NCBI RefSeq assembly: GCF_002954355.1
Contig: NZ_MQVV01000016.1
Span: 310,001-374,000, forward strand
Length of the DNA stretch: 64,000 nt
Reading direction: 5' to 3'
Origin: Nonlabens tegetincola
GTDB lineage: Bacteria > Bacteroidota > Bacteroidia > Flavobacteriales > Flavobacteriaceae
The notes beneath the pieces were generated by a model that saw only the letters and a list, made by a program, of their open reading frames with translations, had not been told where the DNA came from and did not search any database. The position numbers and the translations under genes are program-made. Positions 1-64,000 of the stretch are shown one piece after another. Numbering within the stretch: the stretch's first letter is position 1; every line of letters begins with the position of its first letter.

Positions 1-506
1 TCATTGTCGATATATATTTCCCCTAAACCTAGCAACGGTAAAGCCATGTGCGCGAGTGGCGCTAGATCACCACTAGCTCCTAATGAACCTTGTTCATAAA
101 TAACGGGTAATAAATCATTATTAAAGAAAAAAATCAACCTTTCAACAACTTCTATACTTACTCCACTATGACCATACGATAGACTTTGTATTTTACAAAA
201 AAGCATGATCCTTATAATCTCCTTAGGAACAGGTTTGCCGGCACCACAAGCATGTGATATGATTAAGTTTTTCTGTAACTTCTCTATATCTTGTAGTTCA
301 ATGCGAGTGTCACATAAGGAACCAAACCCAGTATTGATACCGTATGCAGTAGGCGCCTCTATGGCGCCATATTTTTCATCGAGGTACTTGCGACCTTTTA
401 AAATTCGTTGCTTGGCATCTTCCGATAGTTCTAATTCAGTTACCTGAAAAGCAATCTCGGATAGTTTGTTTTTATTAATATGAGCAGATGATATTGTATG
501 CTTCAT
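1..506 (-). CDS. hutH: Histidine ammonia-lyase (N-terminal part, cut by window edge)
   Basis: Deaminates L-histidine to urocanate, the first step of histidine degradation in the cytoplasm. About 168 N-terminal residues can be read on the minus strand from the ATG at 506-504. Around residue 55 is YGINTGFG, and near residue 141 is GSLGASGDLAPLAHM; its Ala-Ser-Gly triad cyclises to the MIO electrophile of the HAL/PAL family. The C-terminal two thirds lie outside the window. A tyrosine or phenylalanine ammonia-lyase cannot be excluded from this fragment, but the sequence looks like HutH. Only 43 bp separate it from the next minus-strand gene, so co-transcription is possible. Confidence 0.9.
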   Translation of the reverse strand, partial: MKHTISSAHINKNKLSEIAFQVTELELSEDAKQRILKGRKYLDEKYGAIEAPTAYGINTGFGSLCDTRIELQDIEKLQKNLIISHACGAGKPVPKEIIRIMLFCKIQSLSYGHSGVSIEVVERLIFFFNNDLLPVIYEQGSLGASGDLAPLAHMALPLLGLGEIYIDN

Positions 507-549
507 AAGTCTTGGTAGATGTTAAGTTTTGTAGTTTTGATTAAATAAT

Positions 550-2085
550 TTATTGCTGCTGTGGTGGTTGTTGCTGTGGTTGTCTAAATAAATTAAGAAT
601 GGCTGGTCCTATAAAATTGCTAATAATGCTAGCTTTAAGACCTTCATGTGCATAGGTTTGAACAGCTAGATCACCACTAGCTCCATGCAGATAAACACCA
701 AACAATGTGGCAGTAATTGGATCATACTTTTGTGCAAGAAATGCCGCTATTACACCGCTTAATACATCACCACTTCCTGCTGTTGCCATACCTGGATTGC
801 CAGAATCATTAACAAACATACCTTGTGGTGTAACGGTAAAAGTGAATGCTCCTTTAAGGACTAAAATGACTTTATGTTCCATAGAGAATTTTTGAGCCTT
901 TGATAATTTATCATAGCTCCCTTTCCACTCTCCTATTAAACCTTTAAGTTCTCCATCATGCGGCGTGAGAATAGAGCTTTCTGGAATTTTCTTTAAAAGG
1001 TCTAGATCTCTTGACAGTAAATTGATTCCATCGGCATCAATAACCACCGGTGATGCTTGTTTAGATATCGCTTTCGCGAAAGCGGTGAAAGTATCATCTT
1101 TTAATCCCAGACCAGGACCTACACATAAAACATAATTCTGTAATTCGTGATCAAAATTAGTTATGTGAGATTCACCAGAACTTAAAATGCTCATTACCTC
1201 TGGAACCGAGCATTGTAATATAGTATTACCGTCTTCTGGAATAAGAGCCGTAACTTTTCCAGCACCTGCATTTATTGCTGCCCCAGAAGCAAGAACTGCC
1301 GCTCCCATTTTGCCTTCGCTACCAGCCATAACAAGCACATGACCGTAATCTCCTTTATGAGAAAAAGGGTTGCGATTTTTATACATGCGCTGGGCTAGAT
1401 CCTTGTCTACAAGGTTTGCAAGTGGCTGTACCTGCATCATATATTCCGGATCTAGTCCAATATTAATCACTTCATAAGTACCTACTAAATTTCCTGTTTC
1501 GGGAAGGAAAAAAGATAGTTTAGGAGTTTGAAAGGTAAAAGTATGATTGGCACGAATAACAGGCGCATCATTTTGCGCTTGATCTGCAAATAAGCCGCTA
1601 GGCATATCAACAGCTACTTTAAAGGCTCTTGAATTATTAATGTGCTCAACAAATTCTGCCATCCAACCATCAATGGGCCTATTTATTCCTGTACCAAAAA
1701 TCGCATCTATCACGATGTCTTGTTGACCAATTTCTGGAAAGTCATCTTTACAACTTAATAGAATAGGCCAATCTTTTGTAACCTCCTTAATTCTATCATA
1801 GTTTACAAGGAAATCCTTACTGCGCTTTTTACTGCAGTTGGTAACATAAGTGGTTACATGATATCCATGCTGGATGAGATGTCTTGCGATTGCTAGACCA
1901 TCACCACCATTATTACCTATTCCGCAAAATACTTTAATAGGAACAGGAGCTCCATTAAGTCGTTGATGTAAACGTTCAAAGACAAGAGTGGCAACACGCT
2001 CCATTAAATCAATACTTGAAATTTGCTGTTTTTGTATCGTAGAAGCATCTGCCTGAGCTAGTTGCTCGCCGCTTAATATTTTCAA
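550..2085 (-). CDS. nnr: Bifunctional NAD(P)H-hydrate epimerase / ADP-dependent dehydratase
   Basis: Repairs damaged NAD(P)HX. The N-terminal YjeF_N epimerase (residues about 1-220) carries the NNGGDG motif at 58-63. The C-terminal carbohydrate-kinase-like dehydratase (about 235-500) carries LTPHDGE and the GSGD nucleotide-binding motif near 437-440. At 511 aa it has the usual length of the fused form. The start is a TTG at 2085-2083: no ATG lies upstream, and the first residues (MKILSGEQL, then ISSIDLMERVA) match how the family begins. The C-terminus is a Gln/Pro-rich tail of about ten residues. The genome-wide palindrome falls in frame near residue 335, encoding AFAKA inside the dehydratase domain. 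Confidence 0.95.
   Translation of the reverse strand: MKILSGEQLAQADASTIQKQQISSIDLMERVATLVFERLHQRLNGAPVPIKVFCGIGNNGGDGLAIARHLIQHGYHVTTYVTNCSKKRSKDFLVNYDRIKEVTKDWPILLSCKDDFPEIGQQDIVIDAIFGTGINRPIDGWMAEFVEHINNSRAFKVAVDMPSGLFADQAQNDAPVIRANHTFTFQTPKLSFFLPETGNLVGTYEVINIGLDPEYMMQVQPLANLVDKDLAQRMYKNRNPFSHKGDYGHVLVMAGSEGKMGAAVLASGAAINAGAGKVTALIPEDGNTILQCSVPEVMSILSSGESHITNFDHELQNYVLCVGPGLGLKDDTFTAFAKAISKQASPVVIDADGINLLSRDLDLLKKIPESSILTPHDGELKGLIGEWKGSYDKLSKAQKFSMEHKVILVLKGAFTFTVTPQGMFVNDSGNPGMATAGSGDVLSGVIAAFLAQKYDPITATLFGVYLHGASGDLAVQTYAHEGLKASIISNFIGPAILNLFRQPQQQPPQQQ
1069..1084. repeat. 16-bp palindromic repeat, copy 1 (inside nnr)
   Basis: Exact CGCTTTCGCGAAAGCG. It is read by nnr as AFAKA in the dehydratase half. 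Confidence 0.97.
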
Positions 2086-2163
2086 AACCTTATAATTTAG
2101 AATTGCAAAATAAGCTTTTTGTAACAGCTTTTAAATAGGGTTAATATTCTTTAAAAAGTACCA

Positions 2164-2192
2164 TTGATTACAGTGTTGACTTCTTACATTTG
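2164..2192 (+). promoter_or_regulatory. Predicted gcvT promoter
   Basis: A TTG at 2164-2166 is followed after 18 bp by TACATTTG at 2185-2192. This matches the Bacteroidetes -33 TTG/TTTG and -7 TAnnTTTG consensus and lies 21 bp before the gcvT ATG. It is a sequence match only; the start site is not mapped. Confidence 0.6.
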
Positions 2193-2212
2193 TTCTACAG
2201 AATAATGGATTT

Positions 2213-3295
2213 ATGAAAAATACCGCACTTACCAATACACATATAGAATTAGGAGCCAAAATGGTACCATTTGCAGGTTATAATATGCCTGTACAATATG
2301 AAGGTGTTAATATAGAACATCAAACTGTGAGAGATCACGTAGGAGTTTTTGACGTATCCCATATGGGAGAATTTCTTATTGAAGGTCCAAATGCACTAGA
2401 ATTGGTGCAAAAAGTGTCATCAAACGATGCTTCTAAATTAACTGTTGGTCGTGCACAATATGCTTATTTACCTAATGAGACGGGTGGTATAGTAGATGAT
2501 ATGATTGTATACCGAATTAAAGACGAAACATATATGCTCGTCGTTAATGCCTCAAACATTCAAAAAGATTGGGATCATATTTCTAAATACAACACCATGG
2601 GAGCAACCATGCGTGATTTAAGTGAAGACTATTCTTTACTAGCCATACAAGGTCCCAAAGCTGTTGAAGCAATGCAAGCCTTATCCAGCGTTGATTTGAG
2701 CGCTATCAAATTTTATCATTTTGAAATAGGAGATTTTGCAGGAATCGATCATGTGATCATAAGCGCAACGGGTTACACAGGATCTGGTGGATTTGAGATC
2801 TACTGCAAGAATAAGGAAGTAAAACAAATATGGAACAAAGTACTAGAAGCTGGTGCTAGTTTTAATATTAAACCTATTGGTCTAGCAGCTCGAGATACTC
2901 TAAGGTTAGAAATGGGCTATTGTTTATACGGCAATGATATCAGTGAAATGACATCTCCTTATGAAGCAGGACTAGGTTGGGTTACTAAATATACCAAAGA
3001 GTTTGTAAACCACGAACAGCTATTGGAGCATAAAGAAAAAGGAGTAGATCGCAAATTGGTAGGCTTTGAAATGGATGAAAGGGCAATACCACGTGGTGGT
3101 TATGAAATTAAAGATAGTAACCAACAAGATTTGGGAATGGTTACTAGCGGTACCATGTCACCAACATTAGGCAAAGGAATAGGAATGGGTTACGTACCGC
3201 CAGTTTTTGCAACACCTGGTAGCAAAATACACATCCAGGTTCGTAAAAAGTTAATACCTGCAACAGTAGTTAATTTACCGTTCTACAAAAAATAA
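2213..3295 (+). CDS. gcvT: Glycine cleavage system aminomethyltransferase (T protein)
   Basis: Transfers the aminomethyl carbon from lipoyl H-protein to tetrahydrofolate, releasing ammonia, as part of the cytoplasmic glycine cleavage complex. The 360-aa protein has the usual T-protein length. The conserved N-terminus has VPFAGYNMPVQY and GVFDVSHMGE, the folate-binding region has GYTGSGGFE, and there is the C-terminal LGKGIGMGYV segment. A good TTG/TACATTTG promoter precedes it and it is divergent from nnr. The downstream epimerase-like gene begins within a few bases of its stop, so the two are probably one transcript. The gcvH and gcvP genes are not in the window. Confidence 0.96.
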   Translation: MKNTALTNTHIELGAKMVPFAGYNMPVQYEGVNIEHQTVRDHVGVFDVSHMGEFLIEGPNALELVQKVSSNDASKLTVGRAQYAYLPNETGGIVDDMIVYRIKDETYMLVVNASNIQKDWDHISKYNTMGATMRDLSEDYSLLAIQGPKAVEAMQALSSVDLSAIKFYHFEIGDFAGIDHVIISATGYTGSGGFEIYCKNKEVKQIWNKVLEAGASFNIKPIGLAARDTLRLEMGYCLYGNDISEMTSPYEAGLGWVTKYTKEFVNHEQLLEHKEKGVDRKLVGFEMDERAIPRGGYEIKDSNQQDLGMVTSGTMSPTLGKGIGMGYVPPVFATPGSKIHIQVRKKLIPATVVNLPFYKK

Positions 3296-3297
3296 GA

Positions 3298-4119
3298 ATT
3301 ATTTCAAGAATACTGATTTTAGGAGGTAGTGGTTTTATAGGAAATGCTCTCTATAAAGAACTTGCTCCATTTTATAATGTACACGCAACATATAAAACTG
3401 AAAATGCTGGTTATGAATCTAACCAGCATTTTCATTGGTTTGATATGGAGCAAGAAGAGGTAGACACCCTATTACACTCACTACATCCAGAATTTATTAT
3501 AAGCTGTGTAAGAGGAAATGTAAACAGTCAATTGTACCTTCATAAACAATTGATGAATTATGTTAACAAAAGTAATTGTCGTCTCATTTTTTTATCAAGT
3601 GCCAATGTTTTTGACAGATTCACAAATTTTCCCAGTTACGAATACGACAAAACTTTTTCGGAAAGTATTTACGGGAGATTCAAAATAAAAATAGAGAACG
3701 CACTTTTAAGATTACCTCCACAAAAGTATGTGATTTGCCGTATTCCTATGATTTACGGTTACAACAGTCCTAGACTTAAGGCTATTAAAGAACAGTTATT
3801 GAAAAAAGAGGCCATTGAAGTATTTTCAAACGTTGTAATCAATGCTACCTATATTCAAAAGCTTACTCAACAAATTCATTACATCATAAATCGCAGAAGG
3901 CGAGGTATTTTTCATTTAGGAAGTAATGATCTTATACATCACAGTGAATTGGTTAAAGACATTGCGATAACAATAGGCTTTGAAAACCCTTTGCTTAAAC
4001 ACGTATTTGACTCAAATGAAGACAGGCAATTAAGTGTCCTACCAAAGGACAATTTATTACCTAAACATCTTCAATTTACGATTGATGACGTAGTAAAAAG
4101 TTGTGAAAAGCCTGCTTAA
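3298..4119 (+). CDS. SDR/RmlD-like NAD-binding protein with probable AUU start
   Basis: A Rossmann-fold sugar-nucleotide reductase/epimerase-like protein (RmlD_sub_bind type); its substrate is unknown. The first ATG in frame (3445) would remove the dinucleotide-binding motif. The same frame is open from 3274 and encodes ILILGGSGFIGNAL directly upstream. There is no ATG, GTG or TTG in that stretch, so the best start is ATT at 3298 or 3301, just after the gcvT stop, giving about 273 aa (CTG at 3313 is an alternative). Later motifs include LIFLSSANVFD and a YGRFKIKIE segment resembling the SDR catalytic YxxxK. Translational coupling to gcvT would make a weak AUU start workable. Function is tentative. 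Confidence 0.7.
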   Translation: MISRILILGGSGFIGNALYKELAPFYNVHATYKTENAGYESNQHFHWFDMEQEEVDTLLHSLHPEFIISCVRGNVNSQLYLHKQLMNYVNKSNCRLIFLSSANVFDRFTNFPSYEYDKTFSESIYGRFKIKIENALLRLPPQKYVICRIPMIYGYNSPRLKAIKEQLLKKEAIEVFSNVVINATYIQKLTQQIHYIINRRRRGIFHLGSNDLIHHSELVKDIAITIGFENPLLKHVFDSNEDRQLSVLPKDNLLPKHLQFTIDDVVKSCEKPA

Positions 4120-4128
4120 GGTTTTTGA

Positions 4129-4962
4129 TTAAGGGATGTACTTGTTATCACCCCATTGAGGTGCTCGTTTTTCTAGAAATGCGTCGCGTCCTTCTCGAGC
4201 TTCATCAGTCATATAAATTAATCGGGTCATCTCGCCTGCAAAAACTTGCTGTCCTACCATTCCATCATCGGTAGCATTCATGGCAAATTTTGCCATTTTT
4301 ATCGCTGTAGGCGATTTCTTGAGAATTTCTTGTGCCCAGTCGTATGCAGTCTGTTCCAGTTCATCATGTGGTACGACAGCATTAACCATACCCATATCCA
4401 TTGCCTCTTGAGCACTGTAATTTTTTCCTAAAAAGAATATTTCTCTAGCCTTTTTCTGACCTACCATTTTTGCTAGATAAGCACTACCATAACCAGCGTC
4501 TACACTTGCTACATCGGTATCTGTTTGTTTAAAAATAGCATGCTCTTTACTGGCCAGTGTCATATCACAAACTACATGTAAACTATGACCACCGCCTACA
4601 GCCCAACCAGGTACCGCACAAATTACCACCTTTGGCATAAAACGTATCATACGTTGAACCTCAAGAATATTCAATCGACCTGTTCCTTCATCATCTTTAT
4701 AACCATCTACTCCACGTGCTCGTTGATCACCACCACTACAAAACGCCCAACCACCGTCTTTAGGTGATGGTCCTTCACCAGTTAATATAACTACGCCTAT
4801 CGAAAGATCTTCTTGAGCGTCATAAAATGCTTTTATAAGTTCACTTACGGTTTTAGGTCTAAAAGCGTTACGCACCTCTGGTCTATTAAACGCTATACGA
4901 GCTACACCATTGGACTTTTTGTAAGTAATATCTTCAAATTCGATTGCAGTTTTCCAGTTCAT
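4129..4962 (-). CDS. menB: 1,4-dihydroxy-2-naphthoyl-CoA synthase
   Basis: Cyclises o-succinylbenzoyl-CoA to DHNA-CoA in menaquinone synthesis. It is a crotonase-fold enzyme with NRPEVRNAFRPKT near the N-terminus, then FCSGGDQRARG, AVPGWAVGGGHSLHVVCD and SVDAGYGSAYLA. The ATG at 4962 (MNWKTAIEFEDI) gives 277 aa, the normal MenB length. A longer reading from 5043 only adds an unrelated tail that would overlap the upstream small gene. It lies within 8 kb of menD, menF and a MenI-like thioesterase on the same strand, though unrelated genes intervene. Confidence 0.96.
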   Translation of the reverse strand: MNWKTAIEFEDITYKKSNGVARIAFNRPEVRNAFRPKTVSELIKAFYDAQEDLSIGVVILTGEGPSPKDGGWAFCSGGDQRARGVDGYKDDEGTGRLNILEVQRMIRFMPKVVICAVPGWAVGGGHSLHVVCDMTLASKEHAIFKQTDTDVASVDAGYGSAYLAKMVGQKKAREIFFLGKNYSAQEAMDMGMVNAVVPHDELEQTAYDWAQEILKKSPTAIKMAKFAMNATDDGMVGQQVFAGEMTRLIYMTDEAREGRDAFLEKRAPQWGDNKYIP

Positions 4963-4993
4963 AATTGTAGTATTAAGGACTGCAAAGATAAAA

Positions 4994-5254
4994 CTAGTCT
5001 TTATACCAAACTCGTATAATTTGCATTGAAATTGTGATACCACTATGAAGGTTCAAGTGATAACTTGCTTTAGAATTCAACTCTTTACCTCTAGGAAATT
5101 GTTGTACTATAGTTTCTACATTAATTATTTCAAATGAATAATTTTTGCGCAACCACTCTTCCACTCTAGGCATTACATCGTCCAAGGTTTCATAGGTAGT
5201 ACCTTTCCAAAATGTTTTAGATACAGCTTTTGGAGCAAAATCAATGAATTTCAT
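4994..5254 (-). CDS. Small protein of unknown function upstream of menB
   Basis: An 86-residue soluble protein starting MKFIDFAPKAVSKTFWKGT, with a Trp-rich centre (VEEWLRKNYSFEIINVET) and no signal peptide or membrane segment. I do not recognise the family. Its stop lies 31 bp before the menB ATG, so it is probably in the menB transcript. The clear start, plausible composition and operon position argue that it is a real gene. Confidence 0.65.
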   Translation of the reverse strand: MKFIDFAPKAVSKTFWKGTTYETLDDVMPRVEEWLRKNYSFEIINVETIVQQFPRGKELNSKASYHLNLHSGITISMQIIRVWYKD

Positions 5255-5346
5255 AAATCGTTTTGTTATAGGTATTATGGGCGACTAGAAAGTTACATCT
5301 TGAATAATCAATTCCTCATTATAAATATTAATATATGTGAGTGGTT

Positions 5347-5362
5347 CGCTTTCGCGAAAGCG
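5347..5362. repeat. 16-bp palindromic repeat, copy 2 (intergenic)
   Basis: Exact CGCTTTCGCGAAAGCG in the divergent intergenic region, not near a stop codon and without a T-run. Confidence 0.97.
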
Positions 5363-5529
5363 GTTATAAAAATTTCCTCATATTATTTATTTACACAGCT
5401 AGCTTGAAACGACCATGCTCTCAATTCAGAAAATAAAAGGATACCTTTAAAAAATGAGAGATCACGGCACCAATGAAAATTAGTATATTTAGACATAAAT
5501 AAATTTGTAGGGGAATTTATTTTGTTTTC

Positions 5530-5560
5530 AATCGAGATAGCTGCAACTATCTCGATTTTC
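5530..5560 (+). terminator. Hairpin with T-run in a gene-free region
   Basis: AATCGAGATAG at 5530-5540 pairs perfectly with CTATCTCGATT at 5547-5557 around a 6-nt loop and is followed by T residues. It looks like an intrinsic terminator, but no upstream + strand gene is visible. It could end a short RNA started near 5510, or act as a leader attenuator for the DUF2452 gene. Confidence 0.6.
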
Positions 5561-5619
5561 GTTTAAGAAATTCTTGTTAATCTTACACAAAATATATTGA
5601 TTGCTTGTAAATTTGTATC

Positions 5620-6024
5620 ATGAGCAAGGAGAAAAAACCGGATAGCGTAGTTTATGATGAAAAAACGGGAAAGTACAATGCTGCATTACTTCCCTATGCA
5701 AGTGGTGTAGGAGCTCCTAAAATAACTACACCCGACATCACTTCATGGAAACAATCTAATATTAATAAGGTTAACCACGAATTCAAGTCGCAATTTGATC
5801 AATTAAAGGCGCAGTATGAAGCCATGGTTTCAAAATTTGAAGCAAACCAACTTGTATACGGCGCACGATTTTCTTTTGAACCAATAGTCGGAGAAACCTA
5901 CCACCTATATCGTGACAAAAAACAAAATACTTTTCTTTCGGTTATAGCACCACACGAATGTAACTGGGATTTTGTAGGCTCCTTTAGACTTTCTTCAGAA
6001 AAAATCTGGGAACTGGTGTCATAA
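5620..6024 (+). CDS. DUF2452 domain protein
   Basis: A 134-aa soluble protein that matches my recollection of the DUF2452 family (related to human C1orf50), whose biochemical role is unknown. Family-like features are YNAALLPYASGVGAPKI near residues 19-35, a helical central stretch, and YHLYRDKKQNTFLSVIAPHEC near residues 92-112. No signal peptide or membrane helix is present. A TAAATTTG element ends only 4 bp before the ATG, so its mRNA could be nearly leaderless. Confidence 0.8.
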   Translation: MSKEKKPDSVVYDEKTGKYNAALLPYASGVGAPKITTPDITSWKQSNINKVNHEFKSQFDQLKAQYEAMVSKFEANQLVYGARFSFEPIVGETYHLYRDKKQNTFLSVIAPHECNWDFVGSFRLSSEKIWELVS

Positions 6025-6164
6025 TCACTGAACATCACTTCATTTCATCGATAATTTCAGTATTTACATCGTATATTTTGTTAAATTACTACTTTGTATT
6101 ACACAGTACTGTAACAAATTAATTTATTGGTCGTCATGTAATTGTAACCGCAAAACAAAAGATC

Positions 6165-6278
6165 ATGAGAATTACAGACCGCTTAACTGATTTAACGACA
6201 GACTTCCCTCTTCTTTCTAGAAAAAGAAAAGAATCAAACCCAAGTGTTTTCACATTTGAAGAATGGGCACTGTCTTAA
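6165..6278 (+). CDS. Tiny ORF A1 (37 aa), first member of unit 1
   Basis: Encodes 37 residues beginning MRITDRLTDLTTDF and ending FTFEEWALS, with a basic centre (LSRKRK). There is no signal peptide or membrane segment. Family unknown. It resembles A2 weakly: an MxxTxRLxxL start and a C-terminal W-x-L. It lies 37 bp upstream of B1, whose clear paralog B2 is also preceded by a 37-codon ORF. That repeated arrangement is the main argument that it is translated. Confidence 0.5.
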   Translation: MRITDRLTDLTTDFPLLSRKRKESNPSVFTFEEWALS

Positions 6279-6315
6279 AACCCAAACTGATTATAACCTT
6301 TTAAAACTAAATACT

Positions 6316-6420
6316 ATGAAAAATCCGAGTTTCTTAAATGCTGGAGCAGCTACCAATAACCGTATAAGTAACACAAAAACTTATTCTGATGAATGGAATC
6401 GTAAAAGACGTTATCGATAA
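6316..6420 (+). CDS. Tiny ORF B1 (34 aa), paralog of B2
   Basis: A 34-residue basic peptide starting MKNPSFLNAGAATNNRISN and ending WNRKRRYR. From the shared Ser-Phe-Leu-Asn onward, 23 of 29 positions equal those of B2 without gaps, and the differences are mostly substitutions typical of selection for protein. No known family. It ends 23 bp before a strong terminator. It could be a small regulatory or RNA-binding peptide or a peptide precursor; the sequence does not say which. Confidence 0.6.
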   Translation: MKNPSFLNAGAATNNRISNTKTYSDEWNRKRRYR

Positions 6421-6443
6421 AAATCGACAACCAAAAAACCGAT

Positions 6444-6484
6444 AAAGCCTCTTAATTTTTAGTTATTAAGAGGCTTTTTTTATT
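6444..6484 (+). terminator. Terminator after unit 1
   Basis: AAAGCCTCTTAA at 6444-6455 pairs perfectly with TTAAGAGGCTTT at 6466-6477 and runs into a T-tract. Confidence 0.9.
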
Positions 6485-6499
6485 TAACATGATAATAAC

Positions 6500-6547
6500 A
6501 TTTATAATAGTAACAAACAGACATTAAATACGTCTACTATTATAAAT
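6500..6547. promoter_or_regulatory. 13-bp inverted repeat ahead of unit 2
   Basis: ATTTATAATAGTA at 6500-6512 and TACTATTATAAAT at 6535-6547 are perfect inverted arms with a 22-bp spacer that itself contains AGAC...GTCT. The right arm ends 12 bp before ORF A2. It could be an operator or a leader hairpin. No equivalent was seen before unit 1. Confidence 0.5.
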
Positions 6548-6559
6548 GAAAGTAATGCT

Positions 6560-6673
6560 ATGAAGTTGACCAAACGTTTATCCAATTTACTCACTCAAAA
6601 ACCGAAAATAACGGCAGTAAAGAAATCACAGAAATACTCATCTAACGATGCAGGAAAATGGCATCTTGTTTGA
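6560..6673 (+). CDS. Tiny ORF A2 (37 aa), first member of unit 2
   Basis: Encodes MKLTKRLSNLLTQKPKITAV, then a Lys/Ser-rich middle, ending GKWHLV. It is strongly basic and has exactly the length of A1, with a weakly similar start and end. The stop lies 7 bp before the longer possible start of B2 (6681). Unknown family; support is mainly from synteny with unit 1. Confidence 0.5.
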   Translation: MKLTKRLSNLLTQKPKITAVKKSQKYSSNDAGKWHLV

Positions 6674-6692
6674 TAATTAAATGAATAGAAAA

Positions 6693-6809
6693 ATGAAAAA
6701 TACACAGAACAGTTTTTTAAACGCACAAGCTCAAACTAATAACAGAATCAGCAATTTGCCTACTTATGCTGATAACTGGAACCGTAAAAGGCGGTACACC
6801 TTTAAATAA
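6693..6809 (+). CDS. Tiny ORF B2 (38 aa), paralog of B1
   Basis: A basic peptide with MKNTQNSFLNAQAQTNNRIS followed by TYADNWNRKRRYTFK. The ATG at 6693 aligns with the B1 start; an in-frame ATG at 6681 would add four residues. The core SFLNAxAxTNNRISNxxTYxDxWNRKRRY is shared with B1. No signal peptide, cysteine pattern or Gly-Gly leader was seen, so a classical bacteriocin is not obvious. Confidence 0.6.
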   Translation: MKNTQNSFLNAQAQTNNRISNLPTYADNWNRKRRYTFK

Positions 6810-6836
6810 GTAGGAGATTTATTTGAATTAGCCCAA

Positions 6837-6868
6837 AATCCTCAAGTGAACAACTTGGGGATTTTTTT
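6837..6868 (+). terminator. Terminator after unit 2
   Basis: AATCCTCAAGT at 6837-6847 pairs with ACTTGGGGATT at 6853-6863 (one G-U pair), followed by seven T. Confidence 0.9.
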
Positions 6869-6926
6869 ATTATTTTAACTTTAACCCCATTACAACAAGT
6901 TACTTTTATTTTTTAATTCGGCTTTT

Positions 6927-8120
6927 ATGAAATTACTATACTATTTTTCAGTTTGTTCTATACTATTATCTGTTGCCTGTAAAGATTCATCTAAAAAGGA
7001 AATCGCACAGTCTGGCGATAATATCAATAAAAATGTGACAGTCGCAGATTCGAATAATCAGGTTCCTGATACCGATGTGCCACTTATTGATGATCAAAAA
7101 GATTACATGATCAAACAAGTTTTGGAAAACGATGGTATCATTTGGGGAATGGATTGGTTGCCAAATAATGAGCTATTATACACTACCAAACAAGGTCAAG
7201 TTTTTCGCTTTGATGGCAAGAAGAATTATGAAATAAAAAATATCCCAGAGGTGTATATACGCGGTCAAGGCGGTTTGATGGATATAACTGTACATCCTAA
7301 TTATAAGGAGCAGCCATTTATATATTTAAGTTATGCAAGTACATCAGGTCAGGGATCTGGTGGGAATACAACCATAGCCAGAGCAAAATTAATTAATGAT
7401 GAACTTATAGATCTTAACGTCTTGTACAAGGCTGTACCTAATACAAAAGCCGGACAACATTTTGGCTCTAGATTTACGTGGGATAAGGAAGGTCATTTAT
7501 ACTTTAGTGTTGGTGATCGCGGTAATCGTGACGGAAACCCACAAGATATAACAAGAGATGGAGGAAAGATTTATAGAATAATGGACGACGGATCGATTCC
7601 TAAAGACAATCCATTTGTAAATGAATCAGGTGCCAAAACTGCCATTTACAGTTATGGTCATAGAAATCCACAAGGGCTTACCACTCATCCTATATCTGGT
7701 AAAGTTATGGATCATGAACATGGACCACGTGGCGGTGATGAAATTAATACTATTGTTAAAGGAGTTAATTATGGGTGGCCTGTAATTAGTTATGGAATCA
7801 ATTATGACGGTTCTACTTTTACAAGCTTGACTCAAAAAGAAGGAATGCAACAACCTGATTGGTACTGGAAACCTAGTATTGCACCTAGTGGATTTGCCAT
7901 AATTAATAATGAAGCTTATGGAGATTGGAATGGAGGTTATCTAGCTGGTTCATTAAAGTTTCAATACCTAGAACTTTTATACAACATAGATGGAAAAGTA
8001 ACCAAACGAGAAAAAATAGCTGACGGTATTGGTCGCGTAAGAGATGTTTCCATCGGTCCAGATAATTACATATACATTTCAGTGGAATCAAGGGGTATTT
8101 ATCGTATAACACCTAATTAA
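6927..8120 (+). CDS. PQQ-dependent sugar dehydrogenase lipoprotein (GSDH family)
   Basis: A soluble aldose/glucose-type dehydrogenase with a six-bladed propeller, expected to oxidise a sugar or related compound outside the cytoplasmic membrane. Signal peptide plus lipobox place the lipidated Cys at residue 18 (LLSVAC). Family motifs are GQHFGSR (after AGQ), SYGHRNPQGL, and EHGPRGGDEIN followed by NYGWP. At 397 aa it has normal length. A cytochrome c lipoprotein follows after 22 bp and is the likely electron acceptor. No pqq synthesis genes are present, so the cofactor may be scavenged. Substrate unknown. Confidence 0.88.
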   Translation: MKLLYYFSVCSILLSVACKDSSKKEIAQSGDNINKNVTVADSNNQVPDTDVPLIDDQKDYMIKQVLENDGIIWGMDWLPNNELLYTTKQGQVFRFDGKKNYEIKNIPEVYIRGQGGLMDITVHPNYKEQPFIYLSYASTSGQGSGGNTTIARAKLINDELIDLNVLYKAVPNTKAGQHFGSRFTWDKEGHLYFSVGDRGNRDGNPQDITRDGGKIYRIMDDGSIPKDNPFVNESGAKTAIYSYGHRNPQGLTTHPISGKVMDHEHGPRGGDEINTIVKGVNYGWPVISYGINYDGSTFTSLTQKEGMQQPDWYWKPSIAPSGFAIINNEAYGDWNGGYLAGSLKFQYLELLYNIDGKVTKREKIADGIGRVRDVSIGPDNYIYISVESRGIYRITPN

Positions 8121-8142
8121 TGATTAATCTAAATTTTCAGAT

Positions 8143-8586
8143 ATGAAAAACATATTAGCTTGTTTATTTACTGCATTTATACTGTGCTCATGTGGAACAG
8201 ATAAAGAAAAGAAACAAACAATCAAGTTAAAAGAACCGACTAAGAAAGAACTTACAGCGATTGAAAAAAGCGCCCAACGCGGTAAAGAAATTTATAGAGA
8301 GTTATGTGTTACCTGTCACCTGACTAATGGTAAAGGAGTTACAGGAGCATTTCCACCGCTCAATCCTAGTGACTGGATCACTGGTAAACGTAAAGAAAGT
8401 ATTCACGCCGTTAAATATGGTCTAAAGGGAGAAATTGTAGTAAATGGAGTTACTTATAATAATATAATGCAGTACCAAGGTCTAGATGATGAAGAGGTTG
8501 CCGATGTACTTAATTATATCATTGACACCTGGAATCCAACTGAAAAGATGGTCACCGTTGAAGAGGTCCAACAAATTAAAAAATAA
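8143..8586 (+). CDS. Cytochrome c lipoprotein, partner of the dehydrogenase
   Basis: A 147-aa class I cytochrome c. The lipobox Cys is at residue 17 (FILCSC), the haem site CVTCH is at 55-59, and a Met in NNIMQYQGL near residue 110 is the likely sixth ligand. It lies 22 bp after the PQQ dehydrogenase and shares its terminator, so it probably carries electrons from that enzyme to the respiratory chain. Confidence 0.9.
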   Translation: MKNILACLFTAFILCSCGTDKEKKQTIKLKEPTKKELTAIEKSAQRGKEIYRELCVTCHLTNGKGVTGAFPPLNPSDWITGKRKESIHAVKYGLKGEIVVNGVTYNNIMQYQGLDDEEVADVLNYIIDTWNPTEKMVTVEEVQQIKK

Positions 8587-8594
8587 TATAATGA

Positions 8595-8624
8595 AAAAGC
8601 CCATCACAGTGTGATGGGCTTTTA
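8595..8624. terminator. Bidirectional terminator
   Basis: AAAAGCCCATCACA and TGTGATGGGCTTTT form a near-perfect stem between the convergent cytochrome and DUF2853 genes. Confidence 0.9.
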
Positions 8625-8642
8625 TTATATAATAGTATAGTC

Positions 8643-8978
8643 TTAGTTGTAAATTGACTCCTTACCGTGGTGTACACAAAGCATGTAATAAATAATAGCA
8701 CGATATTTAGCTCGTTCACTTTTTCCGTACTTTTCAATCACAGCTTCAACAGAATCCATTAAGTTATCACCTGATAAACCTAATTTCTTTTTCAAGTAGT
8801 TGTCTACCACACGTTGCATTTCACTACTTTCTGCGCTTACGGTTTCAGCATCTTTATTATAAATAGAAGGACCTAATCCCTTAGTAACCTTTCTAAGTAG
8901 TTCCTCGTCCAGTTTTCCACCTACTTTTTCCTTGTAAGCTTTAACGTACTTCTCTACTCTTTCATCAAATTTACTCAT
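8643..8978 (-). CDS. DUF2853 family protein
   Basis: A 111-aa, highly charged, all-helical soluble protein beginning MSKFDERVEKYVKAYKEKVG, with LLRKVTKGLGPSIYNKD and AKYRAIIYYMLCVHHGK later. This is the DUF2853 pattern; the family has no established role. It stands alone, with a terminator at its 3' side. Confidence 0.8.
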   Translation of the reverse strand: MSKFDERVEKYVKAYKEKVGGKLDEELLRKVTKGLGPSIYNKDAETVSAESSEMQRVVDNYLKKKLGLSGDNLMDSVEAVIEKYGKSERAKYRAIIYYMLCVHHGKESIYN

Positions 8979-9029
8979 AATAATGTTCGTTAGTTAAAAA
9001 GTTAAAGGCTAAAGTTAGTTAAATAAATG

Positions 9030-10703
9030 TTATCGTAAAAATTTAAAATAATTTAATAAAATCTCGTCATTCACTTTACTTGGAGTAACTATTTCTAACA
9101 ATTGTGGTTTATCATTTTTTGATAGAAATTGTTGGTACGCTTTCGCGAAAGCGGCCTCATCACCTACTTTGTGATACCCTATATGGTACATCTCGCACAA
9201 CTGTATAGCAGTTAAATCATGTTTGGTTTCAAAATACGTATCAAATTCATGAGTATCCTTATGGCCTGGTAATATTCTAAAAATACCACCACCAGAATTA
9301 TTGATAACTATGATTTTAAAGTTTTTGGGTATGTAGTTATTCCATAATGCATTTGAATCGTAAAAGAAACTAAGATCACCGGTAATAAAAATGCAGGGTC
9401 TGTCGCTTGCCATTGCTGCCCCTATAGCCGTACTCGTGCTTCCATCAATTCCACTTGTTCCACGATTTGCATAAATTTTATGTGAGGTATTCATAGGAAA
9501 TAATTGAGCATACCTTACCGTACTACTATTTCCTAATTGAAGCAGTATGTTATCAGGAAGATTCTGGAATAACAATTTATAAACCTTAAAGTCACACCAA
9601 GGCATAGTTTCAAAATAGGATTTCCTTTTTTCAATTCTATTCTTAAAAGTTTTCAACCAGTATTCCTGATATTGACTATTTACAGTTTTAGTTTGTAAGG
9701 ATTGAACCCATGTAGAAGGCTTTACTTTTATATGACCAGCAAGTTTAAAAAAAGTATCATAGGCTCTTCTTTTTCCTACGTGATAATGAATTTTGGTTTC
9801 AAATTTGCGCAAGTATTGTTTGATTTTTTTACTTACAATCATTCCTCCTATAGTTACCACCATATCGGGTTGTAGGTGAGTAATTTCCTCATCTATATTT
9901 TCAATAGGAGCTATTAAGGTATCTATTCCCCATACCACTTTGTCATGTCGGATATTGGATCCTACCTCACTCATGATTAAAACACTAGGATCTGATGTAA
10001 GTTTGTTTAAATCGGCTTCAGTAAGAACATCAACATTTAAGGTTGAAAGTATGATTAATTTTGAAGAACTTTTATCCCAATGTTTATAGAATTCATCTGG
10101 AATTATAGATGTTTCCTCTTTAAGAATGTCAATAGTTTTAACGTCTTTAATGGTAGACTTCTCTACCCTATTATACAGCGGTTCTTCAAAAGGAATGTTT
10201 ATATGAACTGGACCAGACCTAGCTATGGTGGTGTTTAAGGCTTTATTAAGTAATCTTTCATTAGTTGCGATTGATTCTACCTGTATTTTATCATGAATCA
10301 TGGTAAGCTCGCAATCGTATAAAATATGGTTGGAGTAAACGTGTTTTTGCCTTATGGTTTGACCATCTCCTATATCTATTTTATGCGGCGGCCTGTCGGC
10401 ACTTAAAACGATTAAAGGTATTTCACTATAATAGGCCTCAGTAACTGCCGGATAGTAATTGAGTAAAGCACTACCACTTGTACATAAAAGAGCCACAGGT
10501 TCTCTTAATTGTTGTGCCATTCCTAGAGCTACATGTCCTGCACAACGTTCATCTACAATACTATAACAGGTAAAAAAACTATCCTCAGTAAAACCGATGG
10601 TAAGAGGTGCATTACGTGATCCTGGAGAAATCACAATATGCTTAATTTGTCGTTTCTTAAAAAGCAAAACTACCTGCTGGGCATGAATTATTTCTGGCAA
10701 CAT
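9030..10703 (-). CDS. menD: SEPHCHC synthase (menaquinone biosynthesis)
   Basis: A ThDP enzyme that joins 2-oxoglutarate to isochorismate. The ATG at 10703 (MLPEIIHAQQVV) gives 557 aa; the codon further upstream is TTG and is not needed. Motifs: HIVISPGSRNAPLTI near the N-terminus, VALLCTSGSALLNYYPA, and the ThDP/Mg region ITGDLSFFYDSNALWNN near residue 455. Palindrome copy 3 is read in frame as AFAKA near residue 520. It follows menI and menF on the same strand after a 375-bp gap. Confidence 0.96.
   Translation of the reverse strand: MLPEIIHAQQVVLLFKKRQIKHIVISPGSRNAPLTIGFTEDSFFTCYSIVDERCAGHVALGMAQQLREPVALLCTSGSALLNYYPAVTEAYYSEIPLIVLSADRPPHKIDIGDGQTIRQKHVYSNHILYDCELTMIHDKIQVESIATNERLLNKALNTTIARSGPVHINIPFEEPLYNRVEKSTIKDVKTIDILKEETSIIPDEFYKHWDKSSSKLIILSTLNVDVLTEADLNKLTSDPSVLIMSEVGSNIRHDKVVWGIDTLIAPIENIDEEITHLQPDMVVTIGGMIVSKKIKQYLRKFETKIHYHVGKRRAYDTFFKLAGHIKVKPSTWVQSLQTKTVNSQYQEYWLKTFKNRIEKRKSYFETMPWCDFKVYKLLFQNLPDNILLQLGNSSTVRYAQLFPMNTSHKIYANRGTSGIDGSTSTAIGAAMASDRPCIFITGDLSFFYDSNALWNNYIPKNFKIIVINNSGGGIFRILPGHKDTHEFDTYFETKHDLTAIQLCEMYHIGYHKVGDEAAFAKAYQQFLSKNDKPQLLEIVTPSKVNDEILLNYFKFLR
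9138..9153. repeat. 16-bp palindromic repeat, copy 3 (inside menD)
   Basis: Exact CGCTTTCGCGAAAGCG, read as AFAKA close to the MenD C-terminus (KVGDEAAFAKAYQQ). Confidence 0.97.
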
Positions 10704-11078
10704 ATACCACAAAGGTAATAGCAGGCAATTACATTTCCTTGATATTAACGCTTAATTAAAGCTTAAGCTCGATACTCTTTTGGTCTATCTTAAAACGTCT
10801 TTAATCGAAATAAACGGCAAATCAGAAAAATAATCCAGTATTTGGGAAATTAAAAATTGCTAGGTCCATAAAATTTATCGATATTTAAAGTGTAAATCAG
10901 CCCAATTATGATCCTTATAAAATACTTGATTTTTTACAGTTTTGTACTTTTCTATCAAACGGGAATCTATTGTAAAAAAGCAGTTTATAGTATCATACTA
11001 TCTTTTAGAAGAAATGCTCAGTATGCAAAATCCTTCTCATTCAAGACCAGTTTAATACGTACTGCTTTTAGAAGTATT
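10704..11078. other. 375-bp gap between menF and menD
   Basis: Mostly AT-rich and without a conserved gene. A 58-codon + strand ORF (10908-11084, hydrophobic N-terminus MILIKYLIFYSFVLFY) overlaps the menF stop by 6 bp. It has no recognisable promoter or family and is probably chance. No terminator hairpin was seen, so menD may still be read from the menI-menF transcript. Confidence 0.5.
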
Positions 11079-12116
11079 TTATAAAACACGAAGCATAGTA
11101 CCCATTTTATTCACTGTTTCTAGATATTCTGCTTGGGCATGACTTAATGCTGTTATGCCGCCACCTACGTACAATGTAGCCGTTTTATCGTTCAATTCCA
11201 TGCATCTTAAATTGACAAAAAACTCTGCATTCTTATTGTTGTTATTCACCACTCCTAAAAAGCCTGTATAAAAGGACCTTTCGTATCCTTCATTTTCCTT
11301 AATAAATTGCAAAGCTTGTTTTGTAGGCATACCACAGACGGCTGGTGTAGGATGTAAAGCATTAAGATACTTATACATATTATTTGGGTTAATTTGTGCC
11401 TCAATATCAGTTTTTAGGTGGCAAATTGCTCCTGCTTGTACAGTTTGAGGTTGTGATGTTTCAATATCTGTTGCATCAGTCAATTTGAGTTGTTCAACTA
11501 TATAATCAGTGACTAGCTGTTGTTCTTCTCTCTCTTTTTTTCCCCAATAAATATCGGTCACTCCATCATAAGCTACTGTTCCAGCCAATGACATGGTTTT
11601 TAAAGTCGTGTTTTCGATTTTTAACAATAATTCTGGAGTTGCTCCCATCCAGGCACCTACTTTAGGATGATAAAAAAAGTAGCTGTTTGCCGTTGGATAC
11701 AAATTGAGCAGGCGTTCAAGTAATTTTACTTGTGACAAATGACTTTTAATAGTTTGCTTTCGCGAAAGCACTACTTTCCTTAAATCTCCTTGTTGTAAAT
11801 TATTAATAGCCTTGTCAACAAGTATTACATACTCATCTTTATTTACTTCTTTATCAAATTCTGGAAGAGTACTTTCAACCTTTTGCTGCGTCCAAGGAAA
11901 ACTTATACTATTTTCTACGGGTATATAAACACTATGTTGTTCTTTTAAAAAAGGAGCAAATACAATATAATCTTCTTCAAGAGGTGTAGTTTTATGCCAT
12001 TCTTGATCAGATTGATAGAATAAATTGACGCGATTTTCATTACTTTTTTTAAGTACAAAAAAGGGTAACTCTTGGGCTAAAAGTTGTGATACTTGATGTA
12101 AGAAAGGACTGTTCAC
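11079..12116 (-). CDS. menF: Isochorismate synthase
   Basis: Converts chorismate to isochorismate for menaquinone. It is a chorismate-binding enzyme of 345 aa with a short N-terminal part. Conserved segments are GATPELLL, MSLAGT, HPTPAVCGMPTKQAL and RSFYTGFLG. It starts with GTG at 12116, 2 bp after the stop of the upstream thioesterase. Palindrome copy 4 supplies LSRKQ within the conserved VVLSRK region, so the motif occupies a functional strand, not a surface loop. A siderophore-type DhbC role is unlikely given the men neighbours. Confidence 0.92.
   Translation of the reverse strand: MNSPFLHQVSQLLAQELPFFVLKKSNENRVNLFYQSDQEWHKTTPLEEDYIVFAPFLKEQHSVYIPVENSISFPWTQQKVESTLPEFDKEVNKDEYVILVDKAINNLQQGDLRKVVLSRKQTIKSHLSQVKLLERLLNLYPTANSYFFYHPKVGAWMGATPELLLKIENTTLKTMSLAGTVAYDGVTDIYWGKKEREEQQLVTDYIVEQLKLTDATDIETSQPQTVQAGAICHLKTDIEAQINPNNMYKYLNALHPTPAVCGMPTKQALQFIKENEGYERSFYTGFLGVVNNNNKNAEFFVNLRCMELNDKTATLYVGGGITALSHAQAEYLETVNKMGTMLRVL
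11755..11770. repeat. Palindromic repeat, copy 4 (inside menF)
   Basis: Core GCTTTCGCGAAAGC intact, with both outer bases changed symmetrically (T...A), so the palindrome is kept. Read as LSRKQ in MenF. Confidence 0.95.
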
Positions 12117-12118
12117 TG

Positions 12119-12535
12119 TTATTGTTTTAAAAGAGCAATAGTTGTTAATTTACACAAAGAGATTAACCTATCTTGATCATCTGTTATTCTTATTTGCCAT
12201 AGTTGAGTAGTTCGTCCTTTGTGAATAAAAGATGCGGTCGCATAAACATATCCTTCTTTAATGGATCGCGTATGATTGGCACTTATTTCTAGACCTCTTA
12301 TAGTATATTTTTCGGTATCCAGAAAGAGAAAACTAGCCGCGCTACCTACCGACTCGGCCAAAGCTACACTGGCACCACCATGTAGAACTCCGTCAGGTTG
12401 ATAAACTTTATGAGTAACCGGCATGCGTGCAGTTAGTGTATCTTCTGTAACATCTACATACTCAATATCAAGTGTTTCCATTAGTGTATTACGGCTTATG
12501 GTATTACACTGGTCTATTATATTTTGTTTGTCCAT
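12119..12535 (-). CDS. menI: Hotdog thioesterase, likely DHNA-CoA thioesterase
   Basis: A PaaI/YdiI-type hotdog-fold acyl-CoA thioesterase. The ATG at 12535 (MDKQNIIDQCN) gives 138 aa. The active-site region reads VYQPDGVLHGGASVALAESVG, with the conserved HGG and the catalytic acid (Glu) downstream. Being 2 bp from menF supports a role in hydrolysing DHNA-CoA. The gene symbol rests on context; a general PaaI thioesterase is the alternative. Confidence 0.8.
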   Translation of the reverse strand: MDKQNIIDQCNTISRNTLMETLDIEYVDVTEDTLTARMPVTHKVYQPDGVLHGGASVALAESVGSAASFLFLDTEKYTIRGLEISANHTRSIKEGYVYATASFIHKGRTTQLWQIRITDDQDRLISLCKLTTIALLKQ

Positions 12536-12570
12536 ATCTTTACCCAAAAATAAGCCTACAATATAAATAT

Positions 12571-13218
12571 ATGGTTAAAACTGTCTTATATAATCATACC
12601 AATAGTTACGATACTTTAAACGAATTAACGGATACCACAAAATGTATCTGGATATGTTTTCATGGATTGGGATACTTATCAAAATACTTTAAAAGATATT
12701 TTATCAATTTTCCTAAAGACGATCACTATTTTATAATTCCTCAGGCTCCTTCAAAGTATTATCAAGGCTCTGATTTTAAACATGTAGGTGCAAGCTGGCT
12801 TACTAGAGAAAATACCATGCAAGAAATGGATAATGTTCTTAATTACCTTGATAAGGTAATTACACAAGAAAATATTAAGGGCGATCCTAGAATTGTTTTG
12901 ATGGGATATTCACAAGGTGTTTCAATTGCTACTAGGTTTATGTCACAATACATTTACAATGTAAAGGCCTTAATTATTCAAAGTGGTAGTTTACCACAAG
13001 AGCTTAACGAAAATGATGGCCAACATTTTGAAACTTTTTGTGATAGAATCATACATATATCTGGAACTAAAGATGAATACGTGAACGATAAAGTTATTGA
13101 ACGAGAAAAAGAACGTATTGATACTCTCTTTGGCACAAAATGTGAAAAACATAGACCGGATATAAAGCATGTGGTTCATGTAGAATTGTTACAAACCATT
13201 GCAAAAAGCTTAACGTGA
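12571..13218 (+). CDS. Alpha/beta hydrolase (phospholipase/carboxylesterase family)
   Basis: A 215-aa cytoplasmic hydrolase with the oxyanion-hole region CFHGLGYLSKYF near residue 32, the nucleophile elbow GYSQG near residue 113, and a short C-terminus. The substrate is unknown. ATG 12571 is chosen because earlier in-frame codons overlap menI and encode no conserved sequence. Its TGA overlaps the rdgB ATG (TGATG), so the two genes are translationally coupled. The C-terminal His of the triad is probably in DIKHVVHVE. Confidence 0.8.
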   Translation: MVKTVLYNHTNSYDTLNELTDTTKCIWICFHGLGYLSKYFKRYFINFPKDDHYFIIPQAPSKYYQGSDFKHVGASWLTRENTMQEMDNVLNYLDKVITQENIKGDPRIVLMGYSQGVSIATRFMSQYIYNVKALIIQSGSLPQELNENDGQHFETFCDRIIHISGTKDEYVNDKVIEREKERIDTLFGTKCEKHRPDIKHVVHVELLQTIAKSLT

Positions 13219-13805
13219 TGAAATTATTATTTGCTACCCACAATCAAAATAAATTAAAAGAAATTCAAGCTTTAATGCCGGCTAATATTGAGCTGGTATG
13301 TTTAAAGGATATTAATTTTGAGGAAGACATTCCTGAAACTTCTGAAACAATTTCTGGTAATGCTATTCAGAAAGTAGAATATCTTGTAAATAGAGTCAAG
13401 ATGCCTGTATTTGCAGATGATACTGGTTTACTAGTTGATGCCCTAAATGGTGAACCAGGAGTATATAGTGCAAGATATGCAGGTCCTGAACGTGATAGTG
13501 AGGCAAATATGCAATTGGTCTTAGACAAGTTAGAAAATACTCGCAATAGAAATGCGAGATTTGTTACTGCCATAGCTTTGTCATTACAAGGCTGTCAATT
13601 GTTATTTGAAGGTGTTTGTGAAGGTGTTATCACCGACGAGAAGAAAGGTGAAAAAGGTTTTGGATACGATCCAATTTTTAAACCTAATGAAGCAGATAAA
13701 ACCTTTGCAGAAATGTCACTAACCGAAAAAGGTGAAATAAGCCACCGTGCTCGAGCCTTCAGAAAGCTCATTTCATATTTGGAAGAGGATGTTAACGGCC
13801 GTTAA
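13218..13805 (+). CDS. rdgB: Non-canonical purine NTP pyrophosphatase
   Basis: Hydrolyses ITP, dITP and XTP to keep deaminated purines out of nucleic acids. A Ham1/RdgB-family protein of 195 aa with FATHNQNKLKEI at the N-terminus, FADDTGLLVDALNGEPGVYS, EKGFGYDPIF and SHRARAF. The ATG at 13218 overlaps the TGA of the upstream hydrolase. Confidence 0.96.
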   Translation: MKLLFATHNQNKLKEIQALMPANIELVCLKDINFEEDIPETSETISGNAIQKVEYLVNRVKMPVFADDTGLLVDALNGEPGVYSARYAGPERDSEANMQLVLDKLENTRNRNARFVTAIALSLQGCQLLFEGVCEGVITDEKKGEKGFGYDPIFKPNEADKTFAEMSLTEKGEISHRARAFRKLISYLEEDVNGR

Positions 13806-13859
13806 TATATTGAGAATTTATAGAGTATTGAACTCAATTGAATTATTTTAGCTTATAGA

Positions 13860-14678
13860 ATGAAGCATCTACTATTTTTAATTTTGTGTTTTGGAGTTTT
13901 CTTTAACACCACTACTGCCCAAGACAGTACATCAGTCAAAGTTGATACAGTAAAAACTATCGCAAAAAAAACTAAAGTTACCGGTGTCGTTCTTAATGCA
14001 AAGGACAATTCTCCTCTTGTAAATGTTAATATTGTTAACCTTAATCAAGTTAAAGGAACCGTTACCAATGAAGCTGGAGAGTTTTCCATTACTGCCAAGG
14101 TAAATGACACACTTTTCTTTTCCTATTTAGGTTTTCAAACTATTAATGTACCTGTTACCAACGACTGGATAAAATTTGGAAATGTAACTATTTCTATGAC
14201 CGAAAAAGGGATTGCTCTTGAGGAAGTGGTTGTAGAGGAAATTCAATTAACCGGTTATTTAGAGATCGATGCAAAAAAAGCTCCTATTTATAGCAAGCGT
14301 AGATATAGCATAAGTGGTCTAGAAAAAGGATATGAAGCAGGTGATGAGGAACCAGGAGCGGTAACCAAAGTATTAGGATCTATTTTTAATCCAGCTGATT
14401 TTCTATATAACACCTTTAGTAAGAAAGGTAAATCTCTTAAAAAGCTTAGAGAAATAAAGAAAGCAGACGAGGTAAGAAACATATTACAAAGTAAGTACGA
14501 CAGAGAAACATTGATGAACCTTCTTCAAATGGATAAGGTTAGTATTGATGAAATTCTACGTAATTGCCAATACTCTAAAAAGTTCATTGAAGAAGCTAGT
14601 GATTTACAAATCCTAGATGCTATTAGTGAATGTTATGAGGAATATAAAGTCCTGAAAAAAGAAGATAAAAAGAAGTAA
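13860..14678 (+). CDS. Secreted carboxypeptidase-regulatory-like domain protein
   Basis: The signal peptide ends near TTAQ (residues 18-21). Residues about 40-120 form a CarboxypepD_reg-like beta sandwich (VTGVVLNAKDNSPLVNVNI, then GTVTNEAGEFSI, and LFFSYLGFQT), as at the N-terminus of TonB-dependent receptors but without a barrel. The rest is charged and helical. It probably works in the periplasm or at the outer membrane; exact role unknown. It is 16 bp upstream of the M28 peptidase. Confidence 0.8.
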   Translation: MKHLLFLILCFGVFFNTTTAQDSTSVKVDTVKTIAKKTKVTGVVLNAKDNSPLVNVNIVNLNQVKGTVTNEAGEFSITAKVNDTLFFSYLGFQTINVPVTNDWIKFGNVTISMTEKGIALEEVVVEEIQLTGYLEIDAKKAPIYSKRRYSISGLEKGYEAGDEEPGAVTKVLGSIFNPADFLYNTFSKKGKSLKKLREIKKADEVRNILQSKYDRETLMNLLQMDKVSIDEILRNCQYSKKFIEEASDLQILDAISECYEEYKVLKKEDKKK

Positions 14679-14694
14679 CAATTAATACCACTTT

Positions 14695-15771
14695 ATGTTA
14701 AGTTTAAAAACCATATTATATGCTACAGCAGGATTTGCCCTCGCTGCATCGTGTAATACTATGAAAGGTACCGATGCTGACGCGTCTGGTTCAAATTCTA
14801 GTGAAAATTCAAGTATGATTAATTCATCAATGTCTTCCAAGGAAGAAGTGATGAAATATGCGAATACAATTACAGTTGAAGAATTAAAAGAGCAATTATA
14901 TTTTTATGCTAGCGACGAAATGGAAGGTCGTTATACAGGTGAGCCTGGTCAGAAAAAAGCTGTCGAATATTTGAGAGAGCAGTATAAAAAAATGGGTGTT
15001 CCCGGTGGATTAAATGATGGCGCTTACTTTCAAACAGTACCTGCCTCCTACTTTAGAAAAATTAAAAACGATTCAGAAAATGTACTGGCGTATATAGAAG
15101 GTTCTGAAAAACCAGAAGAAGTACTTGTTATTAGTGCTCACTTAGATCATGTAGGAATGGAAGGTGGTGAAGTTTTTAATGGTGCCGATGATGATGGAAG
15201 CGGTACTATTGCTTTACTTGAAATTGCTGAAGCATTTAAACAAGCAAAAAATGATGGAAAAGGTCCTAAACGTTCCTTACTATTTTTACATGTTACAGGT
15301 GAAGAAATAGGTTTATATGGTAGTAGATATTATTCTGAGAATCCTATTTATCCTTTAGAAAATACCATAGCAAATTTGAATATTGATATGATAGGTCGCA
15401 TAGATCCTCAACAAAAGGATGATCCTAATTATGTTTATTTAATAGGAAGTGATATGCTCTCTCAAGATTTACATGATATGAGTGAAGCTGCCAAAGCAAA
15501 ATATGACATGGATATTCGATTAGATTATAAGTATAACGGGAAAAACGATCCTAATCGCTTTTATTACAGAAGTGACCACTACAATTTTGCTAAAAATAAT
15601 GTACCTGTAATATTTTATTTCAATGGCGTACATGAAGATTATCACAAGGCTACTGATACTCCAGATAAAATTGAATATGATCTTTATCAAAAACGTGCTA
15701 AGTTGATTTTTGTTACAGCTTGGGAACTAGCAAATGCTGATTCAAGACCAGCTCTTAAGGAAAAGGAATAA
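14695..15771 (+). CDS. M28 family zinc aminopeptidase lipoprotein
   Basis: A 358-aa exported metallopeptidase. A signal sequence with a lipobox-like AASC puts the lipidated Cys at residue 20, followed by a Ser/Asn-rich linker. Zinc and catalytic motifs of clan MH are visible: SAHLDHVG, NGADDDGSGT, HVTGEEIGLYGS, NIDMIGR, and a final His in YHKATDTPDK. It likely trims peptides in the periplasm or at the cell surface. A strong terminator follows. Confidence 0.92.
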   Translation: MLSLKTILYATAGFALAASCNTMKGTDADASGSNSSENSSMINSSMSSKEEVMKYANTITVEELKEQLYFYASDEMEGRYTGEPGQKKAVEYLREQYKKMGVPGGLNDGAYFQTVPASYFRKIKNDSENVLAYIEGSEKPEEVLVISAHLDHVGMEGGEVFNGADDDGSGTIALLEIAEAFKQAKNDGKGPKRSLLFLHVTGEEIGLYGSRYYSENPIYPLENTIANLNIDMIGRIDPQQKDDPNYVYLIGSDMLSQDLHDMSEAAKAKYDMDIRLDYKYNGKNDPNRFYYRSDHYNFAKNNVPVIFYFNGVHEDYHKATDTPDKIEYDLYQKRAKLIFVTAWELANADSRPALKEKE

Positions 15772-15794
15772 TTTTTCACTAAGTGATTATATAT

Positions 15795-15827
15795 AAACCT
15801 GCTCGTTATTGAGCAGGTTTTTTTTAT
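15795..15827 (+). terminator. Terminator after the M28 peptidase
   Basis: AAACCTGCTC at 15795-15804 pairs with GAGCAGGTTT at 15811-15820, followed by a T-run. Confidence 0.92.
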
Positions 15828-15970
15828 TAATACTCCACCTATTTAATTATGCTATAGAACTTGTTTAAATAGATACTATAATTTAAGGTTTCACTCGATA
15901 AACACTATTTAATTCACTTTAACTACCTAGACGTATACGACCACCTTAAGTTTATAGAAATACCTATAAT

Positions 15971-16001
15971 AAAAAAACCTCAACATTTTCATGTTGAGGT
16001 T
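15971..16001 (-). terminator. Terminator of the outer-membrane barrel gene
   Basis: AACCTCAACAT at 15977-15987 pairs with ATGTTGAGGTT at 15991-16001. The A7 run at 15971-15977 is the T-run on the minus strand. Confidence 0.9.
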
Positions 16002-16024
16002 AATAGTATAATGTATGTTATTAA

Positions 16025-16612
16025 TTAAAATCTATAACCTACTGAGAATCTAACTAATCTTGTGTATTCATCATTTTTGAATTCTTCATTATCAAACAGG
16101 TCTGTAACACCTTCTGCAAAATTTGCTTTAAGGAATAAACCTAATTCTGGGAAATCGTATCCTAGACCTAAAGAAACAGAAAGATTAGAATCTACAGTCA
16201 CCTCATCATCTATGTCTACTTCATTTCCACCAGCAACACTTTGAGTAGCATTAAGAAGAAATCCAACTTGTGGTCCTGCATGAACGGTAAGATTGTTCCA
16301 AACTCTATAACGTACGTGTAAAGGTATATTGATAAAATCAAGATTAATCTCTGATTCTGTATTACCTATTTCAAAAGTTTCTCCTTCTCTGCTGTAAAGT
16401 ATACTGGTTTCAGCACTCCAGCGATCATCAAAGGTGAACAATCCATTTAAACCAGCGTGAAAAGAAACCGCGTTGTCTTCCAATTCACCACCACCTACAT
16501 TGTTAATTTTTGAGATGTTAACTCCACCTAATAGACCGTAAGAAAATTCTTGGGCTGTTGCTATGATACTCACGCAGAAGAATACTGCAAAGGATACTAA
16601 AAGTTTTTTCAT
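16025..16612 (-). CDS. Outer-membrane beta-barrel (porin family) protein
   Basis: A 195-aa protein with signal peptide (cleavage after ATAQ, near residue 21), alternating amphipathic strands, and a C-terminal RFSVGYRF ending in Phe, as barrels recognised by BAM do. It matches the small PorT/OMP_b-brl_2 type. No partner gene is adjacent. Function beyond membrane location is unknown. Confidence 0.85.
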   Translation of the reverse strand: MKKLLVSFAVFFCVSIIATAQEFSYGLLGGVNISKINNVGGGELEDNAVSFHAGLNGLFTFDDRWSAETSILYSREGETFEIGNTESEINLDFINIPLHVRYRVWNNLTVHAGPQVGFLLNATQSVAGGNEVDIDDEVTVDSNLSVSLGLGYDFPELGLFLKANFAEGVTDLFDNEEFKNDEYTRLVRFSVGYRF

Positions 16613-16690
16613 TGTATAGTTTTTGGTAAGTCAAATATATAAAAAGAATGTAGACTACACCGTAAACCACAATTAAAGATTATAAACTAC

Positions 16691-17839
16691 TTATTTCATA
16701 CGCTTTTTACGATTGCGCTCATAGTCAGAAAAAATCATCTCACCTAATCCCTTTAAGCCCGTATAAAAGGCTTTACCTTTATTTGCTTCGGTAAACGCGT
16801 CTACAAACTGTTGTAAGTAGGGATCATTTGCTATCATGAACGTTGTTATAGGTATATGCAACCTTCTAGCCTGTGCCGCCATGTTGTAACACTTGTCAAC
16901 TATGTATTCATCTAGACCATTAGAATTCTTATAATACCTACCGTCACTCAATCTTAAACAACTAGGCTTACCATCGGTGATCATAAATATTTGCTTGTTT
17001 GTATTACGTTTACGTCGCAGTAAATCTAGTGCAAGCTGTAATCCAGCGACGGTATTAGTATGATAGGGTCCTACTTTTAGATAAGGTAAATCTGCAATTT
17101 TAATTGGCCACGCATCATTACCAAATACTATGATATCAAGAGTATCTTTTGGGTATCTGGTAGTTATTAATTCGGCCAGTGCCATAGCCACTTTTTTTGC
17201 AGGTGTTATTCGATCTTCTCCATAAAGAATCATGGAGTGAGAGATGTCTATCATTAATACCGTACTCATTTGAGCCTTGAACTGTGTATCCTCTACTACT
17301 AGATCTTCTTCAGTAAGGTTAAAATTTCCTATACCGTGATTAATTTGTGCGTTGCGCAAACTCTCTGTCATGGAAATAGAACCTAGGTCGTCACCAAATT
17401 TATAAGCTCTAAAATCACCGCTGTGCTCATCTCCGGTACCTAATTTTGATGTTTTGTGGTTCCCACTTGCGCCCTTACGCATATTACCAAAAATTTGCTC
17501 AAGAGCATGCTTACGTAATAATTGTTCTGTTTTTGCAGTAATAGTGAATCTTCCAGATCCATCACCGTCATCTGATCCATCTTGACCCTTTGATGGATCA
17601 ATTTCTTCTCGTATATAACCACGCTGTTTTAAATCCTCAATAAAATCGTCTATCGTATATTCTGCAGTGGTTAGGTGGTATTCCTTATCTAATTCACGCA
17701 ACCATTCAATAGCTTCATCAAAATCACCAGAGGTGTGAGTGATTAACTCCTTGAAAATATCAAAGAGTCTGTCAAAGGGATCTTTGTCTTTTGGGTTGTG
17801 AATTTCAAATCTGGTACCGTATCGTTCTTGGTAATTCAT
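16691..17839 (-). CDS. VWA domain protein
   Basis: A 382-aa cytoplasmic protein. The N-terminal 180 residues are charged and helical. The C-terminal von Willebrand A domain carries the MIDAS motif DISHS near residue 198 and a later ITDGKPS. Such proteins usually pair with a MoxR/magnesium-chelatase-like AAA ATPase. The only MoxR gene here is 34 kb away, so the partner is uncertain. Confidence 0.85.
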   Translation of the reverse strand: MNYQERYGTRFEIHNPKDKDPFDRLFDIFKELITHTSGDFDEAIEWLRELDKEYHLTTAEYTIDDFIEDLKQRGYIREEIDPSKGQDGSDDGDGSGRFTITAKTEQLLRKHALEQIFGNMRKGASGNHKTSKLGTGDEHSGDFRAYKFGDDLGSISMTESLRNAQINHGIGNFNLTEEDLVVEDTQFKAQMSTVLMIDISHSMILYGEDRITPAKKVAMALAELITTRYPKDTLDIIVFGNDAWPIKIADLPYLKVGPYHTNTVAGLQLALDLLRRKRNTNKQIFMITDGKPSCLRLSDGRYYKNSNGLDEYIVDKCYNMAAQARRLHIPITTFMIANDPYLQQFVDAFTEANKGKAFYTGLKGLGEMIFSDYERNRKKRMK

Positions 17840-17973
17840 ACAATAAAAATAGTCTGTTTTGTATAGTTGGACTTACATTGTTTGGGGTTTAACGTAGGTT
17901 TTACACCTCATAAAGGTTAAGAATGGGTTATTATAGGGTCATTATTTCATTGAATAACAATATTATATCAAGG

Positions 17974-18019
17974 TTTGTCGCGTTTACGCTTTCGCGAAAG
18001 CGAAATAACATTATTTTTG
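17974..18019 (+). promoter_or_regulatory. Putative ppa promoter with palindrome in the spacer
   Basis: TTTG at 17974-17977 and TATTTTTG at 18012-18019 resemble -33 and -7 elements but are 34 bp apart. The 16-bp palindrome sits between them; without it the spacing would be a normal 18 bp. The true -33 might lie elsewhere. Confidence 0.4.
17987..18002. repeat. 16-bp palindromic repeat, copy 5 (upstream of ppa)
   Basis: Exact CGCTTTCGCGAAAGCG, 43 bp before the ppa ATG. Confidence 0.97.
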
Positions 18020-18044
18020 CAGCCGCTTAAACAAACAAAAGATT

Positions 18045-18581
18045 ATGCAAGTACATCCTTGGCACGACGTGTCGTACGGAGAAAAAGCTCCGGAAATTGT
18101 AAATGGAATTATTGAGATACCAAAGAATACTCGCGCAAAATATGAGTTAGATAAGGAAACAGGAATGTTGATTTTAGATCGTGTGATCTACTCTTCAATG
18201 TACTACCCAACTAACTATGGTTTTATACCACAAACTTATTGTGACGATCAAGATCCGCTAGATATTCTAGTTCTTTCACAAATTGAAATCGTACCTATGT
18301 GTATGGTTGAAGCAAAGGTTATCGGTGTAATGCAAATGATGGATGGTGGTGAAATGGATGATAAAATTATAGCCGTTGCCGCAAATGACATGTCGGTTGC
18401 TCACTTTAATGATGTAAGCGAATTACCAGAATACTGGAAAAAAGAAATGCGTAATTTCTTTGAAGATTATAAAAAGTTAGAGAACAAAACTGTTGATGTA
18501 GAAGAATTCCAAGGTCGTGAAAAAGCAATGGAGATCGTACAACAAGCAATTACTGATTATAAAAACAAGTTCAATAAATAA
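18045..18581 (+). CDS. ppa: Inorganic pyrophosphatase
   Basis: A family I soluble PPase of 178 aa that hydrolyses pyrophosphate. The metal-site signature [11 protein letters not shown] is near residues 66-76, preceded by [12 protein letters not shown], with the conserved NKFNK-type end. Cytoplasmic and housekeeping. Confidence 0.97.
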
Positions 18582-18600
18582 TACTTTTATAGAACCTAAT

Positions 18601-18637
18601 AAAAAAACCTGTTCATATCATGAGCAGGTTTTTTTCT
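18601..18637. terminator. Bidirectional terminator between ppa and the BtuF-like gene
   Basis: AACCTGTTCAT at 18606-18616 pairs with ATGAGCAGGTT at 18620-18630 (one G-U pair), with A and T runs on the two sides. Confidence 0.9.
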
Positions 18638-18643
18638 TTGAAA

Positions 18644-19468
18644 TTAATTGTTGAGTTGATCTTGTAGTTTGCTCAAATATTCCGGTACAAGTTTTAAACG
18701 TGATCCATACCACGAGAACATCTCACCATCAACTAGTACAATTTTAGGAATAACCTTCGGTTTTAAAGCGTCGGATGCTGGTGCTAGTGTAAATGCTTCA
18801 ATAAGTTCTTGTTTATCTTCCTCTTTAAAAGGATAGGGTTCACTAGAAAGTAGGATAAATTCTGGTTGTAATTTTATTAACTCATCAAGTGAAAACTCTG
18901 GATATCGTTGTAGGTCTTTACATAAATTTTCAAATCCACCTTGTCTTAAAACATGATGAATAAATGTATCATTACCCGTTGCCATGTATGGATTCTTCCA
19001 AATTAAGTAAACTGCATTTTTTGCTGAATTCACTTTAAGCTTGTTGAATTCCATTTTAATAGTACGAACTAAGGATTTTGCCTTGAAAGAACTTCCTGTC
19101 ATGATTCCTATATCATGAATCATCTCGTAAGCGTTTTCTAATGTCAAAATATCACTCACATAAGTAGGAGCTATTTGATCACAAGCAGCTACGATATCTA
19201 GGGTGTTTTCCTCTTTATTTGCGATAATTAAATCTGGCTGTAACTCATAAATACGTTCTAGTACTATTTTTTTAGTACCACCTACGACAACTTTATCAGT
19301 GCGTAAGTTTTCTGGGTGTACGCAATACCTAGTAACGCCCACAATTCTATCTTCTAATCCTAGATCAACTAGCAATTCGGTTTGAGATGGAACCAGTGAA
19401 ACGATACGTTCAGGTAAATTTGCTATTTCAACTACTCGGTTAAGCTGGTCTATACCTTTATAAAACAT
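18644..19468 (-). CDS. Helical-backbone metal/cobalamin receptor-like protein
   Basis: A 274-aa protein of the BtuF/FepB periplasmic-binding fold: PERIVSLVPSQTELLVDLGL at the start, GVTRYCVHP, and ELQPDLIIANKEEN. It lacks a signal peptide, so it may not be a periplasmic receptor despite the fold. The ATG at 19468 overlaps the stop of the upstream 50-aa ORF as TAATG, which decides the start over a longer reading from 19495. No ABC permease or ATPase is adjacent. Ligand unknown; a corrinoid or a chelated metal are the family possibilities. Confidence 0.78.
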   Translation of the reverse strand: MFYKGIDQLNRVVEIANLPERIVSLVPSQTELLVDLGLEDRIVGVTRYCVHPENLRTDKVVVGGTKKIVLERIYELQPDLIIANKEENTLDIVAACDQIAPTYVSDILTLENAYEMIHDIGIMTGSSFKAKSLVRTIKMEFNKLKVNSAKNAVYLIWKNPYMATGNDTFIHHVLRQGGFENLCKDLQRYPEFSLDELIKLQPEFILLSSEPYPFKEEDKQELIEAFTLAPASDALKPKVIPKIVLVDGEMFSWYGSRLKLVPEYLSKLQDQLNN

Positions 19469-19620
19469 TAATCTAGTGCGTTTTTTGTTACCCATAACTT
19501 ATAACCTAAAAGCGCCATTTGCCATTTGGTTGCCTTGCTTAGATCTAATCTCTTTTTAGTAAAACTGGGTAACAGCTTTTTATTAATTGATGCAAGTGCT
19601 TTGAAAAAATATTTTTTCAT
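19468..19620 (-). CDS. Conserved-looking 50-aa basic protein
   Basis: Starts MKKYFFKALASINKKLLPSF and ends WVTKNALD, 50 residues, Lys-rich, with no membrane helix. I recall similar short flavobacterial ORFs with an ILPSxxKxxLDLxKAxKxQ pattern, sometimes labelled SsrA-binding protein; it is far too short to be SmpB. Its TAA overlaps the ATG of the receptor-like gene, indicating translational coupling. Confidence 0.65.
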   Translation of the reverse strand: MKKYFFKALASINKKLLPSFTKKRLDLSKATKWQMALLGYKLWVTKNALD

Positions 19621-19659
19621 AACTCAAATATAGGAATATGTTAACGAGTAATGCGTTAA

Positions 19660-21975
<2,316 letters not shown>

Positions 21976-21996
21976 AATAAAACCACCTAATGTTAT

Positions 21997-22031
21997 AAAG
22001 CCTGTTTGTACACTACAAACAGGCTTTTCTT
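21997..22031 (+). terminator. Terminator after icd
   Basis: AAAGCCTGTTTGTA at 21997-22010 pairs perfectly with TACAAACAGGCTTT at 22014-22027, followed by T. Confidence 0.93.
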
Positions 22032-22044
22032 TTATCTTTAGACG

Positions 22045-22596
22045 ATGAAATTACCAGCCTTCTACGACATCTTGATGTTCACACATCTAATGACAGTAGT
22101 GCCTTGTATTTTTTTAGGTGCTTATTTATTACTAAGATCTAAAGGAACTAAAATCCACCGCTTATTGGGTAAGATTTATATGAGCTTGATGGTAACTACA
22201 GCACTGATTTCTTTATTTATGCCAGCATTAGTAGGTGGTAGATTTCTTAATCATTTTGGGTGGATCCATCTTTTTAGTGCACTTACTTTATGGACGGTAC
22301 CCAGCTCTTTGTATGCTTTAAAAAAGAAAAATATACGCCGTCACAAAACAGGAATGATTCTTCTTTATGTAGGTGCTATAGTGATCGCAGGTGGCTTTAC
22401 ACTTGCTCCTGGTCGTTATTTGAATGAAGTGTTTTTCGGGCAATTACGCTTTCGCGAAAGCGTAACAACACTACCTCTTCAACGAAAAGTGGCCCGAAAG
22501 GGTTCTGCCGTCTGCTCGTTCTACAGTGAACCAATAGTCACTAGATGGCATGGGATTACCATTAAAAGTACCGTCCCAACCTACAGTTTGTGGTAA
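22045..22596 (+). CDS. DUF2306-type membrane protein with read-through C-terminus
   Basis: A small integral membrane protein with four predicted helices (residues about 8-28, 42-62, 72-90, 105-122) and the family's His residues in KIHRLLGKIYM and FGWIHLF. Relatives typically end shortly after a segment like YLNEVFFG. Here that segment is followed at once by the palindrome (LRFRES), then by about 45 residues antisense to the neighbour's C-terminus. The last 126 bp overlap the convergent T9SS gene. The tail is probably not functional sequence. Role of the family unknown. Confidence 0.75.
   Translation: MKLPAFYDILMFTHLMTVVPCIFLGAYLLLRSKGTKIHRLLGKIYMSLMVTTALISLFMPALVGGRFLNHFGWIHLFSALTLWTVPSSLYALKKKNIRRHKTGMILLYVGAIVIAGGFTLAPGRYLNEVFFGQLRFRESVTTLPLQRKVARKGSAVCSFYSEPIVTRWHGITIKSTVPTYSLW
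22447..22462. repeat. 16-bp palindromic repeat, copy 6 (between/inside convergent genes)
   Basis: Exact CGCTTTCGCGAAAGCG, extending to TTACGC...GCGTAA. It lies 8 bp beyond the stop of the 1,527-aa gene and is read as RFRES by the DUF2306 ORF. Confidence 0.97.
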
Positions 22597-25500
22597 TATT
22601 TGCTTCAACAGCTTGCCGTACCTATCAAAGATGTAGATTTTTGCACTAGGTTCTATGGAGGCGTTGTACAATTGCCAGTAGTCATTAAAGCCGTCTGAGT
22701 TAGGCGTGAAAAAGTTAGGATAAAATAGTAAAAAGACCTCTTGACTTACCTGACCACAACCGTTGCGGTCTCTTACATAAACCACATAATCATCAAAGAT
22801 TAAATTAGTAAAGCTATTGCTAGATTGAAACGTGATACCATCTATAGAATATTCATAATCACCTGTTCCAGTGACGGTGACTGTAATACTGTTATTGTCA
22901 CGACTCCAGTCTGATACTTCGATATCAGTAATGACAGGTATAGTGGACTCTATCACCTCGATTTGAATACTGTCCTCGCAAAACAAGGTGCCGTAATCAT
23001 TAGCTACCTCTAGTGTATAACTACCAGGTGTGTCTACAGTAATGGTGGACGTGGACTCATTTGTGGACCATAAATACGAATCGTATCCAGTAGGCGCTAG
23101 TATATCAACAGTACCGTTTTCACAAATTGTCCACTGAGTAGGCATGTTTAAAACAGGTTGTTCGTATACTTCAATTTCAAATTGAGTAAAATCTGCGCAA
23201 TCTGGATGGTCTACGTTTTCTATTCTTACAAATACGGTCTCTGGATTCTGAACGGTAGTATAAGCATTAGGCAAGGCGTTCAAATTATTTTCTGCATCAC
23301 TTAACGAGCTGTGGTACGTGATACGGTTCTCATTAGGTAGCTGCCCATTGAGTATAGCGGTGTTTTGATCGCCTAAGTTGAGACTCACCACACCATCATT
23401 GAGAGTATCATCACAAAACTCTATGCGTGGTGGCATAGTAGCAATAGGTTGTCTAGAGACACCTATCTCAAAGTCTGTTACGTTATAACAATTTGGATTG
23501 AGATTATTCTCTATTCTTACAAAGACAGTTTCACTAGTTACTGAACTAGTGTAACTAAATGGTAAAGCATTGTTATTAGACTGAGCATTTGACAAACTAC
23601 TGTGATAGCTAATTGAAAAGTCAGTAGGATTTTGCCCTAATAAAACCTGAGAGTTATACACAGTAAGATCAAACACCTCACTACCATCATTACTAAAATC
23701 GTCACACACTATATCATCCTGAACAGGATGTGCTACAGGTGTTTCATATACTACAAAATTTATGGTTATCTGTTCAAAACACTGTGGATTCAGTGGATTA
23801 ATTACGGTAGCCGTTACCGCTTGAGTAGCTGTGGTAAATGGATTAGGCAGTGGTGACGGTAGTGCATTACCATTTTGATCTTCATAGGTGATTTGTACGC
23901 CACTTTGATTCCCTAGTATAGTGCTTTGAATGGAGCTGGTGTCAAAATCAAAAAGACCATCAGCATCTGTATCACATACTTCTTGTGCTGGAACTGAAAA
24001 TGCGCTTACTCCTGCGTCTACTACAATGTCAATTGTAGTGAATAGCTCACAGGCTCCATCTGTATCTTGAGATGTGGTATTAAATAGTCTAACGTTAATA
24101 GTTTGTGTGCCTGTTACTAATGGGTTAGGTAGTGGATTAGGAAGTAAATTTCCAGTACTATCTCTATATTCTATACCTACTCCTGTCTGTCCTTGTAAGA
24201 GTTGGGCGGCTATATTTGAGGTGTCAATAGTTTCTACACCGTCATTGCCTTGATCACATTGAGTGATAGTAAGTACACCTGGATCTAAAGGATTATTCTC
24301 TGTATAAAGAGTAAGGTAAGGTCCTAATGCCAGGCAGTCATTATTCAGACTACTTTCCACTCTTACGTAGATGGTTTGGGGAGAAGTGGTGTTTTGATAA
24401 TTTGTGATATTCGTGATTTCATTACTCTCGGCCAGCGCATCGTTCTCTGATGGGTAGTACGTAACGTCTAATGCCTGACCTGTCGGGAACTGATTGATAA
24501 TGTCTGTAGTAACTGTACTAAAATCAAAACTTGCTACACCATCGTATAAATCAGTACCGTCATCACATTCATATATACTCCGGTTAAATCCTGCTGGTAA
24601 GGCAGTAGTAGTGACTTGTAAATTAACCTGTGCCACATCAAAACAACCGTTTGTATTACTTACTCGTGCATAAATGGTATCACTGCTTGCTGTACTGTTC
24701 TGATAATTAATCGGGTTTACAATGGCATTAGTGTTAGCAGCTGCATCTACAGCGCTGGTAAAATAAGTGATCGTATTAGTTATTAAATCTGGTGTGATAG
24801 ACGGAGCAGCTTCATTCAAATTAAATAAACTGATTCCATCTGTATCGTCATCACATTGTAAAAGACTAACTGGTGAATTTACTACTGGTAACGCAATTAT
24901 TTCAAGCTGAAAAGTTGTGCTACCATTGAAACTACTATTATTACTATCTGTAACGTGAACATAAATTGTCTCTAATGGAAGGGTATTTTGATAATTTAAT
25001 GGATCATTAATCGGAATTGTAAAATTACTATCTAAAAAATATTGAAATTGTAAATTATTTTGAGAATTATTTGTCACTATATTAGATTCATGAGATGTAA
25101 GGTCAATTATAACCAATCCATCATAATTATTACCTACGGTTATATTATCACATACTTGTAAATTGACCACGTTTTGATTAATGCTATTGTAAATTATATC
25201 TCCACAATTTTCGTTAAATTTTGTTATCGTTGCGTCTCTACTTATTAAATCTGATTGAAGAATAGTTGTTCCAAAAAATTGATAAGGGGTAGTAAAATTC
25301 CCGCCCATGTGACCAATAACTCTTGCTAGGTAATAATTATCGTCGTCGTCTTTAAAAAAACTTTTGACACTATCACCAGCCAAATAATCTTGTCTACTGT
25401 TTCCACTTTTCACCATTCTCTTAAGAACGCCTTGTTCAGTATAGGCTATCACCATTAAGTCATCATTACCTATAGTAGTATTTAAATTGTTCCCATTTGT

Positions 25501-27054
25501 GCTAGTAAAATTTAAATTTTGATGGCTTAGCCTATTGTCAGACGTCTGAGCTAAAACGAGAATTTCGTTATTATCAGAAATTAAATCATGACCATAACCA
25601 AAATAACTGTCGTCTACACCTACAATCCATTCACATATACCGCTCGAGTTAATTTTAGCTAGATAATATCCACCTACTTTTTCAGATGTTCTAGTACCGT
25701 CGGTATTTTCAAATACATGACGATGATGAGAGTAGATACATCTGTTTTGACCTGTCATATAAACATTACCACTATTATCTAGTTCTAAAGCCTTTACACG
25801 CACCGTTTCAAAATCATTGTTATCCTCGACAAAAGTGTTAACCACCCAAATAACTTGTCCATTTGAATCATATTTTAATAAAAAACTTTTCGTAAGGTTA
25901 CCAGGAAAATTTGTAACACTGGGTGAAGAACCGTTTGCCGAATAGTAAATTAAATCATTTCCAAAATACCCAGCTAAATAAATATTATTATTAGAATCAA
26001 TGATAACATCTTTTAATCGATTGCTATTAGGTCCCGTCAATTTCAAATTTGCATTCCAAATCAGGTTACCATTGGAATCAAATTTTGACAAAAAGTGATT
26101 CATATCAATTCTCCCAAAATCATCAAAGCTACTTAATGTAGTATTATTAATAAACCAGTTGTAATTATGAGGCGCATTTCCATTACTACGTAAATCGCCC
26201 ATTACCACTAGATTATTATTATTATCGATTATAACTTTTTGCGGGTAAATACTTTCTCCTCTTCTGTGCCAAATTAACTTTCCCTTTGAATCTAATTTGA
26301 TAATAAACCCACGTGTGTACGCTCTATTAACTGTCAAGTCAATAGTATTTCCATAGTTATCCTTGAAAAAACCACCTTGCGAATTTCCTGCTATGTAAAT
26401 ATCTCCGTTTAAGTCTTGTACAGTTGAAATGAAAGAACTTCTTTGAGTAGTATTATCATTTTCAAGTAATACTAACCACTTAAGCATGCCGTTTTTATCG
26501 TACTTTGTCAAATAACTACCATTCAAACCAAGAGTTTCATTATAAGTTATACCAAATCTTGAATTTATAATGTGATCATGAAAGTGTCCTGTAGTAAGAA
26601 ACCCATCATTAAGTTCTTCAATATCAGTGACTTCAAATAAAGAACTACCATTACCAAAAAAACCAGATTGTCCATTATATAAATCAGGGCCTTTTTGAAT
26701 CATTGTCCAACAATCAGAAATAGAATTGCGAACAGGCTCAACATTTGGACCGTCAATAGTAATTGTGTCACTGCAACCGCGATTTGAGGTTATTGACAAT
26801 GTAGAAGATCTCGTACCTATTTGATTGAAAGAAACTACTGGGTTTTCTAATGAGCTACTTTGAGGAGTAGATCCAGGTCCAAAAAGCCACTGAAAAGAAT
26901 CTGATTGGTGAGATGTGTTTGTAAAGTCCACCTGCTCACCAATATCGGCATTAATCAAAGATGGTTGGAAGTTTGCCTCACACTGAAAATTTTGCGAAAA
27001 AAGAGTATTTTGCAAAATAGTTAAAAAAATGATTGAAATGATGGTTGATTTCAT
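22471..27054 (-). CDS. Large T9SS type B secreted protein with PKD, propeller and repeat modules
   Basis: A 1,527-aa surface or secreted protein. Order: signal peptide (1-20, ending TLFSQ); PKD-like domain (about 25-100, with FQWLFGPGS); a long SBBP/propeller-like stretch (about 110-640) with repeated phrases such as GNLIWN and NNNIYLAGYF; seven modules of roughly 85-110 aa (about 650-1350), each opening with a C-D-rich motif such as QCDDDTDGISLFNL; then a C-terminal gliding-motility type B sorting domain (FFTPNSDGFNDYWQLYN to GHFSLKR). The T9SS exports it, probably as an adhesin-like protein. No enzyme domain was recognised. Confidence 0.9.
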   Translation of the reverse strand: MKSTIISIIFLTILQNTLFSQNFQCEANFQPSLINADIGEQVDFTNTSHQSDSFQWLFGPGSTPQSSSLENPVVSFNQIGTRSSTLSITSNRGCSDTITIDGPNVEPVRNSISDCWTMIQKGPDLYNGQSGFFGNGSSLFEVTDIEELNDGFLTTGHFHDHIINSRFGITYNETLGLNGSYLTKYDKNGMLKWLVLLENDNTTQRSSFISTVQDLNGDIYIAGNSQGGFFKDNYGNTIDLTVNRAYTRGFIIKLDSKGKLIWHRRGESIYPQKVIIDNNNNLVVMGDLRSNGNAPHNYNWFINNTTLSSFDDFGRIDMNHFLSKFDSNGNLIWNANLKLTGPNSNRLKDVIIDSNNNIYLAGYFGNDLIYYSANGSSPSVTNFPGNLTKSFLLKYDSNGQVIWVVNTFVEDNNDFETVRVKALELDNSGNVYMTGQNRCIYSHHRHVFENTDGTRTSEKVGGYYLAKINSSGICEWIVGVDDSYFGYGHDLISDNNEILVLAQTSDNRLSHQNLNFTSTNGNNLNTTIGNDDLMVIAYTEQGVLKRMVKSGNSRQDYLAGDSVKSFFKDDDDNYYLARVIGHMGGNFTTPYQFFGTTILQSDLISRDATITKFNENCGDIIYNSINQNVVNLQVCDNITVGNNYDGLVIIDLTSHESNIVTNNSQNNLQFQYFLDSNFTIPINDPLNYQNTLPLETIYVHVTDSNNSSFNGSTTFQLEIIALPVVNSPVSLLQCDDDTDGISLFNLNEAAPSITPDLITNTITYFTSAVDAAANTNAIVNPINYQNSTASSDTIYARVSNTNGCFDVAQVNLQVTTTALPAGFNRSIYECDDGTDLYDGVASFDFSTVTTDIINQFPTGQALDVTYYPSENDALAESNEITNITNYQNTTSPQTIYVRVESSLNNDCLALGPYLTLYTENNPLDPGVLTITQCDQGNDGVETIDTSNIAAQLLQGQTGVGIEYRDSTGNLLPNPLPNPLVTGTQTINVRLFNTTSQDTDGACELFTTIDIVVDAGVSAFSVPAQEVCDTDADGLFDFDTSSIQSTILGNQSGVQITYEDQNGNALPSPLPNPFTTATQAVTATVINPLNPQCFEQITINFVVYETPVAHPVQDDIVCDDFSNDGSEVFDLTVYNSQVLLGQNPTDFSISYHSSLSNAQSNNNALPFSYTSSVTSETVFVRIENNLNPNCYNVTDFEIGVSRQPIATMPPRIEFCDDTLNDGVVSLNLGDQNTAILNGQLPNENRITYHSSLSDAENNLNALPNAYTTVQNPETVFVRIENVDHPDCADFTQFEIEVYEQPVLNMPTQWTICENGTVDILAPTGYDSYLWSTNESTSTITVDTPGSYTLEVANDYGTLFCEDSIQIEVIESTIPVITDIEVSDWSRDNNSITVTVTGTGDYEYSIDGITFQSSNSFTNLIFDDYVVYVRDRNGCGQVSQEVFLLFYPNFFTPNSDGFNDYWQLYNASIEPSAKIYIFDRYGKLLKQILPQTVGWDGTFNGNPMPSSDYWFTVERADGRTLSGHFSLKR

Positions 27055-27126
27055 ATTGACCTTAATGTAAAAAATATTTAACAGTCTAAAAAGTATCCGT
27101 AGCCCAAAATAAAGTAATTTACAACA

Positions 27127-28389
27127 TCACGTCTTCTGCTTTTGTTTTCTAGCAGCAGGAAATAGAATATTGTTTAAAATCAAGCGATAGCCAGGTGATG
27201 TAGGGTGAAGTTTTAATTCTGTAGGTGGATCTCCTACCCTATGCTGGTAATCTTCTGGATCGTGACCACCATAAAAAGTGAAAAAGCCTTTACCACGTAT
27301 TCCGTGTAAGTATTTAGCCTCGCCGTTTGATCTATTTTCAGCGAGAACTAATACGTTCTTTTTTACTTCTTCTCTTGTATAACTGGTAGTTTGCCCCATA
27401 AATCCTTTTACTAGCGAAGTGTGATTCTGATTAAGCATAGTAGGAATAGGATCCCATTTGGCGCTAAAATCCATCAAAGTAAAGTAGTCCAACTCCTTTG
27501 CTACCTTACGTTTAGTAGTCATATCTATACTACTAAACTCATAAACCATGGGAGAACGTTCCAGTAAAAAATCAGTAAAAGCAAAAGTTTTATTGAAATC
27601 AATCCTTGACTGGTAATCTGGTTCACTAGCATCACCATCAAACATAGGTTCGCAAATATCAACATCTTCTGCTGCTAGCGCTATATCAAAGCTATCTGTA
27701 GCACTGCACATGGCAAACATAAAACCACCACCAATTACATAATCTCTTATCTTTTTTGCTACGGCAAGTTTTGCCTCACTTACTTTGTTATATCCCAGCT
27801 CTGCAGCCAGTTCTTCTGCTTCTTTCTTTTCTTGAATGTACCACGGCGCAGTTCTAAAGCTGCGATAAAATTTACCATACTGTCCTGTAAAATCCTCATG
27901 ATGCAAGTGCAACCAGTCATACAATAACAATTCATCATTTAAAACTTCTTTATCATAGACCTTGGTATATGGAATTTCGGCATAAGTAAGTACCATGGTA
28001 ACCGCATCATCCCAAGGTTGTTTTCCTGTAGGAGTATATACTGCAATTTTCGGTGCCTTCTCTAGCACCACTTCTTGCATATTTTGCGACGGGCTAGCAA
28101 TGAATTCAAGGATTTGTGCTGTCTCGCCTTCATTTAATGATTCGTAACTTACCCCACGTATAGTAAGTTCTTTTTTTATCGCATCAGTTTCTGGCATTAA
28201 GAAGGAACCACCTCTATAATTGAGTAACCATTTAACTTTTATACCTTGTTCGAGTACCCAATAAGCCGTTCCATAGGCTTTTAAATGGTCTTTTTGAGTA
28301 TCGGCATCCATGGGAACCAGAACATATTGCGCATGAGAAAACAGCCCAATTAGGCATAAAAGAATACAACTTATATAATTTTTAATCAT
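27127..28389 (-). CDS. Secreted protein of unclear function (often labelled asparagine synthetase B)
   Basis: A 420-aa exported protein; the signal peptide ends near FSHAQ (residue 21). The sequence starts YVLVPMDADTQKDHLKAYG, has a central GGGFMFAMCSATDSFDIAL that looks like a class I amidotransferase-like elbow, and ends in a conserved GHDPEDYQHRVGDPPTEL region. I recall such flavobacterial proteins being annotated asparagine synthetase B. It has neither the N-terminal Cys glutaminase nor the ATP-binding synthetase domain of AsnB, and it is secreted, so that label is doubtful. The true function is unknown. Confidence 0.6.
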   Translation of the reverse strand: MIKNYISCILLCLIGLFSHAQYVLVPMDADTQKDHLKAYGTAYWVLEQGIKVKWLLNYRGGSFLMPETDAIKKELTIRGVSYESLNEGETAQILEFIASPSQNMQEVVLEKAPKIAVYTPTGKQPWDDAVTMVLTYAEIPYTKVYDKEVLNDELLLYDWLHLHHEDFTGQYGKFYRSFRTAPWYIQEKKEAEELAAELGYNKVSEAKLAVAKKIRDYVIGGGFMFAMCSATDSFDIALAAEDVDICEPMFDGDASEPDYQSRIDFNKTFAFTDFLLERSPMVYEFSSIDMTTKRKVAKELDYFTLMDFSAKWDPIPTMLNQNHTSLVKGFMGQTTSYTREEVKKNVLVLAENRSNGEAKYLHGIRGKGFFTFYGGHDPEDYQHRVGDPPTELKLHPTSPGYRLILNNILFPAARKQKQKT

Positions 28390-28450
28390 GGTAACCTATT
28401 CTAGTTTAAGATTGGAGAACTCGTCATGTCATGATGGAATTTTTAGTGTA

Positions 28451-28466
28451 CGCTTTCGCGAAAGCG
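28451..28466. repeat. 16-bp palindromic repeat, copy 7 (intergenic)
   Basis: Exact CGCTTTCGCGAAAGCG, extended to TACGC...GCGTA, in the 188-bp gap downstream of dnaB. Confidence 0.97.
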
Positions 28467-28577
28467 TAATTAAACTAAACTCTATCGTTGTCGCATGAGC
28501 ACAGCTTAATAATCCATGCCGAAATCTCTCAACTGGTACTAAAATACAAATAGGATACGAGAAATGAATTGTAATTT

Positions 28578-30116
28578 CTAAAAAGCTAGATCGTCATTAT
28601 CAATTCCAAAAGCATCTCCTGGATTTGAAGGTCTTATTCCTGCATTATCAGATTTAAATGTATCGTCATTTGCTGCATTCATTTTGGAACCAATTTCCTG
28701 TGGCGATGAGAAGAAATCGTCCAAGTTATCGAACTTACCAAATTTACCTAAGAATTTCAATCGTATGCTATCGGTAGCACCATTACGGTGTTTTGCTACA
28801 ATAAATTCACCTTGGTCTTTGGTAGGTCCACGATCATCATCATCCCATTCTTCTAGACCATAATACTCGGGTCTATAAATGAAAGAAACGATATCGGCAT
28901 CTTGCTCGATGGCTCCAGATTCCCTAAGGTCTGAAAGTAATGGTCGTTTTGTACCACCACGAGATTCAACCGCACGAGATAACTGTGACAATGCAATTAC
29001 AGGCACGTTAAGTTCTTTGGCAAGGGCTTTAAGATTACGAGAAATAGTTGATATCTCTTGCTCACGATTACCACCTTTACTGTTTGTTTGTGCGGTCATT
29101 AATTGCAAGTAATCAATCATGATAAGCTTGATACCGTATTGTGATGCTAGACGGCGACATTTTGCTCTAAGGTCAAAAATGGATAACGATGGAGTGTCAT
29201 CAATATAAATAGGAGCTTGTTCAAGATCTTTAACCTTTACATTAAGTTGTTCCCATTCATAGCTCTCTAATTTACCAGTACGTAGCTTTTCTGAACTTAA
29301 TCCAGTTTCGGCAGAAATAAGACGTGTAATCAGCTGTACCGAGCTCATCTCTAAAGAAAAGAAAGCTACAGGAGTATTAGACCCAATCGCAATATTACGA
29401 GCCATACTTAAAGTAAAGGCTGTTTTACCCATACCTGGACGTGCTGCGATAATAATTAAATCACTAGGTTGCCAACCACTGGTTAGTTTGTCAAGATCAG
29501 TAAATCCTGTAGGAATTCCACTTAATCCATCGCGGTTTGCAATTTCTTCTATTTTTTGTTTTGCCTGTCGTACGAGATCCATTGCGGTCTCGGTACTTTT
29601 TCTAATATTACCTTGGGTGACCTCATATAATTTAGATTCGGCAGTATCCAGCAAGTCAAATACATCGGTAGATTCTTCATAGGCATCTTCAATAATTTCT
29701 GAAGAAATCGAAATAAGCTGCCTTTGAATGTGTTTCTGTAGGATAATACGGGCATGATATTCAATGTGCGCTGTTGAGCTCACTAATTGACTTAATTGCA
29801 CCAAATAATGATCACCTCCAACTGCTTCAATACGTTCTTGCTTACGTAATTGACTGCTTACGGTTAATAAGTCAATAGGTTTACCTTCTTTGAAAAGAAT
29901 ATCAATCGCTTCAAAGATGTGTTGATGGCTTTTTTGGTAAAAAACCTCTGGTGAAAGCAGGTCAATTACCTCATCTACACCTTTACCATCAATCATCAAC
30001 GCACCCAGCACAACACGCTCTAAATCAACAGCTTGTGGTGGTATCTTACCTTTTTCAAGGGCAATAACCGGACTGTTTCCAGAGATTTTATTAGAACGTA
30101 CTTGTATTTTTTCCAT
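28578..30116 (-). CDS. dnaB: Replicative DNA helicase
   Basis: Hexameric helicase that unwinds DNA at the fork. The N-terminal DnaB domain (AVDLERVVLGALMIDG near residue 30) is followed by the RecA-like core with Walker A ARPGMGKTAF near residue 223 and Walker B-like IKLIMIDYLQLM. The ATG at 30116 (MEKIQVRSN) gives 512 aa. A TACCTTTG -7 element lies only 6 bp upstream, so the transcript may be almost leaderless. No intein. Confidence 0.97.
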   Translation of the reverse strand: MEKIQVRSNKISGNSPVIALEKGKIPPQAVDLERVVLGALMIDGKGVDEVIDLLSPEVFYQKSHQHIFEAIDILFKEGKPIDLLTVSSQLRKQERIEAVGGDHYLVQLSQLVSSTAHIEYHARIILQKHIQRQLISISSEIIEDAYEESTDVFDLLDTAESKLYEVTQGNIRKSTETAMDLVRQAKQKIEEIANRDGLSGIPTGFTDLDKLTSGWQPSDLIIIAARPGMGKTAFTLSMARNIAIGSNTPVAFFSLEMSSVQLITRLISAETGLSSEKLRTGKLESYEWEQLNVKVKDLEQAPIYIDDTPSLSIFDLRAKCRRLASQYGIKLIMIDYLQLMTAQTNSKGGNREQEISTISRNLKALAKELNVPVIALSQLSRAVESRGGTKRPLLSDLRESGAIEQDADIVSFIYRPEYYGLEEWDDDDRGPTKDQGEFIVAKHRNGATDSIRLKFLGKFGKFDNLDDFFSSPQEIGSKMNAANDDTFKSDNAGIRPSNPGDAFGIDNDDLAF

Positions 30117-30320
30117 AGTTTTCAAAGGTAGTTTTTAAAGTAGGTTTATACTAGCTAGTCTATTCACCATTAACTAACAATCGTGTTTAAAAAGCATTTA
30201 ATAACCTGTTAATAAGGTACAAAAAATTTTGTTAAATAGGAAGTTTACACTAGCTCAAAAAAAATTGTAATTTTTCTATATTACTATTTGTCGTTGATAA
30301 CTTCTTTATTGAAAAAAAGC

Positions 30321-30354
30321 GCAAAAAAAGACGCCTTTATTTTCATAAAAGCGC
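30321..30354 (-). terminator. Terminator after accA
   Basis: CGCCTTTAT at 30332-30340 pairs with ATAAAAGCG at 30345-30353 (one G-U). The A7 run at 30323-30329 becomes the T-run on the minus strand. Confidence 0.8.
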
Positions 30355-30375
30355 CTAATATTTATGAGTTAAGAA

Positions 30376-31329
30376 TTATCCTTTATACACACCCATATCA
30401 GCATATTTATCCATACGCTGCTCTACAAGTTTACTGGATTCTAATTCTTTTAATTCTGTATAATGTCTCGTTATACAGTCTGCCACCGATTTGAAGATAG
30501 CATCACGATCTCGGTGTGCACCACCTAGAGGTTCTTTAAGTACCTCATCTACAAGCTTCATCTTTTTCATGTCGGTACTGGTAAGTTTAAGAGCCTCGGC
30601 AGCTTGTTCTTTATATTCCCAACTGCGCCATAAGATTGATGAACAACTTTCTGGTGAAATAACGGAATACCACGTATTTTCTAGCATCACAACTCTATCT
30701 CCTACTCCTATTCCTAGTGCTCCACCACTTGCTCCTTCTCCTATAATCATTACGATAATAGGCACTTTAAGTCGTGTCATTTCAAGGATATTGCGTGCAA
30801 TTGCCTCTCCTTGACCACGTTCTTCTGCTTCAAGACCTGGATAAGCACCTGGAGTATCGATTAATGCCACTACAGGAATCCCGAATTTCTCGGCACTTTT
30901 CATTAAACGTAACGCTTTTCTATAACCTTCAGGATTTGCCATTCCAAAGTTGCGGTACTGTCTTGTTTTAGTATTATAACCCTTTTGTTGACCTATAAAC
31001 ATATAGGACTGGTCTCCTATTTTACCCAGACCACCAATCATGGCTTTATCATCCTTCACATTACGATCTCCATGAAGTTCTAACCAGGTATCACCGCAAA
31101 TGGCTTTAATATAGTCAAGTGTATAAGGGCGATTAGGGTGACGTGATATTTGAACACGTTGCCACGGGCTTAGGTTTTTGTAAATCTCTTTACGAGTGGC
31201 CTTAATCTTTTTTTCTATTTTTTTAACCGTATCAGTCACATCAACCTCACTTCCTTCTCCTATCTCAAGTGTTTGCTTGTACTTGTCTTCTAGTTCCTTA
31301 ATCGGTAATTCAAAATCTAAATATTCCAT
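30376..31329 (-). CDS. accA: Acetyl-CoA carboxylase carboxyltransferase, alpha subunit
   Basis: Carboxyltransferase half of acetyl-CoA carboxylase, for malonyl-CoA synthesis. 317 aa from the ATG at 31329 ([17 protein letters not shown]). Motifs: [58 protein letters not shown] and [15 protein letters not shown]. The upstream in-frame stretch to 31446 has no conserved sequence. Confidence 0.97.
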
Positions 31330-31513
31330 TATCCTTTTGGACTTTATAATTCGAAAAACAAATGTAGTAAAACTTAAAGTGAATAACGATGAGTTTTTTG
31401 GATTTGGGAACGGTTGTAAAACCCTGAAAAAGTCTTTAATAGACAATTCAAGACTATATCGGTTTTTAAAAACACTTATAAAGATGTCAAATATTAAACT
31501 ACACGAGGAAGTT

Positions 31514-32425
31514 TTATTTACTTGTTTGTTTCTTTTTAAGTCTTGTCTTTATGATACCATTTGCTATAATAACAAGTAGGATTACTACAGCACCTAAATA
31601 AAACTCGGGTGTCATTTGCTCTTGCTCTTTGAAAATAAAATAGGCAAGTAATATTCCGTAAACCGGTTCTAGGTTAATGGTAAGCATCACCGTATAAGCA
31701 CTTAATACTTTCATTACTTTAACGCTGGCAATAAAGGCATAGGCTGTACACACTGAAGCTAGAATTCCCAACCATAACCAATCGTAAACAGACAATGCTA
31801 CTGGAGCTACAAAGTCTATTGGTAATATCAAGAAAAATAAAGAGAGTAGAACGACACCACTTGCCAGCTCATAAAAAGAAATAACGGTAGGATTATAAAC
31901 TTTGGCCCAACTTACATTCATAATACTGAATACAGCGCTTAACAGTGCACTTGTCAATCCTAGCAAGATCCCTTCTATATAATTACTTTCTACCGTGAAT
32001 ATGTAATATAGTGCTCCAATAATTATAATCCCGAAGATTAATTCGTAGCCAACAAATTTTTTAGGTGTAAATAGAGGTTCCAACAAGGCCGTGAAAAAGG
32101 CTCCTGTACTCATCATTGCCAAACAGATGAACACATTAGAAACTTTAATGGCACCAAAAAAAGTAACCCAGTGTAAGGCTATTACGCAACCTGCCAAGCA
32201 GAATGATAGAATACGCTTTCGCGAAAGCGTATTAACTCCATCACCTAGCAACGAGATCCCTTTGATCTTTATATAGATAAAAATAAAAATCACCGCTAGC
32301 AACATACGGTACCAAACCAAAGGAATGGAATCAATACTTATAAGAGCTCCTAAAACAGCGGTAAAACCCCAAATAAAAACAATGAGGTGTAAATGGAGAT
32401 AATTAACTACTCTATCGTCTGGCAT
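31514..32425 (-). CDS. EamA/DMT family transporter
   Basis: A 303-aa inner-membrane protein with ten predicted helices in two EamA repeats, as in drug/metabolite exporters. Cargo unknown. It overlaps the stop of the upstream permease by 14 bp, so tgt, the permease and this gene form one operon. Palindrome copy 8 falls in a cytoplasmic loop near residue 67 (TLSRKRILS). Confidence 0.9.
32214..32229. repeat. 16-bp palindromic repeat, copy 8 (inside the EamA gene)
   Basis: Exact CGCTTTCGCGAAAGCG, palindromic out to AATACGC...GCGTATT. Read as LSRKR between two membrane helices. Confidence 0.97.
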
Positions 32426-33479
32426 TACGCAATAAAAATATAGCTACAATTGCAAAAAATATATTTGGAAACCACACTGCAAACCACGGATTAAATGTGC
32501 TTTTCTCTGCAATGGTTCCAAAAACTTTGTCTAGAAATACGTAGGTCATGGCGATTACTAACCCTATGGCAAGATTCATTCCCATTCCTCCACGTTTTTT
32601 TACACTACTTACTGCAACTGCTATAAGGGTAAAAATAAAGGCGCTTACAGGTATGCTGGTACGCTTATACTTTTCTACATAGTATAAGTTCATGTTAGCG
32701 TTACCTCGTTTTTCTTCTTGTTTTATAAATTCATTCAGTTCCCAGAAATTTTTAGTTTCGGCTACATATTCTACTGGTGTAAGTTCATCGATTTCAAAAG
32801 GTAAAAGAGTGTCGTACTTACCGTATTGTTCGATTTTTTCACTGTTTTCAAGAATAATACGTTTTTTAAAACTTGTGAGCGTATAGGAAGTGTCGTTAAA
32901 CTGAATACTACTAGCAGAGATTTTAAATTTAAGTGAGTCAGCTTCAAAATGTTCTAGGGTGAAATTGTAGCCCTTTTTTCTTGAAGGCTGGTAATTACTC
33001 ACATAGATATACTCATTATCATTGATTTGACGATAAACATCAGATGTTTTTTGACTATCTGTTCGTTTAAAGTACTTGTATTGATATTCATTAAATCCTT
33101 GAGCGGCATTAGGAACCAAAAAAGAACTAAACAACAAGGCTCCTGTACAAACTATCGTTGCACCAATTATGTATGGCTTAAGGAATCTATTGAATGAAAC
33201 TCCTGAACTTAAAAATGCAATAACTTCTGTGTTGTTAGCCAATTTTGATGTAAAAAACATCGTAGAAATAAACAGAAATAAAGGAAATAAAAAATTTGAA
33301 AAGTAAATAGTAAAATCCAGAAGGTACCACAAGGTCTCGTCAAGTGGTGCATTTTTACTAAGTATCTTTCCCACTTTTTCTGCAAGGTGCACTGTAACCA
33401 TTATCGGTAGGAATAACGATAACAGCAGGATAAATGAACCTAAATACCTTTTTAATATGTATTTATCTAAAATATTCAA
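32412..33479 (-). CDS. LptF/LptG family LPS export permease
   Basis: A 355-aa YjgP/YjgQ-type permease: N-terminal helices (MNILDKYILKRYLGSFILL), a periplasmic jellyroll region (about 100-260), and three C-terminal helices. It works with LptB to extract lipopolysaccharide from the inner membrane. The start is TTG at 33479, 2 bp after the tgt stop; no ATG exists nearby, and family members begin with this MxxLDxYIxKxxL pattern. It cannot be assigned to LptF or LptG from sequence alone. Confidence 0.9.
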   Translation of the reverse strand: MNILDKYILKRYLGSFILLLSLFLPIMVTVHLAEKVGKILSKNAPLDETLWYLLDFTIYFSNFLFPLFLFISTMFFTSKLANNTEVIAFLSSGVSFNRFLKPYIIGATIVCTGALLFSSFLVPNAAQGFNEYQYKYFKRTDSQKTSDVYRQINDNEYIYVSNYQPSRKKGYNFTLEHFEADSLKFKISASSIQFNDTSYTLTSFKKRIILENSEKIEQYGKYDTLLPFEIDELTPVEYVAETKNFWELNEFIKQEEKRGNANMNLYYVEKYKRTSIPVSAFIFTLIAVAVSSVKKRGGMGMNLAIGLVIAMTYVFLDKVFGTIAEKSTFNPWFAVWFPNIFFAIVAIFLLRNARR

Positions 33480-33481
33480 TA

Positions 33482-34612
33482 CTATAATCTATTGTCCATT
33501 TGTTTTACCATTTTATCCTTCCAGGTTCTAAAATCACCAGCAAGTATGTGTTTTCTCGCCTCGCGCATGAGCCATAGATAAAAAGTAAGATTGTGCAAGG
33601 TACATATTTGCTTACCTAGCATTTCATTAACGGTAAAAAGATGTCTTACGTATGCCTTGCTATAATATTGATCTACCCAAGCAGTACCATGCTCATCTAG
33701 TGGTGAGAAATCATCGGCCCACTTTTTATTTTTTACATTCATGGTACCATTGACTGTAAAAATCATACCATTTCGTGCATTACGAGTAGGCATTACACAG
33801 TCAAACATATCTACACCAAGCGCCACGTTTTCCAATAAATTTATAGGAGTACCTACACCCATTAGGTAACGCGGTTTATCTTTTGGAAGAATAGCTGTTA
33901 CCACCTCGGTCATAGCATACATTTCTTCAGCTGGTTCACCTACTGACAAACCACCTATAGCATTACCTGGTTGATCAGCATTGGCAATAAATTCAGCACT
34001 TTGAGCTCTTAAATCTTTATACGTACTACCTTGTACAATAGGAAATAAAGTTTGGTTATAACCATATTTACTAGGAGTATTGTGAAAATGATCGATACAT
34101 CTTTTTAACCATCGATGGGTCATGTGCATGGATCGACGAGCGTAATTGTAATCGCATGGATAAGGAGTACATTCATCAAATGCCATGATGATGTCTGCAC
34201 CAATGGTACGTTGAATATCCATAGCGCTTTCTGGTGTAAAGAAGTGGTAAGAACCATCGATATGTGATTTAAATTTCACACCAGCTTCTTTAATTTTTCT
34301 ATTTGCACTCAAGGAATAAACTTGATAACCACCAGAATCTGTAAGAACTGGTCTATCCCAATTCATAAATTTATGAACACCACCGGCCTTTTCTAGAATT
34401 TCAGTTCCTGGTCGCAAATACAAGTGGTAGGTATTTGCCAGAATTATATCTGGATTAACCACATCTTTAAGTTCATTTTGATGTAAACCCTTTACCGTTG
34501 CAAGGGTTCCTACAGGCATAAATATGGGCGTTTCAATTGCACCATGGTCAGTGTGAACTACACCAGCCCTAGCCTGGCTGTTAGGATCGTTATGTAATAA
34601 GTCAAATTTCAT
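33482..34612 (-). CDS. tgt: tRNA-guanine transglycosylase, lacking the usual zinc cysteines
   Basis: Exchanges guanine-34 for a queuine precursor in tRNAs with GUN anticodons. 376 aa from the ATG at 34612. Motifs: TDSGGYQVYSLS with the catalytic Asp, GGLSVGEP, YLMGVGTP and the nucleophile region VDMFDCVMPTRNARNG. The usual zinc site CxCxxC just before the YSxAYxxHL segment reads GTAWVD here, with all three Cys replaced, while the downstream His in TLHNL stays. Possibly a lineage trait with a zinc-free fold. First gene of the tgt-permease-EamA operon. Confidence 0.95.
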   Translation of the reverse strand: MKFDLLHNDPNSQARAGVVHTDHGAIETPIFMPVGTLATVKGLHQNELKDVVNPDIILANTYHLYLRPGTEILEKAGGVHKFMNWDRPVLTDSGGYQVYSLSANRKIKEAGVKFKSHIDGSYHFFTPESAMDIQRTIGADIIMAFDECTPYPCDYNYARRSMHMTHRWLKRCIDHFHNTPSKYGYNQTLFPIVQGSTYKDLRAQSAEFIANADQPGNAIGGLSVGEPAEEMYAMTEVVTAILPKDKPRYLMGVGTPINLLENVALGVDMFDCVMPTRNARNGMIFTVNGTMNVKNKKWADDFSPLDEHGTAWVDQYYSKAYVRHLFTVNEMLGKQICTLHNLTFYLWLMREARKHILAGDFRTWKDKMVKQMDNRL

Positions 34613-34786
34613 GCGTGGCAAAGATAGGTTTTAACGTGATTTATACGACTAGTTAATTCAATTCATCTAAGTTAAAGACCGTTTTAAAAAATAATCCAGT
34701 CTTTAACTTTCCGAGATTCTATTAAATTGTTTGCTACTCATTAATAATTGACTGTGCAAAATTCGTAAAAAGGAAGATTAGAAACG

Positions 34787-34794
34787 TACTTTTG
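34787..34794 (+). promoter_or_regulatory. -7 element of the transketolase operon
   Basis: TACTTTTG matches TAnnTTTG and is 26 bp before the ATG. The -33 element is weak. Confidence 0.5.
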
Positions 34795-34820
34795 CAGTAT
34801 CATCAAATTAAACAATTAAA

Positions 34821-35666
34821 ATGGCTGATATACAGCAATTAAAAGACATCGTAACCCAAGTACGCCGCGACATAGTACGACAGGTTCATGCAGTAAATAG
34901 TGGTCACCCAGGTGGATCCCTAGGCTGTGCAGAGTTTATCGTTACTCTCTATAATGAGATCATGGATCACAATCCAGATTTTAGTATGGATGGAGTTAAT
35001 GAAGATTTATTTTTCTTATCAAACGGGCACATATCTCCCGTTTACTACAGTGTCCTTGCGAGAGCTGGATATTTCCCTGTAGAAGAATTAAATACTTTTA
35101 GAAAACTAAACACTCGCCTACAAGGACATCCTACCACTCATGAAGGTTTACCAGGTATACGCATTGCTAGTGGTTCACTAGGACAAGGAATGAGTGTAGC
35201 TATAGGTGCCGCTCTTGCAAAAAAATTGAATAACGATGACAAAACCGTATTCAGTTTGCATGGTGATGGCGAACTTCAAGAAGGTCAAATTTGGGAAGCT
35301 GCCATGTACGCTAGTGCAAATCATGTAGACAATTTAATCGCTACAATCGATGTAAATGGTCAACAAATTGATGGCTCTACCGATGCTGTATTATCACTAG
35401 GTGATCTGAAAAATAAATTTGAGGCTTTTGGTTGGGAAGTACTTACCATCGAAAAAGGAAATGATATTGAAGCTGTGGTAAATGGAGTACGTGAGGCTAT
35501 TTCGCTTTCGCGAAAGCGAAAACCTATTTGCATCCTACTTCACACTGAAATGGGTAATGGTGTAGATTTTATGATGGGATCACACAAATGGCATGGAGTA
35601 GCACCTAATGATGAGCAATTAGAAAGTGCTCTTGCTCAAAACCCAGAAACTTTAGGAGATTATTAA
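34821..35666 (+). CDS. Transketolase, N-terminal subunit
   Basis: ThDP-binding half of a split transketolase of the pentose phosphate and Calvin-type interconversions. 281 aa with VNSGHPGGSLGCAEFIVTLY, GSLGQGMSVAIGAALAKK and the ThDP signature GDGELQEGQIWEA followed by the conserved Asn. The C-terminal half follows after 19 bp. Palindrome copy 9 encodes LSRKRK near residue 230. Confidence 0.95.
   Translation: MADIQQLKDIVTQVRRDIVRQVHAVNSGHPGGSLGCAEFIVTLYNEIMDHNPDFSMDGVNEDLFFLSNGHISPVYYSVLARAGYFPVEELNTFRKLNTRLQGHPTTHEGLPGIRIASGSLGQGMSVAIGAALAKKLNNDDKTVFSLHGDGELQEGQIWEAAMYASANHVDNLIATIDVNGQQIDGSTDAVLSLGDLKNKFEAFGWEVLTIEKGNDIEAVVNGVREAISLSRKRKPICILLHTEMGNGVDFMMGSHKWHGVAPNDEQLESALAQNPETLGDY
35503..35518. 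repeat. 16-bp palindromic repeat, copy 9 (inside transketolase)
   Basis: Exact CGCTTTCGCGAAAGCG, palindromic out to TTTCGC...GCGAAA. Read as SLSRKRK. Confidence 0.97.
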
Positions 35667-35685
35667 TCAAAATCTGTTCACCATT

Positions 35686-36639
35686 ATGAAAGTTTACGAA
35701 AACACAGGAAATAAGGACACGAGATCAGGTTTTGGAGCTGGTCTTACTGAACTAGGAAATATAAATGAGAATGTAGTGGCTCTTTGCGCCGATCTTACAG
35801 GATCATTGAAAATGAATGAATTTGCAAATCAGCACCCAGACCGTTTCTACCAAGTAGGAATTGCAGAAGCCAATATGATGGGTATCGCTGCTGGTTTAAC
35901 AATAGGTGGTAAAATTCCTTTTACAGGAACATTTGCTAACTTTTCAACGGGTCGTGTTTATGACCAAATCAGACAAAGCATTGCTTATTCTGATAAGAAT
36001 GTAAAAATTTGTGCATCACACTCTGGTCTTACACTAGGAGAAGATGGTGCTACACACCAAATTCTTGAAGACATCGGTCTTATGAAAATGCTTCCAGGAA
36101 TGACTGTAATAAACACTTGTGATTACAATCAGACAAAGGCAGCAACGATTGCTATCGCAGATCATCATGGACCTGTTTACCTTAGGTTCGGACGACCTAA
36201 AGTAGCTAACTTTACTCCAGAAAACGGAAGCTTTGAAATTGGAAAAGCTGTTCATTTACAAGATGGAAAAGATGTCACTATAGTGGCAACTGGACATTTA
36301 GTTTGGGAAGCTCTAGAAGCTGCTAAAGAATTAAATGAAAAAGGTATATCTGCCGAGGTGATTAATATTCATACCATTAAACCTTTAGATGAAAAAGCTA
36401 TTTTAGATTCAGTAAAGAAAACAGGTTGTATCGTAACAGCAGAAGAACACAATTATCTAGGTGGACTAGGAGAAAGTGTTGCACGCACACTTGCACAGCA
36501 TCATCCTACACCACAAGAATTTGTTGCTACTCAAGACACCTTTGGAGAAAGTGGAACTCCTGCTCAATTACTTGAAAAATATGGCTTAAATGCTGCAAAT
36601 ATCGCAGCCAAAGCTCAACAGGTAATTAAGCGCAAGTAA
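35686..36639 (+). CDS. Transketolase, C-terminal subunit
   Basis: Pyrimidine-binding and C-terminal domains of the split transketolase, 317 aa: NVVALCADLTGS, FYQVGIAEANMMGIAAGL with the Glu that activates ThDP, ASHSGLTLGEDGATHQ and AEEHNYLGGLGESV. It pairs with the preceding gene to form the active enzyme. Confidence 0.95.
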   Translation: MKVYENTGNKDTRSGFGAGLTELGNINENVVALCADLTGSLKMNEFANQHPDRFYQVGIAEANMMGIAAGLTIGGKIPFTGTFANFSTGRVYDQIRQSIAYSDKNVKICASHSGLTLGEDGATHQILEDIGLMKMLPGMTVINTCDYNQTKAATIAIADHHGPVYLRFGRPKVANFTPENGSFEIGKAVHLQDGKDVTIVATGHLVWEALEAAKELNEKGISAEVINIHTIKPLDEKAILDSVKKTGCIVTAEEHNYLGGLGESVARTLAQHHPTPQEFVATQDTFGESGTPAQLLEKYGLNAANIAAKAQQVIKRK

Positions 36640-36659
36640 TTGTAATTACCACTATTATA

Positions 36660-36700
36660 AAACTGTATCTAATAGTATTTACTTTTAGATACAGTTTTTC
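36660..36700. terminator. Terminator after transketolase
   Basis: AACTGTATCTAA at 36661-36672 pairs with TTAGATACAGTT at 36685-36696, followed by T5. The minus gene downstream ends 8 bp beyond and may share it. Confidence 0.85.
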
Positions 36701-36703
36701 TTT

Positions 36704-37330
36704 TTAAAACCTATATGCAACTTTAGGAATCAAAGTCCAAGATGTCAAATTTTTTGTTATTCCACGTTCCATTTTAAAGGGTGTATATTGTAAATCTATG
36801 GATATAAACAATACACTCAAATCTTTAAATTCAAAGTTATAACTTAAAGAACTGAGTGCTAAAAAGGAGTTTATACTGCTGTAATCCAGCTCTTGTGCAG
36901 CGCTATTAGTAACAGGGTCTATAAAGATTGAAGCCATCCCCATTCCAAATCCTAAATCCAATGCAGAAGACGGATAGCTTAATAACGTCTTATTTAATCT
37001 TAGTGAAGCATTTAATATAGTTGTTGCTTCTATTTCCTCATTTCTTTGTTCACCTTGTAAAAGAAAATAGTCGTTTTGCTGCGGCACTACTAATTGTAAT
37101 ACAGCCTCTATGCTACGATGTTTTCTTGAGTTTGGAAACTGAAGAGATAATTCAAAAGAAGGCGACACTTCAATAAATTGCCCTAATTCTGACGATGGAA
37201 TATATGCTCCTACTCCAACCTTCAAAAATGGAGTTTCTATTGGCAAGGAATTCGGATTTTGGTTAGTCTGGGCTTTAACCAAAGAATGATTAGAGGTAAT
37301 TAAGATTATAATGATGACTAAATTTTTCAT
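36704..37330 (-). CDS. Secreted, probably outer-membrane beta-barrel protein
   Basis: 208 aa with a signal peptide (cleavage after LVKAQ, near residue 21), alternating hydrophobic strands and the C-terminal PKVAYRF. No recognised family. It probably sits in the outer membrane. It is a single gene flanked by a terminator and 149 bp of upstream DNA. Confidence 0.7.
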   Translation of the reverse strand: MKNLVIIIILITSNHSLVKAQTNQNPNSLPIETPFLKVGVGAYIPSSELGQFIEVSPSFELSLQFPNSRKHRSIEAVLQLVVPQQNDYFLLQGEQRNEEIEATTILNASLRLNKTLLSYPSSALDLGFGMGMASIFIDPVTNSAAQELDYSSINSFLALSSLSYNFEFKDLSVLFISIDLQYTPFKMERGITKNLTSWTLIPKVAYRF

Positions 37331-37440
37331 GACTACTAGTTTAAAATTCGTGAGTAAAACTATGAGTCATCTTGTCCTATTTAATTTGATTAAATAGAAA
37401 AGAAAAATTTTGAAACTTGTGTTTTTTACAAACTCAACTC

Positions 37441-37472
37441 AAAAAAAAATCTACTTGTTGGTAGATTTTTTT
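37441..37472 (-). terminator. Terminator of the FKBP/TSP3 lipoprotein gene
   Basis: AAAATCTAC pairs with GTAGATTTT around TTGTTG. The A9 run at 37441-37449 is the T-run on the minus strand. Confidence 0.85.
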
Positions 37473-37479
37473 ATTCTAT

Positions 37480-38628
37480 TTATGAGTCCGCATCTAGATA
37501 ATCTGGTATTCCGTCACCGTCACTATCTCGTGCATCATCTGGGTTTGTATTACCATCAGGATCTGCATTTTCTTGACTAGTTGGAATCCCATCACCATCA
37601 TCGTCTGGATCTAAATAATCAGGAACACCATCACCATCAGTATCTACTGCATCTCCAGGTAAAAAGTTACCATCAGGATCTGGGTTTTCAAACCTATTTT
37701 GAATTCCATCACCGTCTAAATCAATATTTACTTCGTCTGCATCAAGGTAGCCTGGTATTCCATCACCGTCTAAATCTTCTGCATCATCAGGATTCCCATC
37801 ACCGTTAGGGTCTGCATTTTCAAAGATGGTACCTACTCCATCCCCATCGTCATCACGATCCTCAAAGTTTGCAATACGGTCACTGTCCGTATCATCATTA
37901 GTAGTCGTGATCAGTTCATCATTATTAGGATCCTCATATCTAGATAAAATTCCATCATTATCATGATCATTGATTTTAACAGCATGAACTTTGAAAGTAA
38001 AAAGTAAAGGTGAATATGCAGGAATTCCAGTAGGAGAACTATTAAAATAGGCAATACCACTAGGCATAAAAACTGCACCTATACCACTACCGTCAAAGGT
38101 AATAGTACCATCGGGATTTGCCGTTACCGATTGAGAACCCTTAAATTCTTGTGCTGCTCTAGCAAAACCTTCAATAGATCTAGGTAAATCAAACCAAATT
38201 GGGTTTTGAGCTGCATCAAATAAAGTATTATCCAATAGTCTACCTTCATAACTCACTAAAGCGCTATCTGCATAAGTTATTTGTGGATCACTAGGATTAC
38301 CTTCTCTTAATTTAAGTAAGTAATAAGTATAATTAACTCCTTCTCGTTCTATAGTACGAGTTTCGACCTGATTAATAAGTGGTATTTGAGAAGAAGGATC
38401 GTCGATTTCTCTCAAAATAATGTCAACGTCATTGGTAGGGCTAGCTACAAAATCATCTTCATTATAATAATGGGTTTGTAGATAATCTAAAAGCGCCGCT
38501 TGATCTTCTAGATCTACTTCGTCTCTATCTCGTATTTGAATACCTGCATCATCGTCGTCATTATTACATGCAAAAACCGCAAGTACAAAACCAGCTAATA
38601 AGCCTAGTCTTAAAAGTTTTTTCATCAT
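37480..38628 (-). CDS. FKBP-type peptidyl-prolyl isomerase lipoprotein with TSP3 calcium repeats
   Basis: Starts MMKKLLRLG (ATG 38628, or 38625) with a lipobox ending VFACNN and an acidic linker after the Cys. Residues about 100-235 form a partial FKBP domain (DSALVSYEGRLLDNTLFD, GSGIGAVFMPSGIAYF, LLFTFKVHAV). The last 140 residues are Asp-rich thrombospondin type 3 repeats of the form DxDGDGIPDYLDxD, which bind calcium. It probably acts on exported proteins at the outer membrane. The repeat unit gives an imperfect DNA tandem array from 37490 to 37900. Confidence 0.85.
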   Translation of the reverse strand: MMKKLLRLGLLAGFVLAVFACNNDDDDAGIQIRDRDEVDLEDQAALLDYLQTHYYNEDDFVASPTNDVDIILREIDDPSSQIPLINQVETRTIEREGVNYTYYLLKLREGNPSDPQITYADSALVSYEGRLLDNTLFDAAQNPIWFDLPRSIEGFARAAQEFKGSQSVTANPDGTITFDGSGIGAVFMPSGIAYFNSSPTGIPAYSPLLFTFKVHAVKINDHDNDGILSRYEDPNNDELITTTNDDTDSDRIANFEDRDDDGDGVGTIFENADPNGDGNPDDAEDLDGDGIPGYLDADEVNIDLDGDGIQNRFENPDPDGNFLPGDAVDTDGDGVPDYLDPDDDGDGIPTSQENADPDGNTNPDDARDSDGDGIPDYLDADS

Positions 38629-38703
38629 ACTTTTTTTATTAGTGGTCAAAGATAGCATTTCTCGCTATTTTTGTTGTGTTAACGAGTGATAATAAGACAT
38701 CTT

Positions 38704-39078
38704 ATGCGAGTAGATAAATTTTTGTGGTCTGTACGATACTTTAAAACACGTAGCAAAGCAACTGATGCCGCAAAAAAGGGTCGTATAAAAGTGAATGATG
38801 TAGCTGTAAAACCGTCTAGAGATGTCTATCCTGGAGATTTAATCACCTTGCGTAAAGATCAAATTGAATATAAAGTAGAAGTTATAGATCTACCGGCTAA
38901 TCGGGTAGGTAACAAATTAGTTGATCTTTATAGAGTAGATCGTACACCAAAGGAAAATTTTGAAGCTCGCGATTTAGTTAACCTTAGCCAAGATTACTAC
39001 CGCCGTAAAGGAGAAGGAAGACCTACAAAAAAAGACAGACGTGATTTAACTGATCTACTTAATCAAGAAGAGGAGTAA
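38704..39078 (+). CDS. S4 RNA-binding domain protein (HslR/Hsp15-like)
   Basis: 124 aa. The ATG at 38704 gives MRVDKFLWSVRYFKTRSKA, the canonical Hsp15-like start. The S4 domain covers residues about 1-65 with GRIKVNDVAVKPS; the C-terminus is basic (RRKGEGRPTKKDRRD). It may bind stalled 50S subunits carrying peptidyl-tRNA, as known for E. coli Hsp15. First gene of a three-gene + strand operon. Confidence 0.9.
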   Translation: MRVDKFLWSVRYFKTRSKATDAAKKGRIKVNDVAVKPSRDVYPGDLITLRKDQIEYKVEVIDLPANRVGNKLVDLYRVDRTPKENFEARDLVNLSQDYYRRKGEGRPTKKDRRDLTDLLNQEEE

Positions 39079-39079
39079 C

Positions 39080-39661
39080 ATGGAATTAGATCAACGATAC
39101 TGGAATGATAGATACCTGAATAACACCGCAAAATGGGATTTGGGTCAAATTTCAACTCCAATAAAAGAATATGTTGATGGAATCATTAATAAAAATGTAA
39201 AGATTCTAATACCTGGTGCAGGGAATTCATACGAGGCCGAGTACCTACATAAAATAGGATTTAGCGATATTACCGTTATTGATATAGCCAGTGAACCTCT
39301 TTTAAATTTAGAAAGTAGACTCCCAAAGTCTCATAACCTTAAACTCATTAAAGAAAATTTCTTTAATCATCAGGGAAACTATGATTTAATTATCGAACAA
39401 ACGTTTTTATGCGCATTGGAATTACGCTTTCGCGAAAGCTACCCTATTAAAATGAGTGATTTACTCAACAGCAATGGAATACTTGCAGGTGTTTTATTTA
39501 CTATAGATAAGAATCGAAGTGAACCTCCTTTTGGCGGAACAATGGAAGAATATCGTAAATTATTTGAACCACTATTTAAAATAGAGACATTAGAACCTTG
39601 TTACAACTCTGTACCAGACAGAAAAAACAAAGAAGTGTTTATACAATTTAAAAAGAAATGA
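39080..39661 (+). CDS. SAM-dependent methyltransferase (thiopurine S-methyltransferase-like)
   Basis: 193 aa with WNDRYLNNTAKWDLGQ at the N-terminus, SAM motif I ILIPGAGNSYEAEYL near residue 48, and QTFLCALE. This is the TPMT/TehB-like group found across Flavobacteriia; substrate unknown. Palindrome copy 10 is inserted right after LCALEL as RFRES, close to the active-site strand. Its TGA overlaps the next ATG (ATGA). Confidence 0.88.
   Translation: MELDQRYWNDRYLNNTAKWDLGQISTPIKEYVDGIINKNVKILIPGAGNSYEAEYLHKIGFSDITVIDIASEPLLNLESRLPKSHNLKLIKENFFNHQGNYDLIIEQTFLCALELRFRESYPIKMSDLLNSNGILAGVLFTIDKNRSEPPFGGTMEEYRKLFEPLFKIETLEPCYNSVPDRKNKEVFIQFKKK
39425..39440. repeat. Palindromic repeat, copy 10 (inside methyltransferase)
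   Basis: CGCTTTCGCGAAAGCT: the 14-bp core is intact and the last base is changed. Read as RFRES. Confidence 0.95.
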
Positions 39662-40149
39662 ATACAATTTTAACACACGATCAAGTTCAACATAAAATTC
39701 GCCGAATCGCTTTTCAAGTCGCAGAAGTATTTTATGAAGAGCATGAAATAATACTTGCAGGAATTAAAGGGCAAGGCTTCCAATTTGCCTCGCTTTTGAA
39801 AGCTCAATTAGATTCTATACTACAAGGAACAGTAACTATATGTGAAGTGAAAATTGATAAGAAAAATCCTCTTTCTCCTATTTCTACTTCTCTAGATTCA
39901 AACTTATATAAAGATAAAGTTGTGGTCTTATGTGATGATGTTCTAAATAGTGGATCCACCTTAATATATAGTGTAAAACATTTCTTAGACACTCCCATCA
40001 AAAAAATGAAAACTGCTGTACTTGTGGATCGTAATCATAAAAGATACCCTGTAAAAGCTGATTTTAAAGGAATTTCATTATCTACAAATTTAAAGGAACA
40101 CGTTGAAGTTTTCTTTGATTCCAATGACAGTAAAGTCTTACTAAAATAA
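39658..40149 (+). CDS. Phosphoribosyltransferase family protein
   Basis: 163 aa with the PRPP-binding signature VVVLCDDVLNSGSTL near residues 88-102 and a PyrR-like layout (IILAGIKGQGFQFASLL). It could be a PyrR-like regulator or a salvage enzyme. No pyr genes are adjacent, so the role is open. It overlaps the methyltransferase by 4 bp and the convergent aroK by 9 bp. Confidence 0.8.
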   Translation: MNTILTHDQVQHKIRRIAFQVAEVFYEEHEIILAGIKGQGFQFASLLKAQLDSILQGTVTICEVKIDKKNPLSPISTSLDSNLYKDKVVVLCDDVLNSGSTLIYSVKHFLDTPIKKMKTAVLVDRNHKRYPVKADFKGISLSTNLKEHVEVFFDSNDSKVLLK

Positions 40150-40662
40150 TAGAGCAACAATCTCTCGAGAAATATCGTCGATTGTCTTATTATCGGTATT
40201 AATTTGATGCTGGGCTTTAGAATAATACTGCCTGCGTTCAAATAGATGTTTTCCAATGAACTCCATAAGTTCATTTTTATCGGATATAGAGGACAATAAC
40301 GGTCGTTTATTCATTTCCTCGTATAATCGACTAGTCAAACTAGGAATACTAGCTTGTAAATAGATAGTAATATGTCCTAATTGATTGAGGTATTCCATAT
40401 TGTTGTAATAACAAGGAGTACCTCCACCTAAAGAAATAATTTGATATGTACTAGATTCAGCTAAATCGGTTAAATACGTGCGTTCGATTTTCCTAAAATG
40501 AATAGCTCCTTTTTCTTGGAATATTGAATTGATACTTTTTTGCTCCATCTTTTCTATATAGTCATCTAGATCTATTTGATCCATTCCTGTTAATTGACTT
40601 AATTTTTGGGCAATCGTACTTTTACCGCTACCCATGTATCCTAAAAGAAAAATTTTTTTCAT
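40141..40662 (-). CDS. aroK: Shikimate kinase
   Basis: Phosphorylates shikimate in chorismate synthesis. 173 aa from the ATG at 40662 (MKKIFLLGYMGSGKST), with Walker A GYMGSGKST, the DLDDYIE shikimate site, FRKIE and SLGGGTPCY, and a lid region with RPLL. The C-terminus overlaps the convergent phosphoribosyltransferase. Confidence 0.95.
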   Translation of the reverse strand: MKKIFLLGYMGSGKSTIAQKLSQLTGMDQIDLDDYIEKMEQKSINSIFQEKGAIHFRKIERTYLTDLAESSTYQIISLGGGTPCYYNNMEYLNQLGHITIYLQASIPSLTSRLYEEMNKRPLLSSISDKNELMEFIGKHLFERRQYYSKAQHQINTDNKTIDDISREIVALLF

Positions 40663-40722
40663 TCTCAAAACCTTGATTATTAAAGGGATTCAAATTTGTT
40701 TCAAAATTAATTCAAAAAGTTG

Positions 40723-40752
40723 TTTGTAAATCAATAATAGGTAGTATATTTG
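40723..40752 (+). promoter_or_regulatory. Predicted tRNA promoter
   Basis: TTTG at 40723-40726, 18 bp, then TATATTTG at 40745-40752: a strong match to the Bacteroidetes consensus, 18 bp before tRNA-Lys. Confidence 0.75.
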
Positions 40753-40770
40753 CACCCGCAAACGCGCAAT

Positions 40771-40843
40771 GACTTGGTAGCTCAGCTGGTAGAGCATCAC
40801 ACTTTTAATGTGAGGGTCCTGGGTTCGAACCCCAGCCAAGTCA
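40771..40843 (+). tRNA. tRNA-Lys (anticodon TTT)
   Basis: 73 nt. Acceptor GACTTGG pairs with CCAAGTC, the D-loop has AGCTCAGCTGGTAGAGC, the anticodon loop CTTTTAA sits in a TCACA/TGTGA stem, and the T-arm has GGTTCGAACCC. The discriminator is A and CCA is not encoded. Confidence 0.97.
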
Positions 40844-40860
40844 CAGATTTTTCAAAAACA

Positions 40861-40888
40861 AAAGCTCTATTTTCATAGGGCTTTTTTT
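40861..40888 (+). terminator. Terminator-like hairpin between the two tRNAs
   Basis: AAAGCTCTAT at 40861-40870 pairs with ATAGGGCTTT at 40875-40884 (one G-U) and ends in a T-run. Confidence 0.65.
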
Positions 40889-40890
40889 CT

Positions 40891-40973
40891 ACCCGGGTGC
40901 TGAAATTGGTAGACAGGCACGGTTGAGGGCCGTGTGCACTAGTTGCGTGTGGGTTCAAGTCCCATCCCGGGTA
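40891..40973 (+). tRNA. tRNA-Leu (anticodon GAG)
   Basis: 83 nt, class II. Acceptor ACCCGGG pairs with CCCGGGT, anticodon loop TTGAGGG in a CACGG/CCGTG stem, a variable arm, and T-arm GGGTTCAAGTCCC. CCA is not encoded. Confidence 0.96.
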
Positions 40974-40978
40974 CTTAA

Positions 40979-41011
40979 AGTCCTTATCAAATACGATAAG
41001 GATTTTTTTTT
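40979..41011 (+). terminator. Terminator after tRNA-Leu
   Basis: TCCTTATC at 40981-40988 pairs with GATAAGGA at 40995-41002 and leads into an eight-T run. Confidence 0.9.
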
Positions 41012-41051
41012 GACCCATTTTTAATTTTTCATGTTGATTATAGAATAAAAG

Positions 41052-41125
41052 GTTAAACAAATTACAAAGTACTGTTTGAAGTACTTTATTTTTGTTTAAC
41101 TTTACCATCGTTATAATTAAACAAA
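41052..41125 (+). promoter_or_regulatory. Carotenoid operon control region with three TTAAACAAA boxes
   Basis: GTTAAACAAA occurs at 41052-41061. Its exact reverse complement TTTGTTTAAC is at 41091-41100, and ATTAAACAAA is at 41116-41125. A TATTTTTG -7 element at 41087-41094 overlaps the middle, inverted box. This layout fits binding of a dimeric repressor to its own promoter; the regulator starts at 41133. Confidence 0.6.
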
Positions 41126-41132
41126 TTTTGTT

Positions 41133-42047
41133 TTGATCAAGAGCAAGTTCAGCATTAAGGATTTAGAAAACCTAAGCGGTATTAAATCACATACTATAAG
41201 AATCTGGGAAAAGAGGTATAACTTATTAGAACCAGATAGAACTGATACGAATATCAGGACCTACGATTTAAGTATGTTGCAAAAAATTCTTAACGTAAGT
41301 TACCTAAGAAACGCTGGTATTAAAATTTCTACTATTGCCAGCTTGAGCGGTGAAGAAATTGAGGCACAGGTTAGAAAATACGCAGAACGTAACAATAGAA
41401 ATGATCATGCTATTCAGGAGCTAAAATTGGCTATGGTAAATTTTGATCAAGAAATGTTCCAGCGTATTTACACGAGTGTTTTGGATGAAGTCGGATTTAC
41501 AGGAGTATTCTATAATTTGTTTGTTCCATTTCTTGAAGAACTAGGATATTTGTGGCAATCTAAAACAATTAATCTTGCTCATGAGCACTTTATAAGCCAT
41601 TTAATTAAACAAAAAGTGCTGGTAAATCTGGAAAAATACCAATACAAACATTTTGAGGCAACAGATCATGTTTTTGTTTTATTCTTACCAGAAAATGAAA
41701 TGCATGATTTAGGCTTGTTATTTCTAAATTATGAACTGTTACGCAGAGGCTGCAACACAGTATATCTAGGTGCTAGTATGATGCTAGATTCTCTACCTTT
41801 CTTTAAAAAAGGAGGAATAACACCTACATATATTACATACATAACGGTACAACCTACTGAAAAACAACTACCTACTTTTTTGAGGCAATTTGATCGAAAA
41901 GTAGCTAAAGGTGACGACATTAAATTATGGATTTTAGGTCATCTAGCTCAAAAGATCAAGCCAAGCGATTTAAGTAAAAATCAAATCGTATTTCCTGGTA
42001 TTACAAACTTATTAGAACAAATTCCTGAACTTATAACTAATGAATAA
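41133..42047 (+). CDS. carH: MerR-family cobalamin-type (CarH/LitR-like) regulator
   Basis: 304 aa. The N-terminal MerR helix-turn-helix (FSIKDLENLSGIKSHTIRIW, about 5-75) is followed by a helical cobalamin-binding bundle with the CarH W-x9-EH motif (LWQSKTINLAHEH) and then a B12-binding domain. That domain has ENEMHDLGLLFLN, giving E-x-H-x-x-G with the His that ligates cobalt in the family. The start is TTG at 41133: an in-frame stop is at 41118 and no ATG lies between. It overlaps crtI by 8 bp. Expected to repress the operon in the dark and release it in light, inferred from CarH. Confidence 0.85.
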   Translation: MIKSKFSIKDLENLSGIKSHTIRIWEKRYNLLEPDRTDTNIRTYDLSMLQKILNVSYLRNAGIKISTIASLSGEEIEAQVRKYAERNNRNDHAIQELKLAMVNFDQEMFQRIYTSVLDEVGFTGVFYNLFVPFLEELGYLWQSKTINLAHEHFISHLIKQKVLVNLEKYQYKHFEATDHVFVLFLPENEMHDLGLLFLNYELLRRGCNTVYLGASMMLDSLPFFKKGGITPTYITYITVQPTEKQLPTFLRQFDRKVAKGDDIKLWILGHLAQKIKPSDLSKNQIVFPGITNLLEQIPELITNE

Positions 42048-43503
42048 AAAGATAGCAATTATAGGTTCTGGTTTCTCATCACTTTCAGCCGCCTGTTACC
42101 TTGCAAAGGAAGGTAATATGGTAACCATTTACGAAAAGAATGAAACAGTTGGTGGTAGAGCAAGAAGATTAGAAAAAGATGGTTTTACTTTTGATATCGG
42201 TCCTTCTTGGTACTGGATGCCAGATATCTTTGAGCGATTCTTTGCAGACTTTGATAAAAAGCCATCTGATTATTATCAATTGGATAAATTGAATCCAGGC
42301 TACACTGTTTATTTTGAAAATGACAAAATAAACATTGCTGACAATCTAGATGAAATTAAATCCACTTTTGAAGATATTGAGCCAGGCAGTTCACAACCTC
42401 TTCAAGAATTTATGGATAAGGCTAGTGAAAACTACGATATCGCCATTAAAAATCTTGTTTATCGTCCAGGAGAATCACCACTAGAATTAGTAACTCCACA
42501 AACAGTAAAGAAGCTAGGCGCTTTTGTAGGTAATGTATCAAAGGATGTACGTAAAAAATTCAAAAACCCTAAGTTAATCTCAATATTGGAGTTTCCTGTG
42601 TTATTCTTAGGAGCGACACCAAGTAATACTCCAAGCTTTTATAACTTTATGAATCATGCCGATTTTGGTCTGGGTACTTGGCATCCTAAAGGTGGTATGT
42701 ATGAAGTAATACTAGCCATGAAAAAGCTTGCAGAAGAATTGGGTGTTGTAATAAAAACCAATGCTCCAGTACAGAAGATCCTTGTTAATGAAAATAATCA
42801 TGCCTACGGTCTCATGGTTAATGATCAAAAACATTTGTTTGATACTATCGTTTCAGGAGCAGATTATCATCATTCAGAAACCTTATTAGAGCCTCAATAT
42901 AGACAGTACAGTGAATCATATTGGGATAAAAAAACATTTGCCCCTAGCTCACTGATATTTTATGTTGGATTTGATAAAAAATTAAAAAATATTGAGCATC
43001 ACAATCTGTTTTTTGATACAGATTTCACTAAACATGCCAACGAGATATATGAGCAACCACAATGGCCAGAAGAACCTTTATTTTACGCAAACTTTACCTC
43101 GGTTACTGATGAAAGTACAGCGCCTGATGGTTGCGAAAATGGTTTTTTCTTAATTCCACTAGCTCCAAATTTAGAGGACACTCCTGCTTTACGTGAACAA
43201 TACTTTGACATAATCATGGATCGATTTGAAAAGAGAACAAATCAAAATGTCAAAAACAGCATTATATTTAAGGAGTCGTTTTGTGTCAATGACTTTAAAG
43301 AACAATACAATAGTTATAAAGGAAACGCCTATGGGATGGCAAATACACTATTACAAACAGCTTTCTTAAGACCTAACTTAAGAAGCAAAAAAGTTAAAGA
43401 CTTATTTTTTACAGGTCAGCTCACGGTTCCTGGACCTGGAGTACCACCATCATTAATTTCAGGAAAATTAACCGCTCAGTTGGTTAAAAAATACTCGCTA
43501 TAA
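42040..43503 (+). CDS. crtI: Phytoene desaturase
   Basis: An FAD enzyme that desaturates phytoene to lycopene. 487 aa: N-terminal dinucleotide site IAIIGSGFSSLSAACYLAKEG, then GGRARRLEKDGFTFDIGPSWYWMP, and the C-terminal bacterial-type desaturase signature (FFTGQLTVPGPGVPPSLISG). It follows the regulator by overlap and precedes crtB by 1 bp. Confidence 0.95.
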   Translation: MNKKIAIIGSGFSSLSAACYLAKEGNMVTIYEKNETVGGRARRLEKDGFTFDIGPSWYWMPDIFERFFADFDKKPSDYYQLDKLNPGYTVYFENDKINIADNLDEIKSTFEDIEPGSSQPLQEFMDKASENYDIAIKNLVYRPGESPLELVTPQTVKKLGAFVGNVSKDVRKKFKNPKLISILEFPVLFLGATPSNTPSFYNFMNHADFGLGTWHPKGGMYEVILAMKKLAEELGVVIKTNAPVQKILVNENNHAYGLMVNDQKHLFDTIVSGADYHHSETLLEPQYRQYSESYWDKKTFAPSSLIFYVGFDKKLKNIEHHNLFFDTDFTKHANEIYEQPQWPEEPLFYANFTSVTDESTAPDGCENGFFLIPLAPNLEDTPALREQYFDIIMDRFEKRTNQNVKNSIIFKESFCVNDFKEQYNSYKGNAYGMANTLLQTAFLRPNLRSKKVKDLFFTGQLTVPGPGVPPSLISGKLTAQLVKKYSL

Positions 43504-43504
43504 A

Positions 43505-44344
43505 ATGAAAAGTTTATTCGATCAAGTTTCAAGAGAATGTAGTAAGGCTGTAACGCATCGCTACAGTACGTCATTTTCCCTAGCAAGTAAAATGTTAGGT
43601 CCTTCCATAAGGCAAGATATTCATAACATTTATGGATTTGTAAGATTTGCTGATGAAATAGTGGATACATTCCATGATTATGACAAAAGAACATTATTAG
43701 ACCGTTTTGAAGAAGACGTTAAACGAGCTATAGAAGATAAAATAAGCCTTAATCCTATTTTAAATTCTTTTCAAGAAACCGTAAATAAATACAATATTAC
43801 TCCAGATATGTATGGTGCTTTTTTAAACAGTATGCGCCTTGATCTTGATAAATCAGTGTATCTAACTGATGAAGAATATCGCAACTACATATATGGCAGT
43901 GCCGATGTAGTAGGACTTATGTCTTTAAAAGTATTTGTAAAAGGTGATGAAGACAAATATGAAGACCTAAAACAAGATGCTATGAGACTGGGAAGTGCCT
44001 TTCAAAAGGTAAATTTCTTAAGGGATCTAAAAGCAGATTTAGATACACTAGAACGTAGCTATTTTCCAAATACCAACCTACACGATTTATCAGAAGAAGA
44101 TAAAGCAAGATTGATAACCGAGATTAAAGAAGACTTTGATGCAGGGTTAAGAGGAATTCAACGACTACCAGTAGAGGCAAAATTAGGAGTTTACACTGCT
44201 TATGTTTATTATCGTAGACTTCTTACAAGATTAGAACGTACTCCTTCTAGAGAAATAAGAAACACAAGAATACGCGTTCCTAATTATGAAAAAATTGGTT
44301 TATTAGCCAAAGGTTATGTAAGTTGTCGCCTGAACTTGATTTAA
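43505..44344 (+). CDS. crtB: Phytoene synthase
   Basis: Condenses two GGPP to phytoene. 279 aa with HRYSTSFSLASKMLGP, the first Asp-rich site RFADEIVDTFHDYD near residue 57, and the second, NFLRDLKADLD, near residue 176. The GGPP synthase gene (crtE) is not in the window. Confidence 0.95.
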   Translation: MKSLFDQVSRECSKAVTHRYSTSFSLASKMLGPSIRQDIHNIYGFVRFADEIVDTFHDYDKRTLLDRFEEDVKRAIEDKISLNPILNSFQETVNKYNITPDMYGAFLNSMRLDLDKSVYLTDEEYRNYIYGSADVVGLMSLKVFVKGDEDKYEDLKQDAMRLGSAFQKVNFLRDLKADLDTLERSYFPNTNLHDLSEEDKARLITEIKEDFDAGLRGIQRLPVEAKLGVYTAYVYYRRLLTRLERTPSREIRNTRIRVPNYEKIGLLAKGYVSCRLNLI

Positions 44345-44348
44345 TTAT

Positions 44349-46855
<2,507 letters not shown>

Positions 46856-46877
<22 letters not shown>

Positions 46878-47989
46878 CCATTATAGGAATGGGGTGTGCA
46901 GGTAGTCATGTAGTACTACAATTGCTCGAGAATGCGCCACATTTAAAAGTGGCTATACTTGATCCATACGGGTCTTTAACTCAAGAAAAAACATGGAGCT
47001 TTTGGGAAAAAGGTCCTGGTAAGTATGACGACTTAATCATTGCCAGTTGGAAAAAATGTAGATTTCACACAGGAGATGAGGAATTATCCCTTACCATGAA
47101 TCCTTACCTATATAAATCAATAGAGAATGTGAAGTTTTCCGCTTTCGCGAAAGCGCAATTACATCAAAATTCCAAATACCATTACATCGGGAGTGAAGTA
47201 ACACACTTAGAGCAAACACATAATTCCAAAGAACTAACCGTATCATACAATAACGGCTCATTAACCGCAGATTTAGTTCTAGATAGTAGACCATTAGAGG
47301 ACATTCCATCAACTGGGATTACACTGTTGCAACACTTTAAAGGATGGTTCATTGAAACGCCAGAAGATTATTTTGACTCAAAGGAATTTACTAAAATGGA
47401 TTATCAACTGGTTGATCCAGGAACAACTAGCTTTGTTTATGTACTTCCGTTTTCTAAAAGAAAGGCGCTAGTGGAGTATACCTACTTTGCTAAAAATCTG
47501 GTGCAAGACGATGTTTATGATCAGTACCTTGAAACCTATATTACAGACTTTTTAAAAATCAGTGATTATAAGATAACCAAGGTAGAAAAAGGGATTATTC
47601 CTATGACAAGTCATGATTTTAAACCCTTTAAAAATAAGGATGTAGTTACAATAGGAACTGCTGGTGGCTGGGTAAAGGCAAGTACTGGTTATAGTTTTAA
47701 AAATAGCGAACGACTTGCCCGACAATTGGTAAAAAATTATCTAGAAAACAGACCTCTTTTCTATAAAATGACTAATAAAAAGTACGAAGTTTTTGACGAA
47801 ACTCTACTGCGCGTTTTACACGAGAATGAAGCTTCTGGTCCTGAGATATTTAGTAAAATGTACCAGCGCAACAGTGTACAAAATATCATGGCTTTTCTAG
47901 ATGAAGAAAGCAACCTTCTTGCTGAATTAGGAATTATGAAGTCACTTACTTCATGGCCCTTTGTAAAGAACTTTTTTAAGTCTCTTTAA
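46856..47989 (+). CDS. crtY: Lycopene beta-cyclase
   Basis: A flavoprotein of 377 aa that makes beta rings from lycopene. It has IAIIGMGCAGSHVV at the N-terminus, DPYGSLTQEKTWSFW, and TIGTAGGWVKASTGYSF. Copy 12 of the palindrome is read as AFAKA near residue 96. The 3' end overlaps the convergent crtA-like gene by 14 bp. In this operon it may act at one end only, giving a monocyclic product. Confidence 0.93.
47140..47155. repeat. 16-bp palindromic repeat, copy 12 (inside crtY)
   Basis: Exact CGCTTTCGCGAAAGCG, read as FSAFAKAQL. Confidence 0.97.
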
Positions 47990-48695
47990 ACGATAGTAGT
48001 TCTGGAATCGTGAAGCCCTGCCAACTTCCTGTAATCAAATACGGTTGAAATCTAGAGAACATTTCTTCTTTATACCACTGTAATGCTTGAGTTTGCTGTA
48101 TGGCTTGTTTATGGTTATTACCTCTGTAAGCAAACTTTTTTAAAGCCCTTGCATCGTCCCACAGACTAAACGTTGCCATATGAGTAAAAGGGCGTTCTCC
48201 TACTCCTGCGGTAAATAATAAACTAGGATTTTCTTTTAAACCTTTTTGAGAAATAGGTACATAATCCCAAAACTTTTTAAGCATGTGCGGTTTAATAGTA
48301 GCTCTTGTTATTACTGTAAGGTAGGGATTATTGGTATCCATATCTGAATGCTGTTCAAAAGGGTTTTTCTTTGACCATTGACCATATGCTTTAATATTTT
48401 TCATGTAAAAGGTCAATTGCTGCTCGCTGTGATTAAGATATTTCTTATAAAGACTAGAAGAATCAAAAAATTCTTGGGCTTCTTTATGCGAATCCCATAC
48501 TTGTAATAATCCGTAAACACTCCAATCTGGCCATGGACTAAAACCTTCTTTACCACTTCCTAATAATTTGTATGACTGTAATCCGCTTTGTCGGCGCAAT
48601 GCGCTATGCGCAAATTGCATCATCCAAAATGCCCATATCTTGTCCTTTAATTTAGGGTATTTAAAAAAAGTAAGAGTAGTAATTTGTTTAGACAT
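47976..48695 (-). CDS. CrtA-like carotenoid monooxygenase
   Basis: 239 aa (ATG 48695, MSKQITTLTFFKYPKLKDK), similar to spheroidene monooxygenase CrtA. It has LLGSGKEGFSPWPDWSVYGLLQVWD near residue 50, FMKNIKAYGQWSKKNPF-type middle and GVGERPFTHMATFSLWDD. CrtA oxidises C-2 next to a 1-oxygenated, 3,4-desaturated end, which is just the end group that CruF and CrtD make. Here it may hydroxylate C-2' (saproxanthin to myxol) or make a 2'-ketone. It is transcribed against the operon from its own promoter. Confidence 0.8.
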   Translation of the reverse strand: MSKQITTLTFFKYPKLKDKIWAFWMMQFAHSALRRQSGLQSYKLLGSGKEGFSPWPDWSVYGLLQVWDSHKEAQEFFDSSSLYKKYLNHSEQQLTFYMKNIKAYGQWSKKNPFEQHSDMDTNNPYLTVITRATIKPHMLKKFWDYVPISQKGLKENPSLLFTAGVGERPFTHMATFSLWDDARALKKFAYRGNNHKQAIQQTQALQWYKEEMFSRFQPYLITGSWQGFTIPELLSFKET

Positions 48696-48752
48696 TGAAA
48701 TCAATAGATAAAGCTAGCAAAATACGAAACCTGTCTAGGTAAAACATCAGGT

Positions 48753-49202
48753 TTATTTATTATTTATAAAATAGGTAAGAGCTAAGGTAACTAATGAGAA
48801 TCCCGCGCCTAGATAAAGTATTTCAATACCTTCGGAATATGTAACAACTTTACCCGTAAACGAAATAGCCATTACAAAAATTACCATTTTAATGAGTAAC
48901 GATTTAAGATCGTCTAATGTTTCAATAACGAGCCACGATGGTAAGTTTTTGATTTTGGCAACGTATAATTCGAATAGTCCCATGGCAACAGTAAAAAAGA
49001 TAACACCTAATAATACAAGGTCTAGAGACTTTAAGCAATCTTGTATAATGGTATCTTCTTCAGAGTAACCGCTGGCGATATTAATAAGAGCGTGATAAAT
49101 ATCAGATATTGCATATACTTCAATGGCAATAGCTAGAGCAATAATAGCGACTACTCCAATTGTTGCAATAATTTTTAAAAATACACCCAAGAATTTAAAC
49201 AC
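48753..49202 (-). CDS. YqhA/UPF0114 family membrane protein
   Basis: A small membrane protein with four predicted helices and the family segment LDLVLLGVIFFTVAMGLFELYV, followed by LPSWLVIETLDDLKSLLIKMV. A GTG at 49202 (MFKFLGVFLK) gives 149 aa; the only longer choice is a TTG at 49250 with no conserved sequence. Function unknown. Confidence 0.8.
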   Translation of the reverse strand: MFKFLGVFLKIIATIGVVAIIALAIAIEVYAISDIYHALINIASGYSEEDTIIQDCLKSLDLVLLGVIFFTVAMGLFELYVAKIKNLPSWLVIETLDDLKSLLIKMVIFVMAISFTGKVVTYSEGIEILYLGAGFSLVTLALTYFINNK

Positions 49203-49270
49203 AATTATATTTTTTATGTAAGGTACACTTAGACAGTTGTTTAAAGACAAAAATTTATCCTAATTCTAAT

Positions 49271-49306
49271 AAAAAAAAATCCTCTTCAGTAAGAAGAGGA
49301 TTTTAA
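49271..49306 (-). terminator. Terminator after aconitase
   Basis: AAAATCCTCTT pairs with AAGAGGATTTT around CAGTAAG. The A9 run at 49271-49279 is the T-run on the minus strand. Confidence 0.9.
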
Positions 49307-49325
49307 ATTTAAGATAACAACTTAA

Positions 49326-51593
49326 TTAAGCTGCGTTTTCTTCTTTAATCTTATTTAAGGCACTTCCTTTATGGAACCACTCAATTTGAGCCTTGTTATA
49401 AGTGTGGTTTAATTTGATTTGATCCTTTGACCCATCAGCATGTACAACTTCTAAAGTAAGCGGCGTGTCTGGTGCAAATTGATCTAAATCTAAGAAGTTA
49501 AAAGTATCATCTTCTTGGATCAAGTCGTAGTCTGCTTCATTTGCAAACGTTAGACCTAACATTCCTTGTTTTTTAAGGTTTGTTTCATGGATACGAGCAA
49601 ACGATTTAACTATTACCGCTGCTACACCTAAGTGTCTAGGCTGCATAGCTGCGTGTTCTCTTGATGAACCTTCTCCATAATTATGATCACCTATCACTAC
49701 AGACTTGATACCGTCAGCTTTATAAGCTCTTTGAACTTTTGGTACAGCATCGTATTCTCCAGTAAGTTGATTTTTCACTAAGTTGGTTTGCTTATTAAAA
49801 GCATTAACCGCTCCAATCAAAGTATTATTTGCAATGTTATCTAAATGTCCTCTGTAACGTAACCATGGACCAGCCATAGAAATGTGATCTGTAGTACATT
49901 TTCCAAATGCTTTGATTAACAGTTTTGCACCTTTAATTTCAGTTCCTAATGGCACAAAAGGAGTCAATAATTGTAATCTATCAGAATCGTCTGCAACTAC
50001 TACTTCTACTCCGCTACCATCTTCAACTGGTGCTAGGTAACCATCGTCTTCTACTTCAAATCCTTTAGGTGGTAATTCCCATCCTGTAGGTTCATCTAGC
50101 ATCACCTCTTCTCCATCTTCATTGATAAGTTTATCAGTAATTGGATTAAAGTCTAGTCTACCAGCAATTGCTATTGCAGCAGTCATTTCTGGTGAAGCTA
50201 CAAAAGCGTGTGTGTTTGGATTACCGTCAGCACGCTTGGCAAAGTTTCTATTGAACGAGTGAACGATTGAGTTTTTAGGTGCATTTTTTGGATCCTCATA
50301 ACGAGCCCATTGACCAATACATGGTCCACAAGCATTCGTAAAGATTTTTGCATCTAAATCTTCAAAAACCTTTAAAATTCCATCACGCTCTGCAGTAAAA
50401 CGAACTTGTTCAGATCCTGGATTAATACCAAACTCTGCTTTAGTTTTAAGTCCTTTATCAAGTGCTTGTTGAGCAACACTGCTTGCTCGAGAAAGGTCTT
50501 CATATGAAGAGTTTGTACAAGATCCTATAAGACCCCATTCCACCTTTAAAGGCCATCCATTTTCTTCAGCTTTTGGCTTCATTGTACCAACTTCAGTAGC
50601 AAGATCTGGAGTAAAAGGACCATTTAAGTGTGGCATTAATTTATCTAAGTCGATATCAATTACTTGGTCAAAGTACTGTTCTGGATTTGCATATACTTCA
50701 TCATCTCCTGTAAGATATTCTTTCACCTCATTTGCAGCATCAGCAATATCTGCACGATCTGTCGCTCTTAAATAGCGTTCCATTGATTCATCGTATCCAA
50801 AGGTTGAAGTAGTTGCACCTATTTCTGCACCCATGTTACAAATAGTACCTTTACCTGTACAAGATAAGTTCTTTGCGCCAGGTCCAAAATATTCTACTAT
50901 AGCTCCTGTTCCTCCTTTTACGGTAAGAATTTCAGCAACTTTTAAGATTACATCTTTTGGTGCAGTCCAACCTGATAATTTACCAGTTAACCTTACTCCG
51001 ATTAACTTAGGAAATTTAAGTTCCCAGGCCATACCTGCCATTACATCTACTGCATCGGCACCACCTACACCTATTGCTACCATTCCTAATCCACCTGCGT
51101 TTACAGTGTGTGAATCGGTACCAATCATCATTCCACCTGGAAAGGCATAATTTTCAAGTACTACTTGGTGAATAATTCCTGCTCCTGGTTTCCAGAATCC
51201 AATACCATATTTGTTTGATACACTTTCAAGGAAGTTAAATACTTCATTACTTGTATTAAGTGCATTTTGTAGATCCGTATCGGCACCTACTTTAGCTTGA
51301 ATAAGGTGATCACAGTGCACTGTTGTAGGAACAGCTACTTTATCCTTACCAGCTTGCATAAATTGAAGTAAAGCCATTTGGGCTGTTGCATCTTGACAAG
51401 CAATACGGTCCGGAGCAAAGTCTACATAATCTTTACCACGTGTAAAAACCTTTTCAGGGTTTCCATCCCACAGATGTGAGTATAAAATCTTTTCAGCAAG
51501 TGTAAGCGGTTTACCAGTCAATTCACGAGCTTTATCTACTCGTTCTGGCATGTTTGCATACACCTTTTTTATCATGTCAATATCAAAAGCCAT
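49326..51593 (-). CDS. acn: Aconitate hydratase
   Basis: Interconverts citrate and isocitrate. 755 aa of the mitochondrial-like aconitase type. Cluster ligands are in [15 protein letters not shown] and [10 protein letters not shown], with [14 protein letters not shown] near residue 158 and the swivel domain [15 protein letters not shown]. It stands alone with a 383-bp upstream region. Confidence 0.97.
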
Positions 51594-51976
51594 ATGTGTG
51601 TTTTTTTATCCGTTTTTTAGGTGTTGCGAATTTACAAAACAGACTTCATAATTGAAAATAATCAACGACAATCAAAAAACAGTGAAATATTTCCATTAAA
51701 TCAACTATTTGATAAGATAAAATTTACCAAATAGTCAATTAATATTCGTTATCATTAATAGATTATCAATATAAAATGAATCTAAATAGAATAAAAACAG
51801 AGATAATATGGGGTTTGCTTTCGCGAAAGCGAGAGTATTCAACTAACATAAAGCCGTAAAATCTTAAGATTTTAAAGCTACCTTGAATAATACTATGACA
51901 GCGCTAAGCAACGTTTCCGTCGATTAGCATTAACCAAAATTTAAAACGAATAATTAATTTCTAGTAGAAATTGTTA
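51594..51976. other. 383-bp gene-free region between moxR and acn
   Basis: Contains palindrome copy 13 (51816-51831) and a separate perfect 16-bp AT-rich palindrome AAAATCTTAAGATTTT at 51858-51873. No ORF or clear terminator was seen. The DUF58 gene that usually follows moxR is absent. Confidence 0.6.
51816..51831. repeat. Palindromic repeat, copy 13 (intergenic)
   Basis: TGCTTTCGCGAAAGCG: the 14-bp core is intact and one outer base is changed. Confidence 0.95.
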
Positions 51977-52930
51977 TTACAGGATTTGGGCAATGATACT
52001 TTCTTCTGTAAAACCTTCTGCTTCGGCCTTGTAATTTTTAATAATACGGTGACGTAAGATACCGTTTGCTACTGCTTGTACATCTTCAATATCTGGACTG
52101 TACTTACCATTAACAGCTGCGTGAGTTTTGGCAGCTAGAATAAGATTTTGCGATGCACGTGGTCCAGCACCCCAATCTATATATTCCTTTATGATTTCAG
52201 GAACATTTTCACCATTAGGTCTTGTTTTCCCTACTAGTCCTACTGCGTATTCAATGACATTATCTGCTACTGGAATACGGCGTACCAATTGCTGAAAATC
52301 AATAATCTCCTGAGCTGTGAATAAAGGATTTACAGTTGGTTTGTGGTCGCTTGTAGTAGATTTTACAACATTTACCTCTTCTTCAAAGCTAGGGTATTCG
52401 AGTTTGATAGAAAACATAAACCTGTCCAATTGCGCTTCTGGTAAAGGGTAAGTTCCTTCCTGTTCTATAGGGTTTTGTGTGGCAAGTACAAAATAAGGTT
52501 TATCTAAAACATAATTATGACCTGAAACTGTAACCTTGCGCTCCTGCATAGCTTCTAGTAAGGCTGCTTGAGTTTTAGGTGGAGTTCTATTGATCTCATC
52601 GGCTAGAATAATATTAGAAAACACAGGTCCTTTTATAAATTTAAAGGTCCTATTCTCGTCCAGTATTTCACTTCCTAATATATCACTAGGCATAAGGTCT
52701 GGCGTAAACTGTATGCGTTTGAATTGTAGTCCTAGAGCTTGTGAAATTGTATTCACCATAAGTGTTTTGGCTAGCCCTGGAACTCCTACTAGTAAAGCAT
52801 GTCCTCCAGAAAAAATGGAGATAAGAATTTCGTCGATCACTCGTTCTTGACCAATGATGACTTTTCCTATTTCCTTTTTTAATTCTTTGTGCTTTTTGAC
52901 TAGATTATCAATCGCTGCTACATCAGACAT
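51977..52930 (-). CDS. MoxR family AAA ATPase
   Basis: 317 aa with Walker A GVPGLAKTL near residue 44, Walker B IILADEINRTPPKTQ and sensor 1 FVLATQNPIEQEG. MoxR ATPases act as chaperones for VWA partners. Here it sits downstream of three PPIase genes on the same strand, suggesting an envelope-protein maturation role, and no VWA/DUF58 gene is adjacent. Confidence 0.93.
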   Translation of the reverse strand: MSDVAAIDNLVKKHKELKKEIGKVIIGQERVIDEILISIFSGGHALLVGVPGLAKTLMVNTISQALGLQFKRIQFTPDLMPSDILGSEILDENRTFKFIKGPVFSNIILADEINRTPPKTQAALLEAMQERKVTVSGHNYVLDKPYFVLATQNPIEQEGTYPLPEAQLDRFMFSIKLEYPSFEEEVNVVKSTTSDHKPTVNPLFTAQEIIDFQQLVRRIPVADNVIEYAVGLVGKTRPNGENVPEIIKEYIDWGAGPRASQNLILAAKTHAAVNGKYSPDIEDVQAVANGILRHRIIKNYKAEAEGFTEESIIAQIL

Positions 52931-52966
52931 AGTTTGTTGGTTTATTAATTTAGATTGTTTTTATTA

Positions 52967-52982
52967 CGCTTCTGCGAAAGCA
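52967..52982. repeat. Degenerate palindrome copy upstream of moxR
   Basis: CGCTTCTGCGAAAGCA, 13 of 16 bases equal to the repeat. The right arm is kept and the left arm is altered, so the palindrome is broken. Confidence 0.6.
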
Positions 52983-53008
52983 TACTAATCACATACTTGA
53001 TTTGAAAA

Positions 53009-54442
53009 TTATTTTGTCCAGTCTACCACAAAATCACATTCTTTAAACTGATCGCCTATCTTAATATAGGTATCCTGTAACTTCTCTTCTTGCCATTCAC
53101 GTATTTTGTCTACACGTTTCTTTTGCAAGGCTAAATCTTTAATTTTAAGAAAATCGAGAGTATAGTTTGCTTTATGATCCTCAATACGCTTATTAACTTT
53201 TAAAATCTTGAAAAACACTCTACCTAAATCGTCTTTTTCGTCAATAATACCACTCACATCTCCTTCTTCCAGAAATTGCAACTGAGCTGATAAAGACGGA
53301 TCAATTTTTGTAAGATCAAATCTTTTATCACCAGTTGATGGATTGGTTAAAATTCCACCATTTTTTGAAGTTTCTTCTTCATCGCTTATTTCTTTGGCAG
53401 CATCTTCAAACGTGATGTCACCAATGATAAGTTTGTCACGCATTTTGTCAAGTTCTTCACGAGCCTTATTCACTTGGGTAGTAGAGATAAACGGACGTAA
53501 TAGTATGTGACGAACATCACGATAATCACCACGAATTTTTTCTACATAAACGATATGCCACCCAAACTGAGTCTCAAATGGTTCTGATACTTCACCTTCT
53601 GGTGTTGAAAAAGCTACTTCTTTAAATTCTGCCACAAAAGGATCCTTTCTTGTTAGACTTAGAATACCACCTTGTCTTTCGGTTCCTGTATCATCAGAGT
53701 ACAATGCAGCCTTTGCAGCAAAATTACCGCCGTTGTTTATAACGTCGTCACGGTATCTATTTAATTTTGAAATTACATCCTTAACATCTTCTTCTGCCGG
53801 TTGTGGTTTAACGATGATTTGAGAAAATTCTACTTCAGTATTAAAGAGTGGTCTCTCGTCCTCTGGAATGTTATAGAAAAATTGCCTAACCTCTTCTGGT
53901 GTAATTTCTACTTGCTCAGTAAGTCGTTGCTGCATGCGGTTAGCTAGAAGACCGTCACGATTAAGTTTATTAAGCTCGGCAATAACGGCATCCATACTTT
54001 CCCTGTTGTAGTATTTTACTATTTCTTCATCACTACCTAATCTTTGTCTAAAGAAACGCAACATATCATTAGTACGGCTTCTTACCTCTGCATCACTAAC
54101 ATTAATACTATCTTGAATAGCATGGTGGGCATACATTTTTTCACGGATAAGACTTTCAATGAGTTCACACTTTGAAAGTTTTAAATTTCCTTGTTGTAGT
54201 TCAACTTGCGATTGCTGCTTTTTAATATCACTATCTAATATTACATAATCACCTATCACTCCAGCTACACCATCTATCAAAAAACGGTTTGTGTTACTAG
54301 GTTTTACAGAATCTTGTAGTTGTAAATACGTTTCTTGAACGTTTTCACGATCCGTAGCAGCTACATCTGTTTGTGTTTGCGCTGTTGTATTTAACCAAAA
54401 ACACAAACTTGCTAGTACACTACTTATAAATTTTAATTTCAT
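53009..54442 (-). CDS. Periplasmic peptidyl-prolyl isomerase (SurA-like)
   Basis: 477 aa from the ATG at 54442; the signal peptide ends NTTAQ. A SurA-type N-terminal chaperone region (VDGVAGVIGDYVILDSDI) is followed by two parvulin domains: the first with FSQIIVKPQP and FGWHIVYVEKIRGD, the second with RHILLRPF. It folds outer-membrane proteins. It overlaps the stop of the upstream lipoprotein gene by 23 bp. Third gene of the PPIase operon. Confidence 0.92.
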   Translation of the reverse strand: MKLKFISSVLASLCFWLNTTAQTQTDVAATDRENVQETYLQLQDSVKPSNTNRFLIDGVAGVIGDYVILDSDIKKQQSQVELQQGNLKLSKCELIESLIREKMYAHHAIQDSINVSDAEVRSRTNDMLRFFRQRLGSDEEIVKYYNRESMDAVIAELNKLNRDGLLANRMQQRLTEQVEITPEEVRQFFYNIPEDERPLFNTEVEFSQIIVKPQPAEEDVKDVISKLNRYRDDVINNGGNFAAKAALYSDDTGTERQGGILSLTRKDPFVAEFKEVAFSTPEGEVSEPFETQFGWHIVYVEKIRGDYRDVRHILLRPFISTTQVNKAREELDKMRDKLIIGDITFEDAAKEISDEEETSKNGGILTNPSTGDKRFDLTKIDPSLSAQLQFLEEGDVSGIIDEKDDLGRVFFKILKVNKRIEDHKANYTLDFLKIKDLALQKKRVDKIREWQEEKLQDTYIKIGDQFKECDFVVDWTK

Positions 54443-55271
54443 TGCTTTGTTTTGCATCATTCAAAATATCCTTTTCAAGTCTTTTTACATACTGCACTTT
54501 ACTTCTATTGAGTAAAATCTGTTTTATTACAGGCGCTATGTATTCCAAAGGCGCTTCCTCTCCTTTTTTCTTTATTTTTTTGAATTTCACCAAATATACA
54601 CCAAGACTGTCCTCTAATTTGAAGGAACTTCCTTCTTTGATGTACCATTTCTCATTATTAGGGTTAATAGCCTTTACTTTGTCATAGACTTCACTCTTTT
54701 TAACCCATGTTGTGTCATTGAAGTAAAACCTCTTGAATCCTAACTTCAAACTATCCAATTGATTGATCTCTTTTTCGCCAGCGTTACCTATAAGTGCTCT
54801 CAATTTATTGATGTCTGGATAATTGTTATCGACATAAACGTACAAGTACTGGATGACGTCTTCATTAAGTAAAAATTGTTCACTTTTATCTTCATAGTAC
54901 TCAGCTATCAGTTCTTTATTGATGATAGTATCAAGATTTTGCTTAATTACTTTCGTAAGATATTCCTGTGTAAATAGTTCCGTTTTATACGTATTAACCA
55001 ATTGATCTAATTGTTCCTGCCTATCTTCTTCGATATTTAACAACGCCTGATCATACATGAGTTTTTCGGTTGCCCAATTGTCAACGTATCTAGAGATAAT
55101 TGCAATGCTATCTTCAACAGTGTAATCACTAGGAAGCTGCTCATTGATATCTGACGCAGTCAAAATATGTTTCCCTACGGTAACCACTGCATTAGTATCA
55201 GCCTCTTTTACAAAGTAATCGCATGAAGTGATAGAGAATACTAGTAATATGAAATATAAATATCTATTCAC
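54420..55271 (-). CDS. SurA-like chaperone lipoprotein without parvulin domain
   Basis: 283 aa, GTG start at 55271 overlapping the upstream stop by 8 bp. The lipobox Cys is at residue 17 (SITSC). Residues about 30-130 resemble the SurA N-domain (VVTVGKHILTASDINEQLP). The rest is charged and lacks the GWH-type parvulin signature, so isomerase activity is doubtful. Probably an outer-membrane-anchored holdase working with its neighbours. Confidence 0.8.
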   Translation of the reverse strand: MNRYLYFILLVFSITSCDYFVKEADTNAVVTVGKHILTASDINEQLPSDYTVEDSIAIISRYVDNWATEKLMYDQALLNIEEDRQEQLDQLVNTYKTELFTQEYLTKVIKQNLDTIINKELIAEYYEDKSEQFLLNEDVIQYLYVYVDNNYPDINKLRALIGNAGEKEINQLDSLKLGFKRFYFNDTTWVKKSEVYDKVKAINPNNEKWYIKEGSSFKLEDSLGVYLVKFKKIKKKGEEAPLEYIAPVIKQILLNRSKVQYVKRLEKDILNDAKQSNEIKIYK

Positions 55272-57225
55272 TATAAGATGCTAGTTGTTTTTTAATTTTC
55301 TTGAAGATGTTTTTCTTCACTTTAATTTTACGATCCTTCCTTAACGAGGATAACCACTCCTTTTCTAATTGCTGTTGATAATCATTAATTACATTACCTA
55401 TAGCTTCTTCAAAGGTTTTAGGAGCAGAAGGTTTAATGGACTTTACATAGACTACTTTGTAAAAACTATCTCCTTCATTGTGATATATAGTAGAAACGCC
55501 TTCCTTGACTTCAAAATTGTCTGGTAATCTATTAAAGCTCTCTTCTACTACTCCAGTACTCACAATTACCTTTACTCTACCATTTTCATTTAGGCTTTCT
55601 TTAATTTCATCAACTGGTATTTGATCTTTGAGCATTTGTTGTACCTCAGTAGCAACCTCTTTACTAGTATTTTGAGTCAAAATGATGTCCAGCCTTCTTT
55701 TCCACTCATACTTTTCCTTGTGCTTGTTGTAATAATCTCGTTGACCGATGCTGTCTTCCTTTGCCTTGTTCCATATTTTTTTCTGCATAAGGTTAAAAAG
55801 CAGGTTTGCTTCCTTAAACTCGTTGTACACAAATGCAAAATCCTTGTTATCACGCTCTAGGTGTTTATCATAATAGTTCATGACTTGGTCATCAACAAAT
55901 AAATCAAAGTAAAACTGAACTTGTTCATTAACAGTTTTGTAAAATTGCGGATTCTTCATTTGCTGATTTTCAACAAAATTGAAAAAGTCAAATGACATGA
56001 TATCTGTATCATTAATAGTCAGAACTTTCCTTTCTCTATCCTCAACATTTTGCAACCATTGACCCGTTAGAATGCTATCATTAAATTCCTTTAAAATATA
56101 ATCTGGCACCTTTAATTTTTGTGGAACTTGATAGCTAGATTTCAATTTATTTACAAATGATTTGGTAATCTTTCTTGACCTAGGAGAACGTTTAATTTTG
56201 TTTTCTAGAGTCTTCTTAATCTCATCAAATTTTGGCAAGTCATGCTTTTCCAACAATTTTACAATATGCCAACCAAATTTGGTTTCAAAGGGTTTTGTAT
56301 AAGATCCTTCCTTTTCAATAGATAAGGCTTTATCTACAAATATGACACTATTCAAACCGCCTGTACCAAATCGAGTTAACTCACCACCCTTTGTGGCACT
56401 ATTTAAATCATCAGAAAATTCTCTTGCTAATTCTCCAAAATTTTTACCCGATTCTAACTGCTTATAAACATCTTGAATTCTTGTTGCAGCATCTTGGGTT
56501 GTAGCATTTGGTTTATCAAAGGTCATTATGTGGGCAACCGTAACTTCACCACGATTAGGCCTGCGATCGTTCACCTTTAAAATATGGTATCCAAACTCAG
56601 TTCTAAAAGGTTTACTTATAGATCCTACGGGAGTTTTAAAAGCCACACTTTCAAAATCATAAGTCATTCTAAATCCGCCGAACCATCCTAACTCACCGCC
56701 ATTTCCTGCACTAGGGCCTTCACTAGTTTCACGTGCTAATTTTGCAAAATCTTCCTTTTGTGCTCTTTGATATAGTTGGTAAATTCTATTGTAAGCTTTT
56801 AATGTATCCTGTGGTAAAGATCCTTTATCTAGTTTAACAATAATATGACTGGCGTTAACCTCTTCAATACTTCGGTTGTACGCCTCTTGGACCAAAGCAT
56901 CAGTCACCTCGTTATCAGTAAGGTAATTCTTCGCTAGACTTGATCGTTGTTTTTTTATCTCATTTAAATATTCAGGCTCTTTATCAAGACCTAGTTCATA
57001 GGCTTGCATAAGTTTTAAACGATAATCGATGTACAGTTCTAAATAATTATCTATGTCTTTTTGAGATTCATCCTGTACTATATCAATATTTTTTAAGTAC
57101 AAGCGCTTGAAAGTACCAGCGTCAAATTCTTGACCATCAATTACTAAAAATGTTTTGTCATCAATATTTTGAGCAAGTATTAAGTTACTTACTATTACAA
57201 ATAAAAAAACAAATAATTTATTCAT
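55264..57225 (-). CDS. Periplasmic peptidyl-prolyl isomerase with two parvulin domains (PpiD-like)
   Basis: 653 aa from the ATG at 57225 (MNKLFVFLFVIVSNLILAQ, a signal peptide). Two tandem PPIC domains occupy about 115-330: NASHIIVKLD with GELGWFGGFRM and FGYHILKVNDRRP, then VAHIMTF with GGELTRFGTGG and FGWHIVKLLEKHD. A long C-terminal helical part follows. First gene of the three-gene chaperone operon. Confidence 0.92.
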   Translation of the reverse strand: MNKLFVFLFVIVSNLILAQNIDDKTFLVIDGQEFDAGTFKRLYLKNIDIVQDESQKDIDNYLELYIDYRLKLMQAYELGLDKEPEYLNEIKKQRSSLAKNYLTDNEVTDALVQEAYNRSIEEVNASHIIVKLDKGSLPQDTLKAYNRIYQLYQRAQKEDFAKLARETSEGPSAGNGGELGWFGGFRMTYDFESVAFKTPVGSISKPFRTEFGYHILKVNDRRPNRGEVTVAHIMTFDKPNATTQDAATRIQDVYKQLESGKNFGELAREFSDDLNSATKGGELTRFGTGGLNSVIFVDKALSIEKEGSYTKPFETKFGWHIVKLLEKHDLPKFDEIKKTLENKIKRSPRSRKITKSFVNKLKSSYQVPQKLKVPDYILKEFNDSILTGQWLQNVEDRERKVLTINDTDIMSFDFFNFVENQQMKNPQFYKTVNEQVQFYFDLFVDDQVMNYYDKHLERDNKDFAFVYNEFKEANLLFNLMQKKIWNKAKEDSIGQRDYYNKHKEKYEWKRRLDIILTQNTSKEVATEVQQMLKDQIPVDEIKESLNENGRVKVIVSTGVVEESFNRLPDNFEVKEGVSTIYHNEGDSFYKVVYVKSIKPSAPKTFEEAIGNVINDYQQQLEKEWLSSLRKDRKIKVKKNIFKKIKKQLASYSE

Positions 57226-57332
57226 AGAGCCTGGATTCATAAGCATGCAAAAATAACCAATGTGATTTCCTATACAAAGCCCTTTCTGCCCCTTAGTGTT
57301 AAGTACTATTAACAATTTACGACCATAATAAT

Positions 57333-57821
57333 ATGATCAAAACTTCAAATGAGATTACAATTCATAAACCTATCGATGAGGTTATGAAGTTATTTAAGGA
57401 ACAGGATTATTTTCAGCACTGGCAAAAAGGGCTTATCTCTTTTAAAAACTTAAGCTCACAAACAGGTCAAGTAGGTAGTAAACGTAGTATGAGAATTAAA
57501 ACCAGCGTTGCTACTATTTCAATGATTGAGGAAATCACACATTTAGACTTACCTCACTTGTGGGCAGCGACTTATCGTACTCGTGGAGTAGTTAATGAAC
57601 AATGTAACCGCTTTCGCGAAAGCGTAATTAAAAACAACAACTCACAACATAAAGTAACCCTTTGGCAAGCTAGTTCTACCTTTAAATTCACCGGGATGAT
57701 GCGACTAGCAGCCAAAGCAAACCCGAAGGTTTTCACCTCACAAACGCTCCAACATATGCAAGATTTTAAGATATTTGCCGAAACTGGAAAAAGTGTAAAA
57801 ACAGGTGATTACGTCTTATGA
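57333..57821 (+). CDS. SRPBCC/START-like protein
   Basis: 162 aa, predicted helix-grip fold: begins EITIHKPIDEVMKLFKEQDYFQHWQKG, a classic polyketide-cyclase/SRPBCC start. Ligand unknown. Palindrome copy 14 is in frame as RFRES near residue 94, replacing what is normally a beta strand turn. Its stop overlaps the next ATG (ATGA). First of a four-gene operon. Confidence 0.8.
   Translation: MIKTSNEITIHKPIDEVMKLFKEQDYFQHWQKGLISFKNLSSQTGQVGSKRSMRIKTSVATISMIEEITHLDLPHLWAATYRTRGVVNEQCNRFRESVIKNNNSQHKVTLWQASSTFKFTGMMRLAAKANPKVFTSQTLQHMQDFKIFAETGKSVKTGDYVL
57609..57624. repeat. 16-bp palindromic repeat, copy 14 (inside SRPBCC gene)
   Basis: Exact CGCTTTCGCGAAAGCG, read as NRFRESVI. Confidence 0.97.
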
Positions 57822-58057
57822 GAAAACTAAAATTAATTTGGGATTTTAAAGGTCCTCATGCACAAAAAACAGCACAGCATCACCTTATTCATTTAAAGGA
57901 GTATGTAACTATGGAAGGCATTAATAGCCTAGGAAATGGTGTTGAAAAATTAAATGAAAATCATTACATCGCTTTTCTAGGAGTTAATGAAGATGTTATG
58001 CCACCAGTACGAGATGCCCTTAAACCACATCGAGGTCAATTGTGGATAGAAAGTTAA
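57818..58057 (+). CDS. Small protein of unknown function
   Basis: 79 aa, starting MRKLKLIWDFKGPHAQKTA, with a His-rich stretch (HHLIHLKEYV) and ending HRGQLWIES. Soluble and without a signal peptide; I do not recognise the family. Translational coupling by ATGA to the SRPBCC gene supports that it is real and functionally linked. Confidence 0.7.
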   Translation: MRKLKLIWDFKGPHAQKTAQHHLIHLKEYVTMEGINSLGNGVEKLNENHYIAFLGVNEDVMPPVRDALKPHRGQLWIES

Positions 58058-58102
58058 ACTAAAAGATCTTTATGTTGTATATTTAATCATAAATCCCAAG
58101 CT

Positions 58103-58444
58103 ATGATGACTACCGACCACCTATCCTGGACTATGGAACAATTTCGTGTTTACTTAATTCTTTATTGTTCAAAAATTGATATTTCCCAATCTTGTGAAGA
58201 ATTAAAGTGGATGCAAACGCACTTTGATAAAGAGCGATATGAAGAAATGCTATTAATTTTTAGACGTGATGCAGATTATAAAAGTATAGTTCGCATTGAG
58301 GAATACGTTAAGCATAACAACCTATCAAAACCTCAAGTAGAAAAAATCCTACATGATGTTAAAGACTTTTTTACTGCCGATGGTAGTTATGATATCATGG
58401 AACAGCATTTAATGAATGTATTGAAATCAATTTTCAAAGGATGA
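58103..58444 (+). CDS. Small helical protein of unknown function
   Basis: 113 aa, all-helical by composition, with LYCSKIDISQSCEELKWMQ and HDVKDFFTADGSYDIMEQ. It is faintly reminiscent of TerB-like proteins, but without a convincing metal site. Start ATG at 58103 or 58106. It overlaps the oxidase gene by 4 bp (ATGA), so it is translated with it. Confidence 0.65.
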   Translation: MMTTDHLSWTMEQFRVYLILYCSKIDISQSCEELKWMQTHFDKERYEEMLLIFRRDADYKSIVRIEEYVKHNNLSKPQVEKILHDVKDFFTADGSYDIMEQHLMNVLKSIFKG

Positions 58445-59817
58445 TTCATACCCTTTTTGCCGATCACCTATCTACTAAACAAATCATTCACGGTGCAGGC
58501 TTAAAAAGCCGATATCATCATATATGGCACATGGATGAGCCACTAGCAGCAGCTTGTGTCCTATTACCAGAATCTACCCAACAAGTAAGCACCATCCTTA
58601 AAATTTGTCATGATCATGGACTAGCCGTAGTAACTCATGGCGGATTAACAAATCTTGTAGGTAGCACTGAAACCAAAGAGAACGACGTGGTAATTTCTCT
58701 CGAAAGAATGAATCAAATAGAAGAAATTGATTCAGAAAGCCGAACTGCAACCATACAAGCTGGCGTTATTCTAGAAGAATTACATCGCGCTACAGATAAG
58801 CAGGAATTACTATTCCCATTAAATTTTGGAGCTCGCGGAAGCGCACAAATTGGTGGGATCATTGCTACTAATGCTGGTGGTTTGCGTGTTTTAAAATATG
58901 GCATGACACGCCAATTAATCCTAGGTTTAGAAGTGGTACTAGCTGATGGTACAATAGTATCCAACCTACGTAAAATTATTAAAGATAATAGTGGTTATGA
59001 CCTTAAACAACTATTTATAGGAAGTGAAGGAACTCTAGGAATAATCACTAAAGCAGTTGTCAAACTTGTAGAAAAACCTAAAAGTAGGTACGCTGCTTAT
59101 GCTGGATTAAAAAAATATGAAAGCGTTATCCAATTACTCAAATATATAGATGCAGGAGCATCAGGTAAACTTACAGGTTTTGAACTTATCTGGAAAAACA
59201 CCTATGAGCAATTAACAAGTGCCAGTGATGCAGTAAGACCACCGCTTCCCTATGACTATGAGTATTATGTTTTAATCGAAATCCAAGGAGCTCATCCCGA
59301 TAAGGACATTCAATTACTAGAGCATTTATTGGAGAATGCACTGGAAGAAGAAATTATAGAAGATGCCGTTATAGCCAGATCACAAAGCGAGGTAGACTGG
59401 TTCTTCAGAATAAGAGAAGACGTTAATAATTTGGTTGATTTCATGCCTTATGACCAGCATTTTGATATAAGTATTCCTATACCTGAAATAGGACGTTACA
59501 TAGCACGATGTTACTCACGCTTTCGCGAAAGCGGAATAGCTACACAAGTATATGCATTTGGCCATGTAGCCGATGGTAACATACACCTAATGATAGGAAA
59601 AAATGACACCAGTAAATCAACCAAAGAAGCCATTGACCATCTTGTATATCAAGAAATTGAAACTTTAAATGGTTCTGTAAGCGCAGAACATGGTATAGGA
59701 AATCATAAAAAAGCCTACCTGAAATTTTCCAAATCAGATTCTGAAATTGCAATTATGAAAGCGCTTAAAAACCAATTAGATCCTAAAGGGATCATGAATC
59801 CAGGTAAAATTTTTTAA
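58441..59817 (+). CDS. FAD-binding oxidase (GlcD / D-lactate dehydrogenase type)
   Basis: 458 aa. FAD_binding_4 domain with VVTHGGLTNLVGS near residue 63 and IIATNAGGLRVLKYG near residue 140, then a C-terminal FAD-oxidase domain with VYAFGHVADGNIHLM and SAEHGIGNHKK. It oxidises a 2-hydroxy acid such as glycolate or D-lactate; the exact substrate is open. No GlcE or GlcF subunit is adjacent. Palindrome copy 15 encodes RFRES near residue 362. Confidence 0.9.
   Translation: MIHTLFADHLSTKQIIHGAGLKSRYHHIWHMDEPLAAACVLLPESTQQVSTILKICHDHGLAVVTHGGLTNLVGSTETKENDVVISLERMNQIEEIDSESRTATIQAGVILEELHRATDKQELLFPLNFGARGSAQIGGIIATNAGGLRVLKYGMTRQLILGLEVVLADGTIVSNLRKIIKDNSGYDLKQLFIGSEGTLGIITKAVVKLVEKPKSRYAAYAGLKKYESVIQLLKYIDAGASGKLTGFELIWKNTYEQLTSASDAVRPPLPYDYEYYVLIEIQGAHPDKDIQLLEHLLENALEEEIIEDAVIARSQSEVDWFFRIREDVNNLVDFMPYDQHFDISIPIPEIGRYIARCYSRFRESGIATQVYAFGHVADGNIHLMIGKNDTSKSTKEAIDHLVYQEIETLNGSVSAEHGIGNHKKAYLKFSKSDSEIAIMKALKNQLDPKGIMNPGKIF
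59518..59533. repeat. 16-bp palindromic repeat, copy 15 (inside the oxidase gene)
   Basis: Exact CGCTTTCGCGAAAGCG, read as SRFRESG shortly before the conserved GHVADGN motif. Confidence 0.97.
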
Positions 59818-59862
59818 GTATGAGTTTTTAGATCTAGGAAAGTATTTAAAATAATATCCAAT

Positions 59863-59895
59863 AAAAAAAGCCAGCTATAAAAGCTGGCTTTTTCA
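59863..59895. terminator. Bidirectional terminator
   Basis: AAAGCCAGCT at 59867-59876 pairs perfectly with AGCTGGCTTT at 59882-59891, flanked by A and T runs, between convergent genes. Confidence 0.92.
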
Positions 59896-59915
59896 ATCTA
59901 CAACTTGAAACTAAA

Positions 59916-62282
59916 TTACTCCTTTACTAATTTTAAACTTGAAACACTGCTAGCCGATGTAACGCGTGCTATATAAATCCCAGGTCTCAATGAACTTGCG
60001 TCAATAGTTATTGATTCACTATTTACCTTGTTGCTCATCACCATCTTTCCAGTTAAATCAAAGACAGCTATTTCCTCAATTAATTGATTGCTTGAGGTAA
60101 TATTCCACTGATTGACGCTTGGGTTTGGATAAACGGTATAATCATTTAAAACAACATCTTGATTGCTAGCCACTTGATTTACAGAAAAGTAAACATTATC
60201 AACATAGACCGTAGCACCACCAGCTGGTTGTGCAGAAATTATGAATTGATTAATATCTGAGAATGAAGTCATTCCACCAGCGCTAAAGTCTGATAAAGGT
60301 ATGGATAAAGTCACCCATTGACCTGTAGCAGGAGTGAATGCTAGTTCTGCCTCGGTATCTCCTGCTCCACCAAATCCATCACCTAAAAAGTCAACTAACT
60401 TTATTCTGAACAATGTTGCATCTGGTGTCCAGATGTCCATATTGAAGTACATCATTCCTGCTGCGGTAGCATTTATTGGACTTGATACTGTTTCGATTCC
60501 ATTAAAATCAAGGTTTTCGTACAGTTTTACGTCATCTCCGGCTACCTGAACATCAGAAAATGTAGCTGCACTCCATGAAGTATTCCATGTATCAACAGGA
60601 ACATCATTATATACATTACTGAACAAACTGATTACATCAACTTGAGGCGCTGTAGGAGCTGGAGCAGCAACTACTGGCATATTTCCACCTGTAGAGTTTG
60701 GAGCATTTTGGGAAAAGTATACATTGTCTACATATACTGTTGCCGTACCGGCAGGTTGAGCTGCGATGATTAATTGACTAATATCTGTAAAAGAAGTCAT
60801 ACCAGCAGCAGCAAAGTCAGATAAAGGAATGGAAATTGTTTCCCATGAACCTTGTGCAGGAGTAAAGATTAATTCTGCCTCGGTATCACCTGCTCCACCA
60901 AATCCATCACCTAAAAAGTCTACTAGTTTTATTCTAAACTCAGTCGCATCAGGCGTCCAAACATCCATATTAAAAAACATCATACCTGGCGTTGTAGCAT
61001 CAATAGAGTTAGTTACAGTTTCTATACCGTTGAAATTAAGGTTAGAGTAAAATTTAACATCGTCACCTGCTATTTGAACATCCATTAAAGTAGCTGCACT
61101 CCATGATGTATTCCATGTATCTACTGGTACATCAGTATAAACGTTACTAAACATACTTATAACCTCAGATGCTGGAGCAGTAGGCGACGGTGCCGCTACT
61201 GTAGGTGCTGTAGGTGCAGCGCTTACTGGATTTTGAGAGAAATAAATATTATCTACATAAACAAAATCAGATTGTAAATTATCTGAGGCATCTATCTTCC
61301 ATTGAAGTAAGTTTGCCTTAGAAAAACCACCAGTTCCTGCTTGATTATTAGGTGCATTCATCTCAAAGAAAGACAATGGAATCTCTACATGAGTCCAAGT
61401 GTCATTTGCAATCGCTTCTTGCGGAGCACTACCGCCAATCTCATACCAATATTCAACAACACCACCGTTGTCATCAATTAAGAAAAATCTAATTTCTGTA
61501 GAATTAGAATCGGCCCAATAATCAAATTGTAAATAGTTGTAGGCACTTATGTCGGTTACTGTATTTGTTCCTTGTCCCCATCCACCAGCAGCAAGATTGA
61601 ACAATAAAGTATTGTTAACCGATCCATTTCCTAAATCAGTTGTATTCACTGATCCAAAAGAATAGTCAGCATTCCAAGTATTGGTGTATCCACCAGTATC
61701 AGAATAAATACTAAGTACTTCAGCTGCTGGTGCAGTAGGATTAGGAGCTGCCGTTGCTGGCACTGGAGTATTAGGGATTACTGCTCCGTTGGGCCCATTG
61801 ATATCATCTATATAATAAGTTCCTGTAGCTGTATTTCCAGGAGTGCTATCGGTGAATATTACTATAATAGGATATTCAGTTCCTAATCCAGGTCCAAAAT
61901 CAACATTCACAGTTTGCCATCCCATCATAGTAGTAGTAAAGGTAAGCTCTGTTGCTCCTGAACTTCCTCCTTCTAATTTCAATAAATGTGTTCTAGTAGT
62001 GGCATCTGGAGCCCAAATCCTTAAAGAAATGGTATTATTAGCATCATCAGATAAATCAACATAAGTATCTAAATTAAGAGCTGCTCCATCAAAATCAACT
62101 CCTGCACCTATCATTTCTAAAACGGTATTACTTGCATCCGTAGGATCTTGCAACACAGTAGCCACTGTTCCATTAAAAGCGCCCCAAGCATCATCTTCGG
62201 CAACTTCAAAGTCTATAGGCATGGATTGGGAAAAACCAATAGTCCCTATAAAAACAAAAAGTAAAAAAGTAATTTTATTCAT
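59916..62282 (-). CDS. T9SS type A secreted protein with four beta-sandwich (CBM-like) modules
   Basis: 788 aa. The signal peptide ends IGFSQ (residue 19). Four beta-sandwich modules (about 20-165, 175-355, 365-530, 545-705) are joined by Pro/Ala/Thr linkers such as APNPTAPAAEV. Each ends in a phrase like VYVDNVYFS, as in carbohydrate-binding modules. Modules 3 and 4 are near duplicates. The C-terminal 70 residues are a Por secretion tail (YTVYPNPSVNQW to SLKLVKE). No catalytic domain. Being next to a GH17 gene suggests binding of a beta-1,3-glucan. Confidence 0.88.
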   Translation of the reverse strand: MNKITFLLFVFIGTIGFSQSMPIDFEVAEDDAWGAFNGTVATVLQDPTDASNTVLEMIGAGVDFDGAALNLDTYVDLSDDANNTISLRIWAPDATTRTHLLKLEGGSSGATELTFTTTMMGWQTVNVDFGPGLGTEYPIIVIFTDSTPGNTATGTYYIDDINGPNGAVIPNTPVPATAAPNPTAPAAEVLSIYSDTGGYTNTWNADYSFGSVNTTDLGNGSVNNTLLFNLAAGGWGQGTNTVTDISAYNYLQFDYWADSNSTEIRFFLIDDNGGVVEYWYEIGGSAPQEAIANDTWTHVEIPLSFFEMNAPNNQAGTGGFSKANLLQWKIDASDNLQSDFVYVDNIYFSQNPVSAAPTAPTVAAPSPTAPASEVISMFSNVYTDVPVDTWNTSWSAATLMDVQIAGDDVKFYSNLNFNGIETVTNSIDATTPGMMFFNMDVWTPDATEFRIKLVDFLGDGFGGAGDTEAELIFTPAQGSWETISIPLSDFAAAGMTSFTDISQLIIAAQPAGTATVYVDNVYFSQNAPNSTGGNMPVVAAPAPTAPQVDVISLFSNVYNDVPVDTWNTSWSAATFSDVQVAGDDVKLYENLDFNGIETVSSPINATAAGMMYFNMDIWTPDATLFRIKLVDFLGDGFGGAGDTEAELAFTPATGQWVTLSIPLSDFSAGGMTSFSDINQFIISAQPAGGATVYVDNVYFSVNQVASNQDVVLNDYTVYPNPSVNQWNITSSNQLIEEIAVFDLTGKMVMSNKVNSESITIDASSLRPGIYIARVTSASSVSSLKLVKE
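60168..61190 (-). repeat. Tandem duplication of a 500-bp module within the T9SS gene
   Basis: The segments encoding modules 3 and 4 share long identical protein stretches (for example PVDTWNTSWSAAT, RIKLVDFLGDGFGGAGDTEA, YVDNVYFS). They differ by scattered substitutions, marking a fairly recent internal duplication. Confidence 0.85.
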
Positions 62283-62632
62283 TTTTTTCGAGTTTAAGTT
62301 ATTGTTTAAAGTTAATATGTTGATATTGTGTTACCTTATAAATCCACAATACATAAATTATACAGTTTAAAATTAACATTCTTGTTATTACAACAATTTT
62401 CAATTATTTGATTTTCAAATCATTAACATAGACAAAATATTATAGTTCATCACTATTAGTTCCTGTTTGTTGAGGTTTTGTTGAGTTGAAAATTTCATTT
62501 AAAAACACAACTATATCGTTTGAAATATTTTGTATTTAATTAAAAATGTCATTTCCAAAGGCCTAAAAATTTCAGTTTAATTATGACAACAACGGTTTCA
62601 TTCAAATCCCAAAATCATTTTAAATTTTCGTA
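62283..62632. other. 350-bp AT-rich region between the T9SS gene and the GH17 fusion
   Basis: No ORF, no palindrome copy and no convincing terminator. It probably carries the promoter of the T9SS gene, but no clear TAnnTTTG was identified. Confidence 0.5.
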
Positions 62633-64000
62633 TTAATATTTTAATTTTTCATTTTCATCCCATAGTCCCCATCTTCCTCCTAATTCACCTTCAAATCGAA
62701 CCTTCCATGATTCATCAAATGATGAAAAATGGAACACAGATACATCATTATCTGTAGCCCAGGTTTGTGTTTCAATAAAATATCTGATAGCATTAAAATG
62801 AGATGGATGTGCGCGCTCAACCGACTGTCCTTGACTAGGCCAGCCCGTTTCGGCAATAACAACTTCTTTACCTTTAGAAACACTACTGGCAACACCATAC
62901 ATAGTTCTTAAATAATCTAAAGATTCATCTATTGCGATTCCTTCCCAAAATGGATAACAATTGACTAATAAAATATCACAAGCCTCAACTAGTGAAGGTC
63001 TTTGATAATATTCAAAATAGGTATCAACATAGCCTATTAAAACGTCTTTATTACTTGTAGCTGCCTTAACACGGTTTATGTACTCGATAAGTTGTTCTTC
63101 AGAAATATCATTTCTCAAAAGAACTTCGTTACCTACAGCAGCAACCTGTACTTTATCGTTTTGAATCAATTTTATTAATGCCTCGATTTCTTGCTCATTG
63201 CGTTCTAGATCTTCACTGATCCATGCTCCTGCAAGAACTTTAGTACCATATTGCTGAGCGATATTGGGAATTAACTCATTTCCTTCCGTACATGAAAAAG
63301 ATCTTATCCACTCAGTATGAGGTTGGATAATTTTCATACGCCTCCTTATCTGATTTTCAGAAAGTAAATCTCCTATATTTTGTCCCTTAACATAGGGACT
63401 AAATGATAATCCCTTAACTCCTTTAGATAGAAGTTCTCTAAACATCAGTTTAATTTGTGGTAGCTCAACCCTATCAAAATTATAAGGACTAGTATAAGGT
63501 GGTAGTTGAATTTCTGAATTGACATCTAAAAAATTATTTGAACCATAAGTGTCCCTTGTATTTTCAATATCAGATTTTCTCTTATCTAATTCTTTCCTTA
63601 TTGCATTGGCACGATCTTCAGTAACGCTGTAGTCTTTCATTACATACATGGCAATAAGAGTACCTATTAATGGGAAAAAACAAAAGAATGCATGCAATCC
63701 ATCGACTGATGCTTGTTGTTCCACTGTAGGTATTTCGGCTTCAAATCCTACGATCCAAATAATTACACCACTTAATGCACCAGCTATAGCAAATCCTACT
63801 TTAACCATCCACCAATAGATAGCACCAAATATCCCTTCTCTACGTTTACCAGAATTTAATTCATCAATGTCTATTACATCGGCAGTCATAGACATCATAA
63901 TGGTAAATAAACTACCTATTCCAAAAGAGAAAAATGGTAAGGCAATGATATACATCCAAGGTTTACCAGGAATAAAAAGAAAGTACAACATCACATATCC
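62633..64000 (-). CDS. MFS/GPH transporter fused to GH17 beta-1,3-glucanase (5' end outside window)
   Basis: The frame is open to the window edge, so the N-terminus is missing. About 150 visible residues form the end of a GPH-type sugar:cation symporter (MSMTADVIDIDELNSGKRRE, then GAIYWWMVKVGFAIAG and two more helices). After a charged linker the same frame continues into a GH17 domain of about 270 aa: GVKGLSFSPYVKGQ, WIRSFSCTEGN, AVGNEVLLR with the acid/base Glu, and VVIAETGWPSQG with the nucleophile Glu. It suggests uptake and cleavage of laminari-oligosaccharides in one polypeptide. The domain side (cytoplasm or periplasm) depends on the helix count. Confidence 0.85.
   Translation of the reverse strand, partial: GYVMLYFLFIPGKPWMYIIALPFFSFGIGSLFTIMMSMTADVIDIDELNSGKRREGIFGAIYWWMVKVGFAIAGALSGVIIWIVGFEAEIPTVEQQASVDGLHAFFCFFPLIGTLIAMYVMKDYSVTEDRANAIRKELDKRKSDIENTRDTYGSNNFLDVNSEIQLPPYTSPYNFDRVELPQIKLMFRELLSKGVKGLSFSPYVKGQNIGDLLSENQIRRRMKIIQPHTEWIRSFSCTEGNELIPNIAQQYGTKVLAGAWISEDLERNEQEIEALIKLIQNDKVQVAAVGNEVLLRNDISEEQLIEYINRVKAATSNKDVLIGYVDTYFEYYQRPSLVEACDILLVNCYPFWEGIAIDESLDYLRTMYGVASSVSKGKEVVIAETGWPSQGQSVERAHPSHFNAIRYFIETQTWATDNDVSVFHFSSFDESWKVRFEGELGGRWGLWDENEKLKY

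Follow-up and report, generated by a model that had tools for sequence, protein, structure and literature searches.

The question raised by this locus is why one palindrome should recur along a stretch of chromosome, and what might read it. To our knowledge, few DNA marks are kept by a bacterial clade at a near-regular interval with such strictness, even within genes. The window, which is the whole 64,000-nucleotide stretch of Nonlabens tegetincola DNA analysed here, has a G+C of 0.352 and contains the 14-bp palindrome GCTTTCGCGAAAGC 15 times. Twelve of these copies are exact 16-mers; in the remaining three 14-mers, the outer bases carry one mismatch (two copies) or two mismatches (one copy). 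A degenerate copy at 52967 departs from the 14-mer by two bases and from the 16-mer by three, and 14-mers with exactly one mismatch were not found in the window. The TTCGCGAA octamer also occurs 15 times in the window, in each case (15/15) within the 14-mer. All 15 start coordinates and the 12 exact 16-mers of the original prediction were borne out by recount. The sites, which have no strand of their own, are given below with the strand of the neighbouring ORFs.

1069..1084, exact 16-mer, in ORF 550-2085(-), a YjeF_N/Carb_kinase protein; reads AFAKA
5347..5362, exact 16-mer, intergenic, between ORFs 4129-5043(-) and 5620-6024(+)
9138..9153, exact 16-mer, in the TPP-enzyme ORF 9030-10712(-); reads AFAKA
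11755..11770, exact 14-mer with two outer bases changed, in the chorismate-binding ORF 11079-12116(-); reads LSRK
17987..18002, exact 16-mer, intergenic, between divergent ORFs 16691-17839(-) and 18045-18581(+)
22447..22462, exact 16-mer, where converging ORFs 22045-22596(+) and 22471-27054(-) end
28451..28466, exact 16-mer, intergenic, between ORF 27127-28389(-) and the dnaB-like ORF 28578-30125(-)
32214..32229, exact 16-mer, in the EamA ORF 31514-32425(-)
35503..35518, exact 16-mer, in the transketolase-N ORF 34821-35666(+)
39425..39440, exact 14-mer with last outer base T, in the TPMT-like ORF 39080-39661(+)
45518..45533, exact 16-mer, in the amine-oxidoreductase ORF 44795-46261(+), probably a phytoene desaturase; reads RFRES
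47140..47155, exact 16-mer, in the lycopene cyclase ORF 46856-47989(+); reads AFAKA
51816..51831, exact 14-mer with first outer base T, intergenic, between ORFs 49326-51593(-) (aconitase) and 51977-52930(-)
52967..52982, degenerate copy, 14-mer with two mismatches
57609..57624, exact 16-mer, in the 162-aa ORF 57333-57821(+), which has no Pfam family
59518..59533, exact 16-mer, in the FAD-linked oxidase ORF 58441-59817(+); reads RFRES
45488..45563, example of the full element, the 16-mer with about 30 bp per side; the arms described below are averages over 193 sites and not the letters of this copy

The copies had been described as free of ORFs, which is not the case, as 11 of the 15 lie within mechanically listed ORFs, 22447 being doubtful because two converging ORFs end there. 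The claim that chance would yield far less than one copy is well founded. In 100 dinucleotide shuffles with up to three mismatches permitted, the mean was 0.02 matches and the maximum 1, as compared with 16 in the real window. The whole-genome count that had been proposed as a check gave 577 copies in the 3.03-Mb genome (about 190 per Mb) against about 0.003 expected from the window G+C, and the reversed-string control gave zero. The copies are therefore neither at chance level nor limited to the window; chance origin is ruled out by the shuffles together with the genome count, and a merely local feature by the genome count.

The palindrome is confined to a lineage. In Nonlabens, each of the 23 genomes searched (23/23, this one included) holds 288-857 copies, and among 397 genomes of the family more than 20 copies are found only in Nonlabens and two other genera, one of them represented by Dokdonia sinensis. 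In a one-gene tree of DnaB, seven copy-rich genomes form a single clade with moderate support (81/89, below the starred level). The holders are one marine Flavobacteriaceae group, comprising Nonlabens, Dokdonia, and two further copy-rich genomes, with roughly one site per 4-7 kb. Lineage confinement and strong genome-wide over-representation are features shared with the uptake sequences DUS and USS. In 120 kb of the sister genome G188, no 10- or 12-base palindrome was over-represented to a comparable strength.

A larger, two-fold symmetric element of about 74 bp is centred on the palindrome. Averaged over 193 sites, each arm is G/T-rich and C-poor, the G/T-rich strand sits 5′ of the site on either strand, and the bias is gone by 30 bp. 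The two arms are biased independently and are alike in composition, not in sequence. The absence of common flanks, as originally stated, is thus contradicted by a symmetric base bias reaching about 30 bp on either side. Symmetry over this distance points to a dimer. Genome G234 shows a weaker arm bias and a less pronounced outer C (in 16 arms, C 0.167 and G 0.321; outer C 0.62). The majority of copies match to the letter; one-mismatch copies are scarce, with 11 alongside 95 exact ones and 14 alongside 98. Copies with the arm bias are also present in islands in other genera and in viral contigs, the control set for sporadic copies being ten loci hand-chosen by organism name among the matches listed. 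Where the viral contig exceeds about 46% G+C, most matches show no bias and resemble chance hits. Two closely related phages, named Nonlabens phages and isolated on Persicivirga sp., contain zero copies, as judged from the phage genomes alone, and a 30-letter consensus, compared with annotated phages and plasmids, matched only weakly (E 2-8) and in those of unrelated hosts.

Along the chromosome, the gaps are strongly even (n = 81, CV 0.478 vs. 0.99 for random placement), and none of 20,000 random sets was as even. Close neighbours are avoided, but gaps as short as 270 bp in G004 weaken this. At two places the site is shifted by about 0.8 kb between species, and both positions are never occupied together. 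In G020, 20 of 20 sampled stretches spanning the whole chromosome carry 1-7 sites, which rules out restriction to ter or ori; the stretch counts taken alone indicate only mild evenness (P 0.09). The eight widest gaps of C10 had no distinctive G+C.

The species-to-species turnover of sites occurs by point substitution. In alignments with congeners, sites are gained or lost through substitutions that also alter amino acids, and synonymous codons are frozen at sites. With ten congeners tried for each, site 28451 is exact in all six alignable ones, 39425 in 5 of 6, 35503 in 5 of 8 (two of the three lacking it have a site about 850 bp off), and 32214 in 1 of 7 (three of the six lacking it have one about 800 bp off). 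Of ten aligned congeners, nine have site 47140 intact, and site 45518 is exact in 17 of 21 other aligned species. In the site-by-congener table, 71 of 120 cells lack cover, and the 35/47 count leaves out two alignments, at sites 5348 and 9139, which are short and probably spurious. The protein first taken as synteny anchor (window 22471-27054) is one of a large repeated family and gave no usable synteny; of 18 other genomes, a phytoene-desaturase-like query reached only two at E 1e-60.

These alignments bear directly on a short mobile or inserted element, such as a REP/RAYT-like repeat or an IS end. Numerous exact copies are what it would leave behind, but alignment with species lacking the site reveals no missing block of its size at the empty place, and arms that match in composition and not in sequence also speak against it, so that this origin can hardly be entertained. 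The prediction had rightly set transposons and REP aside. The aligner placed 2-base gaps in two of the empty-place alignments. Terminators are rejected as well, since 70-74% of Nonlabens copies (70/95 and 69/98) lie within ORFs, though only 16/33 in Dokdonia; despite the Nonlabens majority inside, sites are enriched outside ORFs.

Organisation of the chromosome, methylation, uptake or recombination, and a correction process had been put forward as roles, and these proved a fair list of candidates. The hundreds of exact copies, evenly spaced and kept even within genes, make it probable that GCTTTCGCGAAAGC is a recognition mark read by a protein, whose purpose is perhaps the discrimination of own from foreign DNA. 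The best reading, to which a probability of about 0.4 may be given, is a clade-specific self-DNA recognition site resembling uptake sequences. A clade-specific protein would read the site on double-stranded DNA in uptake and/or homologous recombination. As in the uptake systems of Neisseriaceae and Pasteurellaceae, site-bearing DNA would be taken up preferentially, and its recombination into the chromosome would repeatedly restore exact sites. Because one site per incoming fragment suffices, the number of sites would level off at a regular spacing comparable to fragment length. The element holds 39.8 bits of information, whereas 12.4 bits suffice to locate 577 places; such an excess would be expected if own DNA is told from all foreign DNA, or if a drive pushes the sites toward a single perfect string. 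Also in favour of this reading are the even spacing and the shifted sites, the turnover by substitution with its frozen synonymous codons, the placing of most Nonlabens sites in ORFs alongside the enrichment outside them, the arm-biased copies in islands and viral contigs as against their absence from the two phages, and the existence of another iterated word, TTTCCGAAG, in other genera. Should the site prove to be a signal for uptake or recombination, no earlier one is known to us from marine Bacteroidetes, and it would help to explain partners in gene exchange.

Like DUS and USS, GCTTTCGCGAAAGC has hundreds of near-perfect copies, genic and intergenic, in a specific lineage, and a core with a biased flanking tract. 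The DUS and USS known to us are asymmetric, whereas this element is an exact palindrome with two mirror arms, both biased, and its symmetry counts against the uptake reading. In PMC7811141, the H. influenzae USS is likewise a core with flanking AT tracts, at a density of about 1 kb per site, so that GCTTTCGCGAAAGC, with one per about 5 kb, is sparser. Natural transformation is reported for Riemerella, placed by the authors of that report in Flavobacteriaceae. The paucity of one-mismatch copies also counts against uptake, as does the view of one author (PMC1939737) that uptake sequences are less even in spacing than compaction sites should be.

The main rival, a serious possibility with the odds somewhat against it, is a clade-specific organising dimer or tetramer with a footprint of about 70 bp, anchored every 5 kb or so for looping, supercoil control, or condensation. 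It agrees with the two-fold symmetry of core and arms and the independent bias of each arm, with the even spacing and the shifting of sites between species, and with the presence of sites across the whole G020 chromosome. One inner position is tolerant, as protein contacts can be, with the T adjoining CGCG altered in 15 of the 25 one-mismatch copies from G000 and G020. However, the information is far beyond the need of such a protein, and simple bending would not be expected to give strand-asymmetric arms. The sites of parS, Noc, MatP, and SlmA are palindromes read by dimers, and GCTTTCGCGAAAGC is palindromic too; unlike them, it has 577 evenly spread copies, with 0 of 20 sampled stretches of one chromosome empty, and most genomes that carry it lack a ParB paralogue. 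A single ParB was found in 18 of 23 copy-rich and 12 of 13 copy-poor genomes, which argues against a second ParB-family protein as the organiser and, together with the canonical parS words in this genome, rules out a Noc/ParB site. If the element is architectural, a new type of genome-organising protein would come to light.

The polarity of the arms has suggested a two-way Chi-like site, at which a helicase-nuclease arriving from either side would load RecA on the 5′ G/T-rich strand, the even spacing protecting own DNA. After Chi, RecA is loaded on the 5′ side of the site, which is where the G/T-rich strand lies on each strand, and the density of GCTTTCGCGAAAGC resembles that of Chi in E. coli. 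Known Chi sites are, however, short and asymmetric, unlike this 14-bp palindrome, and RecC was found in 0 of 37 copy-rich and copy-poor genomes, with a positive E. coli control. A RecBCD Chi is thereby ruled out, the only candidate enzyme is of the AddAB type, and a Chi-like role is improbable.

A HIP1-type mark, in which the palindrome would be made and maintained by a repair process together with an orphan methyltransferase acting on the inner CGCG or TCGCGA, is rated as quite improbable. The CGATCG mark of HIP1 is the work of the cytosine-5 methylase class. The likeness to HIP1 seen originally stands as regards iteration and palindromy: like HIP1 and the alternate cyanobacterial HIPs, GCTTTCGCGAAAGC is a GC-rich iterated palindrome, lineage-confined and clade-wide, with gain and loss by substitution. 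It fails in that the element is larger than the HIP1 octamer (14 bp plus 30-bp arms, about 74 bp), stricter, and evenly spaced, the 40 bits and the spacing being values for GCTTTCGCGAAAGC only. Moreover, the search for a C5 methylase found none in 11 of the 23 copy-rich genomes, including four assembled as single contigs (G010, G020, G022, and G234), a result that rules out obligatory C5 methylation; specificity for 14 bp plus arms is also unfavourable, and repair without local saturation is not expected to space sites evenly. PMC4390886 links HIPs to methyltransferases, which favours this explanation, but gives them a density of 1000-2000 per Mb, as against about 190 per Mb here. Because the C5 methylase is missing from many copy-rich genomes, the element is relevant to both classical interpretations of HIP1-like repeats, methylation and self-recognition.

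Other genera bear a different iterated oligomer, TTTCCGAAG, whose 3′ side is A-rich in one genome. In the self-recognition reading, it is conceivable, though rather doubtful, that GCTTTCGCGAAAGC is a two-sided self-DNA mark, a mirror element of about 74 bp with regulated density over the whole genomes of one clade, and that TTTCCGAAG has the same role in related genera, the two being dialects of a single flavobacterial self-recognition system that would have its own reader protein; a two-sided mark of this kind would then, just as tentatively, be one not described before. The situation recalls DUS dialects, which follow phylogeny according to PMC3630211. The spacing of TTTCCGAAG is uneven (CV 0.94 and 0.99), which weakens the self-recognition reading, and it may therefore be something else; its control was the reversed string, which lacks the CpG. 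In G033, 18 copies were seen together with 80 carrying one mismatch, and the word could there be partly a coding habit.

The 14-mer GCTTTCGCGAAAGC, the core of the 16-bp perfect palindrome, is present at all 15 window positions of the original prediction, in 12 cases as the exact 16-mer that had been claimed. The expected excess over chance also holds: with up to three mismatches, 16 matches are found in the window as compared to a mean of 0.02 in 100 dinucleotide-preserving shuffles, and the whole genome (3,028,293 bases in 21 contigs, with the window at C16:310001-374000) contains 577 copies of the 14-mer and none of the reversed string. All 15 occurrences of the octamer TTCGCGAA in the window lie within the 14-mer, and no single-mismatch version of the 14-mer occurs there. 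In 464 kb of the same genome, 95 exact copies are accompanied by 11 with one mismatch and 2 with two; in 400 kb of the congener G020, the corresponding numbers are 98, 14, and 12. The changed base is the T adjoining the central CGCG in 15 of the 25 one-mismatch copies of these two genomes, and in 12 of those 15 it is replaced by C.

Between 288 and 857 copies are carried by all 23 Nonlabens genomes searched, that of the window included; outside the genus, 35 of 36 relatives have no copy and one has 6. (N. ulvanivorans, strain BBFL7, N. antarcticus, and N. xiamenensis are fits for genomes G001, G003, G018, and G016, respectively.) In a survey of 397 genomes of the family, 317 are without any copy, and more than 20 are reached only by the four Nonlabens drawn, G234 (408), and Dokdonia sinensis (857), the next highest count being 19. 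Among the named records listed, 903 copies occur in Dokdonia pacifica and 369 in a MAG with the label Cytophagaceae SAT149. When 30 genomes are placed on a DnaB tree, a single change suffices for the seven copy-rich genomes (support 81/89), and so low a number of changes was reached in none of 500 shuffles. The SAT149 MAG clusters with two Dokdonia (100/100), and G188, with 9 copies, adjoins the copy-rich genomes. With moderate support from this one gene, a single origin of the iterated palindrome is the simplest reading.

The element extends beyond its core. Position −1, just outside, is C in 93%, and the left arm, from −4 to about −30, is poor in C and rich in G and T, with a bias that fades outward; the C share is 2–10% at −4 to −18 versus 17–20% far from the site. 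The right arm mirrors the left in base bias. Over 193 sites, there is more G than C in 88% of left arms and in 90% of right arms, the bias being independent in each, and beyond the outer C the same sites give no clear sign of exact palindromy. Arm bias is similar in coding and noncoding copies and is absent in ten sporadic copies outside the clade, a control set hand-picked by organism name (C 0.227, G 0.243). The arm C share is 0.062 in Dokdonia, 0.088 in islands of other genera, and 0.123 in viral contigs taken together, all of them biased; in G234 the bias is weaker (C 0.167, 16 arms). Core, outer bases, and arms amount to 39.8 bits, as computed from 203 sites that are exact or have a single mismatch, versus the 12.4 needed to locate 577 places in the genome.

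At site 45519, in the carotenoid region, 17 of 21 other species have an exact copy of the palindrome, in aligned DNA that is only 69–73% identical. The residues R-F-R-E-S are encoded there as CGC TTT CGC GAA AGC almost without synonymous change, with a top-codon share of 0.91–1.00, whereas 268 conserved columns average 0.58. At this place, D. sinensis and the site-free G031 have different codons, mostly different residues, and no gap. Across six sites and ten congeners, 35 of 47 alignable cells are exact; site-less species show several substitutions and no site-sized insert, with 2-base gaps introduced by the aligner in two cases. A phytoene-desaturase-like match with one in-frame TGA was observed in D. 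sinensis (L254, G250:C34:129819-131285).

Sites lie wholly within ORFs in 70 of 95 cases in the window's genome, 69 of 98 in G020, and 16 of 33 in Dokdonia; since ORF cover, at 91–92%, exceeds these shares, sites lie preferentially in intergenic DNA. The palindrome is read in each of the three frames, in about half of the cases as AFAKA. In 405 kb of contig C10, the 81 gaps between sites have a mean of 4,994 bp, a minimum of 1,407 bp, and a CV of 0.478, and 20,000 random placements gave a mean CV of 0.99, none being equally even. Spacing is even, although less so than in the window's genome, in D. sinensis (CV 0.55, 21 gaps), D. pacifica (0.65, 29 gaps), and G004 (0.69, 60 gaps, minimum 270 bp), and the G020 chromosome has 1–7 sites in each of 20 stretches spread along it. 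Three of the six species without site 32215 (G020, G004, and G022) carry a site near 31,415, and two of the three without site 35504 (G017 and G010) carry one near 34,650; both members of a shifted pair occur together in none of ten congeners. These pairs, small in number, and the gap statistics suggest that a close neighbour renders a site dispensable. Such a pattern is also accounted for if the palindrome is the site of an architectural dimer, a chromosome-organising protein, and so are symmetry, strict sequence, gain by substitution, and clade restriction; the excess information is left over, and this reading is considered only slightly less probable than self-DNA recognition. The question of recognition versus organisation is old, since Karlin et al., as reported in PMC1939737, regarded the regular intervals between uptake sequences as pointing to a function in replication, repair, or compaction.

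Any mechanism has to account for the strictness of the sequence and its surplus of information, for its symmetry, for an even spacing in which sites shift between species, for sites gained by substitution within genes, and for confinement to one clade. Self-DNA recognition, in which the palindrome would be a recognition site maintained by drive, explains all of them except symmetry, and it is given a probability of 0.4. No description of the 14-mer was found in the open-access literature, although subscription journals may hold one, and the best-ranked open-access matches for Nonlabens palindromes and for shorter parts of the palindrome held nothing on the subject. As regards candidate trans-acting factors, RecC was found in 0 of 37 genomes by a search that was positive in E. 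coli. The search for a C5 methylase was negative in 11 of the 23 copy-rich genomes, of which four are single-contig, so this enzyme is not required. A single ParB is encoded by 18 of the 23 copy-rich and by 12 of 13 copy-poor genomes, and two exact parS words lie on C10 at about 258.5 and 260.4 kb.

Several other genera carry few, clustered copies. Five genomes (G122, G131, G145, G259, and G447) share a pair of sites at a distance of 933 bp, and related site-bearing stretches in six genomes are 67–95% alike. In the G131 island (L214, L215), 8 of 10 examined ORFs encode members of efflux or heavy-metal ATPase families; L214 also carries an ApeA-like HEPN gene. The stretches L214–L222 are related islands with the palindrome and biased arms, in host chromosomes otherwise nearly without it. 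Such islands may derive from the copy-rich clade. Several viral contigs (33–44% G+C) likewise carry sites with biased arms, and the sampled genes of one, L147, encode head and tail proteins of a phage. A group of phage contigs conserves two sites 4480 bp apart; the distance is exact in all four (L131, L134, L135, and L147), which may be near-copies of one phage. The phages P12024S and P12024L bear the name of Nonlabens phages and were isolated on Persicivirga sp. IMCC12024. They have no site and no TCGCGA, the closest match having 3 mismatches; about 7 sites would be predicted if the density in the window's genome applied to them, and the two are closely related and count as one observation.

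A second iterated word, TTTCCGAAG, is strongly enriched in a minority of the 397 genomes (both strands), as the following counts illustrate; its reversed string lacks CpG and is a rough control.

Copies of TTTCCGAAG and of its reversed string, both strands
G322: 1166 and 93
G107: 1048 and 115
G033: 921 and 91
G120: 817 and 58
G327: 774 and 82

It is rare in the four Nonlabens drawn (2–6 versus 24–37 for the reversed string) and less low in D. sinensis (31 versus 65) and G234 (39 versus 88). In 80 kb of G120 it occurs 31 times versus 0.5 expected from base composition, in both orientations, in all frames, and also between genes, with an A-rich 3′ side. The word is nonpalindromic (loci L314–L317 in G120, L345–L346 in G122, L328–L329 in G145, and L348–L351 in G033), is not evenly spaced, and resembles one half of the 14-mer palindrome (TTTC-CGAAG, TTTCGCGAAAG); it may be a dialect of a signal of this kind.

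Other repeats were also observed. A dispersed repeat of G084 (L330–L331), whose words include AGACGACCC and AGTGTCACG, has 23 copies in 40 kb at 12 distinct 500-bp places. Further over-represented G+C-rich 9-mers in G259 (L343–L344) and G020 (L194–L199) are perhaps other repeat families. In the window, positions 22471–27054 hold a 1527-aa ORF whose last ~440 residues resemble many other ORFs, with 26 matches in the same genome and further ones in congeners.
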